DNA from: Isoetes taiwanensis
Taxonomy: Eukaryota > Streptophyta > Lycopodiopsida > Isoetales > Isoetaceae
Assembly (NCBI GenBank): GCA_021234155.1
Contig: JAJEKV010000011.1
Span: 20,290,677-20,354,676 of the forward strand
DNA length: 64,000 bases
Direction: 5' to 3'
Part shown: in pieces, positions 1 through 64,000 of the stretch
Position numbering within the stretch: position 1 is the first letter of the stretch
Layout: every line of letters begins with the position of its first letter
Notes under the pieces: model-generated
The model's database searches: none
Told to the model about the DNA's origin: nothing
What the model saw: only the letters and a program-made list of their open reading frames with translations
Position numbers and translations under genes: made by a program

Positions 1-1079
1 ACTTATGTTAAATTCTCAGTTTGTGATGACGACAAAGGCTTCGGCGTATGCGAACCAGGGCTCTGCCCTGGGAATCAACCAGGGCCTTGTTACCTACGAA
101 TCAGGTCATGTACCTTACCTTAGTTTGTGAGCAAAATTTCGAGCCTGATGTGCCGAAATTGGACTTGCAGAAGAACCTGCAAAAAAAGGATCCTGGTATA
201 ATTCAGCTTGATGTCCGCGGGAGTTCTGAAAGCTCGTTCATCTAGAAACGGGGCGAGCCTCAAAATTGGGACAGTTAGCAAGCCCACCATCAAACTCTTT
301 AGAATTTGAAATGGACCAACAAATATGCCTGAACTCTTGTACAACCCTCAGACCACTTCGATCACTCTGTTTTCCTCAAGGGAGGGCGGTGGATTCAGAA
401 CGGACGCATATAGAAGGCAAGAAGAGGAGGTTAACCCTCCCCTGAGGGTTTGTTTCCCATAATTTGCGAGAGGGGAGGGTTGACCTCCCTTAACCACAGG
501 CCCGAGCAGGTTTACACCATCAAACTGCTCTTCTGCCTCTATTCGTCATGGGCTTGAACTGTCTGATCAAACCAAGCCAAACCAAAGCACCAAACCAAAG
601 CATCCTGTAGTTTGGAACAATGAAGAAAACTCTGGAAAAAATCCCAATGGAGAGCACAGTTCCAATAAACGGAACAAATTGGCAAAATTCTTGATGTAGG
701 TCTGAGCATAAACAACAAAACTGAGCAAAATAAGGCCTGGATTGGAATCTAGCAAACCCTGAACAAGGCCCGGATTCGAATCTAGCAAACCCTGAACCCG
801 AAACCAAAAGCAAAATCTGCACTAAACGAACCTGATGGGAAGAAAACAAAAGCTCTGTCACAACCGAAATAAAAAACCACAGCTCTTGAGGAGTCGGCTG
901 CCCTTGAAGAGACGACCTCCAAGCATAGAAATTGGCCCCGATTCTGCATAGAAATCGGCCCTAAATCAGCCTCAAAGTAATCGGCCTCAAAACGTGAAGA
1001 AAAGGTATCGCAGTGCAGAGAAAATTTATGGCTATGGCGGAGCAGAGCCGCCGGAACAGAGTGTTCCCGCTGAAATCAC
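1..1079. other. Unassigned non-coding DNA
   Basis: No protein family is recognisable in any frame; the longest open frames are about 110 codons and look like chance. Two small structures are visible. Positions 427-442 and 472-487 form an inverted repeat (GAGGTTAACCCTCCCC against GGGGAGGGTTGACCTC). Positions 734-764 and 767-797 are a 33-bp-period tandem repeat whose two units differ mainly at GGCCTGG versus GGCCCGG, a CTG site. It could be the end of a transposon that starts left of the window. Confidence 0.5.
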
Positions 1080-1166
1080 ACAGAATATTCCTTAAAAAGG
1101 TATATTCGAAAGATTATTACTGTAATCTACAGAATATTCTTTGAAAAAGCATATTCGAAAGATTAT
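1080..1166. repeat. Two-unit direct repeat, about 38 bp per unit
   Basis: The unit containing AGAATATTC and ATATTCGAAAGATTAT occurs at 1,080-1,117 and again at 1,129-1,166, with a few substitutions. It lies between unassigned DNA and the hairpin at 1,292. Function unknown. Confidence 0.75.
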
Positions 1167-1291
1167 GTGATATAACCATCTTGAGATCGGACGGTTGGGG
1201 ACGGTTGGATTAATATAACCTGCAAGGGTCTGTGGTTAAAGATCCGTAATAGAGGAGCCAGGGCAATCTAAAGACTCATATACCCACGACT

Positions 1292-1349
1292 AGCCGGGAA
1301 ATGGCCGGAAAAGACATGCTAAAAAGTCTTTTCCGGCCATTTCCCGGCT
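1292..1349. repeat. Perfect 24-bp-stem hairpin with 10-nt loop
   Basis: The arms at 1,292-1,315 and 1,326-1,349 are exact reverse complements, beginning AGCCGGGAAATGGCC. The loop is ATGCTAAAAA. This is a perfect GC-containing stem at the edge of a very AT-rich block. It could be a small foldback element or the end of a larger transposon; there is no coding sequence or poly-T tract to suggest a terminator. Confidence 0.85.
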
Positions 1350-1905
1350 AAACATATCCTTCCTATATATATCTAAACATATTTCTATAAACTTTTTAGC
1401 ATATATATAAATGTAATCTTATTTATATGTAATCTTATTTATAAATATATATAAATGTAAGAAATGGTTGAAATGTATAAGATTATAAGATTAATAGCAT
1501 ATATAAATCATTTATAAAGTTATTATAAATGTAAATAAATGATTAATCATTTATTAAATGATTAATCATTTATTTAATAAGATTACATATATTATTATTA
1601 AATGAATCATTTATTATATGATTAATCATTTAATAAATGATTTAATAATCATTTAATTAATCATTTAATAAATAATTAAATAAATTTCATTAAATCATTA
1701 ATAATTTAATAAATAATTAAATAAATAATTTAAATCATTAAAAGTTTAATAAATAAAAAATAAGATTTAAAAATAAATAATAAAAGTTAAAATAACTTTA
1801 ATTAAAATTAAAAGTTAACTTTTAACTTTTATTTATTAAAAGTTATAATAATAAATAATTTATTTATTAAAGTTATAAATAAGATTATTTATTAAAGATT
1901 TGCTT
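1350..1905. repeat. AT-rich low-complexity block 1 (ATTTAATAAATGATTAAT-like)
   Basis: The block is nearly pure A/T and made of shuffled, locally palindromic words such as ATGATTAATCATTTA. It opens with TAAACATATCCTTCCTATAT, and the same phrase opens the block at 2,102. The two blocks are therefore probably copies of one AT-rich element. No open frame of interest. Confidence 0.8.
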
Positions 1906-2097
1906 GTGCCGGAAGGGATGATCGAATATCTCTGCTCCAAAAGACAGACCGTCATCTGTTTTTATAATCGATTCCGCCCTTTTTCCTTCTGAAAAGGTCT
2001 TCGCAGATTGGCTCGACCCGACCCTTTTTCTTGCAGAACACTCTGGATAAAGGCCGATGCTATTCCAGTTCCCCTTTTTTGATCCACGACCCCATCT
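1906..2097. other. Unique spacer between AT-rich blocks
   Basis: About 190 bp of ordinary base composition between two AT-rich blocks. No family or motif recognised. Confidence 0.5.
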
Positions 2098-2690
2098 TTC
2101 TAAACATATCCTTCCTATATATAAGATATAGGAAAAGACTTTTTAGCATAAACATATATAGCATATATTTATTTAGCATTTATAAATGTAATCTTATAAA
2201 TAAATAAGATAAGATTAATAAGATTAATAGCTTATATTTATAAATGTAATCTTATAACTTTATAAGATTAATAAATGATTAATAGAACCACTTAAATGAT
2301 TAATCATTTAATAAATGATTAATTAAATGATTATTAAATAAATGATCATTTATTAAATAAATGAAATCATTAAATAAATTAATCATTTAATAATTATAAT
2401 CATTAATTATTAATTAATCATTTATAATTATTTATTTAATCATTTATAATCATTTATTTAATTAAATGATTTAATTAAATCATTTATTAAATAAATGATT
2501 ATTTAATAAATGATTAAATAAATTATTAATAAATGATTATTAAATGATTTATAATCATTTAATAAATGATTAAATAAATGATTAATCATTTAAATATTAT
2601 AATCATTTAATAAAGATTAATGGATTCATTTATCTTATAAAGATTTATAAGATATGATTTATAAATGTAATCTTATCTTAACATATATAA
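2098..2690. repeat. AT-rich low-complexity block 2
   Basis: Same word composition and same opening phrase (CTAAACATATCCTTCC) as the block at 1,350. It is filled with ATTTAATAAATGATT words that can pair with each other in many registers. It looks like a second, diverged copy of the same AT-rich element. Confidence 0.8.
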
Positions 2691-3251
2691 GGCAGTCCCA
2701 TTTTTTGTTTGATTCTAATATTTTTTCCCCAGCAATAAGTTTAGGGGCGACACGTGGATGAGTTTCTAAAGCGGCGACACGTGTCCTTAAAACAAAATAA
2801 ATGAAAATAAAAAAAAAAAAAGCTGCGTCCCTTCCTTGGTCTGCAAGCAATCCGGCAGGATTGCAATCCGGCCCTGCTCAACGGCATGGACTCATTCGAA
2901 GGCCCATCCTTCTGTTTCCACAAAGCCCAGGAAAAGGATCCGACATTCTTCCTCTCCAAGGAATCCTTCCTCTGCAACAATCCTTCAGACCGTCTTTGCC
3001 GCATTTGCTTTTCTCAAGCTTATTAGGGCTAATCTTGAGGAGGATTGCGGGCGGCTCTTTTATTATGTGCATTCTCGCTCTATTTGCACATCCGAGCTCT
3101 ACTGCGAATGCAATCTATGGCTCAACGGCCGACATTGGTAATTTTCTCCGGCTCTAGTTTAACGAGCTCACGGGTCATTTTGGGAGTCCGAGAAATGTGG
3201 GTTATTGTGTGCTTGCTGCAGATAATGCATCGGTGGAGATCATTCTTTGTC
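2691..3251. other. Unassigned segment with two G-box motifs
   Basis: Two CACGTG cores (GACACGTGGA near 2,751 and GACACGTGTC near 2,774) lie about 23 bp apart. G-box/ABRE pairs of this kind occur in plant promoters, but the open frames downstream (about 2,801-3,157 and 2,836-3,141 on the plus strand) match nothing I know and overlap one another. The pair may be chance or part of a transposon, so promoter function is speculative. Confidence 0.3.
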
Positions 3252-3494
3252 AAAGCGGACCCGTTTCTAATTTGATAAAGTGAACATTATTTCGACAAAG
3301 AGAGGATTCTCCGATTGATTACGATGCCATCAATCGGCATCCATTAAACCCTCGACGGGTTTTGTTGTGCATGACATGCACAACAAAACCGTCGAGGGTT
3401 TAATGGATGCCGCCATTCGGCATCGTAACCAAATCGAAATCCTCTTTGTCGAAATAATGTTCACTTTATCAAATTAGAAACGTGGCTCCGCTTT
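3252..3494. mobile_element. 243-bp foldback palindrome (MITE-like)
   Basis: Two arms of about 120 bp are near-perfect inverted repeats meeting at about 3,374 (TGCATG-A-CATGCA). The outer ends read AAAGCGGACCCGTTTC and GAAACGTGGCTCCGCTTT. Mismatches are few, for example CCATCAATC against GCCATTCGG near the middle. No coding capacity. The palindrome abuts the broken end of retroelement copy A exactly, so it either inserted into that copy or marks the rearrangement that truncated it. Confidence 0.8.
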
Positions 3495-3498
3495 AGAA

Positions 3499-3744
3499 AC
3501 CAGACATCCCCAAGTGTGTAATGATAGAGTTGCTGGCCTCATTGACTCCCATCTCCTGTGTGATGATGTGCCGATGCAATTCCATGTCGAGAATGCAAGC
3601 AATGACTGTCTGTACCGCTTGATTAGGCGCAGGGCTAGGTATACGTCCATATCCGATGCTTGTTAGTTGTTGATACCATTGTATAGGATTGTTGGCCATT
3701 TCCATGTTACTGATAGGCTCAGTCTGGTGATAGTCCCCTCGTTC
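3499..3744 (-). pseudogene. ORF1 exon 2, N-terminal fragment (copy A)
   Basis: An open frame runs from the splice acceptor at 3,745-3,746 (TTCTATAG then GAACGAGG on the minus strand) through an internal ATG at 3,703-3,705, giving MEMANNPIQWYQQLTSIG and onwards, to the truncation at 3,499. The protein is the start of the ORF1 protein found in copies B and D. Here it is cut after about 80 residues, at a point corresponding to GMSGF. No function known; see the copy B entry for the full protein. Confidence 0.7.
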
Positions 3745-5429
3745 CTATAGAACAAAGTTCTTAGTAAATCATAGCCACGAATATTTTCTACCAACTATGG
3801 TAAAGCTAATTTACTCAAGATTCTTAATGACATGAACAGAAATGTAAAATGTGCAGAAGCAAGTGCCAACGACTGGGATATGGTAGGAATAAGATTTAAA
3901 CTTCATACTGGTTGAACCAGTAACCCGAAATCATAGAATATATATAGAGCCTGAGCCTAAACCATGCCCGAAGGCCAAGTTCAAGTCCAGACATCCAAAA
4001 CCAGTCCAGGATTTCCTGTGACATGGTCGGATTCATCGGTTCCTGTTTTTATACAAGGAGAACCTTAAATCATATTCCATCCCATTCCCATGCATTGACC
4101 ATAAAGTCTAAATAATTAGCTTATTACCAGCAAGCTTTAAACCTTAGTTCATAATCAGAACATACCTGTAGTATCCCATACATATTCTATAGGCCAGTAT
4201 CCATTTTTAAATCACTCTATACCTTCCTGTCAGATTTAGCTTTATTATCAAGTTCAAGTTCAGACATGCAAACTTTTGAATCATATTCATACCATTTCTA
4301 AACACTGAAGTTGTTTTCAAGACCATAGAACTTTCCTATTATATGCTTTTACTAATTATAGGCCTTTTCTGATCGATACATGTGAATATTATTTACTTTG
4401 TTTATTAGTTAACCAGAAACTATAAACTGCTTTAGTCCACCCAGATGGCTTAAGCATTACTTTGATCGAAGTCTACTTCAGATGACTCTGTTCATTCATT
4501 CAATTTTTTAACCATTCTTTAAACAGTAAAGCTTTACCTAAGTATTAAGATGAGCTGTGGTGGTACAGAAATCAGTCCTAGACATTTCATCATTTCCTTC
4601 AATTATCAGCAATATTTAACTAAAAAAAATATAACATATATATTCGAAATATTGTCTGCCAATACCATACATGCTTAAAAATATGTTTATGGATGCCAAA
4701 ATTCAAAAGATAAGTAGGGTGCTGTAAACTCCATACATAGATAGCATAGCTATATTTAAATCATGGTCTTTGAAAGTTACTTTGCGGATGGCTCTCGCAT
4801 TTGCAGCAAAAAAGATTGGGATAGTAGTATGACCTGAACATCTTGTACATTACCCTCATCTGATAATAATTAAGACTGCTAAGTCTGATAGCCAAAACTT
4901 GATTGAAAAAGGTTCTTTTGAAAAGTAGACATTCCTCTGAGTGTACTAATTCCCTTTGCTTATCCAACCTATGATAAAAGATAGAGTATGTAGATGAAAC
5001 ACCGGTTACCTGCAGCAAACATCCAACTATTAGCCAAAGAAGGGTAAAGCTGAACATGCTAGCAGGTAAGCAATGGTATTTCATGGCTTATCGCCCTTCA
5101 ACATATACAGAAACTTCAATCCATACAGAAATTTCAATTAACACAGAAATAGTCATTACAAAGGTTCAGAAGGATCACTTCCTGTTTACATGCAATCAGC
5201 CATATTCGTCCTCCACAGTTTTTGCTTGTATTTCATTGAAGTATAGGAGCTGTCCACTGGTGGTCAGATCTGAATGGCTAAATCCTCCAAAAATATTCCT
5301 AAATACGACTTATCTCTAAGTATACTCTACCATTTCCATATCAAGGTATTTGTGCAGATTTATCTAAGCCCTCCCCATATTTTTTTTATTGTATGATGCA
5401 TATAAATAAAATGAGAACTTCTAAGAAAC
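3745..5429 (-). other. Intron of the retroelement (copy A)
   Basis: This separates the SAP-like exon from ORF1. On the minus strand it starts GTTTCT after CAG at 5,430 and ends TTCTATAG at 3,745. It is AT-rich with stops in all frames except a 107-codon minus frame (4,761-5,084), which I take as chance. The differences from copy B (10,969-12,655) cluster at CAG/CTG sites. Confidence 0.6.
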
Positions 5430-6095
5430 CTGGTTAAGAGGGATTTCTCCATCAAGGGACTCGTCAACTTGACTTGTGTTGATGCCACTAACTGCTCCAG
5501 GGAATGTTTGATCCAGAGTTGTTGCTGCTGTCATCTTGCCCTTAGCCGTCTGATCCTGAAAGCTCAAAACTGCCTGCCTTTTTCCACAACCTTCTCTTTT
5601 CTTGGCATATATGTCAATCCCAGCTTTGATAGCCATTTGTTCCAGTTCAGATTTCTTCATATTAGCTCCATCATTCTTTCCAATAAAACTACAATCTACT
5701 CCAGCTTCCTTTAGCATTTCCAGAATATCCAACTTCGTTGGCTTTTTGTTGAGAGATCCTTCTGGTCTCGTCATTTCGTCACAGGGGGAAGCGCCAACAA
5801 GATTAGCGCCTTCAGCAAATTCTGCCCACTTCACTTCTGCTATAGTTAATTTACCAAAGGCCAGAGAAGGCGGACCACCCATTTTACAGATTATAAATAA
5901 GCAGAAGGCTTGCAAAATGATCACGTACCCGGCTCTTTCATGGCGCCAAAACAGAGTGGTTGTGATTTTAAGTTTCACAGCAGCTGTACCGTTGGAAATA
6001 CAGAGAGTATTATTGCCAAAACGGCTAGAACAGAGTACCTTGGATTCCTTAATCCATGCTAGATGTCGCCGTCCTTTGAAGATATCTTCCGCCAT
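5421..6095 (-). CDS. SAP-like exon 1 protein of the retroelement (copy A)
   Basis: The minus-strand frame starts MAEDIFKGRRHLAWIKESK and runs 224 residues. Its C-terminal half has two short helical segments resembling SAP motifs, around KPTKLDILEMLKEAGVD and MKKSELEQMAIKAGID. SAP domains bind AT-rich DNA, which would suit an element living in (TA)n. The frame ends at a stop a few codons past CAG|GT at 5,430. Splicing there would join it in phase to ORF1. Copy B has the same protein with four extra N-terminal residues (MAVA). The SAP call is by eye and uncertain; the middle (LFWRHERAGYVIILQAFCLF) looks hydrophobic or intronic. Confidence 0.55.
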   Translation of the reverse strand: MAEDIFKGRRHLAWIKESKVLCSSRFGNNTLCISNGTAAVKLKITTTLFWRHERAGYVIILQAFCLFIICKMGGPPSLAFGKLTIAEVKWAEFAEGANLVGASPCDEMTRPEGSLNKKPTKLDILEMLKEAGVDCSFIGKNDGANMKKSELEQMAIKAGIDIYAKKREGCGKRQAVLSFQDQTAKGKMTAATTLDQTFPGAVSGINTSQVDESLDGEIPLNQVS

Positions 6096-6785
6096 CGCAC
6101 TGCCACTGTAACCCTAGCTTCTTGCTTTGTGTATAGCTCTGTTGTTTCGGAACCCTAGTATACGATTATCTATCGACCCAAGATAGACATTGTTAGGTGC
6201 CTTTGAATAGCTATGCACCCCATGTCAATTTCAAAATCTTCCCTTGTGCGAAAGATTTAGTCAAGATATAAACCCTAGTAACGTGTTCATTAGAGCCATA
6301 GTCCTAATTATTCCGCCTTTATTTTCTTTATACATGCATAACAATATTACTACCTTCACCATAGAGAAAACCCCATAAGGGGAAATCGGTCAATTTGTTG
6401 CTAAGGGTTATTAACTTTAGTTGAGGCCATCCTATTTTTCTTTTTTAGTTTTTTAATTTAACAGTAAAATGTTCAATGGTCTTTATTTTCCATGCAAATT
6501 TATACTGTCCTAGCCTTGCGTGGTATAATGTTAGAATTCCATAACCATTACCCTCAATGCATATTACCTTATGTAGTAAGAGAATTCCATTACCATTGAC
6601 ATAGGACTATTAATCTACGTGGGGTAAAACAATTAGTATAAAGTGGCCAACAACAAGTTAAACCTATGGTCAATACTATTTCAATGGTTAAGTGTAGTAC
6701 CTTCAGTCCTGGTGTCCTAAAGAAGCCTTAGAACCTTAGATCATTTTTTGTTCTCCTTTTGTTCAACAAAACTAGTCAATCTTTT

Positions 6786-6787
<2 letters not shown>

Positions 6788-6833
<46 letters not shown>

Positions 6834-6842
6834 ATATATATA
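6788..6842. repeat. (TA)n tract joining copies A and B
   Basis: Mostly TA dinucleotides with a few TGTA variants. The 5' end of copy A is on its left and the 3' end of copy B on its right, with no other DNA between. Confidence 0.95.
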
Positions 6843-6849
6843 AATTTTG

Positions 6850-6939
6850 CCTACCTCCTCCCGGGAGGAAAGGTAGGTCCCTTATTATGAAATACAGGGA
6901 GGTGAGGGGTCCCTATATTTCATAGGGACCAACCTCACC
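6850..6939 (-). promoter_or_regulatory. Twin hairpins at the retroelement 3' end
   Basis: CCTACCTCCTCCCGGGAGG...AGGTAGG (6,850-6,877) forms one stem. GGTGAGG GGTCCCTATA...CATAGGGACC AA CCTCACC (6,901-6,939) forms a second, longer stem. TTATGAAATACAGGGA (about 6,884-6,900) can alternatively pair with TCCCTATATTTCATA, so two folds compete. The block is kept in copies C (15,866 on) and D (22,640 on). It is probably the RNA structure recognised by the RT at the 3' end; that role is inference. Confidence 0.7.
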
Positions 6940-6994
6940 ACCTGACTCATATTTTAACTATGAATTGTTTCTACTTTTCGTCATAAACTACAAT

Positions 6995-9206
6995 CTATTT
7001 AAGCCAGTGATAATTAATAAATTTGGGAGGAATGTCATACCTTAGTTTACGTAATTCTCTGATCATTGTGCTGATATCATATCGTAATCCTGGAAAGTCA
7101 TTATCTTTCAATGCTTTGTACAGGGTCCTCCAGACATCTTTAGCTTTAAAGCCTTTTAGAATGAAAGCCACAACTAGTTTTTTAAGATCTTCAGCAGCAG
7201 AAATTGGATTGCTGTGCACATATAAGTATGGTAGTACCTGCGAGATCAGCACGTTGCACGCCATAATGTATGGTCTACAGCTATTGGCGTGCACAAATTT
7301 AGTTGCAGTAAAAGGAAGCTTGTCACGCTTATCATATCTGTATGTGCAGTACGTTCGTGTTCCAGGTTTAAGATTTCTATGGTCATGTTAAGGAAATTAA
7401 CCTTTCTACCACTGCTACAATCAGCTCCTAAAACTGTCCAATACTCCGTTTCATCCTTGATCTTAAGGATGTTTAAGTCATAAATGCTTCTATCACTTTC
7501 CTTGCGGGAGATATTTCCAATGTTGAGATAATCCCTGATGAAGAAGCTGTTTATCCCAATCAGATCATCCATGTACCTACTAGTGTGTTTGAAAGAACTT
7601 GCTTCTAGGAATTTTTCTTCTTTACAGAGATCAATAACGAACTTAAGTTCAAAGAAGGCTAGATATAAATTGCACCAGGAAGGGCTGCACGGAAAGCCCA
7701 TAGGTATCCCCTTGACCTGTCTCCATATGCTACTTCCCATTTTAAGAAAACAGCATTTTATCAACCAATTATTGATGTTACAGAATTTAGAAAGGCTCAT
7801 CATGGTCCACTTCTTACCCTTGGGGTTTATTTTCTTCCAGGATATTACAACTGAATCATTAGGACCATATGAGTACCACATATTATTACTTTTGTTTACC
7901 CTCTTCTGGCTCGCCCAAACCATATTACATATTTCTTCCATAACATGGCATAACCCGTACACCCCCTTTATGGGAATGTTTTCATAGCATTTAGCTATAT
8001 CACAAACAAAAAGGTCATAAATCTTATTGGGGAGGTTAACTGCCAGATCGTATATTGAGTTGATTACCCAAGAGGCCTTAATCTCATACTGCCCTGAATA
8101 GTTAAATTCCACACATACGTCATTGCAGATTTTAGGCCATAAATCAAGTATAGTGTTCAGTCCTGCTGCCACAAGTGATGCTAAGTTAGAGAAAATGCTA
8201 TTATGTGCATTAGTAATCCACCTATATTCTTTCTTGTGGGCCTTATATATGCCGAGTAGATAGGGCAACTCCTTGCTGTTACTGTTGAATTCTCCCACAA
8301 GTGTGATGATGTCCATTCAATTTGTTCCACTACCTCTGTTTCAGTGAACTCAGTTTTTTCAAAATCCTCACTTTTCAGCCTCTTGTATGCCTCCTCCCTA
8401 ATATGCATAGGGCATATAAAGGAGGGATTGTTAGCAGCCTTATCTACTCCCGCTATGTAGAAATTGTTTTTGAGCCACTCAATATTCTTAACCACTTCCT
8501 CATCCTCTATAAGAAACTTAACCTTGTTCACTCTGTTCTTATTGACAGCTTCAATAGCTAGAATTTCGGATACCATCAGAATTTCCGCCTTGCATCTGTT
8601 AATAGTATCATTGTCAATGTTTGTAAGAGAAAATCTGTGTAGCCTGAAGAACTGCTCAATAGTATTTCTCAACTCTTTCTTAAACAGTTTAATAGTGAAT
8701 GGATGGTCTGGAATATGGTTAAGACCCTTACTAAACATATTTCTTAGTGCTGTATGATGCACAATATCAATATCAGTAGTTCTGATATGTCCTATGTCTT
8801 GATCAATAAATCTGGCCAAAGTGGGATTCCCACATGGGCATTTCATACTTTCATTCATGGCAAAGACCATCTTAGGTTTATAGAACATGGTCTTTAGATT
8901 GCCCACATATTTCCATCCAAATGTAGAGTCCTCATACATTTTTACTCCATTGTCCCCAAAATATTTGAGGAGCACTTGCTTAAAGACAGTAGTGAACTTA
9001 ATTCTCCCGACCATTTTAGAGAAGAAGGAAAAATGAATGTATTTTTTATTTTTATTTTCCTTCTCGCTTGCGAGAATCCAATCTCCATCCTCACCAAGTG
9101 TCAAAACTCTCTTTATCTGTGAGAAAAGTATAGTATTGTTGTCATGATCAAACTTGATCAGGAAAGTAATGCCTAGAAAGGCATTGGAGTATGCGTGTAC
9201 GATATG
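6995..9206 (-). pseudogene. Reverse transcriptase of Penelope-like type (copy B)
   Basis: Minus-strand frame opening after TAG at 9,207-9,209. The N-terminal part has CPCGNP and GHIRTTDIDIV, then GVDKAANNPSF. The RT core has KAHKKEYRWI (motif 2 region), [13 protein letters not shown] (motif A Asp), [16 protein letters not shown] (motif B), YMDD (motif C) and FLNMTIEI. The first in-frame ATG lies well inside, so the start is probably supplied by splicing or an N-terminal extension. One base is missing near 8,316 and others near 7,350 and 7,300 compared with copy D, giving apparent frameshifts. No GIY-YIG endonuclease motif is visible at either end. It would copy element RNA into DNA at the insertion site. 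Confidence 0.8.
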
Positions 9207-9327
9207 CTATCCCCCCCTTTTTTTAAAAAAAACTTTTTTGAAAAAACAGTAATTAAAACATATTTACTAAAGTAGAACAACTGTATTACTTGAAATCAAA
9301 AACAAGAATATTTGTGTCATTAGAAAC
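9207..9327 (-). other. ORF1-RT junction, possible small intron
   Basis: GTAAGT (9,326-9,331) overlaps the ORF1 stop codon, and TTTTCTCACAG (ending 9,118) lies inside the RT N-terminus. A G-run/A-run homopolymer patch sits between them. These look like splice sites, but with the bases as given the phases do not agree: the GTAAGT donor is phase 2 and the acceptor phase 0. Either another donor is used, the RT is translated separately, or the sequence has an error. Confidence 0.4.
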
Positions 9328-10968
9328 TTACTTCACAAGGTCAAAAGTAACAGGTGACGTTGCGTAATTCTTTTTTCCGGTTGCCCCGCTTACTTTGTTG
9401 ACAGACCAGTCATCATTGATACTGCTATCATCCAGGTTAATGACATCCGTTCCATAGACTTCGGTTGTTTTAGCAGGTGTGACTTCCGGCCTCCTATAGA
9501 CCTTAGGTGGCATAATTATAGATCCATCCGGGCTGTCAGGTTCACTGTACCTTTTCCTGCTCCCACTGTTGCAGTTATCATTATTACTGTTGTTGCCCAC
9601 ATTGTTGTACTCCTGCTGTTTACTCATCAAATACTTGATTGGTTTGACTGTCTTCTCCAATATGTCAGTCAGTTTTGTTCCTCCAAACTCCGTGCTCAAA
9701 TCACAATTGGGGTTATCAGCAAATTTTATGGTCATTTTCACCAAAGTATCCCTAACCCTGAGGTAGCCTAGTAGGGCCAAAATAGCATTCTTGAAAGGTT
9801 TAGTAGATAATACCGATGAAAAAAATGCAAACCTGACAGGAATAGCATGGTCTGGCCATGCCTTCTCCAAGTTGTTCATTAAATACCATATTGCGTGATC
9901 CAGCCATATAATTGTATCTGGGCATTCACCATTTTCCTTAGCAATCTTGTCACATTTGCATTTGATGAATGGACAAAAAGTCCTCCACATTTTTTTGATA
10001 TAAAACTCATGCCTCCTTTCATCAACTCTAGCTTGATGTCCTTTCTGACCAATAAATACCTGCTTGCTGTTGCTGCATTCAAGTCCGAGACATTTTGCAG
10101 CAAAAGGTAGTGTAACCTCTAGCTTATCAACACTTCGAATGAAGTTATCAGCATTATTGTAGGCCTCATTCAGTTCATTGTCATTGATGGAGGCTAGGCC
10201 TTTCCATGCTTCCAAACTAATTGGTGCCAGAACTCCGAGATTTTTACTTTTCCATAAGGCTTGTTTGTACTGGCTACCATGTGCTTCAACTTCTCTAGGT
10301 GTCATGATAGGGAACCTTCCAATTAAAAGTTCAAAGATATTTATTGGTAGTTTATCTTCCTCAGCCTCAATCCTAGGGATAGGAACCTCCTCCTGTACCA
10401 TGCCAAATGCTGCCTTTTGCTCTTCAGTGAGCATATTTATGTTAAACAGACAGTTTGAAATGTTGGCATTTTGTACTACACGATTTTGTGCAGTCGGGTA
10501 CACTTTGGCTCTCTTTGAAGCTGCAGTTGAAGGGAAGGTGTATTTTACTCCATTGGCCCTTTCGAGGGCTGTGAGACATTTGACAAAGATGCGCAAATTA
10601 GCGGTTTCCCTTTCAGTTGAGTTGAACTGTACCATGGACAGTCGACTGTATACTGCATAATGAGTTCTTTGCAAGTCTCTATGTTGTATCCATTCTTCAT
10701 AAAATTTGATACCAATGATAAGAAACCAGACATCCCCAAGTGTGTAATGATAGAGTTGCTGGTCTCATTGACTCCCATCTCCCGTGTGATGATGTGCCGA
10801 TGCAATTCCATGTCGAGAATGCAAGCAATGACCGCATGCAGCTTGATTAGGCGCAGGGCTAGGTATACGTCCATATCCGATGCTTGTTAGTTGTTGATAC
10901 CATTGTATAGGATTGTTGGCCATTTCCATGTTACTGATAGGCTCAGTCTGGTGATAGTCCCCTCGTTC
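9328..10968 (-). pseudogene. ORF1 protein of the retroelement (copy B)
   Basis: Second exon of the retroelement's first gene. The open frame continues upstream of the internal ATG (10,927-10,929) to a splice acceptor at 10,969. The last 448 codons are uninterrupted. A cysteine cluster, C-x4-C-x-C-x9-C within MWRTFCPFIKCKCDKI and the next dozen residues (about residues 234-251 of that stretch), is followed by IIWLDHAIWYLMNNL. A diverged relative at 63,418 keeps the same cysteines and W-D-I-W pattern, so the domain is under selection; zinc binding is a guess. The C-terminus is Asn/Ser-rich with a basic GSRKRYSE patch. Frameshifts near 10,658 and 10,835 relative to copy D sit at CTG/CAG-like sites. 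Confidence 0.75.
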
Positions 10969-12655
10969 CTATAGAACAAAGTTCTTAGTAAATCATAGCC
11001 ACGAATATTTTCTACCAACTATGGTAAAGCTAATTTACTCAAGATTCTTAATGACATGAACGTAAATGTAAAATGTCGCGAAGCAAGTGCCAACGACCGG
11101 GATATGGTAGGAATAAGATTTAAACTTCATCTTTGGTTGAACCAAGTAACCCGAAATCACGGAGAATATATATAGAGCCTGAGCCTAAACCATGCCCGAA
11201 GGCCAAGTTCAAGTCCAGACATCCAAAACCAGTCCAGGATTTCCTGTGACATGGTCGGATTTATCGGTTCCTGTTTTTATACAAGGAGAACCTTAAATCA
11301 TATTCCATCCCATTCCCATGCATTGACCATAAAGTCTAAATAATTAGCTTATTACCAAAGAAGCTTTAAACCTTAGTTCATAATCAAACATACCACCTAG
11401 TATCCCATACATATTCTATAGGCCAAGATCCATTTTAAATCACTCTATACCTTCTGTCGATTTAGCTTTATTATCAAGTTCAAGTTCAGACATGCAAACT
11501 TTTGAATCATATTCATACCATTTCTAAACACTGAAGTTGTTTTCAAGACCATAGAACTTTCCTATTATATGCTTTTACTAATTATAGGCCTTTTCTGATC
11601 GATACATGTGAATATTATTTACTTTGTTTATTAGTTAACCAGAAACTATAAACTGCTTTAGTCCACCCAGATGGCTTAAGCATTACTTTGATCGAAGTCT
11701 ACTTCAGATGACTCTGTTCATTCATTCAATTTTTTAACCATTCTTTAAACAGTAAAGCTTTACCTAAGTATTAAGATGAGCTGTGGTGGTACAGAAATCA
11801 GTCCTAGACATTTCATCATTTCCTTCAATTATCAGCAATATTTAACTAAAAAAATATAACATATATATTCAAATATTGTTATGCCAATACCATACATGCT
11901 TAAAAATATGTTTATGGATGCCAAAATTCAAAAGATAAGTAGGGTGTCTTTGTAAACTCCATACATAGATAGCATAGCTATATTTAAATCATGGTCTTTG
12001 AAAGTTACTTTGCGGATGGCTCTCGATTTGCGACAAAAAAAGATTGGGATAGTAGTATGACCTGAACATCTTGTACATTACCCTCATCGATAATAATTAA
12101 GACTGCTAAGTCTGATAGCCAAAACTTGATTGAAAAAGGTTCTTTTGAAAAGTAGACATTCCTCTGAGTGTACTAATTCCCTTTGCTTATCCAACCTATG
12201 ATAAAAGATAGAGTATGTAGATGAAACAGGTTACTGCGCAAAAAACATCCAACTATTAGCCAAAGAAGGGTAAAGCTGAACATGCTAGCAGGTAAGCAAT
12301 GGTATTTCATGGCTTATCGCCCTTCAACATATACAGAAACTTCAATCCATACAGAAATTTCAATTAACACAGAAATAGTCATTACAAAGGTTCAGAAGGA
12401 TCACTTCCTGTTTACATGCAATCAGCCATATTCGTCCTCCACGGTTTTGCTTGTATTTCATTGAAGTATAGGAGCTGTCCACTGGTGGTCAGATCTGAAT
12501 GGCTAAATCCTCCAAAAATATTCCTAAATACGACTTATCTCTAAGTATACTCTACCATTTCCATATCAAGGTATTTGTGCAGATTTATCTAAGCCCTCCC
12601 CATATTTTTTTTTATTGTATGATGCATATAAATAGAATGAGAACTTCTAAGAAAC
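10969..12655 (-). other. Intron of the retroelement (copy B)
   Basis: Minus-strand donor CAG|GTTTCT at 12,655 and acceptor TTCTATAG|GAACGAGG at 10,969. The reading phase is 0 at both sides, so the SAP-like exon reads directly into ORF1. Intron retention in genomic copies is known for Penelope-like elements and unlike ordinary processed retroposition. Confidence 0.6.
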
Positions 12656-13333
12656 CTGGTTAAGAGGGATTTCTCCATCAAGGGACTCGTCAACTTGACT
12701 TGTGTTGATGCCACTAACTGCTCCAGGGAATGTTTGATCCAGAGTTGTTGCTGCTGTCATCTTGCCCTTAGCCGTCTGATCCTGAAAGCTCAAAACTGCC
12801 TGCCTTTTTCCACAACCTTCTCTTTTCTTGGCATATATGTCAATCCCAGCTTTGATAGCCATTTGTTCCAGTTCAGATTTCTTCATATTAGCTCCATCAT
12901 TCTTTCCAATAAAACTACAATCTACTCCAGCTTCCTTTAGCATTTCCAGAATATCCAACTTCGTTGGCTTTTTGTTGAGAGATCCTTCTGGTCTCGTCAT
13001 TTCGTCACAGGGGGAAGCGCCAACAAGATTAGCGCCTTCAGCAAATTCTGCCCACTTCACTTCTGCTATAGTTAATTTACCAAAGGCCAGAGAAGGCGGA
13101 CCACCCATTTTACAGATTATAAATAAGCAGAAGGCTTGCAAAATGATCACGTACCCGGCTCTTTCATGGCGCCAAAACAGAGTGGTTGTGATTTTAAGTT
13201 TCACAGCAGCTGTACCGTTGGAAATACAGAGAGTATTATTGCCAAAACGGCTAGAACAGAGTACCTTGGATTCCTTAATCCATGCTAGATGTCGCCGTCC
13301 TTTGAAGATATCTTCCGCCATCGCTACTGCCAC
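12647..13333 (-). CDS. SAP-like exon 1 protein of the retroelement (copy B)
   Basis: 228 residues, MAVAMAEDIFKGRRH to IPLNQVS. It is identical to the copy A protein except for the extra MAVA start, which copy A loses through a one-base difference near 6,096. The two SAP-like helix-turn stretches (around KPTKLDILEML and MKKSELEQM) lie about 50 residues before the Lys/Arg-rich CGKRQ segment. The predicted exon ends at 12,656 (CAG); the VS-stop tail would be intronic if splicing occurs. DNA binding is inferred only. Confidence 0.55.
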   Translation of the reverse strand: MAVAMAEDIFKGRRHLAWIKESKVLCSSRFGNNTLCISNGTAAVKLKITTTLFWRHERAGYVIILQAFCLFIICKMGGPPSLAFGKLTIAEVKWAEFAEGANLVGASPCDEMTRPEGSLNKKPTKLDILEMLKEAGVDCSFIGKNDGANMKKSELEQMAIKAGIDIYAKKREGCGKRQAVLSFQDQTAKGKMTAATTLDQTFPGAVSGINTSQVDESLDGEIPLNQVS

Positions 13334-14012
13334 TGTAACCCTAGCTTCTTGCTTTGTGTATAGCTCTGCTGTTTCGGGAACCCTAGTATACGATTATACT
13401 GACCAGTATAGACATTGTTAGGTGCCTTTGAATAGCTATGCACCCCATGTCAATTTCAAAATCTTCCCTTGTGCGAAAGATTTAGTCAAGATATAAACCC
13501 TAGTAACGTGTTCATTAGAGCCATAGTCCTAATTATTCCGCCTTTATTTTCTTTATACATGCATAACAATATTACTACCTTCACCATAGAGAAAACCCCA
13601 TAAGGGGAAATCGGTCAATTTGTTGCTAAGGGTTATTAACTTTAGTTGAGGCCATCCTATTTTTCTTTTTTAGTTTTTTAATTTAACAGTAAAATGTTCA
13701 ATGGTCTTTATTTTCCATGCAAATTTATACTGTCCTAGCCTTGCGTGGTATAATGTTAGAATTCCATAACCATTACCCTCAATGCATATTACCTTATGTA
13801 GTAAGAGAATTCCATTACCATTGACATAGGACTATTAATCTACGTGGGGTAAAACAATTAGTATAAAGTGGCCAACAACAAGTTAAACCTATGGTCAATA
13901 CTATTTCAATGGTTAAGTGTAGTACCTTCAGTCCTGGTGTCCTAAAGAAGCCTTAGAACCTTAGATCATTTTTTGTTCTCCTTTTGTTCAACAAAACTAG
14001 TCAATCTTTTGG
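13334..14012 (-). other. Retroelement 5' leader (copy B)
   Basis: About 680 bp with no long open frame, identical in layout to 6,096-6,787 (copy A) and 27,322-27,998 (copy D). It presumably holds the promoter, but no TATA box or initiator can be assigned with confidence. The end next to (TA)n reads CCAAAAGATTGACTAG on the minus strand. Confidence 0.6.
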
Positions 14013-14052
14013 ATATATATATATATATATATATATATCAGTTATATATATA
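14013..14052. repeat. (TA)n tract
   Basis: Divides the 5' end of copy B from the cassette that follows; interrupted by CAG at about 14,039. Confidence 0.85.
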
Positions 14053-15764
14053 AAGGTATATCATAAAACTTTGGTATATAATGTGTCTGATTCTTACATG
14101 CCCGGATGCCGTCTGTTTAAGGTGGGGCCAGTGAGGTGGCAGCATCAGAGCCATCCATTTCTTATGGGCATGCATGGAGGCATGCATGGGTCATGCATGG
14201 GGGCATGCACCACATTCCCGGACCGTTGGATCGAAAGGGGAGGATAAATCCTAGCCCTTGATTTTTTGTAAGGAAGGTGCAAGGAAGGTCCCTTAAAGTA
14301 GATTTGGTGTAGCAGATCTTAGCCGTTAGATCAAAAGGTGAGCATAAATCCTAGCCATTCACTTTTTAATATTAAATTGATTTTTTTTTTTAAAAGGAGG
14401 TGAGGTGTCACCCTCATTAATAAAAAGGTAATGAGGTGGCAAAACATTTATGAGTGGACTTTCTAGAAAGCTTCCTTCTATTTAATCGCCTTCAAAGGCA
14501 CGTGGGGTTCTTGATGAGGGGTCGGATGAAGGTGGGACCCACGCCGTTGGATTCCTCTGGTCGAGATCGTTTCAATGAGTGGTGCTTTGACACTATTTAA
14601 ATCATAAGCTAAACACCAACGTGATCCGAACACTAAGAGGAATCTAGGGAATCTTGAGGAGATGTTAGAGAATCTAGAGGAATTCCAAGAGAATCTTAGG
14701 GAATCTAAAGGGAACCATGGGAATCTCAGGGAATCTAAAGGAATCTTTATAATACGTGGAGAATCTAGAGGAATCTTGAAGCAATCTTGGAGAATCTAGA
14801 GGAATCTTTATAGAATCTATAAGAATCTCAACAGAATCTTTGGGAATCACAAGGAATCTCTTGAGTAACTAGGGTAATCTTGATGGAATTCTGAAGAATC
14901 TTTGTAAAATCATAAGAATGTAGGAGAATCTTTGTAGAATCTTAAGGAATCTAAGGGAAGGCGAAGGGGATCTAGAAGAATCTTCATAGAATCTATAGAA
15001 ATCTAGCAGAATCTTGGGGAATCTATAGGAATCACGAGAGAATCTTTGAGAATTTAAGGAATCCAAGGGAATCTTTATAGAATCTTTAAGAATCTAGAGG
15101 AATCTTGATGGAATCATGTAAAAATCTAAGGAAATCTTCATAGGATCTTAGAGAATCTAGAGGAATCTTAAGAGAATCTTTGGGAATTTAAGGGAATCTT
15201 TGGGAATTTAAGGGAATCTTCTAAAAGCTTTGAGAATCTAGTGAAATCATGATGGAATCTTGGATAATCTTCCTATAATCTAAAAGGAATCTAGGAGAAT
15301 CTTCATAAAATCTTGGAGAATTCAAGAATCTTAAGGAATCTAGGGAAATCTTCATATAATCTAGGGAATCTCTATAGAATCTTGGAGAATCTAGGAGAAT
15401 CTTTGTACAATACAAAGGAATCTCAAGAGAATCTTAAGGAATCTATGAGAATATGAAGAGAACTTCTCTGAATCTAGGGAGATATAAGGAAATTTAGAGG
15501 AATCTTCATAGAATCTTGGAGAATGTAGGAGAATCTACATAGAATCTTGAGGAATCTTGGGATAATCTTTGAAAATCTAGGAGAATCTAAAAAGAATCTA
15601 TGTGAACATAGGAGATCTAAGGGAATCTTTGTAAAATCTTTGAGAATCTAGGAGAATCTTGATAGAATCATAAAGAATCGAGGGGAATGCTTATAGAATC
15701 TTCATTGAATGATGCTGCATTGGCTTTCGGTCGAATTTGTACACTCCCTCATAGTATAAATACT

Positions 15765-15766
<2 letters not shown>
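14053..15766 (+). mobile_element. TA-bounded cassette 1 (no cargo)
   Basis: The 5' module (14,097-14,600) has GCATGCATGG repeats, GACCGTTGGATCGAAAG and GTGAGGTGTCACCCTC. The 3' module (14,634-15,700) is about 1 kb of degenerate GAATCT repeats. The end is ACTCCCTCATAGTATAAATACTTG, then (TA)n. The inverted elements at 32,225-35,090 are close relatives, and 53,458-55,210 is another. It has no coding capacity, so it must be mobilised by something else or be inert. Confidence 0.7.
14634..15700 (+). repeat. Degenerate GAATCT repeat array
   Basis: Built from words such as GAATCTAGGGGAATCTT and ATAGAATCTTGGAGAATCT, with a loose period of 10-14 bp and a higher-order period of about 25-50 bp. There is no exact unit. 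The same word set, or its reverse complement, fills 22,000-22,400, 32,330-33,130, 33,720-34,540 and 54,840-55,110. It is a defining module of the cassette family; function unknown. Confidence 0.85.
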
Positions 15767-15849
<83 letters not shown>

Positions 15850-15857
15850 ATATATAT
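15767..15857. repeat. (TA)n tract
   Basis: About 90 bp of TA with two TGTA variants. It joins cassette 1 to the 3' end of retroelement copy C. Confidence 0.95.
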
Positions 15858-17281
<1,424 letters not shown>

Positions 17282-17744
17282 AAATTACTCGGATGTACCC
17301 CCATCATATACCTTGTCTATATACTCAAATGAATCTAGGCCGTTTGTTTGAAAGGCAACCAGGTGGCAAATTTGTAGCCTTCGGATCTCCATGGGGGCAT
17401 GCATGAGGCATGCACCCCATCCCTAGACCGTTGGATCAAGAAAGAGGGGCGAAATCTCATGCGTTGATTTCTTTTGTGAAGATGCAACGAAAGTGTTATG
17501 CTAGCCATTAAATGTGGCTAAGAAAGTGCTAGGAAGGTGAAAAAATTGGGGCCGTCGATCTCGGCCGTTGAAATTTAGAACACTAATCGTGGCCGCACAT
17601 TAGTCATTTATTGCAAAGGAAAGCTGCACATTGCAGTAAATAATGAGGTTTTCACAGTAAGTGTGCGAGCCATTTTTTCTTAATGACATGGCAGTTTATT
17701 TTTAATGAAAAGACACAAAAATCAATTAAATTAATTCGTTCATC

Positions 17745-19910
17745 CCCGCTCTGCCCATCATTTGGACAGCTTCCGCCATAGCCATAAGCTTGGTTTCTCA
17801 TTCCTTTGTTGGAATTCTTGGCTTATCAGTGTTGGGATGCCCTTCAGTAGCTCGGTTTGGATCCAGGAACACCTTGTTAGATTACTTGCATTCAAGGATT
17901 GTGGGTATTGCCTGGCACGGCCAGATTTTACTTGGGTCTTTGCCGCCCTCTGTGGATTATTTTTTTCTTCATCTCATTGCCATATTTTACTTGAAAATTC
18001 ACTTCCCCAGCTCAAATAATTTATTGGGCGTTGTCCATATTCATATCCTGCAGCCTAACAGCTGATTCAAATTTCTTCTGATCCAGCTCAGAAAGATTAA
18101 TTTCTCATTATCGATTCTTTCAACTCAATATCCCTTACCTATCACTTACGTCCTATTAGATTCTGCAGCAGGTCTTGCATGCCTGCGATTCAGAAGATTC
18201 TCCGCTGCCTTTTGGGCAAGTTATATATTTTTTGGCATTTCCCCAGAGATATAATCTCACCGTAGCTTTGGTTTGCTTGGTATTGGGGTTGATCCCACAG
18301 TGGTTCAAGGTTGCAGAACTTCAGAATGGTGTTTTCTTCTCTATTCAGAGCTCTCAAGTCTGTATGTAGATACAGTTACTTACCCTTGACCATCCATTTT
18401 GCAAAAGACGATTTGGCTTAGGATGTCCGATCACATTTGGCGTCGTTCTGGAGGTGATTCTACAAAATATTTCTTATGTATTTCTTCTGCATAAATCATC
18501 CGCTACACATTTCTTCTGTATTTCTTCTATATGTTATAAATCATCCGCTGCATATGATCTGTATTTCTTCTTACAGGTTTAGAGTGTATTTTTAGGCGTG
18601 TTGAATTACAAAAACATTATTAAGCTCTTTGCCATTTGCATGAGTAGAGACACCCAGATTCTAAGTTATAAACACATGAGCAATCGACACTAGGTTGATC
18701 TGTTACCTTCATATGTAACAATGACAGGTCTCTCTTTGTTTGTTATATAGGAAGCTGCACAGATTGTCGTAGAGGCATGTTGGCCAGCTCCTGAGATGCA
18801 AGAGAAGAGCATCTGTAAATCTTCTCCAGTTACTTTTGCATGCGTTAAAGAAGTATGGAGTTCTTAGAAAGTTTGTGGCATTCTATGATGTGTACTGTTA
18901 AGCTGAATCAGGAGACTTTTATATACATAGGCTCATCGTTGAAGCACAAGCTCTGCAATTTCTGTCATGTGGGAAATGTAAGTAATCGAGTAACTCAATT
19001 ATTTTTAGCTCATCAGGCTATAGTTGCAATGTCTTCCAAGAATATGGTGCCATAAAGGGCCTGTGGATCACTCTACAAATGACATGCTTTCCGTCATTTC
19101 GCCTATTTCAGGTTCTAGGTTTTGTCATGCATCAGAAAAAGGCCAAGCTCATAATATTTACTGCAAAGTCTTCTGCTCAAAGCTCTTTTTCGGTAGCTTT
19201 GTCCACGAAATATGGCTTGCCACTATCAACGTTGAATCTTACCCCTTGCTCACTATCGTTGTAAAGTTCATTCTCAGGAAGAGTTTGTGCACTTGGAGCA
19301 GGGCATCACTTCTGGTAATCTGATCCCTTATTTCATTGTCCATTTCATTCTCAAGAAAGTTTTGTGGCCTTTTTGCAATAATATCTTGGCCGCAATTTGA
19401 ACCACAGAATGAGATGAAACGACAGAATATCATGCAAAGGAGGTTCAAGGCATCATTTGACGTCAGGTTTATGTGTACTTATTGCCTATCAGAAAGCATT
19501 TTTGTCTGAAGGTACTTCCCAATTGCTCTGTGCATGGAATTAGAAATTTTAACTTTAATAGTTGGTAAAAGCATTTGGTTTCTTATATGTGGGCTTTAGG
19601 TAACGCGAGAGGATTGCTACTGATCTTTGCCTTTAATCTTAACTGTTGCTGGTCATACAGGGATCCAAGTTCGACCAAATATTTGAGATGTTGTTAAGGA
19701 TATCATGGAGGTACTTTTGTTTACAGCTTATTGGCTTGATTGCTTCTTTCCAATTACTAATCTTGGAAGAGTGCTTCTTTTGCGAGCAGCTAAAGATATA
19801 GACCTTATTTTATTGGCTAGAAAATGTGAATTGCATGTGATATCTATTGGTCATTGGCAAGTTTTGGAATTATTGAAAGAGCAGTAACGTTCCGTCATAT
19901 TTAACAGTTG
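17745..19910 (+). other. Exon-like cargo, product unrecognised
   Basis: Several short plus-strand frames look coding-like: 17,790-18,065 (MVSHSFVGILGLSVLG...), a stretch at 18,745-18,860 reading EAAQIVVEACWPAPEMQEK, and 19,705-19,887. They are separated by T-rich, intron-like DNA (TTTCTTCTTACAG near 18,575). I do not recognise any family. This may be a captured gene fragment. Confidence 0.3.
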
Positions 19911-21939
19911 AAGGAAATATTTTACATGCTTATAGATTTGGATGAGTACGGATGCTATGACAGAGGTCCTTGCATGGTTGTCCTAGCATTCCACATTTTC
20001 GATCTCTGCATTAAGCAAATCCTCCCCGGTATTTTCCTTCATATACTTGCCTCAATGTTCCCCTCAATGTGATAGCTGAATTTTTAAGTGCTCATGCCAC
20101 ATGAAACCTGAAGAATGTACAGTTTGTACAACTTAATTCTTTCTGTAGTTTTCATTTACTGTGCATGCCACATAAAACCTGAAGGATGTACTGTTTGTAT
20201 AACTTGATTCTTGCTGCATGTTTTCAAAGTAAATGACAAGGCTTTGAGCTAAACATATTATTTTTATCAAGTTAGTTATGAGGCAGAGCTATGATATCTA
20301 GCAATCTCTGTTGTAATATGTTCTTTTACCAGTAAATTGGGTTTGGAGTTGCAATGGACAAGTAATGGAAGATGATACTATAAAATTATTGACTTGCAGC
20401 ATCTCCAGCCTTAGTACTCTATAGAGGCACTCATTTCATAACGTGCCTTTGTAAGGCCAAGCTTACGTGGAACCTTTATGATGGCAAGAAGTTTCGAAGT
20501 TATACTATTATGGAAATGGTATTTTATGTAAATATTGTGCTTTTTGATGAGAGGCACAGAGTTCAATATGCTATTGATTAAAAAGCATCTATGCTGTTGT
20601 TTGGCTGCCTGATCTTGCAGAATACCCCAATGGTCAAGAGATATTTTGGGAACTGTTTTTATCTCTTTCTAAGTTCCAAAGAAGCATGCAGTGGAGTGTT
20701 GTTAATGTTTTAAATTTGAACATGCAACTATAAGTTGCTTAAAGTCAAACTCTGATACGCAATATCTTCCAACATTGCAGCTGCAAATGAGCATTTTGTA
20801 ATGGTCTACAAATCAAAGGCTGGCTGGCTGTCTCTCTTGAATATTCCTTCTAATATTGCACTTTGAAGCTCATGCCACAATATTCTCTTGGCATCAGTCT
20901 TTTCTTGCATATATAATCTCTGCATTTAAGTTAACAAGCAAGTTAGCATATGATTTTTACGATACTCCAAACAATACAGAACAACAATAAGGGCAGCTAA
21001 GTAATTGGTGGGATATATTCCTGCTATGTATGTCACCAAATTGTGGTGGCAATAGTGAGTTCAAAGACCCACCATTTTGTCACATCTGTTGTCACCTCCA
21101 CTGAAACATTTTGTGTACACCTTAAACTGAGCATATAACTCACTTTTAGGGGTGTATGAGATGAAGAAATCATAGATGTAGGTGTCTAGATGCCTGACTA
21201 CAAAAATTCACCCTGCGATGCAAGCCTTGGATGCAAGCCTTGCTGGAGGCCATTTTTTGTTATTAATAAAAAAAAGGCTATTTGACTTGCCCAAAATATC
21301 CATGTGCATCCATGTCGAAGCACTTTCATAGAACTGTAGCCTTTGCAAACATTCTTCTTTAGCAAGAAAGAACAAAAATAGCCTATATTGTGTTTGTGAC
21401 CTTATGGAATGATCAAAGGAAAAGAAATTAAGATCTAAATCTTATCTACTACATATATCCCCCTAGACACGAAAAGCGATGTAGCTCAATCCCCTAACAT
21501 ATTGCTTAGCATCATTTGCATAAAGTTCGAGTTGTACCACCATGCCCGACACACAATCTTAGATGCCCGGCATCGTTGGCCACAATACTACTAACACATA
21601 ATCAGCCAACCCTTAGTGCGCGCGCGCGCACCTTCTTTTTGTACATTCTTTTACCACCAAATATTATCTTTTCCCTTATTCTTCTAAACAAATGCAAGCT
21701 TCATATGCATACATCTTTCGTACGTTACCTTTTGAGCTTTGAATGCATCATCTCCGTTTAGCTGTTAATTTTTTATTAAGAAGCTAAAAGGAAATTGCTT
21801 TTCATGGGCATTAAATTTCAATTGAGCTCAGGTGTCAAGGTTTTTTTTGGGCATTAAATTTCAATTGAGCAGTGTCATGGTTTTTATTGGGCATTAAATT
21901 TCAATGGGGCGAGATGTCATGGTATTTAGTGTAGGGAAT
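19911..21939. other. Cargo with no recognisable gene
   Basis: AT-rich, T-rich DNA with no long frames. A short imperfect repeat is visible near 20,093-20,140 and 20,160-20,205 (CATGCCACATGAAACCTGAAG and a variant; ACTGTTTGTA shared). A GGGCATTAAATTTCAATTGAG phrase recurs three times near 21,806, 21,850 and 21,890. Possibly intron or 3' flank of a captured gene. Confidence 0.4.
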
Positions 21940-22593
21940 AGTCGAGAGAACCTACTTGGACTATTGTGGGAATTGTTTGATGGAATATTCTTTAGTGGGA
22001 GATATTAAGAGAATCTAGTGGAATCCTTTGAAATCTAAGAGAATTTAAGGGGATCTTCAAATCTTTAAGAATCTTAGGGAATCTTAAGAGACTCTTTGGA
22101 AAAATAAAAAAACATTGCCAACTTTAACACATGAACCATTAAATACATTCAAACTATAGAATTTTGGAGAATCTAGGGGAATCTTCATAGAATCTAATGG
22201 AATTGAGGAGAATCACATAAACTTGAGAAAGCTTGCGATAATTTGGGAATTCATTGGAATCTCAAAAGAATATTAGGTATTCACTGGCAATCTCCATAAA
22301 ATCCTTTATAATCTAGGAATCTTGGAGAACGTAGCAGGATTGGAGGTCGAGGCAGGATCTGTGAGCATATTAGAGAATCTAAGCGGATATTCATAAAATC
22401 TTTGAGAATCGTCGTTAACAATGTTGTCTCATGTATCAATTGTCTACAAATCTCAAAACATATGTGCTCAAGTTCGTATAGGCCCTACATACACTTATGA
22501 ATCTTAATGAGATTGGCTCATACAATCGACTAGCTACAATCCTGAAAACATGTACATTCAACTTCTACAGGCCCTACATAGTACAAAGACTTG

Positions 22594-22632
22594 TATATAT
22601 ATATATATGTATATGTATATGTATATATATAT
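22594..22632. repeat. (TA)n tract
   Basis: Short TA tract with TGTA variants between cassette 2 and the 3' end of copy D. Confidence 0.9.
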
Positions 22633-22785
22633 AAATTTTGCCTACCTCCTCCCGGGAGGAAAGGTAGGTCCCTTATTATGAAATACAGGGAGGTGAGGGG
22701 TCCCTATATTTCATAGGGACCAACCTCACCACCTGACTCATATTTTAACTATGAATTGTTTCTACTTTTCGTCATAAACTACAAT

Positions 22786-24998
22786 CTATTTAAGCCAGTG
22801 ATAATTAATAAATTTGGGAGGAATGTCATACCTTAGTTTACGTAATTCTCTGATCATTGTGCTGATATCATATCGTAATCCTGGAAAGTCATTATCTTTC
22901 AATGCTTTGTACAGGGTCCTCCAGACATCTTTAGCTTTAAAGCCTTTTAGAATGAAAGCCACAACTAGTTTTTTAAGATCTTCAGCAGCAGAAATTGGAT
23001 TGCTGTGCACATATAAGTATGGTAGTACCTGCGAGATCAGCACGTTGCACGCCATAATGTATGGTCTACAGCTATTGGCGTGCACAAATTTCGCTGCAGT
23101 AAAAGGAAGCTTGTCACGCTTATCATATCTGTATGTGCAGTACGTTCCGTGTTCCAGGTTTAAGATTTCTATGGTCATGTTAAGGAAATTAACCTTTCTA
23201 CCACTGCTACAATCAGCTCCTAAAACTGTCCAATACTCCGTTTCATCCTTGATCTTAAGGATGTTTAAGTCATAAATGCTTCTATCACTTTCCTTGCGGG
23301 AGATATTTCCAATGTTGAGATAATCCCTGATGAAGAAGCTGTTTATCCCAATCAGATCATCCATGTACCTACTAGTGTGTTTGAAAGAACTTGCTTCTAG
23401 GAATTTTTCTTCTTTACAGAGATCAATAACGAACTTAAGTTCAAAGAAGGCTAGATATAAATTGCACCAGGAAGGGCTGCACGGAAAGCCCATAGGTATC
23501 CCCTTGACCTGTCTCCATATGCTACTTTCCATTTTAAGAAAACAGCATTTTATCAACCAATTATTGATGTTACAGAATTTAGAAAGGCTCATCATGGTCC
23601 ACTTCTTACCCTTGGGGTTTATTTTCTTCCAGGATATTACAACTGAATCATTAGGACCATATGAGTACCACATATTATTACTTTTGTTTACCCTCTTCTG
23701 GCTCGCCCAAACCATATTACATATTTCTTCCATAACATGGCATAACCCGTACACCCCCTTTATGGGAATGTTTTCATAGCATTTAGCTATATCACAAACA
23801 AAAAGGTCATAAATCTTATTGGGGAGGTTAACTGCCAGATCGTATATTGAGTTGATTACCCAAGAGGCCTTAATCTCATACTGCCCTGAATAGTTAAATT
23901 CCACACATACGTCATTGCAGATTTTAGGCCATAAATCAAGTATAGTGTTCAGTCCTGCTGCCACAAGTGATGCTAAGTTAGAGAAAATGCTATTATGTGC
24001 ATTAGTAATCCACCTATATTCTTTCTTGTGGGCCTTATATATCTTTGAGTAGATAGGGCAACTCCTTGCTGTTACTGTTGAATTCTCCCACAAGTGTGAT
24101 GATGTCCAATTCAATTTGTTCCACTACCTCTGTTTCAGTGAACTCAGTTTTTTCAAAATCCTCACTTTTCAGCCTCTTGTATGCCTCCTCCCTAATATGC
24201 ATAGGGCATATAAAGGAGGGATTGTTAGCAGCCTTATCTACTCCCGCTATGTAGAAATTGTTTTTGAGCCACTCAATATTCTTAACCACTTCCTCATCCT
24301 CTATAAGAAATTTAACCTTGTTCACTCTGTTCTTATTGACAGCTTCAATAGCTAGAATTTCGGATACCATCAGAATTTCCGCCTTGCATCTGTTAATAGT
24401 ATCATTGTCAATGTTTGTAAGAGAAAATCTGTAGCCCTTTGAACTGCTCAATAGTATTTCTCAACTCTTTCTTAAAATGTTTAATAGTGAATGGATGGTC
24501 TGGAATATGGTTAAGACCCTTACTAAACATATTTCTTAGTGCTGTATGATGCACAATATCAATATCAGTAGTTCTGATATGTCCTATGTCTTGATCAATA
24601 AATCTGGCCAAAGTGGGATTCCCACATGGGCATTTCATACTTTCATTCATGGCAAAGACCATCTTAGGTTTATAGAACATGGTCTTTAGATTGCCCACAT
24701 ATTTCCATCCAAATGTAGAGTCCTCATACATTTTTACTCCATTGTCCCCAAAATATTTGAGGAGCACTTGCTTAAAGACAGTAGTGAACTTAATTCTCCC
24801 GACCATTTTAGAGAAGAAGGAAAAATGAATGTATTTTTTATTTTTATTTTCCTTCTCGCTTGCGAGAATCCAATCTCCATCCTCACCAAGTGTCAAAACT
24901 CTCTTTATCTGTGAGAAAAGTATAGTATTGTTGTCATGATCAAACTTGATCAGGAAAGTAATGCCTAGAAAGGCATTGGAGTATGCGTGTACGATATG
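22786..24998 (-). pseudogene. Reverse transcriptase (copy D)
   Basis: The last 442 codons (24,114-22,786) are continuous. Motif A has its Asp at about residue 108 of that stretch, motif B ([12 protein letters not shown]) is at 205-216, YMDD at 250-253, FLNMTIEI near 310 and YDKRDKLPFTA at 330-340. The upstream frame holds GVDKAANNPSF and the CPCGNP motif. Frameshifts near 24,045 (two extra bases) and 24,435 separate three frames. Copy B is intact at both places, so the ancestor was intact. The DKAANN and DKRD motifs recall a class of Penelope-related RTs I know from unnamed invertebrate proteins; that match is from memory. Confidence 0.8.
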
Positions 24999-25119
24999 CT
25001 ATCCCCCCCTTTTTTTAAAAAAAACTTTTTTGAAAAAACAGTAATTAAAACATATTTACTAAAGTAGAACAACTGTATTACTTGAAATAAAAAACAAGAA
25101 TATTTGTGTCATTAGAAAC

Positions 25120-26766
25120 TTACTTCACAAGGTCAAAAGTAACAGGTGACGTTGCGTAATTCTTTTTTCCGGTTGCCCCGCTTACTTTGTTGACAGACCA
25201 GTCATCATTGATACTGCTATCATCCAGGTTAATGACATCCGTTCCATAGATTTCGGTTGTTTTAGCAGGTGTGACTTCCGGCCTCCTATAGACCTTAGGT
25301 GGCATAATTATAGATCCATCCGGTCGGCCAGTTCATTTACCTTTTCACTCGCCCCACTCATTGCGGTTATCATTATTACTGTTGTTGCCCACATTGTTGT
25401 ACTCCTGCTGTTTACTCATCAAATACTTGATTGGTTTGACTGTCTTCTCCAATATGTCAGTCAGTTTTGTTCCTCCAAACTCCGTGCTCAAATCACAATT
25501 GGGGTTATCAGCAAATTTTATGGTCATTTTCACCAAAGTATCCCTAACCCTGAGGTAGCCTAGTAGGGCCAAAATAGCATTCTTGAAAGGTTTAGTAGAT
25601 AATACCGATGAAAAAAATGCAAACCTGACAGGAATAGCATGGTCTGGCCATGCCTTCTCCAAGTTGTTCATTAAATACCATATTGCGTGATCCAGCCATA
25701 TAATTGTATCTGGGCATTCACCATTTTCCTTAGCAATCTTGTCACATTTGCATTTGATGAATGGACAAAAAGTCCTCCACATTTTTTTGATATAAAACTC
25801 ATGCCTCCTTTCATCAACTCTAGCTTGATGTCCTTTCTGACCAATAAATACCTGCTTGCTGTTGCTGCATTCAAGTCCGAGACATTTTGCAGCAAAAGGT
25901 AGTGTAACCTCTAGCTTATCAACACTTCGAATGAAGTTATCAGCATTATTGTAGGCCTCATTCAGTTCATTGTCATTGATGGAGGCTAGGCCTTTCCATG
26001 CTTCCAAACTAATTGGTGCCAGAACTCCGAGATTTTTACTTTTCCATAAGGCTTGTTTGTACTGGCTACCATGTGCTTCAACTTCTCTAGGTGTCATGAT
26101 AGGGAACCTTCCGCAATTAAAAAAGTTCAGCATATTTATTGGTAGTTTATCTTCCTCAGCCTCAATCCTAGGGATAGGAACCTCCTCCTGTACCATGCCA
26201 AATGCTGCCTTTTGCTCTTCAGTGAGCATATTTATGTTAAACAGACAGTTTGAAATGTTGGCATTTTGTACTACACGATTTTGTGCAGTCGGGTACACTT
26301 TGGCTCTCTTTGAAGCTGCAGTTGAAGGGAAGGTGTATTTTACTCCATTGGCCCTTTCCAGGGCTGTGAGACATTTGACAAAGATGCGCAAATTAGCGGT
26401 TTCCCTTTCAGTTGAGTTGAACTGTACCATGGACAGTCGACTGTATACTGCATTAATGAGTTCTTTGCAAGTCTCTATGTTGTATCCATTCTTCATAAAA
26501 TTTGATACCAATGATAAGAAACCAGACATCCCCAAGTGTGTAATGATAGAGTTGCTGGCCTCATTGACTCCCATCTCCCGTGTGATGATGTGCCGATGCA
26601 ATTCCATGTCGAGAATGCAAGCAATGACTGTCTGTACCGCTTGATTAGGCGCAGGGCTAGGTATACGTCCATATCCGATGCTTGTTAGTTGTTGATACCA
26701 TTATATAGGATTGTTGGCCATTTCCATGTTACTGATAGGCTCAGTCTGGTGATAGTCCCCTCGTTC
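25120..26766 (-). pseudogene. ORF1 protein of the retroelement (copy D)
   Basis: Continuous from 26,607 to 25,345 (420 codons), then frameshifted into the C-terminal tail (25,305-25,120). It bridges the region where copy B is broken (ELINAVYSRLSMVQFN). A TAA at 26,701-26,703 replaces the CAA (Gln) of copies A and B a few residues after the internal ATG, so this copy has a premature stop near the N-terminus. The cysteine cluster and W-D-I-W motif are intact. Confidence 0.75.
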
Positions 26767-27033
26767 CTATAGAACAAAGTTCTTAGTAAATCATAGCCAC
26801 GAATATTTTCTACCAACTATGGTAAAGCTAATTTACTCAAGATTCTTAATGACATGAACAGAAATGTAAAATGTGCAGAAGCAAGTGCCAACGACTGGGA
26901 TATGGTAGGAATAAGATTTAAACTTCATACTGGTTGAACCAGTAACGCGAAATCACAGAATATATATAGAGCCTGAGCCTAAACCATGCCCGAAGGCCAA
27001 GTTCAAGTCCAGACATCCAAAACCAGTCCAGGA

Positions 27034-27321
27034 TTCTGCCCACTTCACTTCTGCTATAGTTAATTTACCAAAGGCCAGAGAAGGCGGACCACCCATTTTA
27101 CAGATTATAAATAAGCAGAAGGCTTGCAAAATGATCACGTACCCGGCTCTTTCATGGCGCCAAAACAGAGTGGTTGTGATTTTAAGTTTCACAGCAGCTG
27201 TACCGTTGGAAATACAGAGAGTATTATTGCCAAAACGGCTAGAACAGAGTACCTTGGATTCCTTAATCCATGCTAGATGTCGCCGTCCTTTGAAGATATC
27301 TTCCGCCATCGCTACTGCCAC
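27034..27321 (-). pseudogene. SAP-like exon, C-terminus deleted (copy D)
   Basis: Starts MAVAMAEDIFKGRRH as in copy B and runs to AEVKWAE. It then passes the deletion joint into intron sequence and stops soon after. Both SAP-like stretches are lost, so this copy could not make the exon 1 protein. Confidence 0.7.
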
Positions 27322-27998
27322 TGTAACCCTAGCTTCTTGCTTTGTGTATAGCTCTGCTGTTTCGGGAACCCTAGTATACGATTATACTGACCAGTATAGA
27401 CATTGTTAGGTGCCTTTGAATAGCTATGCACCCCATGTCAATTTCAAAATCTTCCCTTGTGCGAAAGATTTAGTCAAGATATAAACCCTAGTAACGTGTT
27501 CATTAGAGCCATAGTCCTAATTATTCCGCCTTTATTTTCATTATACATGCATAACAATATTACTACCTTCACCATAGAAAACCCCATAAGGGGAAATCGG
27601 TCAATTTGTTGCTAAGGGTTATTAACTTTAGTTGAGGCCATCCTATTTTTCTTTTTTAGTTTTTTAATTTAACAGTAAAATGTTCAATGGTCTTTATTTT
27701 CCATGCAAATTTATACTGTCCTAGCCTTGCGTGGTATAATGTTAGAATTCCATAACCATTACCCTCAATGCATATTACCTTATGTAGTAAGAGAATTCCA
27801 TTACCATTGACATAGGACTATTAATCTACGTGGGGTAAAACAATTAGTATAAAGTGGCCAACAACAAGTTAAACCTATGGTCAATACTATTTCAATGGTT
27901 AAGTGTAGTACCTTCAGTCCTGGTGTCCTAAAGAAGCCTTAGAACCTTAGATCATTTTTTGTTCTCCTTTTGTTCAACAAAACTAGTCAATCTTTTGG

Positions 27999-28025
27999 AT
28001 ATATATATCCTATTATATATATAGA
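27999..28025. repeat. TA-rich joint
   Basis: ATATATATCCTATTATATAT: a short, impure TA tract between the 5' end of copy D and cassette 3. Confidence 0.75.
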
Positions 28026-28597
28026 TATGAGGGTACTTACATACGGGGGTGTTACATATTTATATTCATCTCGATCGTTCATTTTTTTTATATGCGGCAA
28101 TGTGTCATCGTGTGGACCATTAGATTCCATGATCTCCATTAGTTATCTAGACCATTGATTTTTAAAGGTGGCGATGTGTCATAGTCTAGACCATTGGATT
28201 TTATGGGCACGTGTAAAAATGCGCTCACGTGTGAGCAATATGCTTCGAGATAAGAAAAAATTAAATTGTGATAATGTTTTTCGAAAATGCATAGGAAAGT
28301 GCAATGGTAGGAAATTTAACAACAGTTTATGACATAGTATTAAACATTCATTATGAAATGATGTGGTGACAAGGACTAATAAAAGAATCCATAAAAGAAA
28401 ATGGCAAGTTACGTTTACTTCCACCGCATTTAGTATACATCTGTAATGAGGCAGTTAAATCTTAGCCGTCCATCTGCTCCCTTAGATTTCTAGCGTCAGA
28501 TTTAATGGCTTCGGAAGTTTCTTCAAGCGCCAAACGGGAAGTTAATTCTAGGTTTCCGGACTCCTCCGTGATAACGAGAAGTCGTGGAGCTTTGGCT

Positions 28598-28888
28598 ATG
28601 GCGAGCACCGGAGTTGTTGCATGTCTATGGCAATGGCACCATCACCGAGCCCAAGAAATCATCCCACGCCGTCAAGGTAGGCCTCGCGCAAATGCTCCGT
28701 GTTGGTGTTATCATGGATGTTGTTAATGCGAAAGGCTCGAATCGCCGAAGAATCTGGCGCCGTAGGCATCATCATGGCATTAGAGCGTGCGTCTGCCGAT
28801 ATCGAGCCCAAGGTGAATCAAACAAGCGGTCACCATTCCGGTAATGGCTAAAGCTAGAATTGGTCATTTTGTAGAAGCTCAATTTCTG
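28598..28888 (+). pseudogene. PDX1: PDX1 pyridoxal 5'-phosphate synthase, N-terminal fragment
   Basis: PDX1 is the synthase subunit of plant vitamin B6 biosynthesis, working with the glutaminase PDX2 in the cytosol. Read across frames, the sequence gives MASTGVVA, then VYGNGTITEPKKS, VKVGLAQMLR, GVIMDVVNA, RIAEESGA, MALERASADI and QAVTIPVMAKARIGHFVEAQ, in the order seen in PDX1. At least three frame changes occur, and about 15 residues between the MALER and QAVTIP blocks are absent. Most frame changes fall where the family expects CTG or CAG in the DNA, so some may be base-calling errors. Everything after VEAQ, including the rest of the barrel, is missing. This is a fragment inside a mobile cassette, not a working gene. 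Confidence 0.75.
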
Positions 28889-29341
28889 CAACTAATTGCA
28901 CTTTACTTGCGAAGCAAAGCTTCGGGATGAGCAACGCCAAATTCGAAAGCTACCTCTCATAAATTTTTTCTTGCCCTTGAAAATCTGATCCACCGGACCG
29001 CTTTGCATGACCTAGAAATATTGTTCTTGCAAGAAGAACCCAAGGTATTGTTAAGCTTGAACCGCTTGCCGTTTCGAGACGATGAATGCTCACGAAGTTC
29101 ATGTTCGGGTATGGCCTTCTACCGCACATTTAGTGCTTCGGGTTTTAGTAGGGAGGTGCTTCTATTTTAGTCTTTACACCGATTTTTTTTTTTATGAAGG
29201 CTTTGAAGATGGATGCTCTGGTCCAATGGATGGGGAATAGGTTTTCACGAGTTTTGTGCTTTAGCTCCAATACACGAGGTGGAAGAAGAATAATCTTCTT
29301 TTCATCGAGAATGGGTGCAAACTTAAACCATAAATCCTCTC

Positions 29342-29650
29342 GTGGCGTGCTACTTCGACGGCGGGCAATGTCGCGCGGTCGATAAATTGAACGAACTTGC
29401 TCAATGGCTATATCAAGGCCACTTCACGAGCAAGGGCTTATCGAGGGTTGGATCAATGTTCGCCTTTCTATCGGACGATCAAGCATCATGGTTGCCTACA
29501 TCCTATACTTTTGTGGATGGCTATCCGGGTCCGGATGATAACTTGAACAAGTCCGGCTATTATAATGAAACGAGGATTGTTTTGAGGATCTATTCAATGT
29601 ATGTTGAACTGGATGTTAAGCATTCAAATCAAAAATCGACTTCGGTTTAA
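29342..29650 (+). pseudogene. Coding-like frame, product unrecognised
   Basis: 102 codons, with stretches such as NELAQWLYQGHFTSKGLS and FLSDDQASWLPTSYTFVDGY that look like real protein. No ATG-led gene structure and no family I know. It lies 450 bp downstream of the PDX1 fragment in the same cassette, in the zone with no CAG triplets, so the frame may be disturbed by errors. A second coding-like frame sits at 30,267-30,482 (EKWVEWRRHRNLALGKLV). Confidence 0.3.
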
Positions 29651-30659
29651 AACTTATGTCTTCCACATCAGGTTTTATCTTTCAGAATGACAAAAAACCA
29701 AGCGCCAAGTAAGCTGTAATTTGTTCCAGTTTGTTTCTTGCAAGAAGCTAAGGTTCCGTAATTTCGTGCGGGGTAGGGTGTTGCAATGCTTGAGCTTCTC
29801 TGCTGAGGCCCATTTTCTCCATGTGGGCTGTTATATCTCTAGTCCTATTTGTATGCATGTCCAAGGTAATGATGGTGTGACATTCATTGCTCTTGGTGAT
29901 TCTGGGTCGCCAGGTGGTGGAAAATCTGTTCATTTGTATTTGGTTCCTCTTTAGCATGCACTTTGGAGTTTTTTCCTAAACGTGCATCAACAATCCATGG
30001 AACAAAAGCTGATTGCCTTTTTCTGTTTCATATTTTGGTTTCTTTCGGTTGAGTCGTTTTTCCATATTTGGCTTCATTTTGCTCTTGATCTTCTTGATCC
30101 TTATCATTGCCCCGAGACGAACACAGTGCGTTCTTGCACTAATTCCTAAGACAATGGGTTTTAGTATTTAGATTAAATGTAATTTTTGTTCCTTGAAACC
30201 GTTAGGATTGAGCCCGTTCTATTTTGTGCATGGCGGAGATGCTAGACCGAGCTTTGACCGGTAATTTTGGTGGTCTTATTTCCTGTCTTACCTCTTAGCT
30301 TGGCCTCCTTGGTAATTAAAAGGCAAACTACAGAGAAATGGGTTGAATGGAGAAGGCACCGCAATTTGGCTCTCGGGAAGTTGGTGCATGGCGTATGGCT
30401 AATAAAAGTGGACAAGGAGACAATTAACAATATGTGTTGCTCGGGGATGAAAAAGCTCGGTTTCCATCGGGCGATCGTTTGATGGTTTACTGGGTAGATC
30501 TAAAGATGCTTGAAGCGCAAAACAGGGATTCGGTCGTTGATGACTTGCCGATTTTTGGGCCACGAGATACTTGGTCATGGCGATAACATGCCCGGTCGGA
30601 TATGTTGGATGCAAATTTGGATATATGGCGAGGCATTTCACATAAAAAGAGTAGTGGTG

Positions 30660-31980
30660 TCAATTCGTTAAGGAAATACTAGGATTCTTTACTTTCAGCT
30701 TTCAAAACTACCCCTTGATTGTGTTATATGAAATAGCTTGCGAAGCTCAACCCTTGAATTATGTGGTGTCAAATTGTTAAGGAAAGAATAGCATTCTTTG
30801 CTTTCAGATTTCAAAACTATTCCTTGAGTATGTTATGCAAAATAACTTGCGACGCTAAATAGTTGAATTATGTCGTACATGTTGCCATTGGCATTAAAGT
30901 TTTTTTTTTTTTTTTGTGAGAAAGGTGAGAGTTTGGGAATTCATTAGTAAAGAATAATGCCATTATGCTAAAGTTTTTTTGGGAATTCAAGAATTTTAAG
31001 ACAAGTTCACAACATGCCTAGAGAATATTGCTAATGTTTGTGTTAGTGCGAATGCAAATTTCACTGCATGGTATGTTCCTTCAAAATAAAAACTTGCTAA
31101 GGAATTATTTGACAGTTTACTTTTGCATAAAACTTCTCCATCCATAGAACAAGAACGAATAAATAATCCTTCTTTCGGAATTTCCAAATTGCTATTCTCT
31201 TGGATTTAGCCTCGTCATTTGAGACATTGTTGAGTGGCACCAATATATTTGTTTGAGACATTGTTGAGTGGCATAATTTTAGACATATCTCACGCCATGC
31301 TGCATTTTTATCTTTTTTGAATTAACTCTAGCATATTTGCTTTACATACAACATCTTTTGATGTATTTGTACATTGTGTTTGTGTTGTGTAAGTGTACCC
31401 CAATATGCCACATGAAAGATATTGATTGCTACCCCAATGTTTCATTGTTTTGCTAATACCTATATTTATATCTTCGATCGACAAGATTTGCTATTAAATC
31501 TTGCAAGACCATTAACTGAACTATAGACTAATCTTATGCCCACCCCCCATTTGCATCTCTGCCCACATTTTCACACATCTATTTAAGCACACTTCATGTA
31601 CATTCGTTTTGCACCATGATCGTAAACTACCATTGTCTTAAAGCAATAACTAATATCCTAAACTCTACACACTCCATTACCCTTTCTAGAGTTGGTACAG
31701 TAATGGTGTAATTCAAGTAAGATGCCATGGAACTCAGAAAATGTGGAGTGTTAAAATATTTTGCACCATGATAAAATGACCTAGGGTAACTAACAAAATT
31801 TTCACAAGTTTCTCCACCAAAAATTGCCCGCACATTTGATCATTATTTGGCCAATATTTTGGGCGGGTGTTTGACTAGAGGTTTGATAGAAATGGAAGCA
31901 AAACTTAACCATGAATTTGACCAGATCTTGATAAAGAGTTGATCGCGACTACAACTTTCACTTTAACTTAGGTAGGCTTA
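30660..31980. other. Cargo with no recognisable gene
   Basis: AT-rich sequence with a degenerate duplication: CTTTCAGCTTTCAAAACTA near 30,690 and CTTTCAGATTTCAAAACTA near 30,800, each followed by a TTGA-TGTGTTATG-like phrase. A shorter one, TTTGAGACATTGTTGAGTGG, appears twice at about 31,217 and 31,252. No coding signal. Confidence 0.5.
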
Positions 31981-32094
31981 ATAGAATGCTGGTAACTTAG
32001 AAATCTTATAGAAATTTGAAAAGTTTATACTTCCCAGCGTACGTACATTCGACTTCGTATCCTCCCTCATAGTACAAATACTTGTATATGTATA

Positions 32095-33700
<1,606 letters not shown>

Positions 33701-35090
33701 TCCCTAGGCTCTTTATGAATCCTATGTTAACAAAGATTCTTTTTAGAATCTCCTAGATTTCCAAAGATTATGCCAAGATTCTCCAAGATTCTATAGAGAT
33801 TCCCCTAGATTCTATGAAGATTTCCCTAGATTTCCCAAGATTCTATCAAGATTCTTAAAGATTTTATGAACATTCCCTTAATTCCCCTAGGTTCCCAAAG
33901 ATTCTCTTGATATTCGTCTAGATTCCCAAAGATTATCCCAAGACTCCTCTAGATTCCCCAAAATTCTATGTAGTTCTATTGAATTCTCCAAGATTTGATG
34001 AAGATTCTCCTAGATTCCTTTAGATTATAGGAAAATTCTCCATGATTCTCCAAGATTCCATCATGATTTCACTAGATTCTCAAAGCTTTTAGAAAGATTC
34101 CTTTAGATTCCCAAAGATTCTCTTAAGATTCCTCTATTCTCTAAGATCCTATGAAGATTCCCTTAGACTTGACATGATTCCATCAAGATTCCTCTAGATT
34201 CTTAAAGATTCTATAAAGATTCCCTTGGATTCCCTTAAATTCTCAAAGATTCTCTCGTGATTCCTATAGATTCCCGTTGATTTTCCAAAGATTCTCTTGA
34301 GATTCCCTTTGATTTCCAAGATTCTCTTGAGATTCCCATAGATTCCCAAAGATTCTCTTGAGATTCCCATAGATTCCCTAAGATTCTCTTGAGATTCCTT
34401 TTAGATTCTCTAAGATTCTATGAAGATTCACCTAGATTCTCCAAGATTGCATCGGGATTCCTCTAGATTCTCCAAGTATTTATGAAGATTCCTTTAGATT
34501 CTCCTCGAGATTCCTATGGATTCCCTTAGAGTTCAATCACATTGGCTCCAACTACAACGAATGTGCCAAACCACCACTCATTGGAAAGCTCTCGATGAGA
34601 GGAGTCCAATGGCGTGGTCCCACCTTCATCCGACCCCTCTCTACCAAGCTATGTACCTTTGAATGTGATTAAACAGAAGGAAGCTTCATAGAAAGTCCAC
34701 TCATAAATGCTTTGCCACCTCATTACCTTTTTTATTAATGAGGGTGACACCTCACCTCCTTTAAAAAAAAAAATCAATTTAATATTAAAAAGTCAATGGC
34801 TAAGATTTATGCTCACCTTTTGATCTAACGGTTAAGATCTGCTACACCAAAGTCACTTTAAAGGACCTTCCTTGCACCTTCCTCATAAAAAACCAAGGGC
34901 TAGGATTTATCCCCCCCCTTTTGATCCAACGGTCCAGGGATGTGGTGCATGCCCCCATGCATGCCTCCATGCATGCCCATCATATCTGAGGGCCACAATT
35001 GCGCCACCTCTTATTCCCCAAGGGTGAACGGCCGAGATGACAACTTTATATAAAATGTCCACGATGCCCATAGCATGTGATATACGTGTA
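33701..35090 (-). mobile_element. TA-bounded cassette 4, tandem duplicate
   Basis: Direct repeat of 32,306-33,700 with an offset of 1,395 bp and very high identity. It lacks the terminal 80 bp, so the duplication joined the inner part of the element to its own 5' end. Differences between the copies include CTACTGCAAGC against CTCTACCAAGC and GGAACTGTG against GAATGTG, mostly CTG/CAG sites or G-runs. Confidence 0.85.
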
Positions 35091-35469
35091 TATATATTAG
35101 TGATATATATCCTTATATATATACAATTATATTGGGTGCCACAAATGATGTAGAGTCTCAAATGGTGTAGAGATTATGCCACAAATTTTTGGTAGAGATT
35201 GATCTCGGCCGTCCATCTTTTGAGATGGACGGTCCAGACGGTGCCACCTCGTAACTCCCCAAGCACCCCTCTTGTTGGTGTACCAAAATATTGGTACAGA
35301 TTGATCTCGGCCGTCCATCTCTGAGATGAACGGCCCATAACAAAAGCCCCAATTCGATTTCTCCATCGAATTGGTCCAGGGATTTTCGAGACGAAACCCC
35401 AAATTATCCCCTGCCTTCGTCCAGTTCGGATCCGTCCCCTCGGCTCTGTGCATTCGGTGGTACTCTCCT

Positions 35470-36260
35470 CGGAGTTTTGGAATGGCGATGGGATTGTGGG
35501 CATGGCCTAGGTTTCAATCTGAACCCCGATGAATCTTGCAAGTTTCATGTCGTGCTCGAGAAATTTCGGTAGAACAAATCTGTGATACGAATTGTTGTCA
35601 TATACCTTGTGAATGGGATGTATCCGAACTTTTGAAACGATGTCTAGCCCACAGATTTGATCTGCAGGTTTAATGCACGGGTTTGATGCGGTTTAATGCA
35701 GGTTTAATGCGGGGAGGACAGCGATTTGATGCGGAGTTTAACTTCTTCTGATTGTGTTTTTCAATTTGCTCTTGCACTCCGGGGAGCATATTATGGGAAC
35801 ATGTTCGTGATTCATATAAGGCCGAAGGAAAAGGCAGCAGTCCCTCCAACCATGATCACTTTGCTGCAGGATCTTTAGTTTGGAAGTCTAATCTTGGTGT
35901 CTCAAGTAAGGGTTTGTGCCGGTTTCTTCTTTTGACAGAAATCGGTAGAGTCTTTGGGATGTAGAAATTTCAGGAGGGAAAAGCATATCGGAAAAGTTGG
36001 TTCTATTATATATCACAAGACAAAACTTTACAAGATAGACTTTTTGGCCAGAGGGAAGTCGTCTCTTGGACCTGGGGTTCTTATTGATTCTCCTTTTGCA
36101 GCAAGGGCTTGGGTTTCTCCTTGGGCGGTTCTTGAGCAAGACTCTATCAGGCCTATAAATCCAACTGGATTGTCTATCCGTGAATGCAGTCTCAAATGGC
36201 ATGTTATTTTCCGGTATCTTCGCTGGGCGAAGTTTGTAGCAGAGTTGTGATGTTTGAATG
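35470..36260 (+). pseudogene. Exon-like cargo, product unrecognised
   Basis: Frames at 35,752-35,964 and 35,954-36,250 read SLVWKSNLGVSSKGLCRF and KIDFLARGKSSLGPGVLID..., followed by FAARAWVSPWAVLEQDS. Base composition and lack of stops suggest real exons of one gene. I do not recognise it. A further exon-like piece at about 37,290-37,480 reads RPWLDSNETASFLICSYDG and ends at a stop. Confidence 0.3.
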
Positions 36261-37705
36261 GTTTTCGACAATTTAAACTTGGTGGAGATTATGTCTGTGC
36301 GTATTACAAATCCGCGCTTAAAGATAACTTTCATATTTTTCTTCACACCTTGGTGCGAATGTGAGGTATATGAAAATGTATTAGTCCTGGACTCCCAAGA
36401 ATTTTCTTAAAATTTTATTATTCTCTTCTATCTGCATATCCTCTTGGAGCAACATATATCAGAAGGTTTTTTTCCTTCAAGGTTGTACGTATGTTAACTT
36501 TGCGGAATTTGTCAGGGAGATTATTGACTGAGCCACATGATGTATTTGAGGCATTCTGGGGTGCTTATGTTGTGCTGGAATATGCAGTGATGGATCAAAT
36601 GTCTAGGGTTACAAGACCCAATCTTTATTAAGTTCCAAGATATTTGCCATATGGGTAGGTTTTTCCAGTTTTTAAGTGTTTTAAGGAATTGAAAAGTAAG
36701 GTGGCAATACCAGATTTCCTTCTGCCGGAGTTGCTCTATTATTTGAGGAAGACAAAGGTCAAGTTCTCCTGCCTTTTAAGAATGACTGTGTCTATGAAAT
36801 GACGAATGTCCCAGGTGATTTTTAAAGGTGTAGACGGAATATCATGTTTTAGGAGATGAGCATGTGTAGATGACGGTGTTATGGATCTGTTTGGATTAAC
36901 AATGTGTAGTGTTCTTTCTTATGTAGTTTGTTAATAAACCTAACACATTTTTTTGTGCTCCATGGCTGGATTTGGATTTGGAGTATTAGATTTAGAGTAT
37001 TAGAGTATGTCATATGTTGTTTTATTCCTGATCCTCTGTAACTTTGCATAAAACCACTGTGTTGAAGACCCTGTTCTTGAGGAGCAACTGCAGAAGTCAC
37101 CATAGCCTTCGAATGAAGCTTATCCCTGTTATTCCAAGGTTGCAATGCACATACAGTTTGCTATTTGGGCTGCAATGCTCGTGTGATCTACGATTGTGGG
37201 GACAGAGGTATTTGATTGAATGTCTTCTTATTTTGTGTTCTATGTAGATTGTTTCAAATTTAGTTAGTCTAGAAGTTATAAGCACCTTCAATGGTAGCAG
37301 CAAAAAATGGTTGCTTCAGCTTCGGCCTCTAGCTATAGTGATCAAGAGACCATGGTTGGATTCGAATGAAACTGCATCATTTCTGATATGCAGCTATGAT
37401 GGAGCAGATACATATTCAATGTGGCTCTTTGATGATGCATTTTGCATACGTGATGGAACTTGTGAATTGGCTGGCTAGAAGGTAAGATCTTCTGGCATTA
37501 TATTTAGCTTTGAGCTATATTTTTCTTTTCCCTGAGGGTAATCCTTTACAATCATTTCCAGTGTCTTGGCTGGGCAAAGTTTGTAGCGGCCATGTTTTTG
37601 AAGGTGTGCATATGGCTTTTCTCGCATGTTTTTCCTTTTTAGCGGCAAAGGAGAAGTCATTCAGGATTGTAACACTTAATATATTCATTAATTTACGGTG
37701 GTGTT

Positions 37706-38200
37706 GGAGTTACCTCCATGTTTGTCCTCTGCTGTAAAATTAGAACAGCAAATGTATTTTGCCATATTTGACACACATGCACTAGGAATTTGAAAGAGAT
37801 GTACCTAGACTTATTTTTAGAGCTTCCCTTGAGCTTTCCAACGGATACTCTTGCTTGAGCAATGGATCTTGCATTTGCAAGTTACGCTCAAATATTTGCT
37901 AGCTGGTGGTCACGCCACATAGTGAACATTGCCGTCTCAGTGGAGGTAATGAAGTATTTGCTATTTCTTTTTTTCAATATATTATCCCTGTATATCCTTG
38001 TGTTATGTCTTCAAAGTAGTTACTCGGGCAATGGAGCTTTTTTTTGGAGTAACCTCCATGTTTTTCATCTGCTGTAAAATTAGGACAGCAAAAATATTTT
38101 GCTATATTTGACACATATACACTAGGAAATTGAAAGACGTCTACCTAGACTTATTTTTAGAGCTTTCCTTAAGCTTAATAATGGATACTTTTGCTTGAAA
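37706..38200. repeat. Diverged direct repeat, 340-bp period
   Basis: GGAGTTACCTCCATG at 37,706 and GGAGTAACCTCCATG at 38,046 begin copies of about 155 bp, which share CACTAGGAA...TTGAAAGA and CTAGACTTATTTTTAGAGC. It lies just left of the 487-bp duplication, in cassette 5 cargo. Confidence 0.75.
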
Positions 38201-38210
38201 AATTGACCTT

Positions 38211-39460
38211 GCCTTTTTCTTTCTGCTCTGGATGCCCCTGTGGTAGTTATCTCCAGTTAGAAGAGAAATTACAGCATTTGGTACTAAAAATGGGTCACCA
38301 AGAGCATATTCTTAAGATTCAGGTCTATAACTTTGGAAGCTGATAGTAGAAATTTGCGCTCTCTTTAAATGTTTTTGAATAGTTATATCTGGACATAGCT
38401 GTGGACCTATCACAAGTTCATGCATATTTCTCATAGTATAGGGTTGCGAATGCACTGTCATTGTTTTGATTGTATTAAGGTGGGCTTGCTTTATACGGAG
38501 AGAAGCTTCAAAACCACAGAACACTCAGCTACAAAGACTTGCGATATTGCTACAGTTAGAGAAGCACATCATTTTCAGCATATTTCATCTTCACCTTTCA
38601 CCTTGATCTTAGAGAATGATCTGAATTCTAGATATGTGGAGCAGGGATCTGTTGTTGAGGCCGTGAAATTGTTATATCAAGTGCTTGGCACTATGCTAAG
38701 GAAGATGCCTATGAATTTTGAGACAAGTTCCAGAATCTTTTTGCTACAAGAAATAGCATATGGATCAACTGCAAGCAAGCTCCGGGCATTTTTTTATTTG
38801 CAAATTCGACCTGCCATTCGTCTGCCGTCACTAGGTTTGTATGCTTCATTATTTTCGAAGCTATTGGAGTAACACTTCGATTTCGTTTCTACTTTGCACG
38901 CTATCTCTGCCCTGTATTGTCTGATAGAAGTGGGCAAGCATTTGGATTTCAAAACCAGAGGTTGAATGCAGAGGCCTTTTTCTTTCTACTCTTGATGCCC
39001 TTGTGGTAGTTATCTCCAGTTAGAAGAGAAATTACAGCATTTGGTACTAAAAATGGGTCACCAAGAGCATATTCTTAGGATTCAGGTCTATAACTTTGGA
39101 AGCTGATAGTAGAAATTTGCGCTCTCTTTAAATGTTTTTGAATAGTTATATCTGGACATAGCTGTGGACCTATCACAAGTTCATGCATATTTCTCATAGT
39201 ATAGGGTTGCGAATGCACTGTCATTGTTTTGATTGTATAAAGGTGGGCTTGCTTTATACGGAGAGAAGCTTCAAAACCACAGAACACTCAGCTATAAAGA
39301 CTTGCGATATTGCTACGGTTAGAGAAGCACATCATTTTCAGCATATTTCATCTTCACCTTTCACCTTGATCTTAGAGAATGATCTGAATTCTAGATATGT
39401 GGAGCAGGGATCTGTTGTTGAGGCCTTGAAATTGTTATATCAAGTGCTTGGCACTATGCT
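38211..39460. repeat. 487-bp direct duplication, 763-bp offset
   Basis: 38,211-38,697 and 38,974-39,460 are nearly identical, from GCCTTTTTCTTTCT to GGCACTATGCT. Each copy carries the same coding-like frame (starting MHISHSIGLRMHC). After the repeat the two copies diverge at once. A recent segmental duplication inside the cargo. Confidence 0.9.
38450..38872 (+). pseudogene. Possible MCM8/9-like helicase fragment (tentative)
   Basis: The frame reads HCFDCIKVGLLYTERSF, then LILENDLNSRYVEQGSVVEA, then SLGLYASLFSKLLE. This order and spacing resemble the zinc-finger, 'ILxDDLVDxxxxGDxV' and 'CPQxxGLxxVKLA' segments of MCM8/MCM9. No Walker motifs are present and identity is low, so this may be coincidence. 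The first two thirds are repeated at 39,200-39,460. Confidence 0.2.
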
Positions 39461-39499
39461 CCATTACTCTATCAAGACTTTCAGAAATTGGAAATAGAA

Positions 39500-42400
39500 T
39501 AATTGTAGGTTGTTTCTATAACAGAGAATGCGCAGCTTCAAGGGACATGAAGGATTACATGCTGAACATTCCGTAAGCACTCATATAATTTGCTATAGAG
39601 AATCAGAGAAATCTGTGTTAATAAGATAGATAGTCTCCTATGCTATAGAGGTTATTAAGAAAATAGCATTTCGAGAGTGGTAAAGAATGAATTGAGATGG
39701 TTTTTGCATTGAGAATGATGAAGGCCTATGATTTTGGGTGTAGAGGCTGTATAATACAGTTCAATCAGAGGAATTGTTGGTGATGGAACATATAAACAGT
39801 GCAAAATGTGGACATCTCGTATATAAGGTGATGATTTGTGGAATTTGTACAATGTAATTTGCCTCCGTGATTCTATTTAAACTGATCATTCAGATAATTT
39901 ATGAAGTGCGATTTTGTTGGAAATTATACTGGTAATACTCTTGAAATGACGACCTTGCTTATGCATGTCCGCTATCCTGTGCAGCCTTGCATGTATCAGA
40001 TATGGTCTGATGACAAGGGCTTTCCGTTAATGCTGGGCCTTTCGCACTACAAAGCTTCTAAATTATTATACTACCGAACCATAGGCCTCCATTTCAGGAG
40101 TCATTTAGCAGCCCACTAAGACCACACAGGTTTGATGATATTCGTATTTCTTATTTGGGCTTTTGATGTGCTTTCTGCAAATGTTCTTGTTGAATGAATT
40201 TCCAAAATTTCTCTTTCAGAATTTTCCAATTTCCTTTAGGTTTTTGTTTATAACACTTATTTTGAAACGAAGATAATTCTGTTGTATCATTTCGGTCATG
40301 CATACCTTGTGCTTAGCTAGTTGTATAGAATAATGTAGAGGCTGTTGTAGCAGAGTCCATGTGCATGCTAATAACATTAGGAAACGCTCTTTCATATTGT
40401 GGATTTTCCATGTTGTCATGCCATTTTTGGTGTGTAGCTTCGGCCTGCATGTGAAACATGGATGTGAAAAGACTTCTCTACGCGTTTCCTCTGTGTAGAT
40501 ATGACAATTATGGATGACTTCAAAGGTTTTGGTCCATATGGGAAGATGCAAGATTCATGTGTTTGCTGCAAATAACAGAAGCTTGAGCTTACAACAAGTA
40601 GCAGATTTTGCAATGATGTCCTTTATTACACTGCAAGTCTAGAAGTATGCCACTGATTATGGCAGAAATTAAAGGCAAATTATTGTGCCATTAGTTCACA
40701 TTTTTAGGCAGATATTTGCTACAGATTAACAACAGAAGCTTCTCACGGGAATCTTTGACCTTCACAACCGGGTGATCGTTTCAAGTAGATGTTCTTTATG
40801 GTGTTACAAATTTGAAAGCATGGCACTGACCTTGCAAAAAATGGAGGTAAAATTTCCCCTCTTAAGAGTTGACATTTTTATTGGGCGATTAAATCTTATG
40901 TAAATCTTATGAAAGCAAGCCCAAGTTCTTTGCTAATCGACAAAGGTAAACTTCTCTTCTTTGAACTTTGTATCAACAAAAGTTGCAATGCTTTGTGGAC
41001 CTGTTAGATGCACCTCGCGAACCTTTCTGGCACAACAACGCTCTGAATGTTAGATCAGTGGATATTATACAGCCAAAAGAGTTGAATGGAGAATTCACAT
41101 CTGTATTTTTTCAAATAGAATGTTGATGGAGAAAAATGCAAAATCTCTCCCCAAAGCATTTCTTACAAAAGATTCATTTAGAAACGTGGAACTTGTTGGT
41201 CCACTGGAGTCTAATTCGTGTACTTTTTTCATCCGAAAGTATGCATCCAGAGGAAATCTTTGGTGAATGCAAAATAAATTCATATCTACATCATTAAAAG
41301 TCGCTTTAAAGTATCCGTTCGTATGAAAGAGGAAGTAATTGATGAATGCCAAACAATTTCATGCAAAAAATGTTAGGAATGCCCACATTTTCTTTGATAC
41401 AATGATTGAACGAGATAGTTTACATGGACAATTGTGATTGGTGGCCTGGGCAGTACGAGAATTGCGAAGATCCAGGTGATGCTACTTATGTCAATGTTTT
41501 CAGGGAATGCTCTCGGTCTCAATCTCTGGGGCAAAATCGTTCATGCATACCTTGCGCCTATCTAGTTGTATAGAATAATGTAGAGGCTGTTGCAGCAGAG
41601 TCCATGTGCATGCTAATAACTTTAGGAAACGCTCTTTCATATTGTGGATTTTCCATGTTGTCATGCCATTTTTGGTGCGTAGCTTCGGCCTGCATGTGAA
41701 ACATGGATGTGAAAAGACTTCTCTACACGTATGGATGACTTCAAAGGTTTTGGTCCATATGGGTCGTGTACCACTCCCGTGCTAAGTTGCCATAGCTGAG
41801 GCTCAACAGGGCATCATAGCAATTTGATGCAGGTTTATTTCTTTTATCCCGAGCTAGTTTTCAAGCATGTTTTTGTGATGGTGGAGGTACTCTTTGTGTG
41901 GAAAATGCAGGTAATAATGAATTGCTACACCCATCTTTGATCATCCCTTTTGTTTCATCACCGAATACTAGCAGGTTGTTTGTGGTGAGTTCTTTGTCTT
42001 GATTCTAAAGTTTATGGCTTTGAAGAAACAATGATTCTTCAGTATGTCTGATGCAGTTGTTCACTCACAAGTAGCTTCATTTTTCTTGGATAGGCGACGA
42101 TAATAGACGTGGTAAAAGGCTTTATGCTAAGCTAGGGCAACATTTGAGTTGTCTTCGATGTGCTACCTTCGATCTCTGGGTCGCTTTCGAAGTAGACGAA
42201 GCAAGGAAGCAGGAATCAAGATGGTTCACGTCTTTGGTTTTCTATATGTGCGATATTGGTGCTTTCTGAACAATTTCTTTGCATTATTAGAGGTTTAATT
42301 TATGAGCTAACATAAAGTCAGCAATTTATTTGTTTGATTTTCAGGGATTTTGACAGAATTGCAAGGGCTAGGTTATAAGGTAACAAATATTGGCTTTGTT

Positions 42401-43170
42401 CTTTTCAAGAAATGCAAGTTTTCTGCTTCTTTTTCTGGTTTAGGTATCCCACTTCCATTTTCCCACCAAATATATCGTCCTAAGCTGCATGTAGGAAACA
42501 CATTTAGAGCATATCGTAGGTTTCATTTATGTACTGGACAGGACAAGGCCAGATTGTTGTCATATTTTTGTTTTATATTTGTCTGTCTAATGAGTTGCCA
42601 CTCTTTTCTATAGTCATTTGCTTTCTATAATCCTATGAAATTGAAGTTTTCCTCTGTGTTTGGTTGGAGCTCCAATGTAAGTTTTAGTTCGAGTTATTCT
42701 TTTTGCCAAGTATGTTCAGCTTTTATTAATGTTTTTTGCCTCGTGATACTGATTGCTGAAAATTATGTGAAGCCCTACAACTTGAAGTGACAATGGTGTC
42801 AGGGTTTAGAGCCTGCGTCCAGGAGCACTTCAAGATAGTTTTCTGTGATGCTGCTGATTTGAATAACTCTGATAATGCTTCACCTCAAAGCATTACCTTT
42901 TTTATTATACTTTGGATGCTGGGTCTTAGCATTTAACTCAGTATATATACTTTAGATCTATGCATCGCGCGGTTGTTACAAAAAGAATTTATTGATGCAG
43001 CTGAAAGTTATTTAAATGCTTTAAATACTTGGATCCTGATGTACATATTGGATCTTTGCTCATTTGAACGCTCGTTTCCTCTGTGTTAATATTGGCACCT
43101 AATCCAGACTAGAAAAAGCAGGAAGCCAACCCCTTATATAGCATGACTTTGAAAGCTTTGTCTCAAACCC
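39500..43170. other. Cargo, mostly intron-like, with a 230-bp duplication
   Basis: 40,296-40,542 and 41,541-41,763 are direct repeats sharing GTAGAGGCTGTTG and CATATTGTGGATTTTCC; the second lacks about 25 bp. A coding-like frame at 39,901-40,119 (MKCDFVGNYTGNTLEM) and short exon-like pieces near 42,786-42,900 (FKIVFCDAADLNNSDNASPQ) are unrecognised. Confidence 0.4.
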
Positions 43171-43211
43171 AAATGGGCTAATAAGATTCCCGCAAAGAAG
43201 AGTTTGCTAAG

Positions 43212-43590
43212 GGAAAAGGCTGGATGTACATAACATGGGAATTCAGCGCTTCTATTTGACACTGGTCCTGTAAAAGCATATTTATAAAGGAGTTCAATTG
43301 ATGATTTATTTCGGCATGAATCGAGTTTCCATTAGCTTCCAAATGATGTGATATACATAACATGGCAATTCAGGGCTTTTATTTCCCACTGGTCCTGTAA
43401 AGCATGTTTATAAATGAGTCTAATTGATGATTTATTTCTGCATGAATGGAGTTTCCATTAGCTTCGAAATGATGTGATGTACATAACATGGCAATTCAGG
43501 GCTTCTATTTGACAGTGGTCCTGCAAAGCATATTTATGGAGTCTAATTGGTGTCTTATTTAGCATGAATCGAGTTTTGTTTGCTGCTTGC
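43212..43590. repeat. Three-unit tandem repeat, about 125-135 bp per unit
   Basis: Units start with ACATAACATGGxAATTCAG at about 43,218, 43,354 and 43,479. Each includes CTGGTCCTG or TGGTCCTG, then GCATGAATxGAGTTT. The third unit diverges after the GAGTTT. Confidence 0.85.
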
Positions 43591-43624
43591 ATTAGCCTAA
43601 TTTGCAATTAATAGGAAATTCATC

Positions 43625-43925
43625 TTGGACAAAGAACCATGCAATTGAGTATTGCCGACAAAGATGTGTAGGTGTACCACAAGATCTGGTAAATCCTACT
43701 TGTGAAGGGCAGCTTGGTGGGAAGATTGCAAGATTGAAGCCCCAATACAGGTCTGGGAGTATGAAACATATGAACTAATAGTCCATTAATAGTTGCCTTT
43801 TCTAGAGAGGAAAATGTATGGAGAGTGAAGGATGTGCTTCTTCATCTTGGAGAAGGGTTGAGACATGTTGCTCTAAAGGATATTGAAGGATTACGCCTTC
43901 CATATGGTGTTCTTGAAGAGTAACA
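43625..43925 (+). pseudogene. Two exon-like pieces, product unrecognised
   Basis: One frame reads KNHAIEYCRQRCVGVPQD and continues to LGGKIARLKPQYR, ending at AG|GTCTGG (about 43,750). The next, at about 43,806-43,923, reads ENVWRVKDVLLHLGEGLR and then LPYGVLEE-stop. The pieces look like consecutive C-terminal exons of one gene, with a short intron between. I do not recognise the family. Confidence 0.35.
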
Positions 43926-45001
43926 TTTCATATAGTGTTCTTGGAGCTCTTAACATATATCTTCTCTCTTTTTCCTGGACAATAATCTATGTTTCAAACA
44001 ACAGTCTCTAAGAGAATCATTTGCAGCTTCAAGGAATTTTGACTACGTCGAACAGTAGTATCACAGTTGCCGTAGCTGTTGGATAACATGAAAGCCTTGA
44101 CATCCCTTCGTGTCTCTGATGGTTTATGAAAACAAATTACCAAAGTCTGAACCAGTTTTTTGCTTTACAGTAGTGCGTCGGGCATCCCCAACCATGGGAT
44201 ACTCGCTTTTTTGAACAAGTTGAGGCTTTGACCATTGGCCCATTGAAATAGATATTATTCTTCATCTCATGGCTTAGTCCACATTGACATATCTACATGT
44301 AAGATTGACATTGCAACATCTACATGTAAGATTAACATTTGCCATTTGATAGCCTATAAGGCTTTTGCATCTGCTTATAGTTGCTAAAATAAACATATGC
44401 ATCCAACAAAAATAGTATGCAGGATTTCAATCTCCCAAATTGGTCTAGAGAAGGGGATTGTTGATGTGGCAAGTTCTATCCATGTTCATTTGCTCCACCA
44501 TTTGGACCATTGATTTGTTTGACAGATATGAGTTGCACCTTAGAAGTTCGATGATGATTTCTTCCATTCATGCACACAAAATAATGAACATCGCAAGGAA
44601 TCTATAGAATTTGGCATTTGAGGTTCTGCATTGCGAGAACTCGGAACATGGAGGACATATTTTATCATTCTTTTCTAGAGGGTCTTAAGGGAATCTAGGT
44701 GAATCTGTCGCATTCTATGTGCTTTGTAGTGAATCTAGGGGGAATCTCTCTTGAATGACTTTGAATTTTACTTTTAGTGTCATGACTTCGCTTTGCGTGA
44801 ATTAAACGTTCATTACGACTTTAACTTCTTTGGCTTTAGTGAAAACTTCAGTCTAATTCAAATTTGGCTTCACTTTCCAATGTTTGATCTTGGCCACAAT
44901 GGTGACTTTGGCTTAAAATCTTTATGCTAAAACCTTCCTACAAAAATAATAATCACAAGCTACCAGGTGACTTTGTATACTCCTTATAGTACAAAGACTT
45001 G

Positions 45002-45010
45002 TATATATAT
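45002..45010. repeat. Minimal TA joint between cassettes 5 and 6
   Basis: Only TATATATAT separates the terminus of one cassette from the 5' module of the next. Confidence 0.7.
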
Positions 45011-45252
45011 CCTTATATATATACAATTATATTGAGTGTCACAAATGATGTAGAGTCTCAAATGGTGTAGAGATTTATGCCACAAATTTTTGGTAGAGAT
45101 TGATCTCGGCCGTCCATCTCTGTGATGGACGGCCCAGACGGTGCCACCTCGTAACTCCCCAAGCATCCCTATTGTTGGTGTACCAAAATGTTGGTAGAGA
45201 TTGATCTCGGCCGTCCATCTCTGGGATGAACGGCCCACAACAAAAGCCCCAA

Positions 45253-48200
45253 ATTTTCATCCTCTGTTCTCACGCCAGAGCTGAGCCCGCACATGCCCAT
45301 TCATTTTCCTGGATGTTCTTGACGGACCTCGGCTCAGCTCTGCTCCCGACTTACTGCTTTTATTTGATAGCCCGCTTAGTTCTGTGAAGTAACTCTTCTT
45401 GATAGTGACTCCGGATCATGCATATTTGGGCTTTAATATATTTGCAGGGGATTTTTTTTTTTTGGATTTCTTAGCGTCTATGTTATGGCAGCAATCTTGA
45501 GCGCCTGGAAAACATGGACGCTTGCATCGGATGCTCTGAGGAGGAGCTTCTTGAGTTTTGGCGACGTGGCTATGGTTCCATCCTATTTTTTTCATATCCG
45601 TTTTTACTTTTTGTGTGGGTCGCGAGATTTATGGTATATAGGGCAACCAAAGTGAGAATACCTTGGATTTTGAGTTGCCGAATTGATCGATCCGTGAGAT
45701 CCATTACTCCCGGATTTTCTGTTTCCACTGCCTGCCGATTTCTCTGTTGCACCGCCCATGGTTTCTTCCAAGCCCTGTCTTTCTCAAAAAATGGCATTAT
45801 CAACTCTCTGCTTTCTATTTTAATATCCAGTAATACCGGCCCAGAAAAACTGGAATGGATTTTCCTTCTGATCCTTTAGTCTCGATACATTTATCTGAGG
45901 TTTATTATTAATGATCGAGAAAACATTGTTGCATTGTTGCTCAAACATTGTTATTTGGGCTGGTCTTCCATTTTGCAATGAATCTGAGACCTCTGCGGGC
46001 TGTTATATGGTGTAAGAATGCTTAAAAAAGTAAGCCAGAATAAAGTGGAAACATGGAGCAGATGCGTTTATACCATTGTACTCTGTAAAGGAATGACCAT
46101 AAGGAAATTTTCTTTTCTTTGGGTTTCATTCTCTGTTATTTATTTGGTTTTTCCCAAAGCTGCTGCTTTGGGTTTCGGGCCCCTCGTCCACGATAAACAA
46201 AGAGGTCGGATGTGATTTTCTTACATTCAAAGTCGTGGTTTCTCCTCGCTTTTTTACTTGCATTGTGCGAGATTGAGAAGTAAGGCATGTTGGCATTGCA
46301 TCTAATGGTGCCAATATGTCATAAGCAAAGGTGGGTTTTGGGCAAATTGTGGCATTCTTGTTGCATTATCCCATTCGTTTTTTGCGATTGGTAAGTTGCA
46401 TCCGATGCCCGCATTGTCTAAAGTGTCCACGTTTTTTCGGCTTCACCCTCGTTGTTTAACTAAATACTTGCTTTTATTTTACCGGTGGCTAAGGAGGAAT
46501 TAGGTGTTGATCTACCTCCTTCTAAATATCTTTGTAGGAATGCTTTTTCTTCCTACATCAAAAAGTAGGCATGGAGAGCAAGAATGTATTTACTCGTAAA
46601 TGTGCAACGGAGTGCTTTGGTCTGCTGTTTCTTGAGACAATTATATCACTTTGCTATTGTCTCCTGCGGTTTGCGTAATCTTTAGGACATACCGCTTCTA
46701 GGATAAAGACCGACAACTCGATTTAAGAAATTACGCGTGTGGGGACGTAACCCGTCATTGAGCGGTTTTTATAACTCGCCGACTCTAGGTCCACCTTCTG
46801 GTTTGGAAGAACAGTAACACTTTTTTTTTCCTTTTTTGTTATAGGATATGATTGAGTTGGCATGATTAGCTTGGTTGGAACCGAGTATATTGTCTTGGTA
46901 TGTATGTTGCGGATTCGAATAGTCTTTACGCAGAGATGTTAAGCAAAAGATAATGGGTCGCGACCGGCGGTTTTCATCATTGCTTAACATTGGGATGAGA
47001 GCTTATACTTAGTGTTGTCCGCGAGCCTCCGGACCACTTACAAGATTGGTTGGACGAGGCCGATGGCATGTGTGTCTCGAGGGGATGTCACAAGCTCTTC
47101 CATATGTATACTTCCATTTCAAATTGTCCCGATAGTATTTCCATAGGCCTTTATATCTTCATGAGCCTCATGTGCGGTTTCTCTAGCTAAAGGAGTTGTA
47201 GTTGTGCATAAAGCAATGCTTCTTATAAACAATGCTTATCCCGGTTTGTGTGTTTCAATTGCGGGCGTATGTTCTCGAAAGACCTCGATGGTAGCCATTA
47301 GAGCTGCTCTCAATCTTCAACATGGTGGTGCGAAGGACTTTTATATATGCTCCCTTTCGTCAAGGTGAGAATAATATCGGTCATTTCACACTAGATTTGA
47401 TCTTATTGTGGGAATTTTCTTACATTACTAACTAGCATTGCGGGACTATTGTGTACAAGGGACAAATCAAGCCAAATCAACCGAGGAATTACTACTTTGC
47501 AGATTTAAATCATGAGTCTGTTTACGAGCTACATGGCCATGGTTAGTTTGTTCTTGATAGCATGGTTTTCTCTTTCATATTGTTATTAATGCGAGAAAAT
47601 ACACCGGCATTTTTATTCCTAGGTGCACTCCGTTTTTCTACAAACACGTTTCCCTAGCCGGGATAGAGCTCAACCAATGAGGGTTCTTGGGCACAATGGT
47701 GAAATTAATGCCTTGCGTGGAAATGTGAATTGGTGAGGGGCATTGTCGAATTGCTTCTACACACAAAAAACACATACTTGATGACTTTCATTTAATGGGA
47801 CAACATCTAGGGAATTGTTGTTTTTTGATGATGGCGATCGAATAATTCTTTGCATTATTTTGATAATTGCATTTCGCAAAATCTGATTTTTTTTTATCAC
47901 AGATCGTGTTTGTCTTTCTCCGATAAGTATTATGGCAACTGGTACATGGCGTAATGATGAGACTGAATCGAATGTTTGGGATGCAATGCAAATCGGATGA
48001 TTGAAAATAATGATTGAAATGATAAGCATGTTGAGATAATTTTAAGATAGAACGGACCACGAGGGATTTTGATACACTTGCTTCACTAAAGAAATGGGGC
48101 TTTATTGGTATCTTTCTTTCCTCACCATTTCTTTCGGTTGCCATGCTTCGTTTTAATACATCATGGTAGAATATTATATTGTTCTTTGCTGAGGTTGTAC

Positions 48201-48330
48201 GGTGTTATGGAACTTATGCATATTAAAGGATGGATAGGAATCTAAACCCATCTTGATCAGAACAAAGTTATGCCAAGATTGACAAGGGACTTTTTGTGGT
48301 TTGCGCATTCTTGGCATGACTCCCGTAGTG
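45253..48330 (+). other. Cargo upstream of the starch synthase exons, unrecognised
   Basis: Contains a 121-codon plus frame at 45,514-45,879 (MDACIGCSEEELLEFWRRG) and T-rich intron-like DNA. It could hold the first exons of the same captured gene, since the N-terminal extension of starch synthase III varies strongly between species. I cannot confirm it. Confidence 0.35.
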
Positions 48331-48890
48331 TGAATTGGCCCTTGAGAAGGAGAAAGCTGAGATGGAGGCAAGGAAGCATGAAATTATAAGGCTGGCTGAT
48401 ATATCACAGCTTGCAAAGGAAAAGGTGTTCTTTTACCCGGAGGTTTCACGTCGCGAGAAATGAGATCGAGATATTTTTGAACCGGAGATTGTCAGCATTG
48501 GCCAATAGGGATAATGTTCAAATCATGGGGCCATTTAATAATTGGAAATGGGAATCTTTTGTTGTCAAGTTGCAAAAATGCAATATTCAAGGGGATTGGT
48601 GGTCATGTAAACTTAGTATTCCAAAAGAAGCATTTAAGCTAGATTTTGTATTCTTTGACGGTGAGAATGTTTATGAAAACAATTCAATGAAGGACTTCTC
48701 TGTTTTAGTGGACGGTGGTGTGTGACAGAGGAAGACAGAGAGAGATCGTGATATCATGAAAAAATGCAAGATCGCGAAGAGAAGGCACCGAAAGGCGGTT
48801 GACAGAGCTGAAGCAAAAAGATTGGCAAATGAACAAAGAGAGAGAACACAGCAAAGATTTCAAAAAGCGATTACTCATGCCGATGGTTTG
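48331..48890 (+). pseudogene. SS3: Starch synthase III fragment: coiled-coil and first CBM53 module
   Basis: Starch synthase III elongates glucan chains in plastids; its N-terminal region carries three CBM53 starch-binding modules. Here the frame gives EKAEMEARKHEIIRLAD, KVFFYPEV, then IEIFLNRRLSALANRDNVQI, MGPFNNWKWESF, GDWWSCKLSIPKEAFKLDFVF and DVDGG-like ending (VLVDGGV). WKWESF and GDWWSC hold the aromatic residues typical of the module. A frame shift lies near 48,450 and a TGA follows VDGGV at 48,723, after which the charged linker (AKRLANEQRERTQQRFQKA) continues in another frame. Confidence 0.85.
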
Positions 48891-49397
48891 TGAAGGATTG
48901 AACCATTAAGTTTCATCGCTTCGACACCATTAAGCTATTCTATAACCATAGCTTCAGCCCACTTTCTTCAAGTTCGTATGTGGATCCATGGTGGTTATAA
49001 CAATTGGCGTGAAATGGTATCTAGTAAAGAAGCTCTCACCTACCGTGTCGAGGGCTTTATGTACGAAAGATAATAAAAATGTAATGCTTTATGTCAAATG
49101 GGGCCAATTACTGACCGATAGGTTCGATATACTCCTCTTGCCTCACATCTAGAACATTGTTTCACGATCCCGAAAGGAAGACAACTGCAGAGAATGCTTT
49201 TATACTTGATTGGGTCTTTGCTGATGGACCGCTGAAAGAGCAAATTGTCTATGATAATAACGCTTATCGGGATTTCCATGCCTTGGTACCTATGTCGGCC
49301 CGGAGGCGCAATCATCAAGGGCAGAAGTTGAAGATAAGCTTTTTAAAAGCTTACAAGAAGAGAGGAGAAAGAGAGATGAAGCAATTCAGAGAAAAGT
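48891..49397 (+). pseudogene. SS3: Starch synthase III fragment: second CBM53 module
   Basis: Pieces read IEPLSF, LFYNHSFSPLSSSS, WIHGGYNNW and, after a break of about 80 bp, ENAFILDWVFADGPLKEQIV then YDNNAYRDFHALVP. A last frame gives EDKLFKSLQEERRKRDEAIQ and ends at a clean donor, AAAA|GTAAGT, at 49,397-49,398. The middle of the module (the GDWW segment) is absent, either lost or in an unseen frame. Several frame changes. Confidence 0.8.
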
Positions 49398-50280
49398 AAG
49401 TTGTTTCTACCATGTAGCCTAAATTCAGTTTGTAGAATCTTGCTAATGCTAGAGCAATTGGTTTTTGTGATATAATCATATAAACCAAATGATGTAACCC
49501 TTTTGCCTGAAGATCGAAATGAGCTCAGAAAAGAATGACATTATTTAACATAAATGAGAGTGTCTACATTCAATCATAAATTTAGTGGAAAAATAAAGTA
49601 TATTAAGAGAGACATTCCTGCTTATAAAGTAAATCTGCAGTCAGCCGAATTACATAAATCAGGGCTAACAGCTTACTTGGCTAACAGCTTAGAGATAAGG
49701 GTGGGAGTGCCGTTGATATCTGGATCAACTTAATATATAGGTTGATGAGACCGTACAGAAGAAGCAAGCAACTTCTATAATAATGTGTCCATCTGAGATC
49801 CATCAGAACATATCAAGCACCGAAAGTGTCGATGATGATGTCCATTCTCAACCAAAATATGTAAAACAGTCATATTTATAACTATGTTCTACCTTTCTTT
49901 TCCTAATGTATTATGGCTCGTATCTTTTGCACCTTAGGATTGATACTAGAATAGGGATTTGCAGACTATGATCTTTTGTTCTTCATTTGGGCCAGTCATC
50001 TTCATTGATGCTCTCTCCTTTTCTCCATCCCGTGCAATCCTTTTTACCATCCTGGAAGGCTTTACTTGAAGATCAGCCCTAAGGATAACAATGGCAGGTC
50101 AATCATATCCTCGTGTTGATACCCGTTGATGGGGTCACTTTCCATGCCCTCAGTAATCGTTATTAGTGGCCATAGAGACCTTATATGGATGAAGCCTTTC
50201 CCCTGCTTGCGTAACAAAAATGGTGATTGTCTTTCCTCCTGACTTTTAACTAATCTCCGGCTTTTAACATTATTTACTAG
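49398..50280 (+). other. Intron of the captured starch synthase gene
   Basis: Starts GTAAGT at 49,398 and ends TTATTTACTAG at 50,280, with exons on both sides in the expected family order. No coding signal inside. Confidence 0.75.
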
Positions 50281-50757
50281 GCTGAATTGAAGCTTCGTGC
50301 AAAAGCTATTTTGAAGGAGAAAACATAGAAGAGGTTTTTACAAATCCGCCCTCCTCATATATTTTACACAGATCCTGTTGATATTAAAGCAGGCTCAGAT
50401 GTCTGTTTATTCTACAATTCTTCAAATACAGTCTTGAATGGGAGGCAAGAAGTTTGGCTTAGATGTTCATTCAACCGATGGACGCACCGGCGTGGTTGTT
50501 TGGCACCATTGAAAATGGAACCTGTTAAAAATAGCTCACATATGAAAGCAACAGGTCAGGAAGATTGTCTTTGTTTGTCATAATGTAACATATTGCTTAC
50601 AAGCACTTTTTATGCCGTGAAAGTGCCAAAAGATGCATATATGATGGATTTTGTTTTTTCTGAAAGAAAGGACGAACATGGTGGACTGTATGACAACAGG
50701 GGTGGCTTAGATTATCACATTCCTGTGATTGGAGGCATGGTGAAAGAACCACCCATG
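50281..50757 (+). pseudogene. SS3: Starch synthase III fragment: third CBM53 module
   Basis: The first exon (50,281-50,554) reads AELKLRAKAILKEKT, stop, KRFL, then FYTDPVDIKAGSDVCLFYN, NTVLNGRQEVWLRCSFNRW and SSHMKAT. The second (50,618-50,757) reads VKVPKDAYMMDFVFSE, GGLYDNRGGLDYHIPV and GGMVKEPPM. The TAG within KEKT*KRFL stands where the family has no stop. The acceptor before the second exon reads ATGCCG instead of the expected ATGCAG. After EPPM the family continues directly into the glucosyltransferase domain; here the sequence switches to unrelated DNA, so the catalytic half was never included. Confidence 0.85.
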
Positions 50758-52080
50758 TTTGTCTCGTACATTCAAATTAGCATTGTCTTACCTAGACAAT
50801 TTGCCAAATGTCACGCGAGATTTTTTTGCCTTGCGGGAACCTTTTTGCTCGTGCTTCTGCTCTGTAATACTCCGTAATGGCTGTGGCATACTGGAGATCC
50901 GCCCTCTTTCTGGTAAGAACTCCATTTCCTTTTTTTTTGTTTGTTTGTTGGAATTCTCACCCATCTTTCAACTTGAATCCAAATAGCAGGGGCCGATCTG
51001 CTCCTCTATCACGCCATTACTTATGGTAGCCCACAGATTGGTAGATGCGGCTTTAAAGACGGGTTTCCCGCTTCCTAGTATAACACCAGAGAGCAAGGGA
51101 GAATCTTTGACACATATCAACAAAAAAGAACACAAGGACTAAGTTTTGATATCATTTCCTTCCTTTCGTATGCTTCTCTTGACATGTTCTATAAAGTGTT
51201 TAAACGTGTTTTTGTGATTTAGTAAGACCTGGAGGAATCAAGTCAGCACTGCACTCTATGGTTGAACAGTGTGACTACCAACTTTTAAGAAAATTTAATT
51301 AAACATCAAGAAATTGTCTGTCACCCAAAATATATGTGAACTTCCCAAAATTTGCACGATAGAAACGATTATGAATTAAGTCATTTTGAACTTTATAGGC
51401 TTGCATCACACATTGCTTGGAAAAATAATTACTAAAGGATTGCCATACATTCTAGCAAGTCACTTTGTAATTTAGATGACACTTTCTCCTCTTAGACCTT
51501 TGCACCATTGACCTGTTTATAACCCTTAGAATTCACAAAAGAATTTTTGATTCACATGGCTTACTTTGTTAAAAAACATGACTTATTTTGTTAAAAATTA
51601 CCTGGACATCTACACTAGATGAGAATTGCCATATTGCATTTTCGATTTTTTTAGAAGTGGCATCCCAAAAGTAACATCTATGCATACACCTAAGATTTAC
51701 ACCTATGCCGAATTCAAAAGTAACATCTATGCATACACCTAAGATTTACACCCATGCCGAATTTGCTCCCTATGAGTTCAATTGAATAAGATTAAAAAAG
51801 TCCTATCGAACTCACTAAGGAAATTTGATGTAATCTCGAGAAAGTGGAACCCATATATATGTGACTTAACTTGCAGCCTATTTGTATTGTGAATGCTAAC
51901 TCATTCCGTGATTGTGGTATTTCCAACCATATGGATTGGAAGTGCAACTTCTTCATTTGGAAGATAAAAGTTCTTGAAACGTCTGAGACCTCTTTATAAT
52001 GCCCCCATTGCATAGCTATTTGCAACTCTTTTTAACAAAATGTTATATAAATGATGAAACATTGCCATTTCCTTCCATGA
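50758..52080. other. Cargo after the starch synthase breakpoint, no gene recognised
   Basis: No family is visible. 51,666-51,763 is a 49-bp unit repeated twice (CAAAAGTAACATCTATGCAT...). The remainder is AT-rich. Confidence 0.5.
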
Positions 52081-53393
52081 AAATTAATTCAATAGGTCAT
52101 GAAAGTCACGTGGAATCTATAGAATCTAGCGTTGATTTTTAAATAACCTACAGGAAATATGTCTAACAGACTTGCTAGGGGGATCTTAAGGGAATCTAGA
52201 TAACTCTTTCACATTGGGTGCTTTGCAGTGAATCTAGGTGTTCTTTTAGAAAATGTTTATAGAATCTACAGGAATGCTCGCAGTATATTGACGAATCTTA
52301 TAACCTCAGAGAATCTTATAGAATCTTTCCATAATATTGGCTAGTTTTAAGGGAATGTTGACATGTACTCATCTCAAATGGTGAGCTTTTGACTGCTAGA
52401 CAATCTTCTAAGTGATTGAGGAATAGGATATTTAGTGTTTCAACAAGACAATGGATTTAGCTTAAACCTTCGTGGGTTTAGCCTAGATGCCTTTTGCCAT
52501 TTGTATGACAAGACAATTGAGATAATTGAGAATGTGATGTATTTGTTCTGCATTCAATGGAAACTAAGGCAGAACTATCAGAGTTATTGGCTTTATAGAA
52601 CCAATTTAATGGTTTCCAAATGAGGCGAAGTCTCGTTAATTTGGCAAATGGTGCCCTTCTTGGAACATATTTGTTAACTTCCAAACATGAGTTTTTTAAG
52701 CCCTCTAGAAATGTCTCAAATGGCCATGTGGAGTCTAAGAGAATTACCAACGCCAGCAATTTTGAAGTTTCCAAATGGAGGGCCATTATGGACTAGGAAG
52801 CATGCTTCTAGCATGACACTTCCCACGACATTGGATTGTTCTTATCTTGTGGATGGATAAGTTCTAATGAACAATGGTGAGGTTCTAACTACTAGACAAT
52901 CTTCTAACTAGTTGAGAGATGTCATAATTAGCATTTTAACAAGAGAATTTTCAACTCCTATTCCAAGATGATCACTGAATAGCTATCAAGCAAGGGCTTC
53001 ATCTTCGTTTGAGAAGGCAAAATCTCAAATAAGATGTGCATTAAAGACATTACTAAATTCACCCTCGAATGAGCGGATTATGATGCTATCGAACATTTAA
53101 TTTGATTTGACAATTACAATTTTAGGATTTACCTATGATTATTTATTGTAGACTGTTAACTAGTAGACAACTATATGTTCAGAGAAAGACTGTGAAATTA
53201 TATGAAACTTTATGGCAATATTGGTTGATGCAACTTCCACTGTGATATTGACTTCTTCTAACACACTCAACTTTAGACACTGATCTGTTTAAGCTTGGAC
53301 AACCAAAACTATAGAATTAATTAATGGGAGTATTCTTTAGATTACACATGGAATGTACCTTTTGTTCATAAACCCATTGATAGTACAAAAACT

Positions 53394-53395
<2 letters not shown>

Positions 53396-53457
<62 letters not shown>
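53396..53457. repeat. (TA)n tract
   Basis: Pure TA, about 60 bp, between cassettes 6 and 7. Confidence 0.95.
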
Positions 53458-53459
<2 letters not shown>

Positions 53460-55210
53460 TAATATATATACACGTATTAGATGTGTGTTTTGTCATCCCA
53501 TGCCCATGTTCATAGAGATTCATCCCAGCCGTCCAATCACGAAATGAAAGGCCAGGATAATGCCACCTCATTGAGGTGCATGGATGGGCATGCATGGAGG
53601 CATGCACCACATCCCCAAACCGTTGGATCAAAACGGGAGAATAAATCCTAGCCCTTGATTTTTGTGAAGAAGGTGCAAGGAAGGTGCCAAAAAAAAAAAA
53701 GTTGGTGCAGCAGATCTCAACCGTTAGATTAAAAGGTGAGCATAAATCCTAGCCATTAACTTTTTAATATTAAATTGATTTTTTTCTTTTAAAGGAGGTG
53801 AGGTGGCACCCTCATTAATAAAAAGGCACCCTCATTAATAAAAAAGGTAGTGAGGTGGCAAAGTATTTATGAATGGACTTTCTGGGAAGCTTCCTTCTGT
53901 TTAATCGTCTTCGAAGGCCCGTAGCTTGCAGTAGAGTGGTCGGATGAAGGTGGGTCCTACGCCGTTGGATTCCTCTCGTCGAGACCTTTCTAAGGAGTGG
54001 TGCTTTGGCACTATTTTGTCGCATTTGGAGCCAGCGTGATCGATGTGTGATTTTGTCATCCCATGGGTCATATTCATAGAGATTGATCCTAGCCAAAAAT
54101 GACAAAATCAAGGGTTGTTATAATTCCACCTCGTGTGATGCATGGATGGGCACGATGTGCACATGCATACATATGCACATACATGCATGGGCCATGCATG
54201 CACCATGCACATGGGCCGTTAGATGGGGGAAGGTGAAATCTGGATCGTTCAAACTATAAGAGAGGAAGGTGACAAGAAGTTCCTATGCATGTGGTTAGGT
54301 GGCATACATGTGCATGCAAGCATTTATTGTAATCATGAGGTGTTAGTTGAGGTGGCATGTGCATTTATTTGCCACCATATCTTATCTATATTTAATATAT
54401 AGATTTTGAGGTGGCATTGAAATTAATTTATGCATTTTTTGCCTTTTAATATAGAATATAAAAATCTTAATGTGAAACGTGGCAAGCCATATCTTGCTTT
54501 CTTTTCAAGTTTTCTTTCAAACTTGAACCATGAGGACGAGCTTGATGTAACTACATGGCAACATTTTTTGCCTTTTATTATAGAAAAACCTTAATGTGGA
54601 ACGTGGCAAAGCTATATTTTGCTTTCTTTTCATGTTTTCTTTCGATCTTTAACCATGAGGACGAGCTTGATGTCATGTGAACTACGTGGCAACCTATTTG
54701 GTTTTCCTTCCAACACCTTTTTTTTTTTTTTTTTCTAAACTAAGGGCCTAGAATCTTTGGAAAATTATTCCTCTCCTTCTTCTCTACAAAGTTCTCGCCA
54801 AGACTCCATGAGCCCCCGCTAAAACTCTCAAGACTAGGGGAATCTTCATAGAGTCTAAGCGAATCTAAGGAACCTTGGGAGAATCTATGGGAACATAGGG
54901 GAATCTTATGAGAATCCTGGGGTATTCTTAAGGAACCTTAGGGAATCTAAGGGGATATAGGGGAATCTTAAGGGAATCTAGGGATTCTTAAACAAATTCA
55001 TGTGAATCCCTGTAGAATAATGTGGAATCTTTGTAGGATCTTAGGAAATCCAAGAGAAACTTTGTAGAATTTTAGGGAATCTACGAGAAATGCACAGAGA
55101 TCTAGGAATGTTTTTAGAATATTGGACAGTCTTAATAGAATGTTGGCAAAACTTGGGTTATACTTTCTAATGTGCGTACATTCGACTTCATACACTCCCT
55201 CATGGTACAA
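53458..55210 (+). mobile_element. TA-bounded cassette 7 (no cargo)
   Basis: The 5' module includes GGGCATGCATGGAGGCATGC, AAACCGTTGGATCAAAACG and a 25-bp duplication (GGCACCCTCATTAATAAAAA, twice near 53,805-53,845). 54,436-54,700 is a tandem repeat of about 127 bp (GAGGACGAGCTTGATGT in each unit). GAATCT words run from 54,840 to 55,110. The end is ACACTCCCTCATGGTACAA at 55,192-55,210. Close relative of cassette 1. Confidence 0.7.
54436..54700. repeat. Tandem repeat, about 127 bp per unit, two units
   Basis: Both units carry TTTTTTGCCTTTTA, CTTAATGTG, AACGTGGCAA, TTGCTTTCTTTTCA and CCATGAGGACGAGCTTGATG. Lies inside cassette 7. Confidence 0.8.
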
Positions 55211-55624
55211 ATATATATATATCTATTATATATCCCTTATATCATTATATATCTGTTATATATATACAATTATATAAGCTGCCCCCTTATACATAGACGC
55301 CGAGGTGTCGCCGTCTGGGCCGTCCAGATTTGAGATCCGACGGTCCTAGGGTAGCCACCTCAATTCATCATAAGCACCCCCCTTATAATGGTGTGGTGTC
55401 ACCGTCTTGACCGTTCTTTAAGATCGACGGCCCAAACGAAGCCACCTCGTGATGCCCCAAGCAGCCCCCTTATTTGGGGCTTTTGATTTAGGCCCTCGGA
55501 TTTAAAGATTTAATCTTGGCCGTCAATAAAATTAAAGCCCCTAAAGGAACACATTTAATTGTGACATGACATGTCTTTAATTTTTTTAGGACGTGTCAAA
55601 AAACTTTAAAGAAGGCGAGCGCCG

Positions 55625-55791
55625 TAAATATCGGACACTGACATGTTATACCCAGCCTTAAATGGCAAAAAATCGGCTAAGTCCACAAAAACGCCGTGTA
55701 TTTTTTTTGGGCGTGGCTATAACATGTCAAACACACGGATATACCACGGATATGCCCGTGGGTATAACATGTCAGTGTCCGATATTTACTG
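55625..55791. repeat. Inverted repeat, about 30-bp arms
   Basis: TAAATATCGGACACTGACAT followed by GTTATACCCA (from about 55,625) pairs with TGGGTATAACATGTCAGTGT followed by CCGATATTTA (about 55,759-55,788). The spacer of about 105 bp contains a second TATAACATGTCA copy in the arm-2 orientation. It resembles a small foldback transposon. Confidence 0.8.
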
Positions 55792-56679
55792 GCGCTTCTA
55801 AGGCGAGCTAAGTAAAGAAGGCGGCAAGGCACCCCACGGGTGGCACTCCCAAGGTCCATTCCATTGGAGGAAAAAAGAAAAAAAAAAGGGGCCTGCTTTC
55901 CTCGATTGTTTCAAAGCGTAGAATGAGAATGGAACCGATCACTGGCGGCCGGATCTTCTAAGCTTGGTTCGCCGGACTATTATCTCCTGATTCTCTTAGG
56001 AGATTCCACTCCATAAGACAATGAGCATGGCGTAGCCGGATTTGAGAAGCAAAGATTGCATTTCGATGGTCGGCATCCTATGCCACAATTTTTATTCTTG
56101 AAACGAAATTTCCTATGCTCCATTATTGCAAATTTGGTCGCGTGTTCATCCCATATGTGACCGTGTACTTCGAATTTCCCTTCTTTTTCATCCCCGTGGT
56201 TTCAAAGGCAAATACGGTTCCCTCAAAGTCGAAAAAGCAGCCCTTAGCAAAAAAGGTATTCCTAGGTTTCTTCATGATCCATCGGGTTCTCGAATTTCTG
56301 ACTAATTACCTTACATTATCCGGATGATGCCCCTTCAAAAGTGTTAGCAGCTAAAAGGTGTTAGCGCCTAGTGCGGATGGCCAAGCATTTCGGTGAGATC
56401 CGGACATCTTTGCAGCTCCACGGGGAATGATGGTATCTATTATGTATATTTACTTGCATAAGATCCATGCTTCTTATGTGTCGCGACTTCTAATAAGAAT
56501 GCTCCTTTGGCCAATATCTCGATGTGACTCTGCCGAAGTTTTGTGTGTCATTGCCTTCATCCGTGGTGGAAGCCGGTGAGTAGATAACTGAGTATCCGGG
56601 CCAGAGTCCTAAGGTGGAAGTCTGAATTTCTTAGGAGGAGAGAAAGCTTACCTCCTCGCAGCCTATTTATTCTGCTTTT

Positions 56680-57570
56680 CAATATTAGTGACGCAGCTTA
56701 AAAGATGAGGTGCGCAGAGGAAAATCTCTTGGCAAGAAAATTGATGATAAGTCTAAAGGCCTCTCTCAAAGCTCTAATAAAGCCGAGGAGAGCTTTGCCC
56801 TGATTTCAAAATGGATCAAAAGGTGGTAAGAAGAAGAAGAAGGGAAAACAGTTGTAGATCCATCTTTCCTTGGTTTTTATGTCACAGTAACCGGATAATG
56901 ATGAGAGAAATACTACGAAGTTGAAGACCGAGGGTTACAAAGATGTCAACCGATATTTCTCATCTTAACATAGATTTTGTGTTTGCTATAAAATACGTAA
57001 ATGTAAACTTTTCCCCGCAAATGGAATTGTGCCTTTCGAGTGTAATATTTGAGTCCGTGGTAAGTGGTTGTGACGTTCCGAGCTAACTTCATTGTATCAT
57101 GGAACTTGTTGATCAATGAAGCAATGCCGCCATCTTGTATTGTTTGACCATCGCCTACGTGTCACACGATTAAAAATTGGGGCGCTAGAAACAATTTATC
57201 GTGGTGCCACAAAAAAAGATATGCGCACTCGCAGATAAGATCTACAACTTTTGAATTATTAACTCGATTTTGTCGCCCTGTGGTTTTGACAAAGAACAAA
57301 AGCCGTGGCCCCTTATCTACAAGTCCGCTTAGACCCAACATCCAAGTCTGCGCCAAAAGGCAATAGTGAATCTATTGAAGCAATTGCAAAAAAAGGGGAG
57401 CTCGATTATGGGGAAAAGGCCTCGAGTCTCACGATCCGTGCGGTCAAGCAGCACCCGGATACCCGCTTTCCGGGGACATCCAAAAATTGCGCAATGGCAT
57501 ACGAGCAAGCGCTGAAAGATTTAATTACCGAGGCACCAAAATTAGAAGTCCAAGGATCAGCTTGAGCGTA
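56680..57570 (+). pseudogene. Coding-like cargo, product unrecognised
   Basis: A lysine-rich stretch near 56,702-56,829 (KSLGKKIDDKSKGLSQSSNK) and an 86-codon frame at 57,305-57,565 (MAPYLQVRLDPTSKSAPKGN) look like protein-coding fragments. No family recognised and no clear splice links. Confidence 0.25.
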
Positions 57571-57639
57571 ATAGAAATATTGAAGGCATTAAAAATGTAA
57601 AATCTAAGGTGATCATTTTCATTCCAGTTTCATGGGCAA

Positions 57640-59150
57640 ATGGGGAAAAGGTTTATTGTTGATTCTGTCTATGAGACCATTAATGTTTCGCTTTATAAGA
57701 GGTCAAGGCTTTTGTTTCTTTTTCGGGCTCCATCACGTGAAAAATCACGACCACTTGCTCGAGCAACCACTTCAAGACGGACAAGCACTCCAAGATTCCT
57801 TCACCCAAAAGAGTCCATTGGGTGACAAATCACGAGCACTTGCTCGAAAGCAAGCACTTCAAGATTGCCTTCCCATTTGGTTAAAGATACAGGGAAGACC
57901 GCACTCCAAGGCAATAAAGTGAAGGTATCTCTCGGCAAATAGAGATGATCTAGCCACCCTTCTTGCCGAGGTGCGCTTTGGTATGCAAGAATTTGTCCAC
58001 TTGAATCATTTTGTAATGGAATAGCTAATCTTTTGCAAACTTATCTGTTGAAGCATAACCGCACAAGCATGAACCCGCACTTCATCCGCAAAGGAAACTC
58101 AAATAGAAAGTAGTCAACTAGTTTACAACAATAAGAGGGGCTGAATTTTTTCTCGCCGTCTCCGAAGGTAAGGCTAAGATGGAAATGCCTACTCATAATT
58201 TGAAGGCCAATAAAGGAACAAAGGGCTCGAGGACATCCAAAAATACAAAGGTCGCCTTGGTTATTGTCTAGATGATATAGCATCTCGATTGTCTTAGCTT
58301 ACCGTTGACAAGGATTTTACGACAAAGCAAAGAATGGCATGCTTATAATACTTGATTCAAGCCCAAGCAAAACGCATTTTCTCGTACATGTAAAAAGTAC
58401 AAAATGGATTTATAGAGATTACTCGCTTGTGCAATCTAGCAACGGAACATATTTTTATAGCCGGCAACTTAGAATCAATGAATGAATGCGGAAATGTGTC
58501 ACATTAAAAAAGTTTGGGAGTTTCTTGGGTTGCTACACGATTTGTTTTTAAGCGAAGATTCATTAAGCCATTTAGCCTTGAACGTGAGAAACAAGAGAAG
58601 GCAAGGCATCTATCTCGTTTGTAGCTGCATGAATTCAAGAACATTGTATGTTCCAATTTGGATTTGCTTTGCTCCATGTTCCAATTTGGATTTGCTTTGC
58701 TCCTGCTTTAATAAGTTATTACTCATGTGCATGAGTTTGGATAACTTGGATTCCATAAAAGCAAGGCAATCAACCTTCACCCCTCATCTAATTCTAATAA
58801 TGTAGGTTATTTTGGGTGGCTCTGGGACTTACCATGTTGGAATACCAAATTCAAGGATGAAATAAACATCACATCCACAGGAGTTTGGCTATTGCAAAAG
58901 TTCACCATTAACTTCTGCAAGTCATGATGTAAAACATTCTTCTGAATACAATTAAATCTCCTCATTGTGTTCATTGGTATCAATTCGGCCGCTATGCCGG
59001 ACAAATAGATCAAGAATACTATTCCTGTTTCGACCCGCTTTTGGAGGAAAGAATTGCTATTTTAAATCATACCATTTGGGCACCCTTGCCCTTTTGAGTT
59101 TTATATGCCACTTGCATTGATTGTAAAGTCATTACAGGCTTCGCCAATAC
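57640..59150. other. Cargo with short tandem repeats, no gene recognised
   Basis: CACTTGCTCGAxxAACCACTTCAAGA-type phrases recur near 57,770, 57,800 and 57,850. ATGTTCCAATTTGGATTTGC is tandemly repeated at about 58,647-58,704. Open frames (for example 58,482-58,805) do not resemble known proteins. Confidence 0.4.
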
Positions 59151-59648
59151 CAAAGTCTTATACCCATTTTGTTTTAGGAAAAATTACCAAAGTCCCCTAT
59201 ATTTTTCAAAAGTTACAACATTGCCTCTTAAATGAAGGGCATTTTAGGTAATATAGTAATATAATTTTTGCAGCTCATCAAATGCAAAAGTTGTCTTCAC
59301 AATAGTTGTAAACCATGATAGAATCTTCCCAACAAGTTCAAACTTATCTAAATTAGAGTTGAAATTCACAAGTTATGCTCTTTTGAGCTGTTTTTAAAAT
59401 CCATATTTAAAGCACCATAACTTGAAGATTCCAACTCCGTTTTAGATGATTCTACCGCCTTGGACATATCTCACTATTACTTTTATGTTTTGTGAAAACC
59501 ATTTTTATGTTTGATCAGTCACAAAGAAGTTATTATCATAATGTAGCCAAACTCAACATTTCTAAGGGTATTTTGGTAATTTTGGCGAGATATAGGGGCA
59601 TTTTGTAATTTTCCCTTTGTTTTATCCCGTTGATAGTACAAAAACTTG

Positions 59649-59682
59649 TATATATATATATATATATATATAAATATATATA
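59649..59682. repeat. (TA)n tract
   Basis: TA tract with one TAAATA variant, between cassette 8 and the second retroelement family. Confidence 0.9.
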
Positions 59683-61130
59683 ATAGGCTGTGGCTGGCTG
59701 AAACACAAGAGCTAGATACAGCATGCGGAGGCCAAGATGATTTGAGAAGTCTTGAACTCCCACAACATATGCTCATAACACTAGAGCTATGTACTATCTA
59801 GAGCTCTTTGCATAGCTCTCAGATATGTCACTGAACTACTAATAGCTCTAGAATAGTGAGTACTCCTAATGTACGCCATAATACTTGTCAGCAGGAACGG
59901 ATTTATCCTTTGAAAAATTGGCAAGGATTTGAATTGGCAAGAAATTGGATTATGGGAACTATAGTGGCAATAGTGCTACAATAGTGGCAAAATATAAAAT
60001 GCCAACCCTTTACAATTTTCGGTGATTGATGGAATCATTGCTTGGAGGGGTTGATCTACAAAAAGCCTATAAGCATGTGTAACAATGGGGTATATCGCTT
60101 TATATTGCATATATTGTGCTTAGAAGAAGGCAAAACATTCCTTTTATTTGTGATAAGACATTGGCTTATGCTTATAAGATAAGGCAATGGCTAGAAATGA
60201 GCCACTTGGATTCTTTGCATGCATGCAATATGCATGCTTTACTTTTGAAAAAAGAAAGAAAGAAATGCTTTCTTATCTATATAGGTACCTTCTAGCCCAC
60301 GTTTCTTGTTAACGTGATTCAAAAGGGCAAAGAGCATTTTTATTATATACCAAGGAGCATTATTGGACCATGGCATTAAATGGTGCGTCTTTAAACCTTC
60401 AAATTTGCCGTATGATATTATTTGGTTGTGTAGGGACACAAAAATCCTTACTACATAAGGTTTCGAAAGTGACATTTAGAATACATGTGCATAATATGCA
60501 CAGTGGCATTTGGAATACATGTGAAGCAAAAATATTGCCAATGGATGGAAAATCTATATGCCTATGCAAATACAAATTTATCCTTTTTAGGGTACACGTC
60601 TGAGGCTTTGCTCAACGGCGCCAGAGTGGTCGCCCAAAAGGGCTAAGCCATTTCGATTTTGAAATCGAGGCAAGGTCAGCTACAGATTCGCCGGCATACA
60701 CAGACTAGAAATCGATGTGCTATTCACAATCCAAAACAGACCGATTTGGCTTATACTGTGGACGATTTGGCTTATACAGACCTAAAATGCATTTTCGGAT
60801 TTGCCATCTGGTGGATTCTGGGAACAAACTCCCCATGAGCTTGGTCGGCAGAGTTTGGTTCTTGATCCGGATTCTGCAAAAAATGAAGGTGGAACTTGCC
60901 GATTTGCTCTAAGAAGCAGTTATTACCATGGATTTGCTCTGATTTGGAGCTTTACAGGTATTTTTTTACTCTGGCATTAATAGCTAAGATAGAAATCATG
61001 TTTGTTACAGCCATATCATAACAGCATATGGTGGCTCTATTTGGCTTTATTGTGCTTATTCTGATACAAGTTTCTTATACAAGCTATTTTGAGTTTTCAG
61101 AATCAATGATGTTTTATTCCATACAGGATA

Positions 61131-61308
61131 TAAATCTGAAACCTGACCTCCAGGCATTGACTGTTAAATAAGTTGCTGAAGCAGCTCATAATTTTGTTGA
61201 TGGTATATGCCTATCCGAAAATAAGCGGGCTGGAGCAACTTTGATTTACTCCAGTACCTACTGCACAAAGGGAGCTTCAGAGATATTTATGGAGCGCATC
61301 TTTAACAG
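61131..61308 (+). pseudogene. Exon-like piece with splice sites, product unrecognised
   Basis: Bounded by TTCCATACAG at 61,130 and AACAG|GTCTTT at about 61,308. The frame reads DINLKPDLQALTVK, stop, VAEAAHNFVDGICLSENKRA then GATLIYSSTYCTKGASEIFM. One in-frame TAA interrupts an otherwise convincing exon. I cannot name the gene. It lies inside the second retroelement family's copy 1, which suggests captured host DNA. Confidence 0.4.
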
Positions 61309-63000
61309 GTCTTTTGACATTTAGATTTCATTCTTATACTGCCTTAGCACGAAAATAAATGTTTAAATGGTGTCACATATTCAAAATCTGCTGGTTCTTA
61401 TGAAATACTAGTGGGAACGCCTTTCTTTGAGGCATTATATAATAGGCCAGCTTAGCATACTATCTTTATTGATGTCAGTTTCAAACAAGGGGACATGTTT
61501 CCTCAATATTCATGTTTATGTCTTCCTTGATGCTATAGTCTCCATATAGTCTCCAGGTTTCTTCTTATTCCTTTGATATCGAACTGGAAAAATACAATCG
61601 CATATCTGATTTAATCTTGAATAGAAAGATGCCTCTATATTCTTTAATTATTTGCTTATGATTCTAAATAGCTTATGTTTGCTTATTGGCCATAAATTGT
61701 TTATGTCCAGTTCTTTAGCATGTTCATCATAATGCTAATTCGGCTACATGATGCTCTTTAGCTTCTTAGTGCTGCTAAAGTATGGCTATACCTCACTACG
61801 ATCATGTGGCTTTTGCTTAATATCTTGATACAGTATTATAGCAAGAATGGCAGTTATAAAATGGATTTAAATGCTAGAATCCGTTGTTTCTCATCTCAAG
61901 TTTTAGATTTGAGAAAACTTCAAGTTATAATTCCATTTCTCTTTCTTGTTTATGCTAACTCAGGGCAAAAGGATACAATTGGCGATCAGTGATAAACTGA
62001 GAGACCCAATGTACCTTTTGGCCCTTGCATCGTTACCGGGATTACTGCTAACATTTGCATGATTGGCTGCAGGTACGGGTTCTCTCCTCCAATTGTCTCC
62101 AATTTGATTCCTAGGTTGTCGTTTACATGAAAGAAGTTGGAATTTCATCACAAATGGAACATTGACATTGACAATGATCTAGATCAACCAAGACATAAAT
62201 ACTGCTTTGACTATAAAGGGAAGTTATTGTACACTTTTCACTTGCAAAGTCTAGTATGTACTTTCTATATTAAAGAAATATTTATAAAACGAAAATATTG
62301 AAATATCTGGTCGTATTTAGAACATGTGTTACTTTCATGTGGGACTCTTGTGGACTAGAGCCTGGGTAGTGCCAGGACAGACTCTCTCTAGCTTCGGTCA
62401 AGTGACCAAGTTAGTAGTAGTAAGTCTTTGCTAGATTAGATCCTAGTGAAAAGATAGAGTATATATGCTGAAACTTCTGTTTTCATGTTCTAGGACATGA
62501 GACTCTATCCTCTTGAGTCCACATGAATAGACTATGATTAGACTGTTCACAATACACATCTCATGATTGCTTCCGTATTTTGGGACTTAGGAAACTAGTC
62601 CTCTTGTACAGGGACATGAAATGAGATATCCTTTAAGATAATACCCCTATGACAGCACTCTTGAACTGATTTATTAATGTATATCTCTTGAACTATTTTT
62701 TTGAACGTATATCTCATGATTGCATATGTACTTTGGGGCTTAGGAAACTAGTTCTCATGTACAAGTGGATGAAAGAGATGACCCGAGAACCTACTCTTCT
62801 CATGATTACTTCTCTACTTTTACTTCTGATATTGATTGTTTGCTACTCATTGACTTGCACTTTATGTAGATGACTTAGTTGCGGCCACAGAAGGATGACA
62901 AAATTCTATGGTTCAGGAAAATAAAAATATTGGGCTTCTTGAAACTCTGTCAAGACCATTAAGGTATGAATATCAATTATATACTTTATCTTTCAAATTT
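61309..63000. other. Interior of copy 1 with no recognisable gene
   Basis: AT-rich, intron-like. 62,475-62,800 has two diverged repeats around CATGAGACTCTATCCTCTTG, GGGxCTTAGGAAACTAGT and TCTCATGATTGC. No RT or ORF1 homology seen. Confidence 0.4.
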
Positions 63001-63118
63001 TATTTACTTACAGGTAATGTAGGGTCCTAGCATAAATGCTAGGTACCCTATGTTACCTAGCATTACACATGCTAAATTTGCATTTAGGACTCTACTTCCT
63101 GCGGTAGGAGGTAGGTGC

Positions 63119-63148
63119 TATATATATATATAAATATAAATATATATA
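63119..63148. repeat. TA-rich joint between the two family 2 copies
   Basis: Short TA tract with TAAATA variants. The 3' end of copy 1 lies left and the 5' end of copy 2 right, so the copies are head to tail, as in family 1. Confidence 0.85.
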
Positions 63149-64000
63149 ATAGGCTGTGGCTGGCTGAAACACAAGAGCTAGATACAGCATGCGGAGGCCA
63201 AGATGATTTGAGAAGTCTTGAACTCCCACAACATATGCTCATAACACTAGAGCTATGTACTATCTAGAGCTCTTTGCATAGCTCTCAGATATGTCACTGA
63301 ACTACTAATAGCTCTAGAATAGTGAGTACTCCTAATGTACGCCATAATACTTGTCAGCAGGAACGGATTTATCCTTTGAAAAATTGGCAAGGATTTGAAT
63401 TGGCAAGAAATTGGATTATGGGAACTATAGTGGGAAAAATTTGGAGGTCTTTTTGCCCATACTTCAAATGTGCATGTGACATGCTGCCAAAAGGAGGAGG
63501 GTGTGGAGAAAACATCACCTGGTTTGATCAGGGAATCTGGTTTATACTAAATAATCTAGATACTGTCTTTCCAGAGCAGGGTTGCATTGAGGGTTTCTTA
63601 ACATTGGTCAAGCTGCTGTCCAATAATTTGAAAAAGGTGGTTTATGCCATGTTGGCATACTTACATTTCAGAAAAACAATCTATGAAATGGCCATGGAAT
63701 ATGGCAAGGATGCAAGGATTGATGTGTACAAAAAGTTTGGTAATAATCATATGATTCTGATTGCAGACATGATGCTGAGGCCAGCAGATTATGCTGATAA
63801 AAAATCCACTGGAAAAGGCAAACCTCCTCGAAAACAAAGCCAAAAAAGGAGAAGCTATAACTTTGTTTCCTCTGACGCTTTGTCTAAAAGCTTTTATCCA
63901 CCTCGCATGTTCTACCGTGGCTCCGGAGATAAGGAAGAGGGGAGTACATCCAATATTACGTCTGCTTCTACTTCTACAGGTAATATTACTCCAGCTGGGA
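63149..64000 (+). mobile_element. Second retroelement family, copy 2 (cut by window end)
   Basis: Starts with the 285-bp 5' segment shared with copy 1 (AATAGGCTGTGGCTGGCTG...), then runs into a long open frame homologous to ORF1 of the minus-strand family. The RT should lie beyond the window. Confidence 0.75.
63301..64000 (+). CDS. ORF1-like protein of the second family (partial)
   Basis: Open from 63,301 (after TGA at 63,298-63,300) to the window edge, 233 codons without a stop; the first in-frame ATG after the 5' segment is at 63,418. VGKIWRSFCPYFKCACDML aligns with KKMWRTFCPFIKCKCDKI of copies B and D. ENITWFDQGIWFILNNLD aligns with DTIIWLDHAIWYLMNNLE. The cysteines (C-x4-C-x-C-x8-C) and the W-D-I-W-NNL pattern are conserved while most other residues differ, so both proteins evolved under constraint. 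The tail is basic (GKGKPPRKQSQKRRS), and PPRMFYRG matches PPKVYRR of family 1. The frame is intact as far as it can be seen. Confidence 0.75.

Follow-up and report, generated by a model that had tools for sequence, protein, structure and literature searches.

(TA)n-joined chains of a putative Penelope-like retroelement and gene-carrying cassettes in the genome of Isoetes taiwanensis

Introduction

Insertion into (TA)n microsatellites has been described for several Mutator-like elements, namely SaTar (guayule, rice), MuTAnT (Medicago), TAFT (maize) and Micron (rice), and SaTar and its kin are described as forming non-nested chains of unrelated elements which are joined by (TA)n and recur in the genome (PMC5907723, PMC4486113). 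The guayule SaTars are described there as DNA elements of about 0.4-1.7 kb with TIRs of 40-250 bp (PMC5907723). For the endonuclease-deficient Penelope-like elements, priming on exposed DNA 3' ends has been proposed (PMC3846280, PMC12477314, PMC9033089), and for an Anolis Penelope element internal initiation of reverse transcription was shown in vitro (PMC11167929). In the literature searched no report was found of Penelope-like elements with insertion specificity for TA microsatellites or dinucleotides, and a search for microsatellite-specific non-LTR elements led only to work on U2 targets. The 2021 work of Craig may describe microsatellite targeting in other Penelope-like clades.

Here we analyze a 64-kb stretch of the Isoetes taiwanensis genome (hereafter the window) in which a retroelement and a set of cassettes follow one another, joined by TA tracts. 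Like SaTar and its kin, these units form non-nested, recurrent chains; unlike SaTars, the Isoetes cassettes carry gene pieces, join a retroelement, show only CAAKT-type end similarity and, provided that every border was detected, are some 1.6-14 kb long. The retroelement shares with the endonuclease-deficient Penelope-like elements (Athena, terminons; Selaginella, conifers) an RT without a detected endonuclease and the formation of long chains, but those elements have been described at telomeres with telomeric repeats, whereas the Isoetes element is associated with (TA)n and is interstitial. With Penelope/Poseidon elements bearing GIY-YIG it shares the tandem and partial-tandem form with a "tail"; unlike them, no GIY-YIG was found in it, and two of its tails stop at a target-like TA stretch. 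A preliminary description of this DNA had considered that the organization as a whole may be undescribed. Modular, non-nested (TA)n-joined arrays have already been published for SaTar (PMC5907723), and therefore the organization as such is not new; what appears new, as far as the literature was searched, is the use of (TA)n by a Penelope-like element and its mixing with large gene-carrying cassettes.

Results

Layout of the window

The window lies at 20.29 Mb on a 24.35-Mb contig (JAJEKV010000011.1), contains no N's, and was compared with a searched genome of 1.658 Gb. It holds 19 alternating TA runs of at least 10 bp, every one at a unit border (Table 1), where 50 simulations under an order-1 Markov model of the window yielded a mean of 0.48 and never more than 3; the run lengths (10-138 bp) are unreliable since the published assembly is Nanopore-based (PMC8566536). 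Unit borders were also set independently of TA, by the self-BLAST ends of retroelement copies, by the conserved right-end motif of the cassettes and by left ends that recur (35103=45003; 59653=63119). A naive p-value was set aside because the borders behind it had been picked partly by TA. All 12 TA joints named in the preliminary description are present, and its statements that TA stands at nearly every border, and that the same border serves two structurally different classes (the retroelement and the gene-carrying cassettes), are confirmed. The exceptions are the left edge of the chain at 3,495, which lacks TA and adjoins a 243-bp palindrome, and the joint at 33,700, which lacks a long TA run and lies within a 1,395-bp tandem duplication; copy D, with its internal deletion, is a further exception. 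That no unique host DNA is left between units is only plausible, because host-like sequence fills the cassettes (e.g., CBM53 pieces).

Table 1. Units, joints and internal features of the window (positions counted from its first nucleotide).
Feature	Position	Strand	Basis or remark
Retroelement copy A, 5' part of unit ("tail"), 3'-truncated at 3495 (= copy B 10721)	3495..6787	-	self-BLAST, 97.7% to 10721-14073; sequence of the edge
Tandem joint B/A, TA segment interrupted by GTATAT	6788..6842	.	sequence, TA-run scan
Structured RNA 3' end of copy B, adjoins TA segment	6846..6950	-	z -5.2
Complete retroelement unit of ~7.2 kb, copy B	6843..14012	-	self-BLAST, ORFs, end reading
RT ORF, 356 aa; RT continues in another frame to 6995	7246..8316	-	RVT_1 E 8.5e-5, below Pfam cut-off
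ORF upstream of RT, leads into RT	8181..9206	-	no Pfam family above cut-off
ORF, 478 aa, homologue of ORF at 63301	9328..10764	-	32% identity, E 6e-26
ORF, 248 aa, 5'-proximal	12647..13393	-	no Pfam family
Internal TATATATA site, GGCTC-TATATATA in element sense; end point of two tails elsewhere	11166..11174	-	copy comparison
TA tract, copy B outer 5' border	14013..14052	.	TA-run scan
Cassette 1, GAATCT arrays, no recognised cargo; variant right end 15751-15766	14053..15766	+	self-BLAST
(TA)n, cassette 1 right end / copy C 3' end	15767..15858	.	TA-run scan, 3'-motif
Copy C, 5'-truncated retroelement	15859..17134	-	self-BLAST
(TA)n at 5'-truncated end of copy C	17135..17281	.	sequence reading
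Cassette 2, right-end motif 22578-22593	17282..22593	+	right-end motif
TA joint, cassette 2 / copy D 3' end	22594..22633	.	TA-run scan, 3'-motif
Copy D, both ends kept, internal deletion (without B 11242-13044)	22634..27998	-	self-BLAST
TA tract, copy D outer 5' border	27999..28023	.	TA-run scan
Cassette 3, right-end motif 32069-32084	28024..32084	+	right-end motif
(TA)n joint, right ends of two cassettes face to face	32085..32224	.	TA-run scan
Cassette 4, inverted, 1,395-bp tandem duplication (98.9%)	32225..35095	-	self-BLAST
TA-rich joint, cassettes 4/5	35096..35123	.	TA-run scan
Cassette 5, 9.9 kb, right-end motif 44986-45001	35124..45001	+	self-BLAST, right-end motif
TA joint, cassettes 5/6	45002..45023	.	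TA-run scan, right-end motif
Cassette 6, CBM53 pieces 48390-48722 and 50329-50580, right-end motif 53380-53395	45024..53395	+	motif, domain search
(TA)n joint, cassettes 6/7	53396..53470	.	TA-run scan
Cassette 7	53471..55210	+	self-BLAST
TA-rich joint, cassettes 7/8	55211..55266	.	TA-run scan
Cassette 8, right-end motif 59633-59648	55267..59648	+	right-end motif
Unit 9, including left TA tract	59649..63118	+	5' end common to second retroelement family (315 bp, 99.7%)
Second retroelement family, including left TA tract, cut by window end; ORF 63301-63999	63119..64000	+	ORF homology

Ends, arrays and tails of the retroelement

The exact 3'-end motif of the retroelement has 18 matches, all of which end in TA. 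Fifteen of these are tandem joints, in which the TA belongs to the conserved sequence of the element (35-61 bp including the A/T linker, by sequence walk), and the three non-tandem ends all adjoin the right end of a cassette. The 3' end of the element RNA is conserved, with 30 pairs predicted and 5 of them changed on both sides. Genome-wide there are 37 retroelement 5' ends, 26 of which lie within 11 arrays of two to five units with a head-to-tail spacing of 6.98-7.27 kb (units of ~7.1 kb). All seven outer 5' ends that were read carry (TA)n (copies B and D of the window and loci L044, L048, L050, L053 and L055). Although copy C breaks off within the unit, 147 bp of (TA)n adjoin its shortened 5' side, and therefore TA is here the target, beyond being a part of the element. 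No empty site was seen for the insertions.

Partial downstream copies, or tails, were resolved in five cases (window copy A, C1057, C996:1.46 Mb, C1019 [L110] and C996:13.65 Mb [L060]), the tail ends of C360, C925 and C174 being left out. Two of the five, those of C1057 and C996:1.46 Mb, stop at the same internal GGCTC-TATATATA and continue into TA; in all eight other copies compared, among them the complete units lying upstream of the two tails, this sequence is read through into the element. The remaining three have no TA at their end: window copy A, the tail of C1019, which ends 19 bp short of the internal site, and that of C996:13.65 Mb, whose match ends at copy B position 8653.

Coding content and class of the retroelement

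The RT is under purifying selection (dN/dS 0.055-0.083 in six of 15 pairs, those with computable dS), and related copies with open frames exist. RVT_1 was matched by 10/10 RT rows at E up to 1, below the curated cut-off wherever a score was given. Penelope-like elements are characterized by an RT akin to that of telomerase. The RT motifs, which we take to resemble those of Penelope RTs, together with the structure of the element, including tandem copies and partial downstream tails, suggest that the element is Penelope-like. A Lipase_2 match in five of the ten RT rows (best E 5.1e-5), about as good as RVT_1, was taken as chance, and an AlphaFold model of a single RT was discarded (pLDDT 32). 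The PDB gave one chance match, and no relative by profile, and tblastn found no relatives of the RT in viral contigs.

No Pfam match to GIY-YIG was obtained in the four main ORFs of copy B at E up to 1, and the motif is absent from the sense frames of copy B, L059 (most of the unit) and L002 (part of the unit). The retroelement may lack any endonuclease, although an unfamiliar one may lie in the upstream ORFs. A hammerhead ribozyme is frequent, though not universal, in Penelope-like elements; none was matched by Rfam at gathering score in the window, found among loose Rfam matches at the two ends of copy B, or detected by a core-motif scan. The 26 and 5 loose Rfam matches at the copy B ends all fell well short of the gathering scores and were ascribed to chance. 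Tandem TTTAGGG or TTAGGG repeats were absent from 110 loci and the window.

Gene-carrying cassettes

The cassette right-end motif has 1,687 matches genome-wide, against 22 for the reversed control, and in 1,183 of the 1,687 sites TATATATA follows directly. Among the matches listed, 96 of 100 (of 1,687) have a TA run of at least 7 bp within 40 nt of the right end, compared with 2-3% of random 40-nt stretches. The expectation in the preliminary description that more than 90% of family members have TA on both sides holds for those 3' ends and outer 5' ends of the retroelement that were read and not for its tails; for the cassettes this 96/100 concerns the right side, the one tested. Cassette ends are recurrently linked: among the matches listed, 19 of 100 right ends have a further catalogued cassette end facing them at no more than 400 bp, compared with 0.8 expected if positions on those contigs were random. 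Catalogued ends face each other in right-left, right-right and left-left joints. The tightest cassette joints contain only 8 bp of TA. The two ends of a cassette share only a short inverted similarity (CAAKT.., by eye) and are otherwise unlike each other; SaTars and other MULEs have TIRs, form TSDs of 8-11 bp where a copy lies outside microsatellites, and are related to autonomous elements with a MULE transposase.

Although MULE domains are common in the genome (1,020 candidates, 150 of them scored), no transposase linked to cassette ends was found among the 150 scored, and a MULE as cassette driver gained no support from them. The seven scored MULE places on contigs C2-C136 included none near right ends among the matches listed, a weak distance test because only 100 of the 1,687 right ends were compared. 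Helitrons end 3' in CTRR after a hairpin and encode a Rep/Hel protein; the cassette right-end motif terminates in ACTTG, not CTRR.

Discussion

With moderate confidence, we read the chain as two independent mobile classes which both insert at TA microsatellites, the Penelope-like element by reverse transcription primed on (TA)n. The retroelement carries TA segments both at the border of the unit and within its 5' half, and its RT would extend a 3' end within a genomic (TA)n tract, offered by a nick, a break or an opened cruciform, once this end had paired to UA-rich sequence in the RNA of the element. The UA tract at the unit border would yield a plain insertion; with the internal UA stretch, the insertion would also bear a tail. 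The 5' side would close on the remaining (TA)n, and the head-to-tail form would be kept via read-through RNA of tandem units serving as template. The cassettes would be a (TA)n-targeted gene-carrying family, SaTar- or TAFT-like in behavior, whose enzyme was not found and is probably independent of that of the retroelement. As both classes sit in TA microsatellites they would pile up end to end, and as each carries TA along it would offer insertion sites to the other.

The preliminary description had proposed a single (TA)n-specific system in which each insertion supplies further TA. Use of the TA of one unit by another stands, as all three non-tandem retroelement 3' ends meet a cassette and cassette ends face each other far above expectation. 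The single system does not: neither the ends nor the coding content of the two classes agree, and a shared enzyme is without support. In the 15 tandem joints the TA segment belongs to the element and is not a fresh target. A variant in which the retroelement RT mobilizes the cassettes as its non-autonomous passengers is very unlikely. Unit 9, which surrounds an interior unrelated to the retroelement with the 5' end of the second family and a structured, retroelement-like 3' end (z -6.9), would fit it, as would the rotifer Penelope elements that carry host genes with introns (PMC3846280), but the remaining cassettes have their own left and right ends, unlike those of the retroelement.

It is also conceivable, if unlikely, that the tracts are products, both classes having short TA ends which polymerase slippage expanded after insertion, an origin proposed for maize TAFT elements, as recounted in PMC5907723. 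The conserved TA segment of the tandem joints and the mere 8 bp in the tightest cassette joints are in keeping with slippage, but copy C, on the truncated side that bears its long (TA)n, lacks any TA end belonging to the element, and catalogued ends of separate cassettes share a tract far more often than chance predicts. The readiness of TA tracts to recombine, together with the right-right and left-left joints, would agree with units that inserted elsewhere and were later joined by recombination or break repair between tracts; we regard this as distinctly improbable, since insertion better fits both the orderly, mostly uninterrupted units and the one internal site common to two tails. Assembly misjoins at microsatellites are hardly credible: long (TA)n is difficult to assemble and the published assembly is Nanopore-based (PMC8566536), but several joints have only 8 bp of TA, the tandem joints contain conserved interrupted sequence, and one right end runs into TA at >1,000 places.

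Returning to insertion of two classes at (TA)n, a broader proposal, which we judge to be just short of an even call, is that a telomerase-related, endonuclease-less retroelement swapped the telomere for the TA microsatellite, with two UA start sites, interstitial terminon-like chains, and a niche common with gene-capturing cassettes in which each class provides landing sites for the other. If this is true, such a retroelement can live away from chromosome ends without an endonuclease, microsatellite ends being its ready-made primers. (TA)n-joined arrays would be extended from small DNA transposons to retroelements and large gene-carrying cassettes, which may be a route for gathering gene pieces in a lycophyte genome. 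The two tails ending at one internal TATATATA provide a precise, testable signature.

Arrangement of units and TA tracts in the window

The window contains 19 alternating TA runs of at least 10 bp, against 0.48 expected, and every one of them lies at the border of a repeat unit. Apart from the retroelement copies A to D and the start of a second retroelement family, the chain is composed of eight gene-carrying cassettes and one mixed unit, unit 9. The exceptions to this pattern are the left edge at 3495, a duplication joint at 33,700, and an internal deletion in copy D. A 243 bp palindrome (3252-3494; 88.6% identity to its own reverse complement by BLAST) lies directly against copy A at its 3'-truncated end, with no TA between them, and at 32305-35095 a 1,395 bp cassette is present as a tandem duplicate (98.9%) whose middle joint has no long TA tract. 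Very AT-rich degenerate arrays of AATCATTTA-type units occupy 1364-2650 and contain no alternating TA runs of 10 bp.

Location of the window and of the retroelement units within it
Feature	Position	Strand
Window	C919:20,290,677-20,354,676	
Retroelement copy A	3495-6787	-
Retroelement copy B	6843-14012	-
Retroelement copy C	15859-17134	-
Retroelement copy D	22634-27998	-
Unit 9	59649-63118	
Second retroelement family	63119 (start)	

Gene-carrying cassettes

The right end of the cassettes is ATAGTACAAADACTTG; their left end is TATATATACAAWTATAT or a variant of it. Genome-wide motif searches, run on the assembly of 1,658,258,908 bases in 1,110 contigs, returned 1,687 matches to the 16-nt right end (22 for the reversed control) and 644 to one type of left end (control 1). 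TATATATA follows the right end immediately in 1,183 of the 1,687 cases, and in 80 of the first 100 listed; among the other 20 of these, 16 have a TA run of at least 7 bp within 40 nt and four do not, the frequency of such runs in random 40-nt stretches being 3.2% in the window and 1.9% in contig C11. For 19 of the first 100 right ends listed, a further catalogued end lies opposite within 400 bp (13 left, 6 right), against a mean of 0.8 and a maximum of 5 under random placement, and six of 61 left ends face another left end; these counts are lower bounds, because only some end types were catalogued. In a 50-kb stretch of C11, picked for its richness in right ends, all five TA tracts with runs of at least 10 bp were at cassette joints; the cargo of the cassettes there includes a PPR ORF and a piece of a kinase. 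Cassette 6 of the window carries two pieces of the starch-binding domain CBM53 (48390-50580), which may derive from starch synthase III. No family was found for six of the ten ORFs in the scan of cassette cargo.

Cassette 5 contains a 487 bp direct repeat (38211-38697 and 38974-39460, 98.4%). In the right halves of cassettes, for example at 14640-15700, GAATCTAGGGGAATCTT-like units form long, degenerate arrays, which are possibly protein-binding subterminal repeats. In many left ends, both in the window (e.g., 45002-45023) and at other loci, the TA tract is interrupted by a short C-N-N-T(T/A) stretch (TATATCNNTTATATATATACAATT), which is missing from other left ends.

Ends and arrays of the probable Penelope-like retroelement

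The exact 27-nt motif of the retroelement 3' end was found 18 times in the genome (reversed control 0) and the 5'-end motif 37 times (control 0), meaning that 3' ends with a variant motif are missed. In element sense a TA tract comes next after all 18 of these 3' ends; in 15 cases it leads on to a further unit, beginning with its 5' end, and forms a tandem joint, and in three, those of copies C and D and one at 31.9 kb of contig C817, it leads to a cassette right end, which at C817 is a variant form. The TA segment of the tandem joints, with its GTATAT interruption, is similar across diverged families and is thus part of the element. Twenty-six of the 37 5' ends fall into 11 arrays of two to five units spaced at 6.98-7.27 kb, and 11 are single. 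The 5'-end motif includes ATATATA and is uninformative on TA frequency; (TA)n was present at all seven outer 5' ends read directly (window copies B and D plus five loci), which were chosen by match position in the genome, independently of TA.

Relation to known elements and mode of insertion

The cassettes behave like the (TA)n-targeted elements SaTar, TAFT, and MuTAnT, and may or may not belong to the Mutator-like elements. SaTar arrays are a published case of unrelated, non-nested elements chained together by (TA)n (PMC5907723). No report linking Penelope-like elements to TA microsatellites was found in the open-access literature searched. The novelty is therefore placed not in the array form but in the variant: what seems new is a Penelope-like element on (TA)n, with sites in common with SaTar-like gene-carrying cassettes.

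(TA)n may form breakable cruciforms. The best account of the retroelement is microsatellite-primed reverse transcription, in which a (TA)n 3' end would pair with a UA stretch of the element RNA and be extended by a reverse transcriptase needing no endonuclease of its own. The Isoetes element seems to work like telomeric Penelope-like elements, with (TA)n in place of telomeres. According to published work, exposed 3' ends at telomeres or at breaks serve endonuclease-deficient Penelope-like elements as primers (PMC3846280), and reverse transcription of an Anolis Penelope-like element starts inside the RNA, explaining its tails (PMC11167929).

In our arrays the last unit is sometimes a tail consisting of the 5' part only. 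Two tails, in C1057 (L006) and at 1.46 Mb of C996 (L109), share one stop, GGCTC followed by TATATATA, beyond which comes TA (109 bp in one tail) or TA-rich DNA (about 28 bp in the other), and then other sequence; two tails stopping at one internal TATATATA is what microsatellite priming predicts. All of the eight further copies compared at this site (A, B, D, L002, L005, L007, L008, and L059) continue through it into element sequence, including L002 and L005, the full units adjoining the two tails. Three of the five tails do not stop at the internal TATATATA: copy A of the window stops about 445 bp past it, at the palindrome; the tail in C1019 (L110) about 19 bp before it, without TA; and in the last copy at 13.65 Mb of C996 (L060) the match ends at B position 8653, without TA. 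Either these three were shortened by later deletion or the microsatellite-primed account is incomplete.

Structure of the 3' end and coding content

Alignment of 19 3' ends (the 18 loci plus the end of unit 9) gave a consensus of 30 pairs, comprising a branched stem and, directly before the TA segment, a last hairpin. Changes on both sides occur in five of the pairs, for two of them in 6 and 10 rows, and the unit 9 row breaks many of the consensus pairs. Folded singly, the ends of B and unit 9 each form two main hairpins, the last adjoining TA (z of -5.2 and -6.9; control stretch within unit 9, -2.6), and for B the single-sequence fold and the consensus disagree in the larger stem. The predicted last hairpin is common to both folds, the remainder being putative. 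At its 5' end unit 9 has 315 bp in common with the second retroelement family (99.7%), around an unrelated interior, and so resembles a non-autonomous retroelement passenger.

On its 3' side copy B encodes a reverse transcriptase, whose match to RVT_1 (E 8.5e-5) falls short of the cut-off; its other ORFs matched no Pfam family above the cut-off, and GIY-YIG was not found in copy B or in parts of two further copies. A comparison of 18 copies over their final 1.5 kb gave similarities of 58-100%, except for L068, which is 44-51% alike to every other copy. Six copies keep stop-free reverse transcriptase frames of 462-487 codons. Of their 15 pairs, six had a computable dS and gave dN/dS values of 0.055-0.083, dS being not computable for the other nine. 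A Pfam scan of the reverse transcriptase rows matched RVT_1 in 10 of 10 and Lipase_2 in 5 of 10. An ORF of the second retroelement family has 32% identity (E 6e-26) to one of the first, which links the two families. The ORF of an additional, diverged retroelement reverse transcriptase family (L045:505-1374) lies inverted beside the C1018 array.
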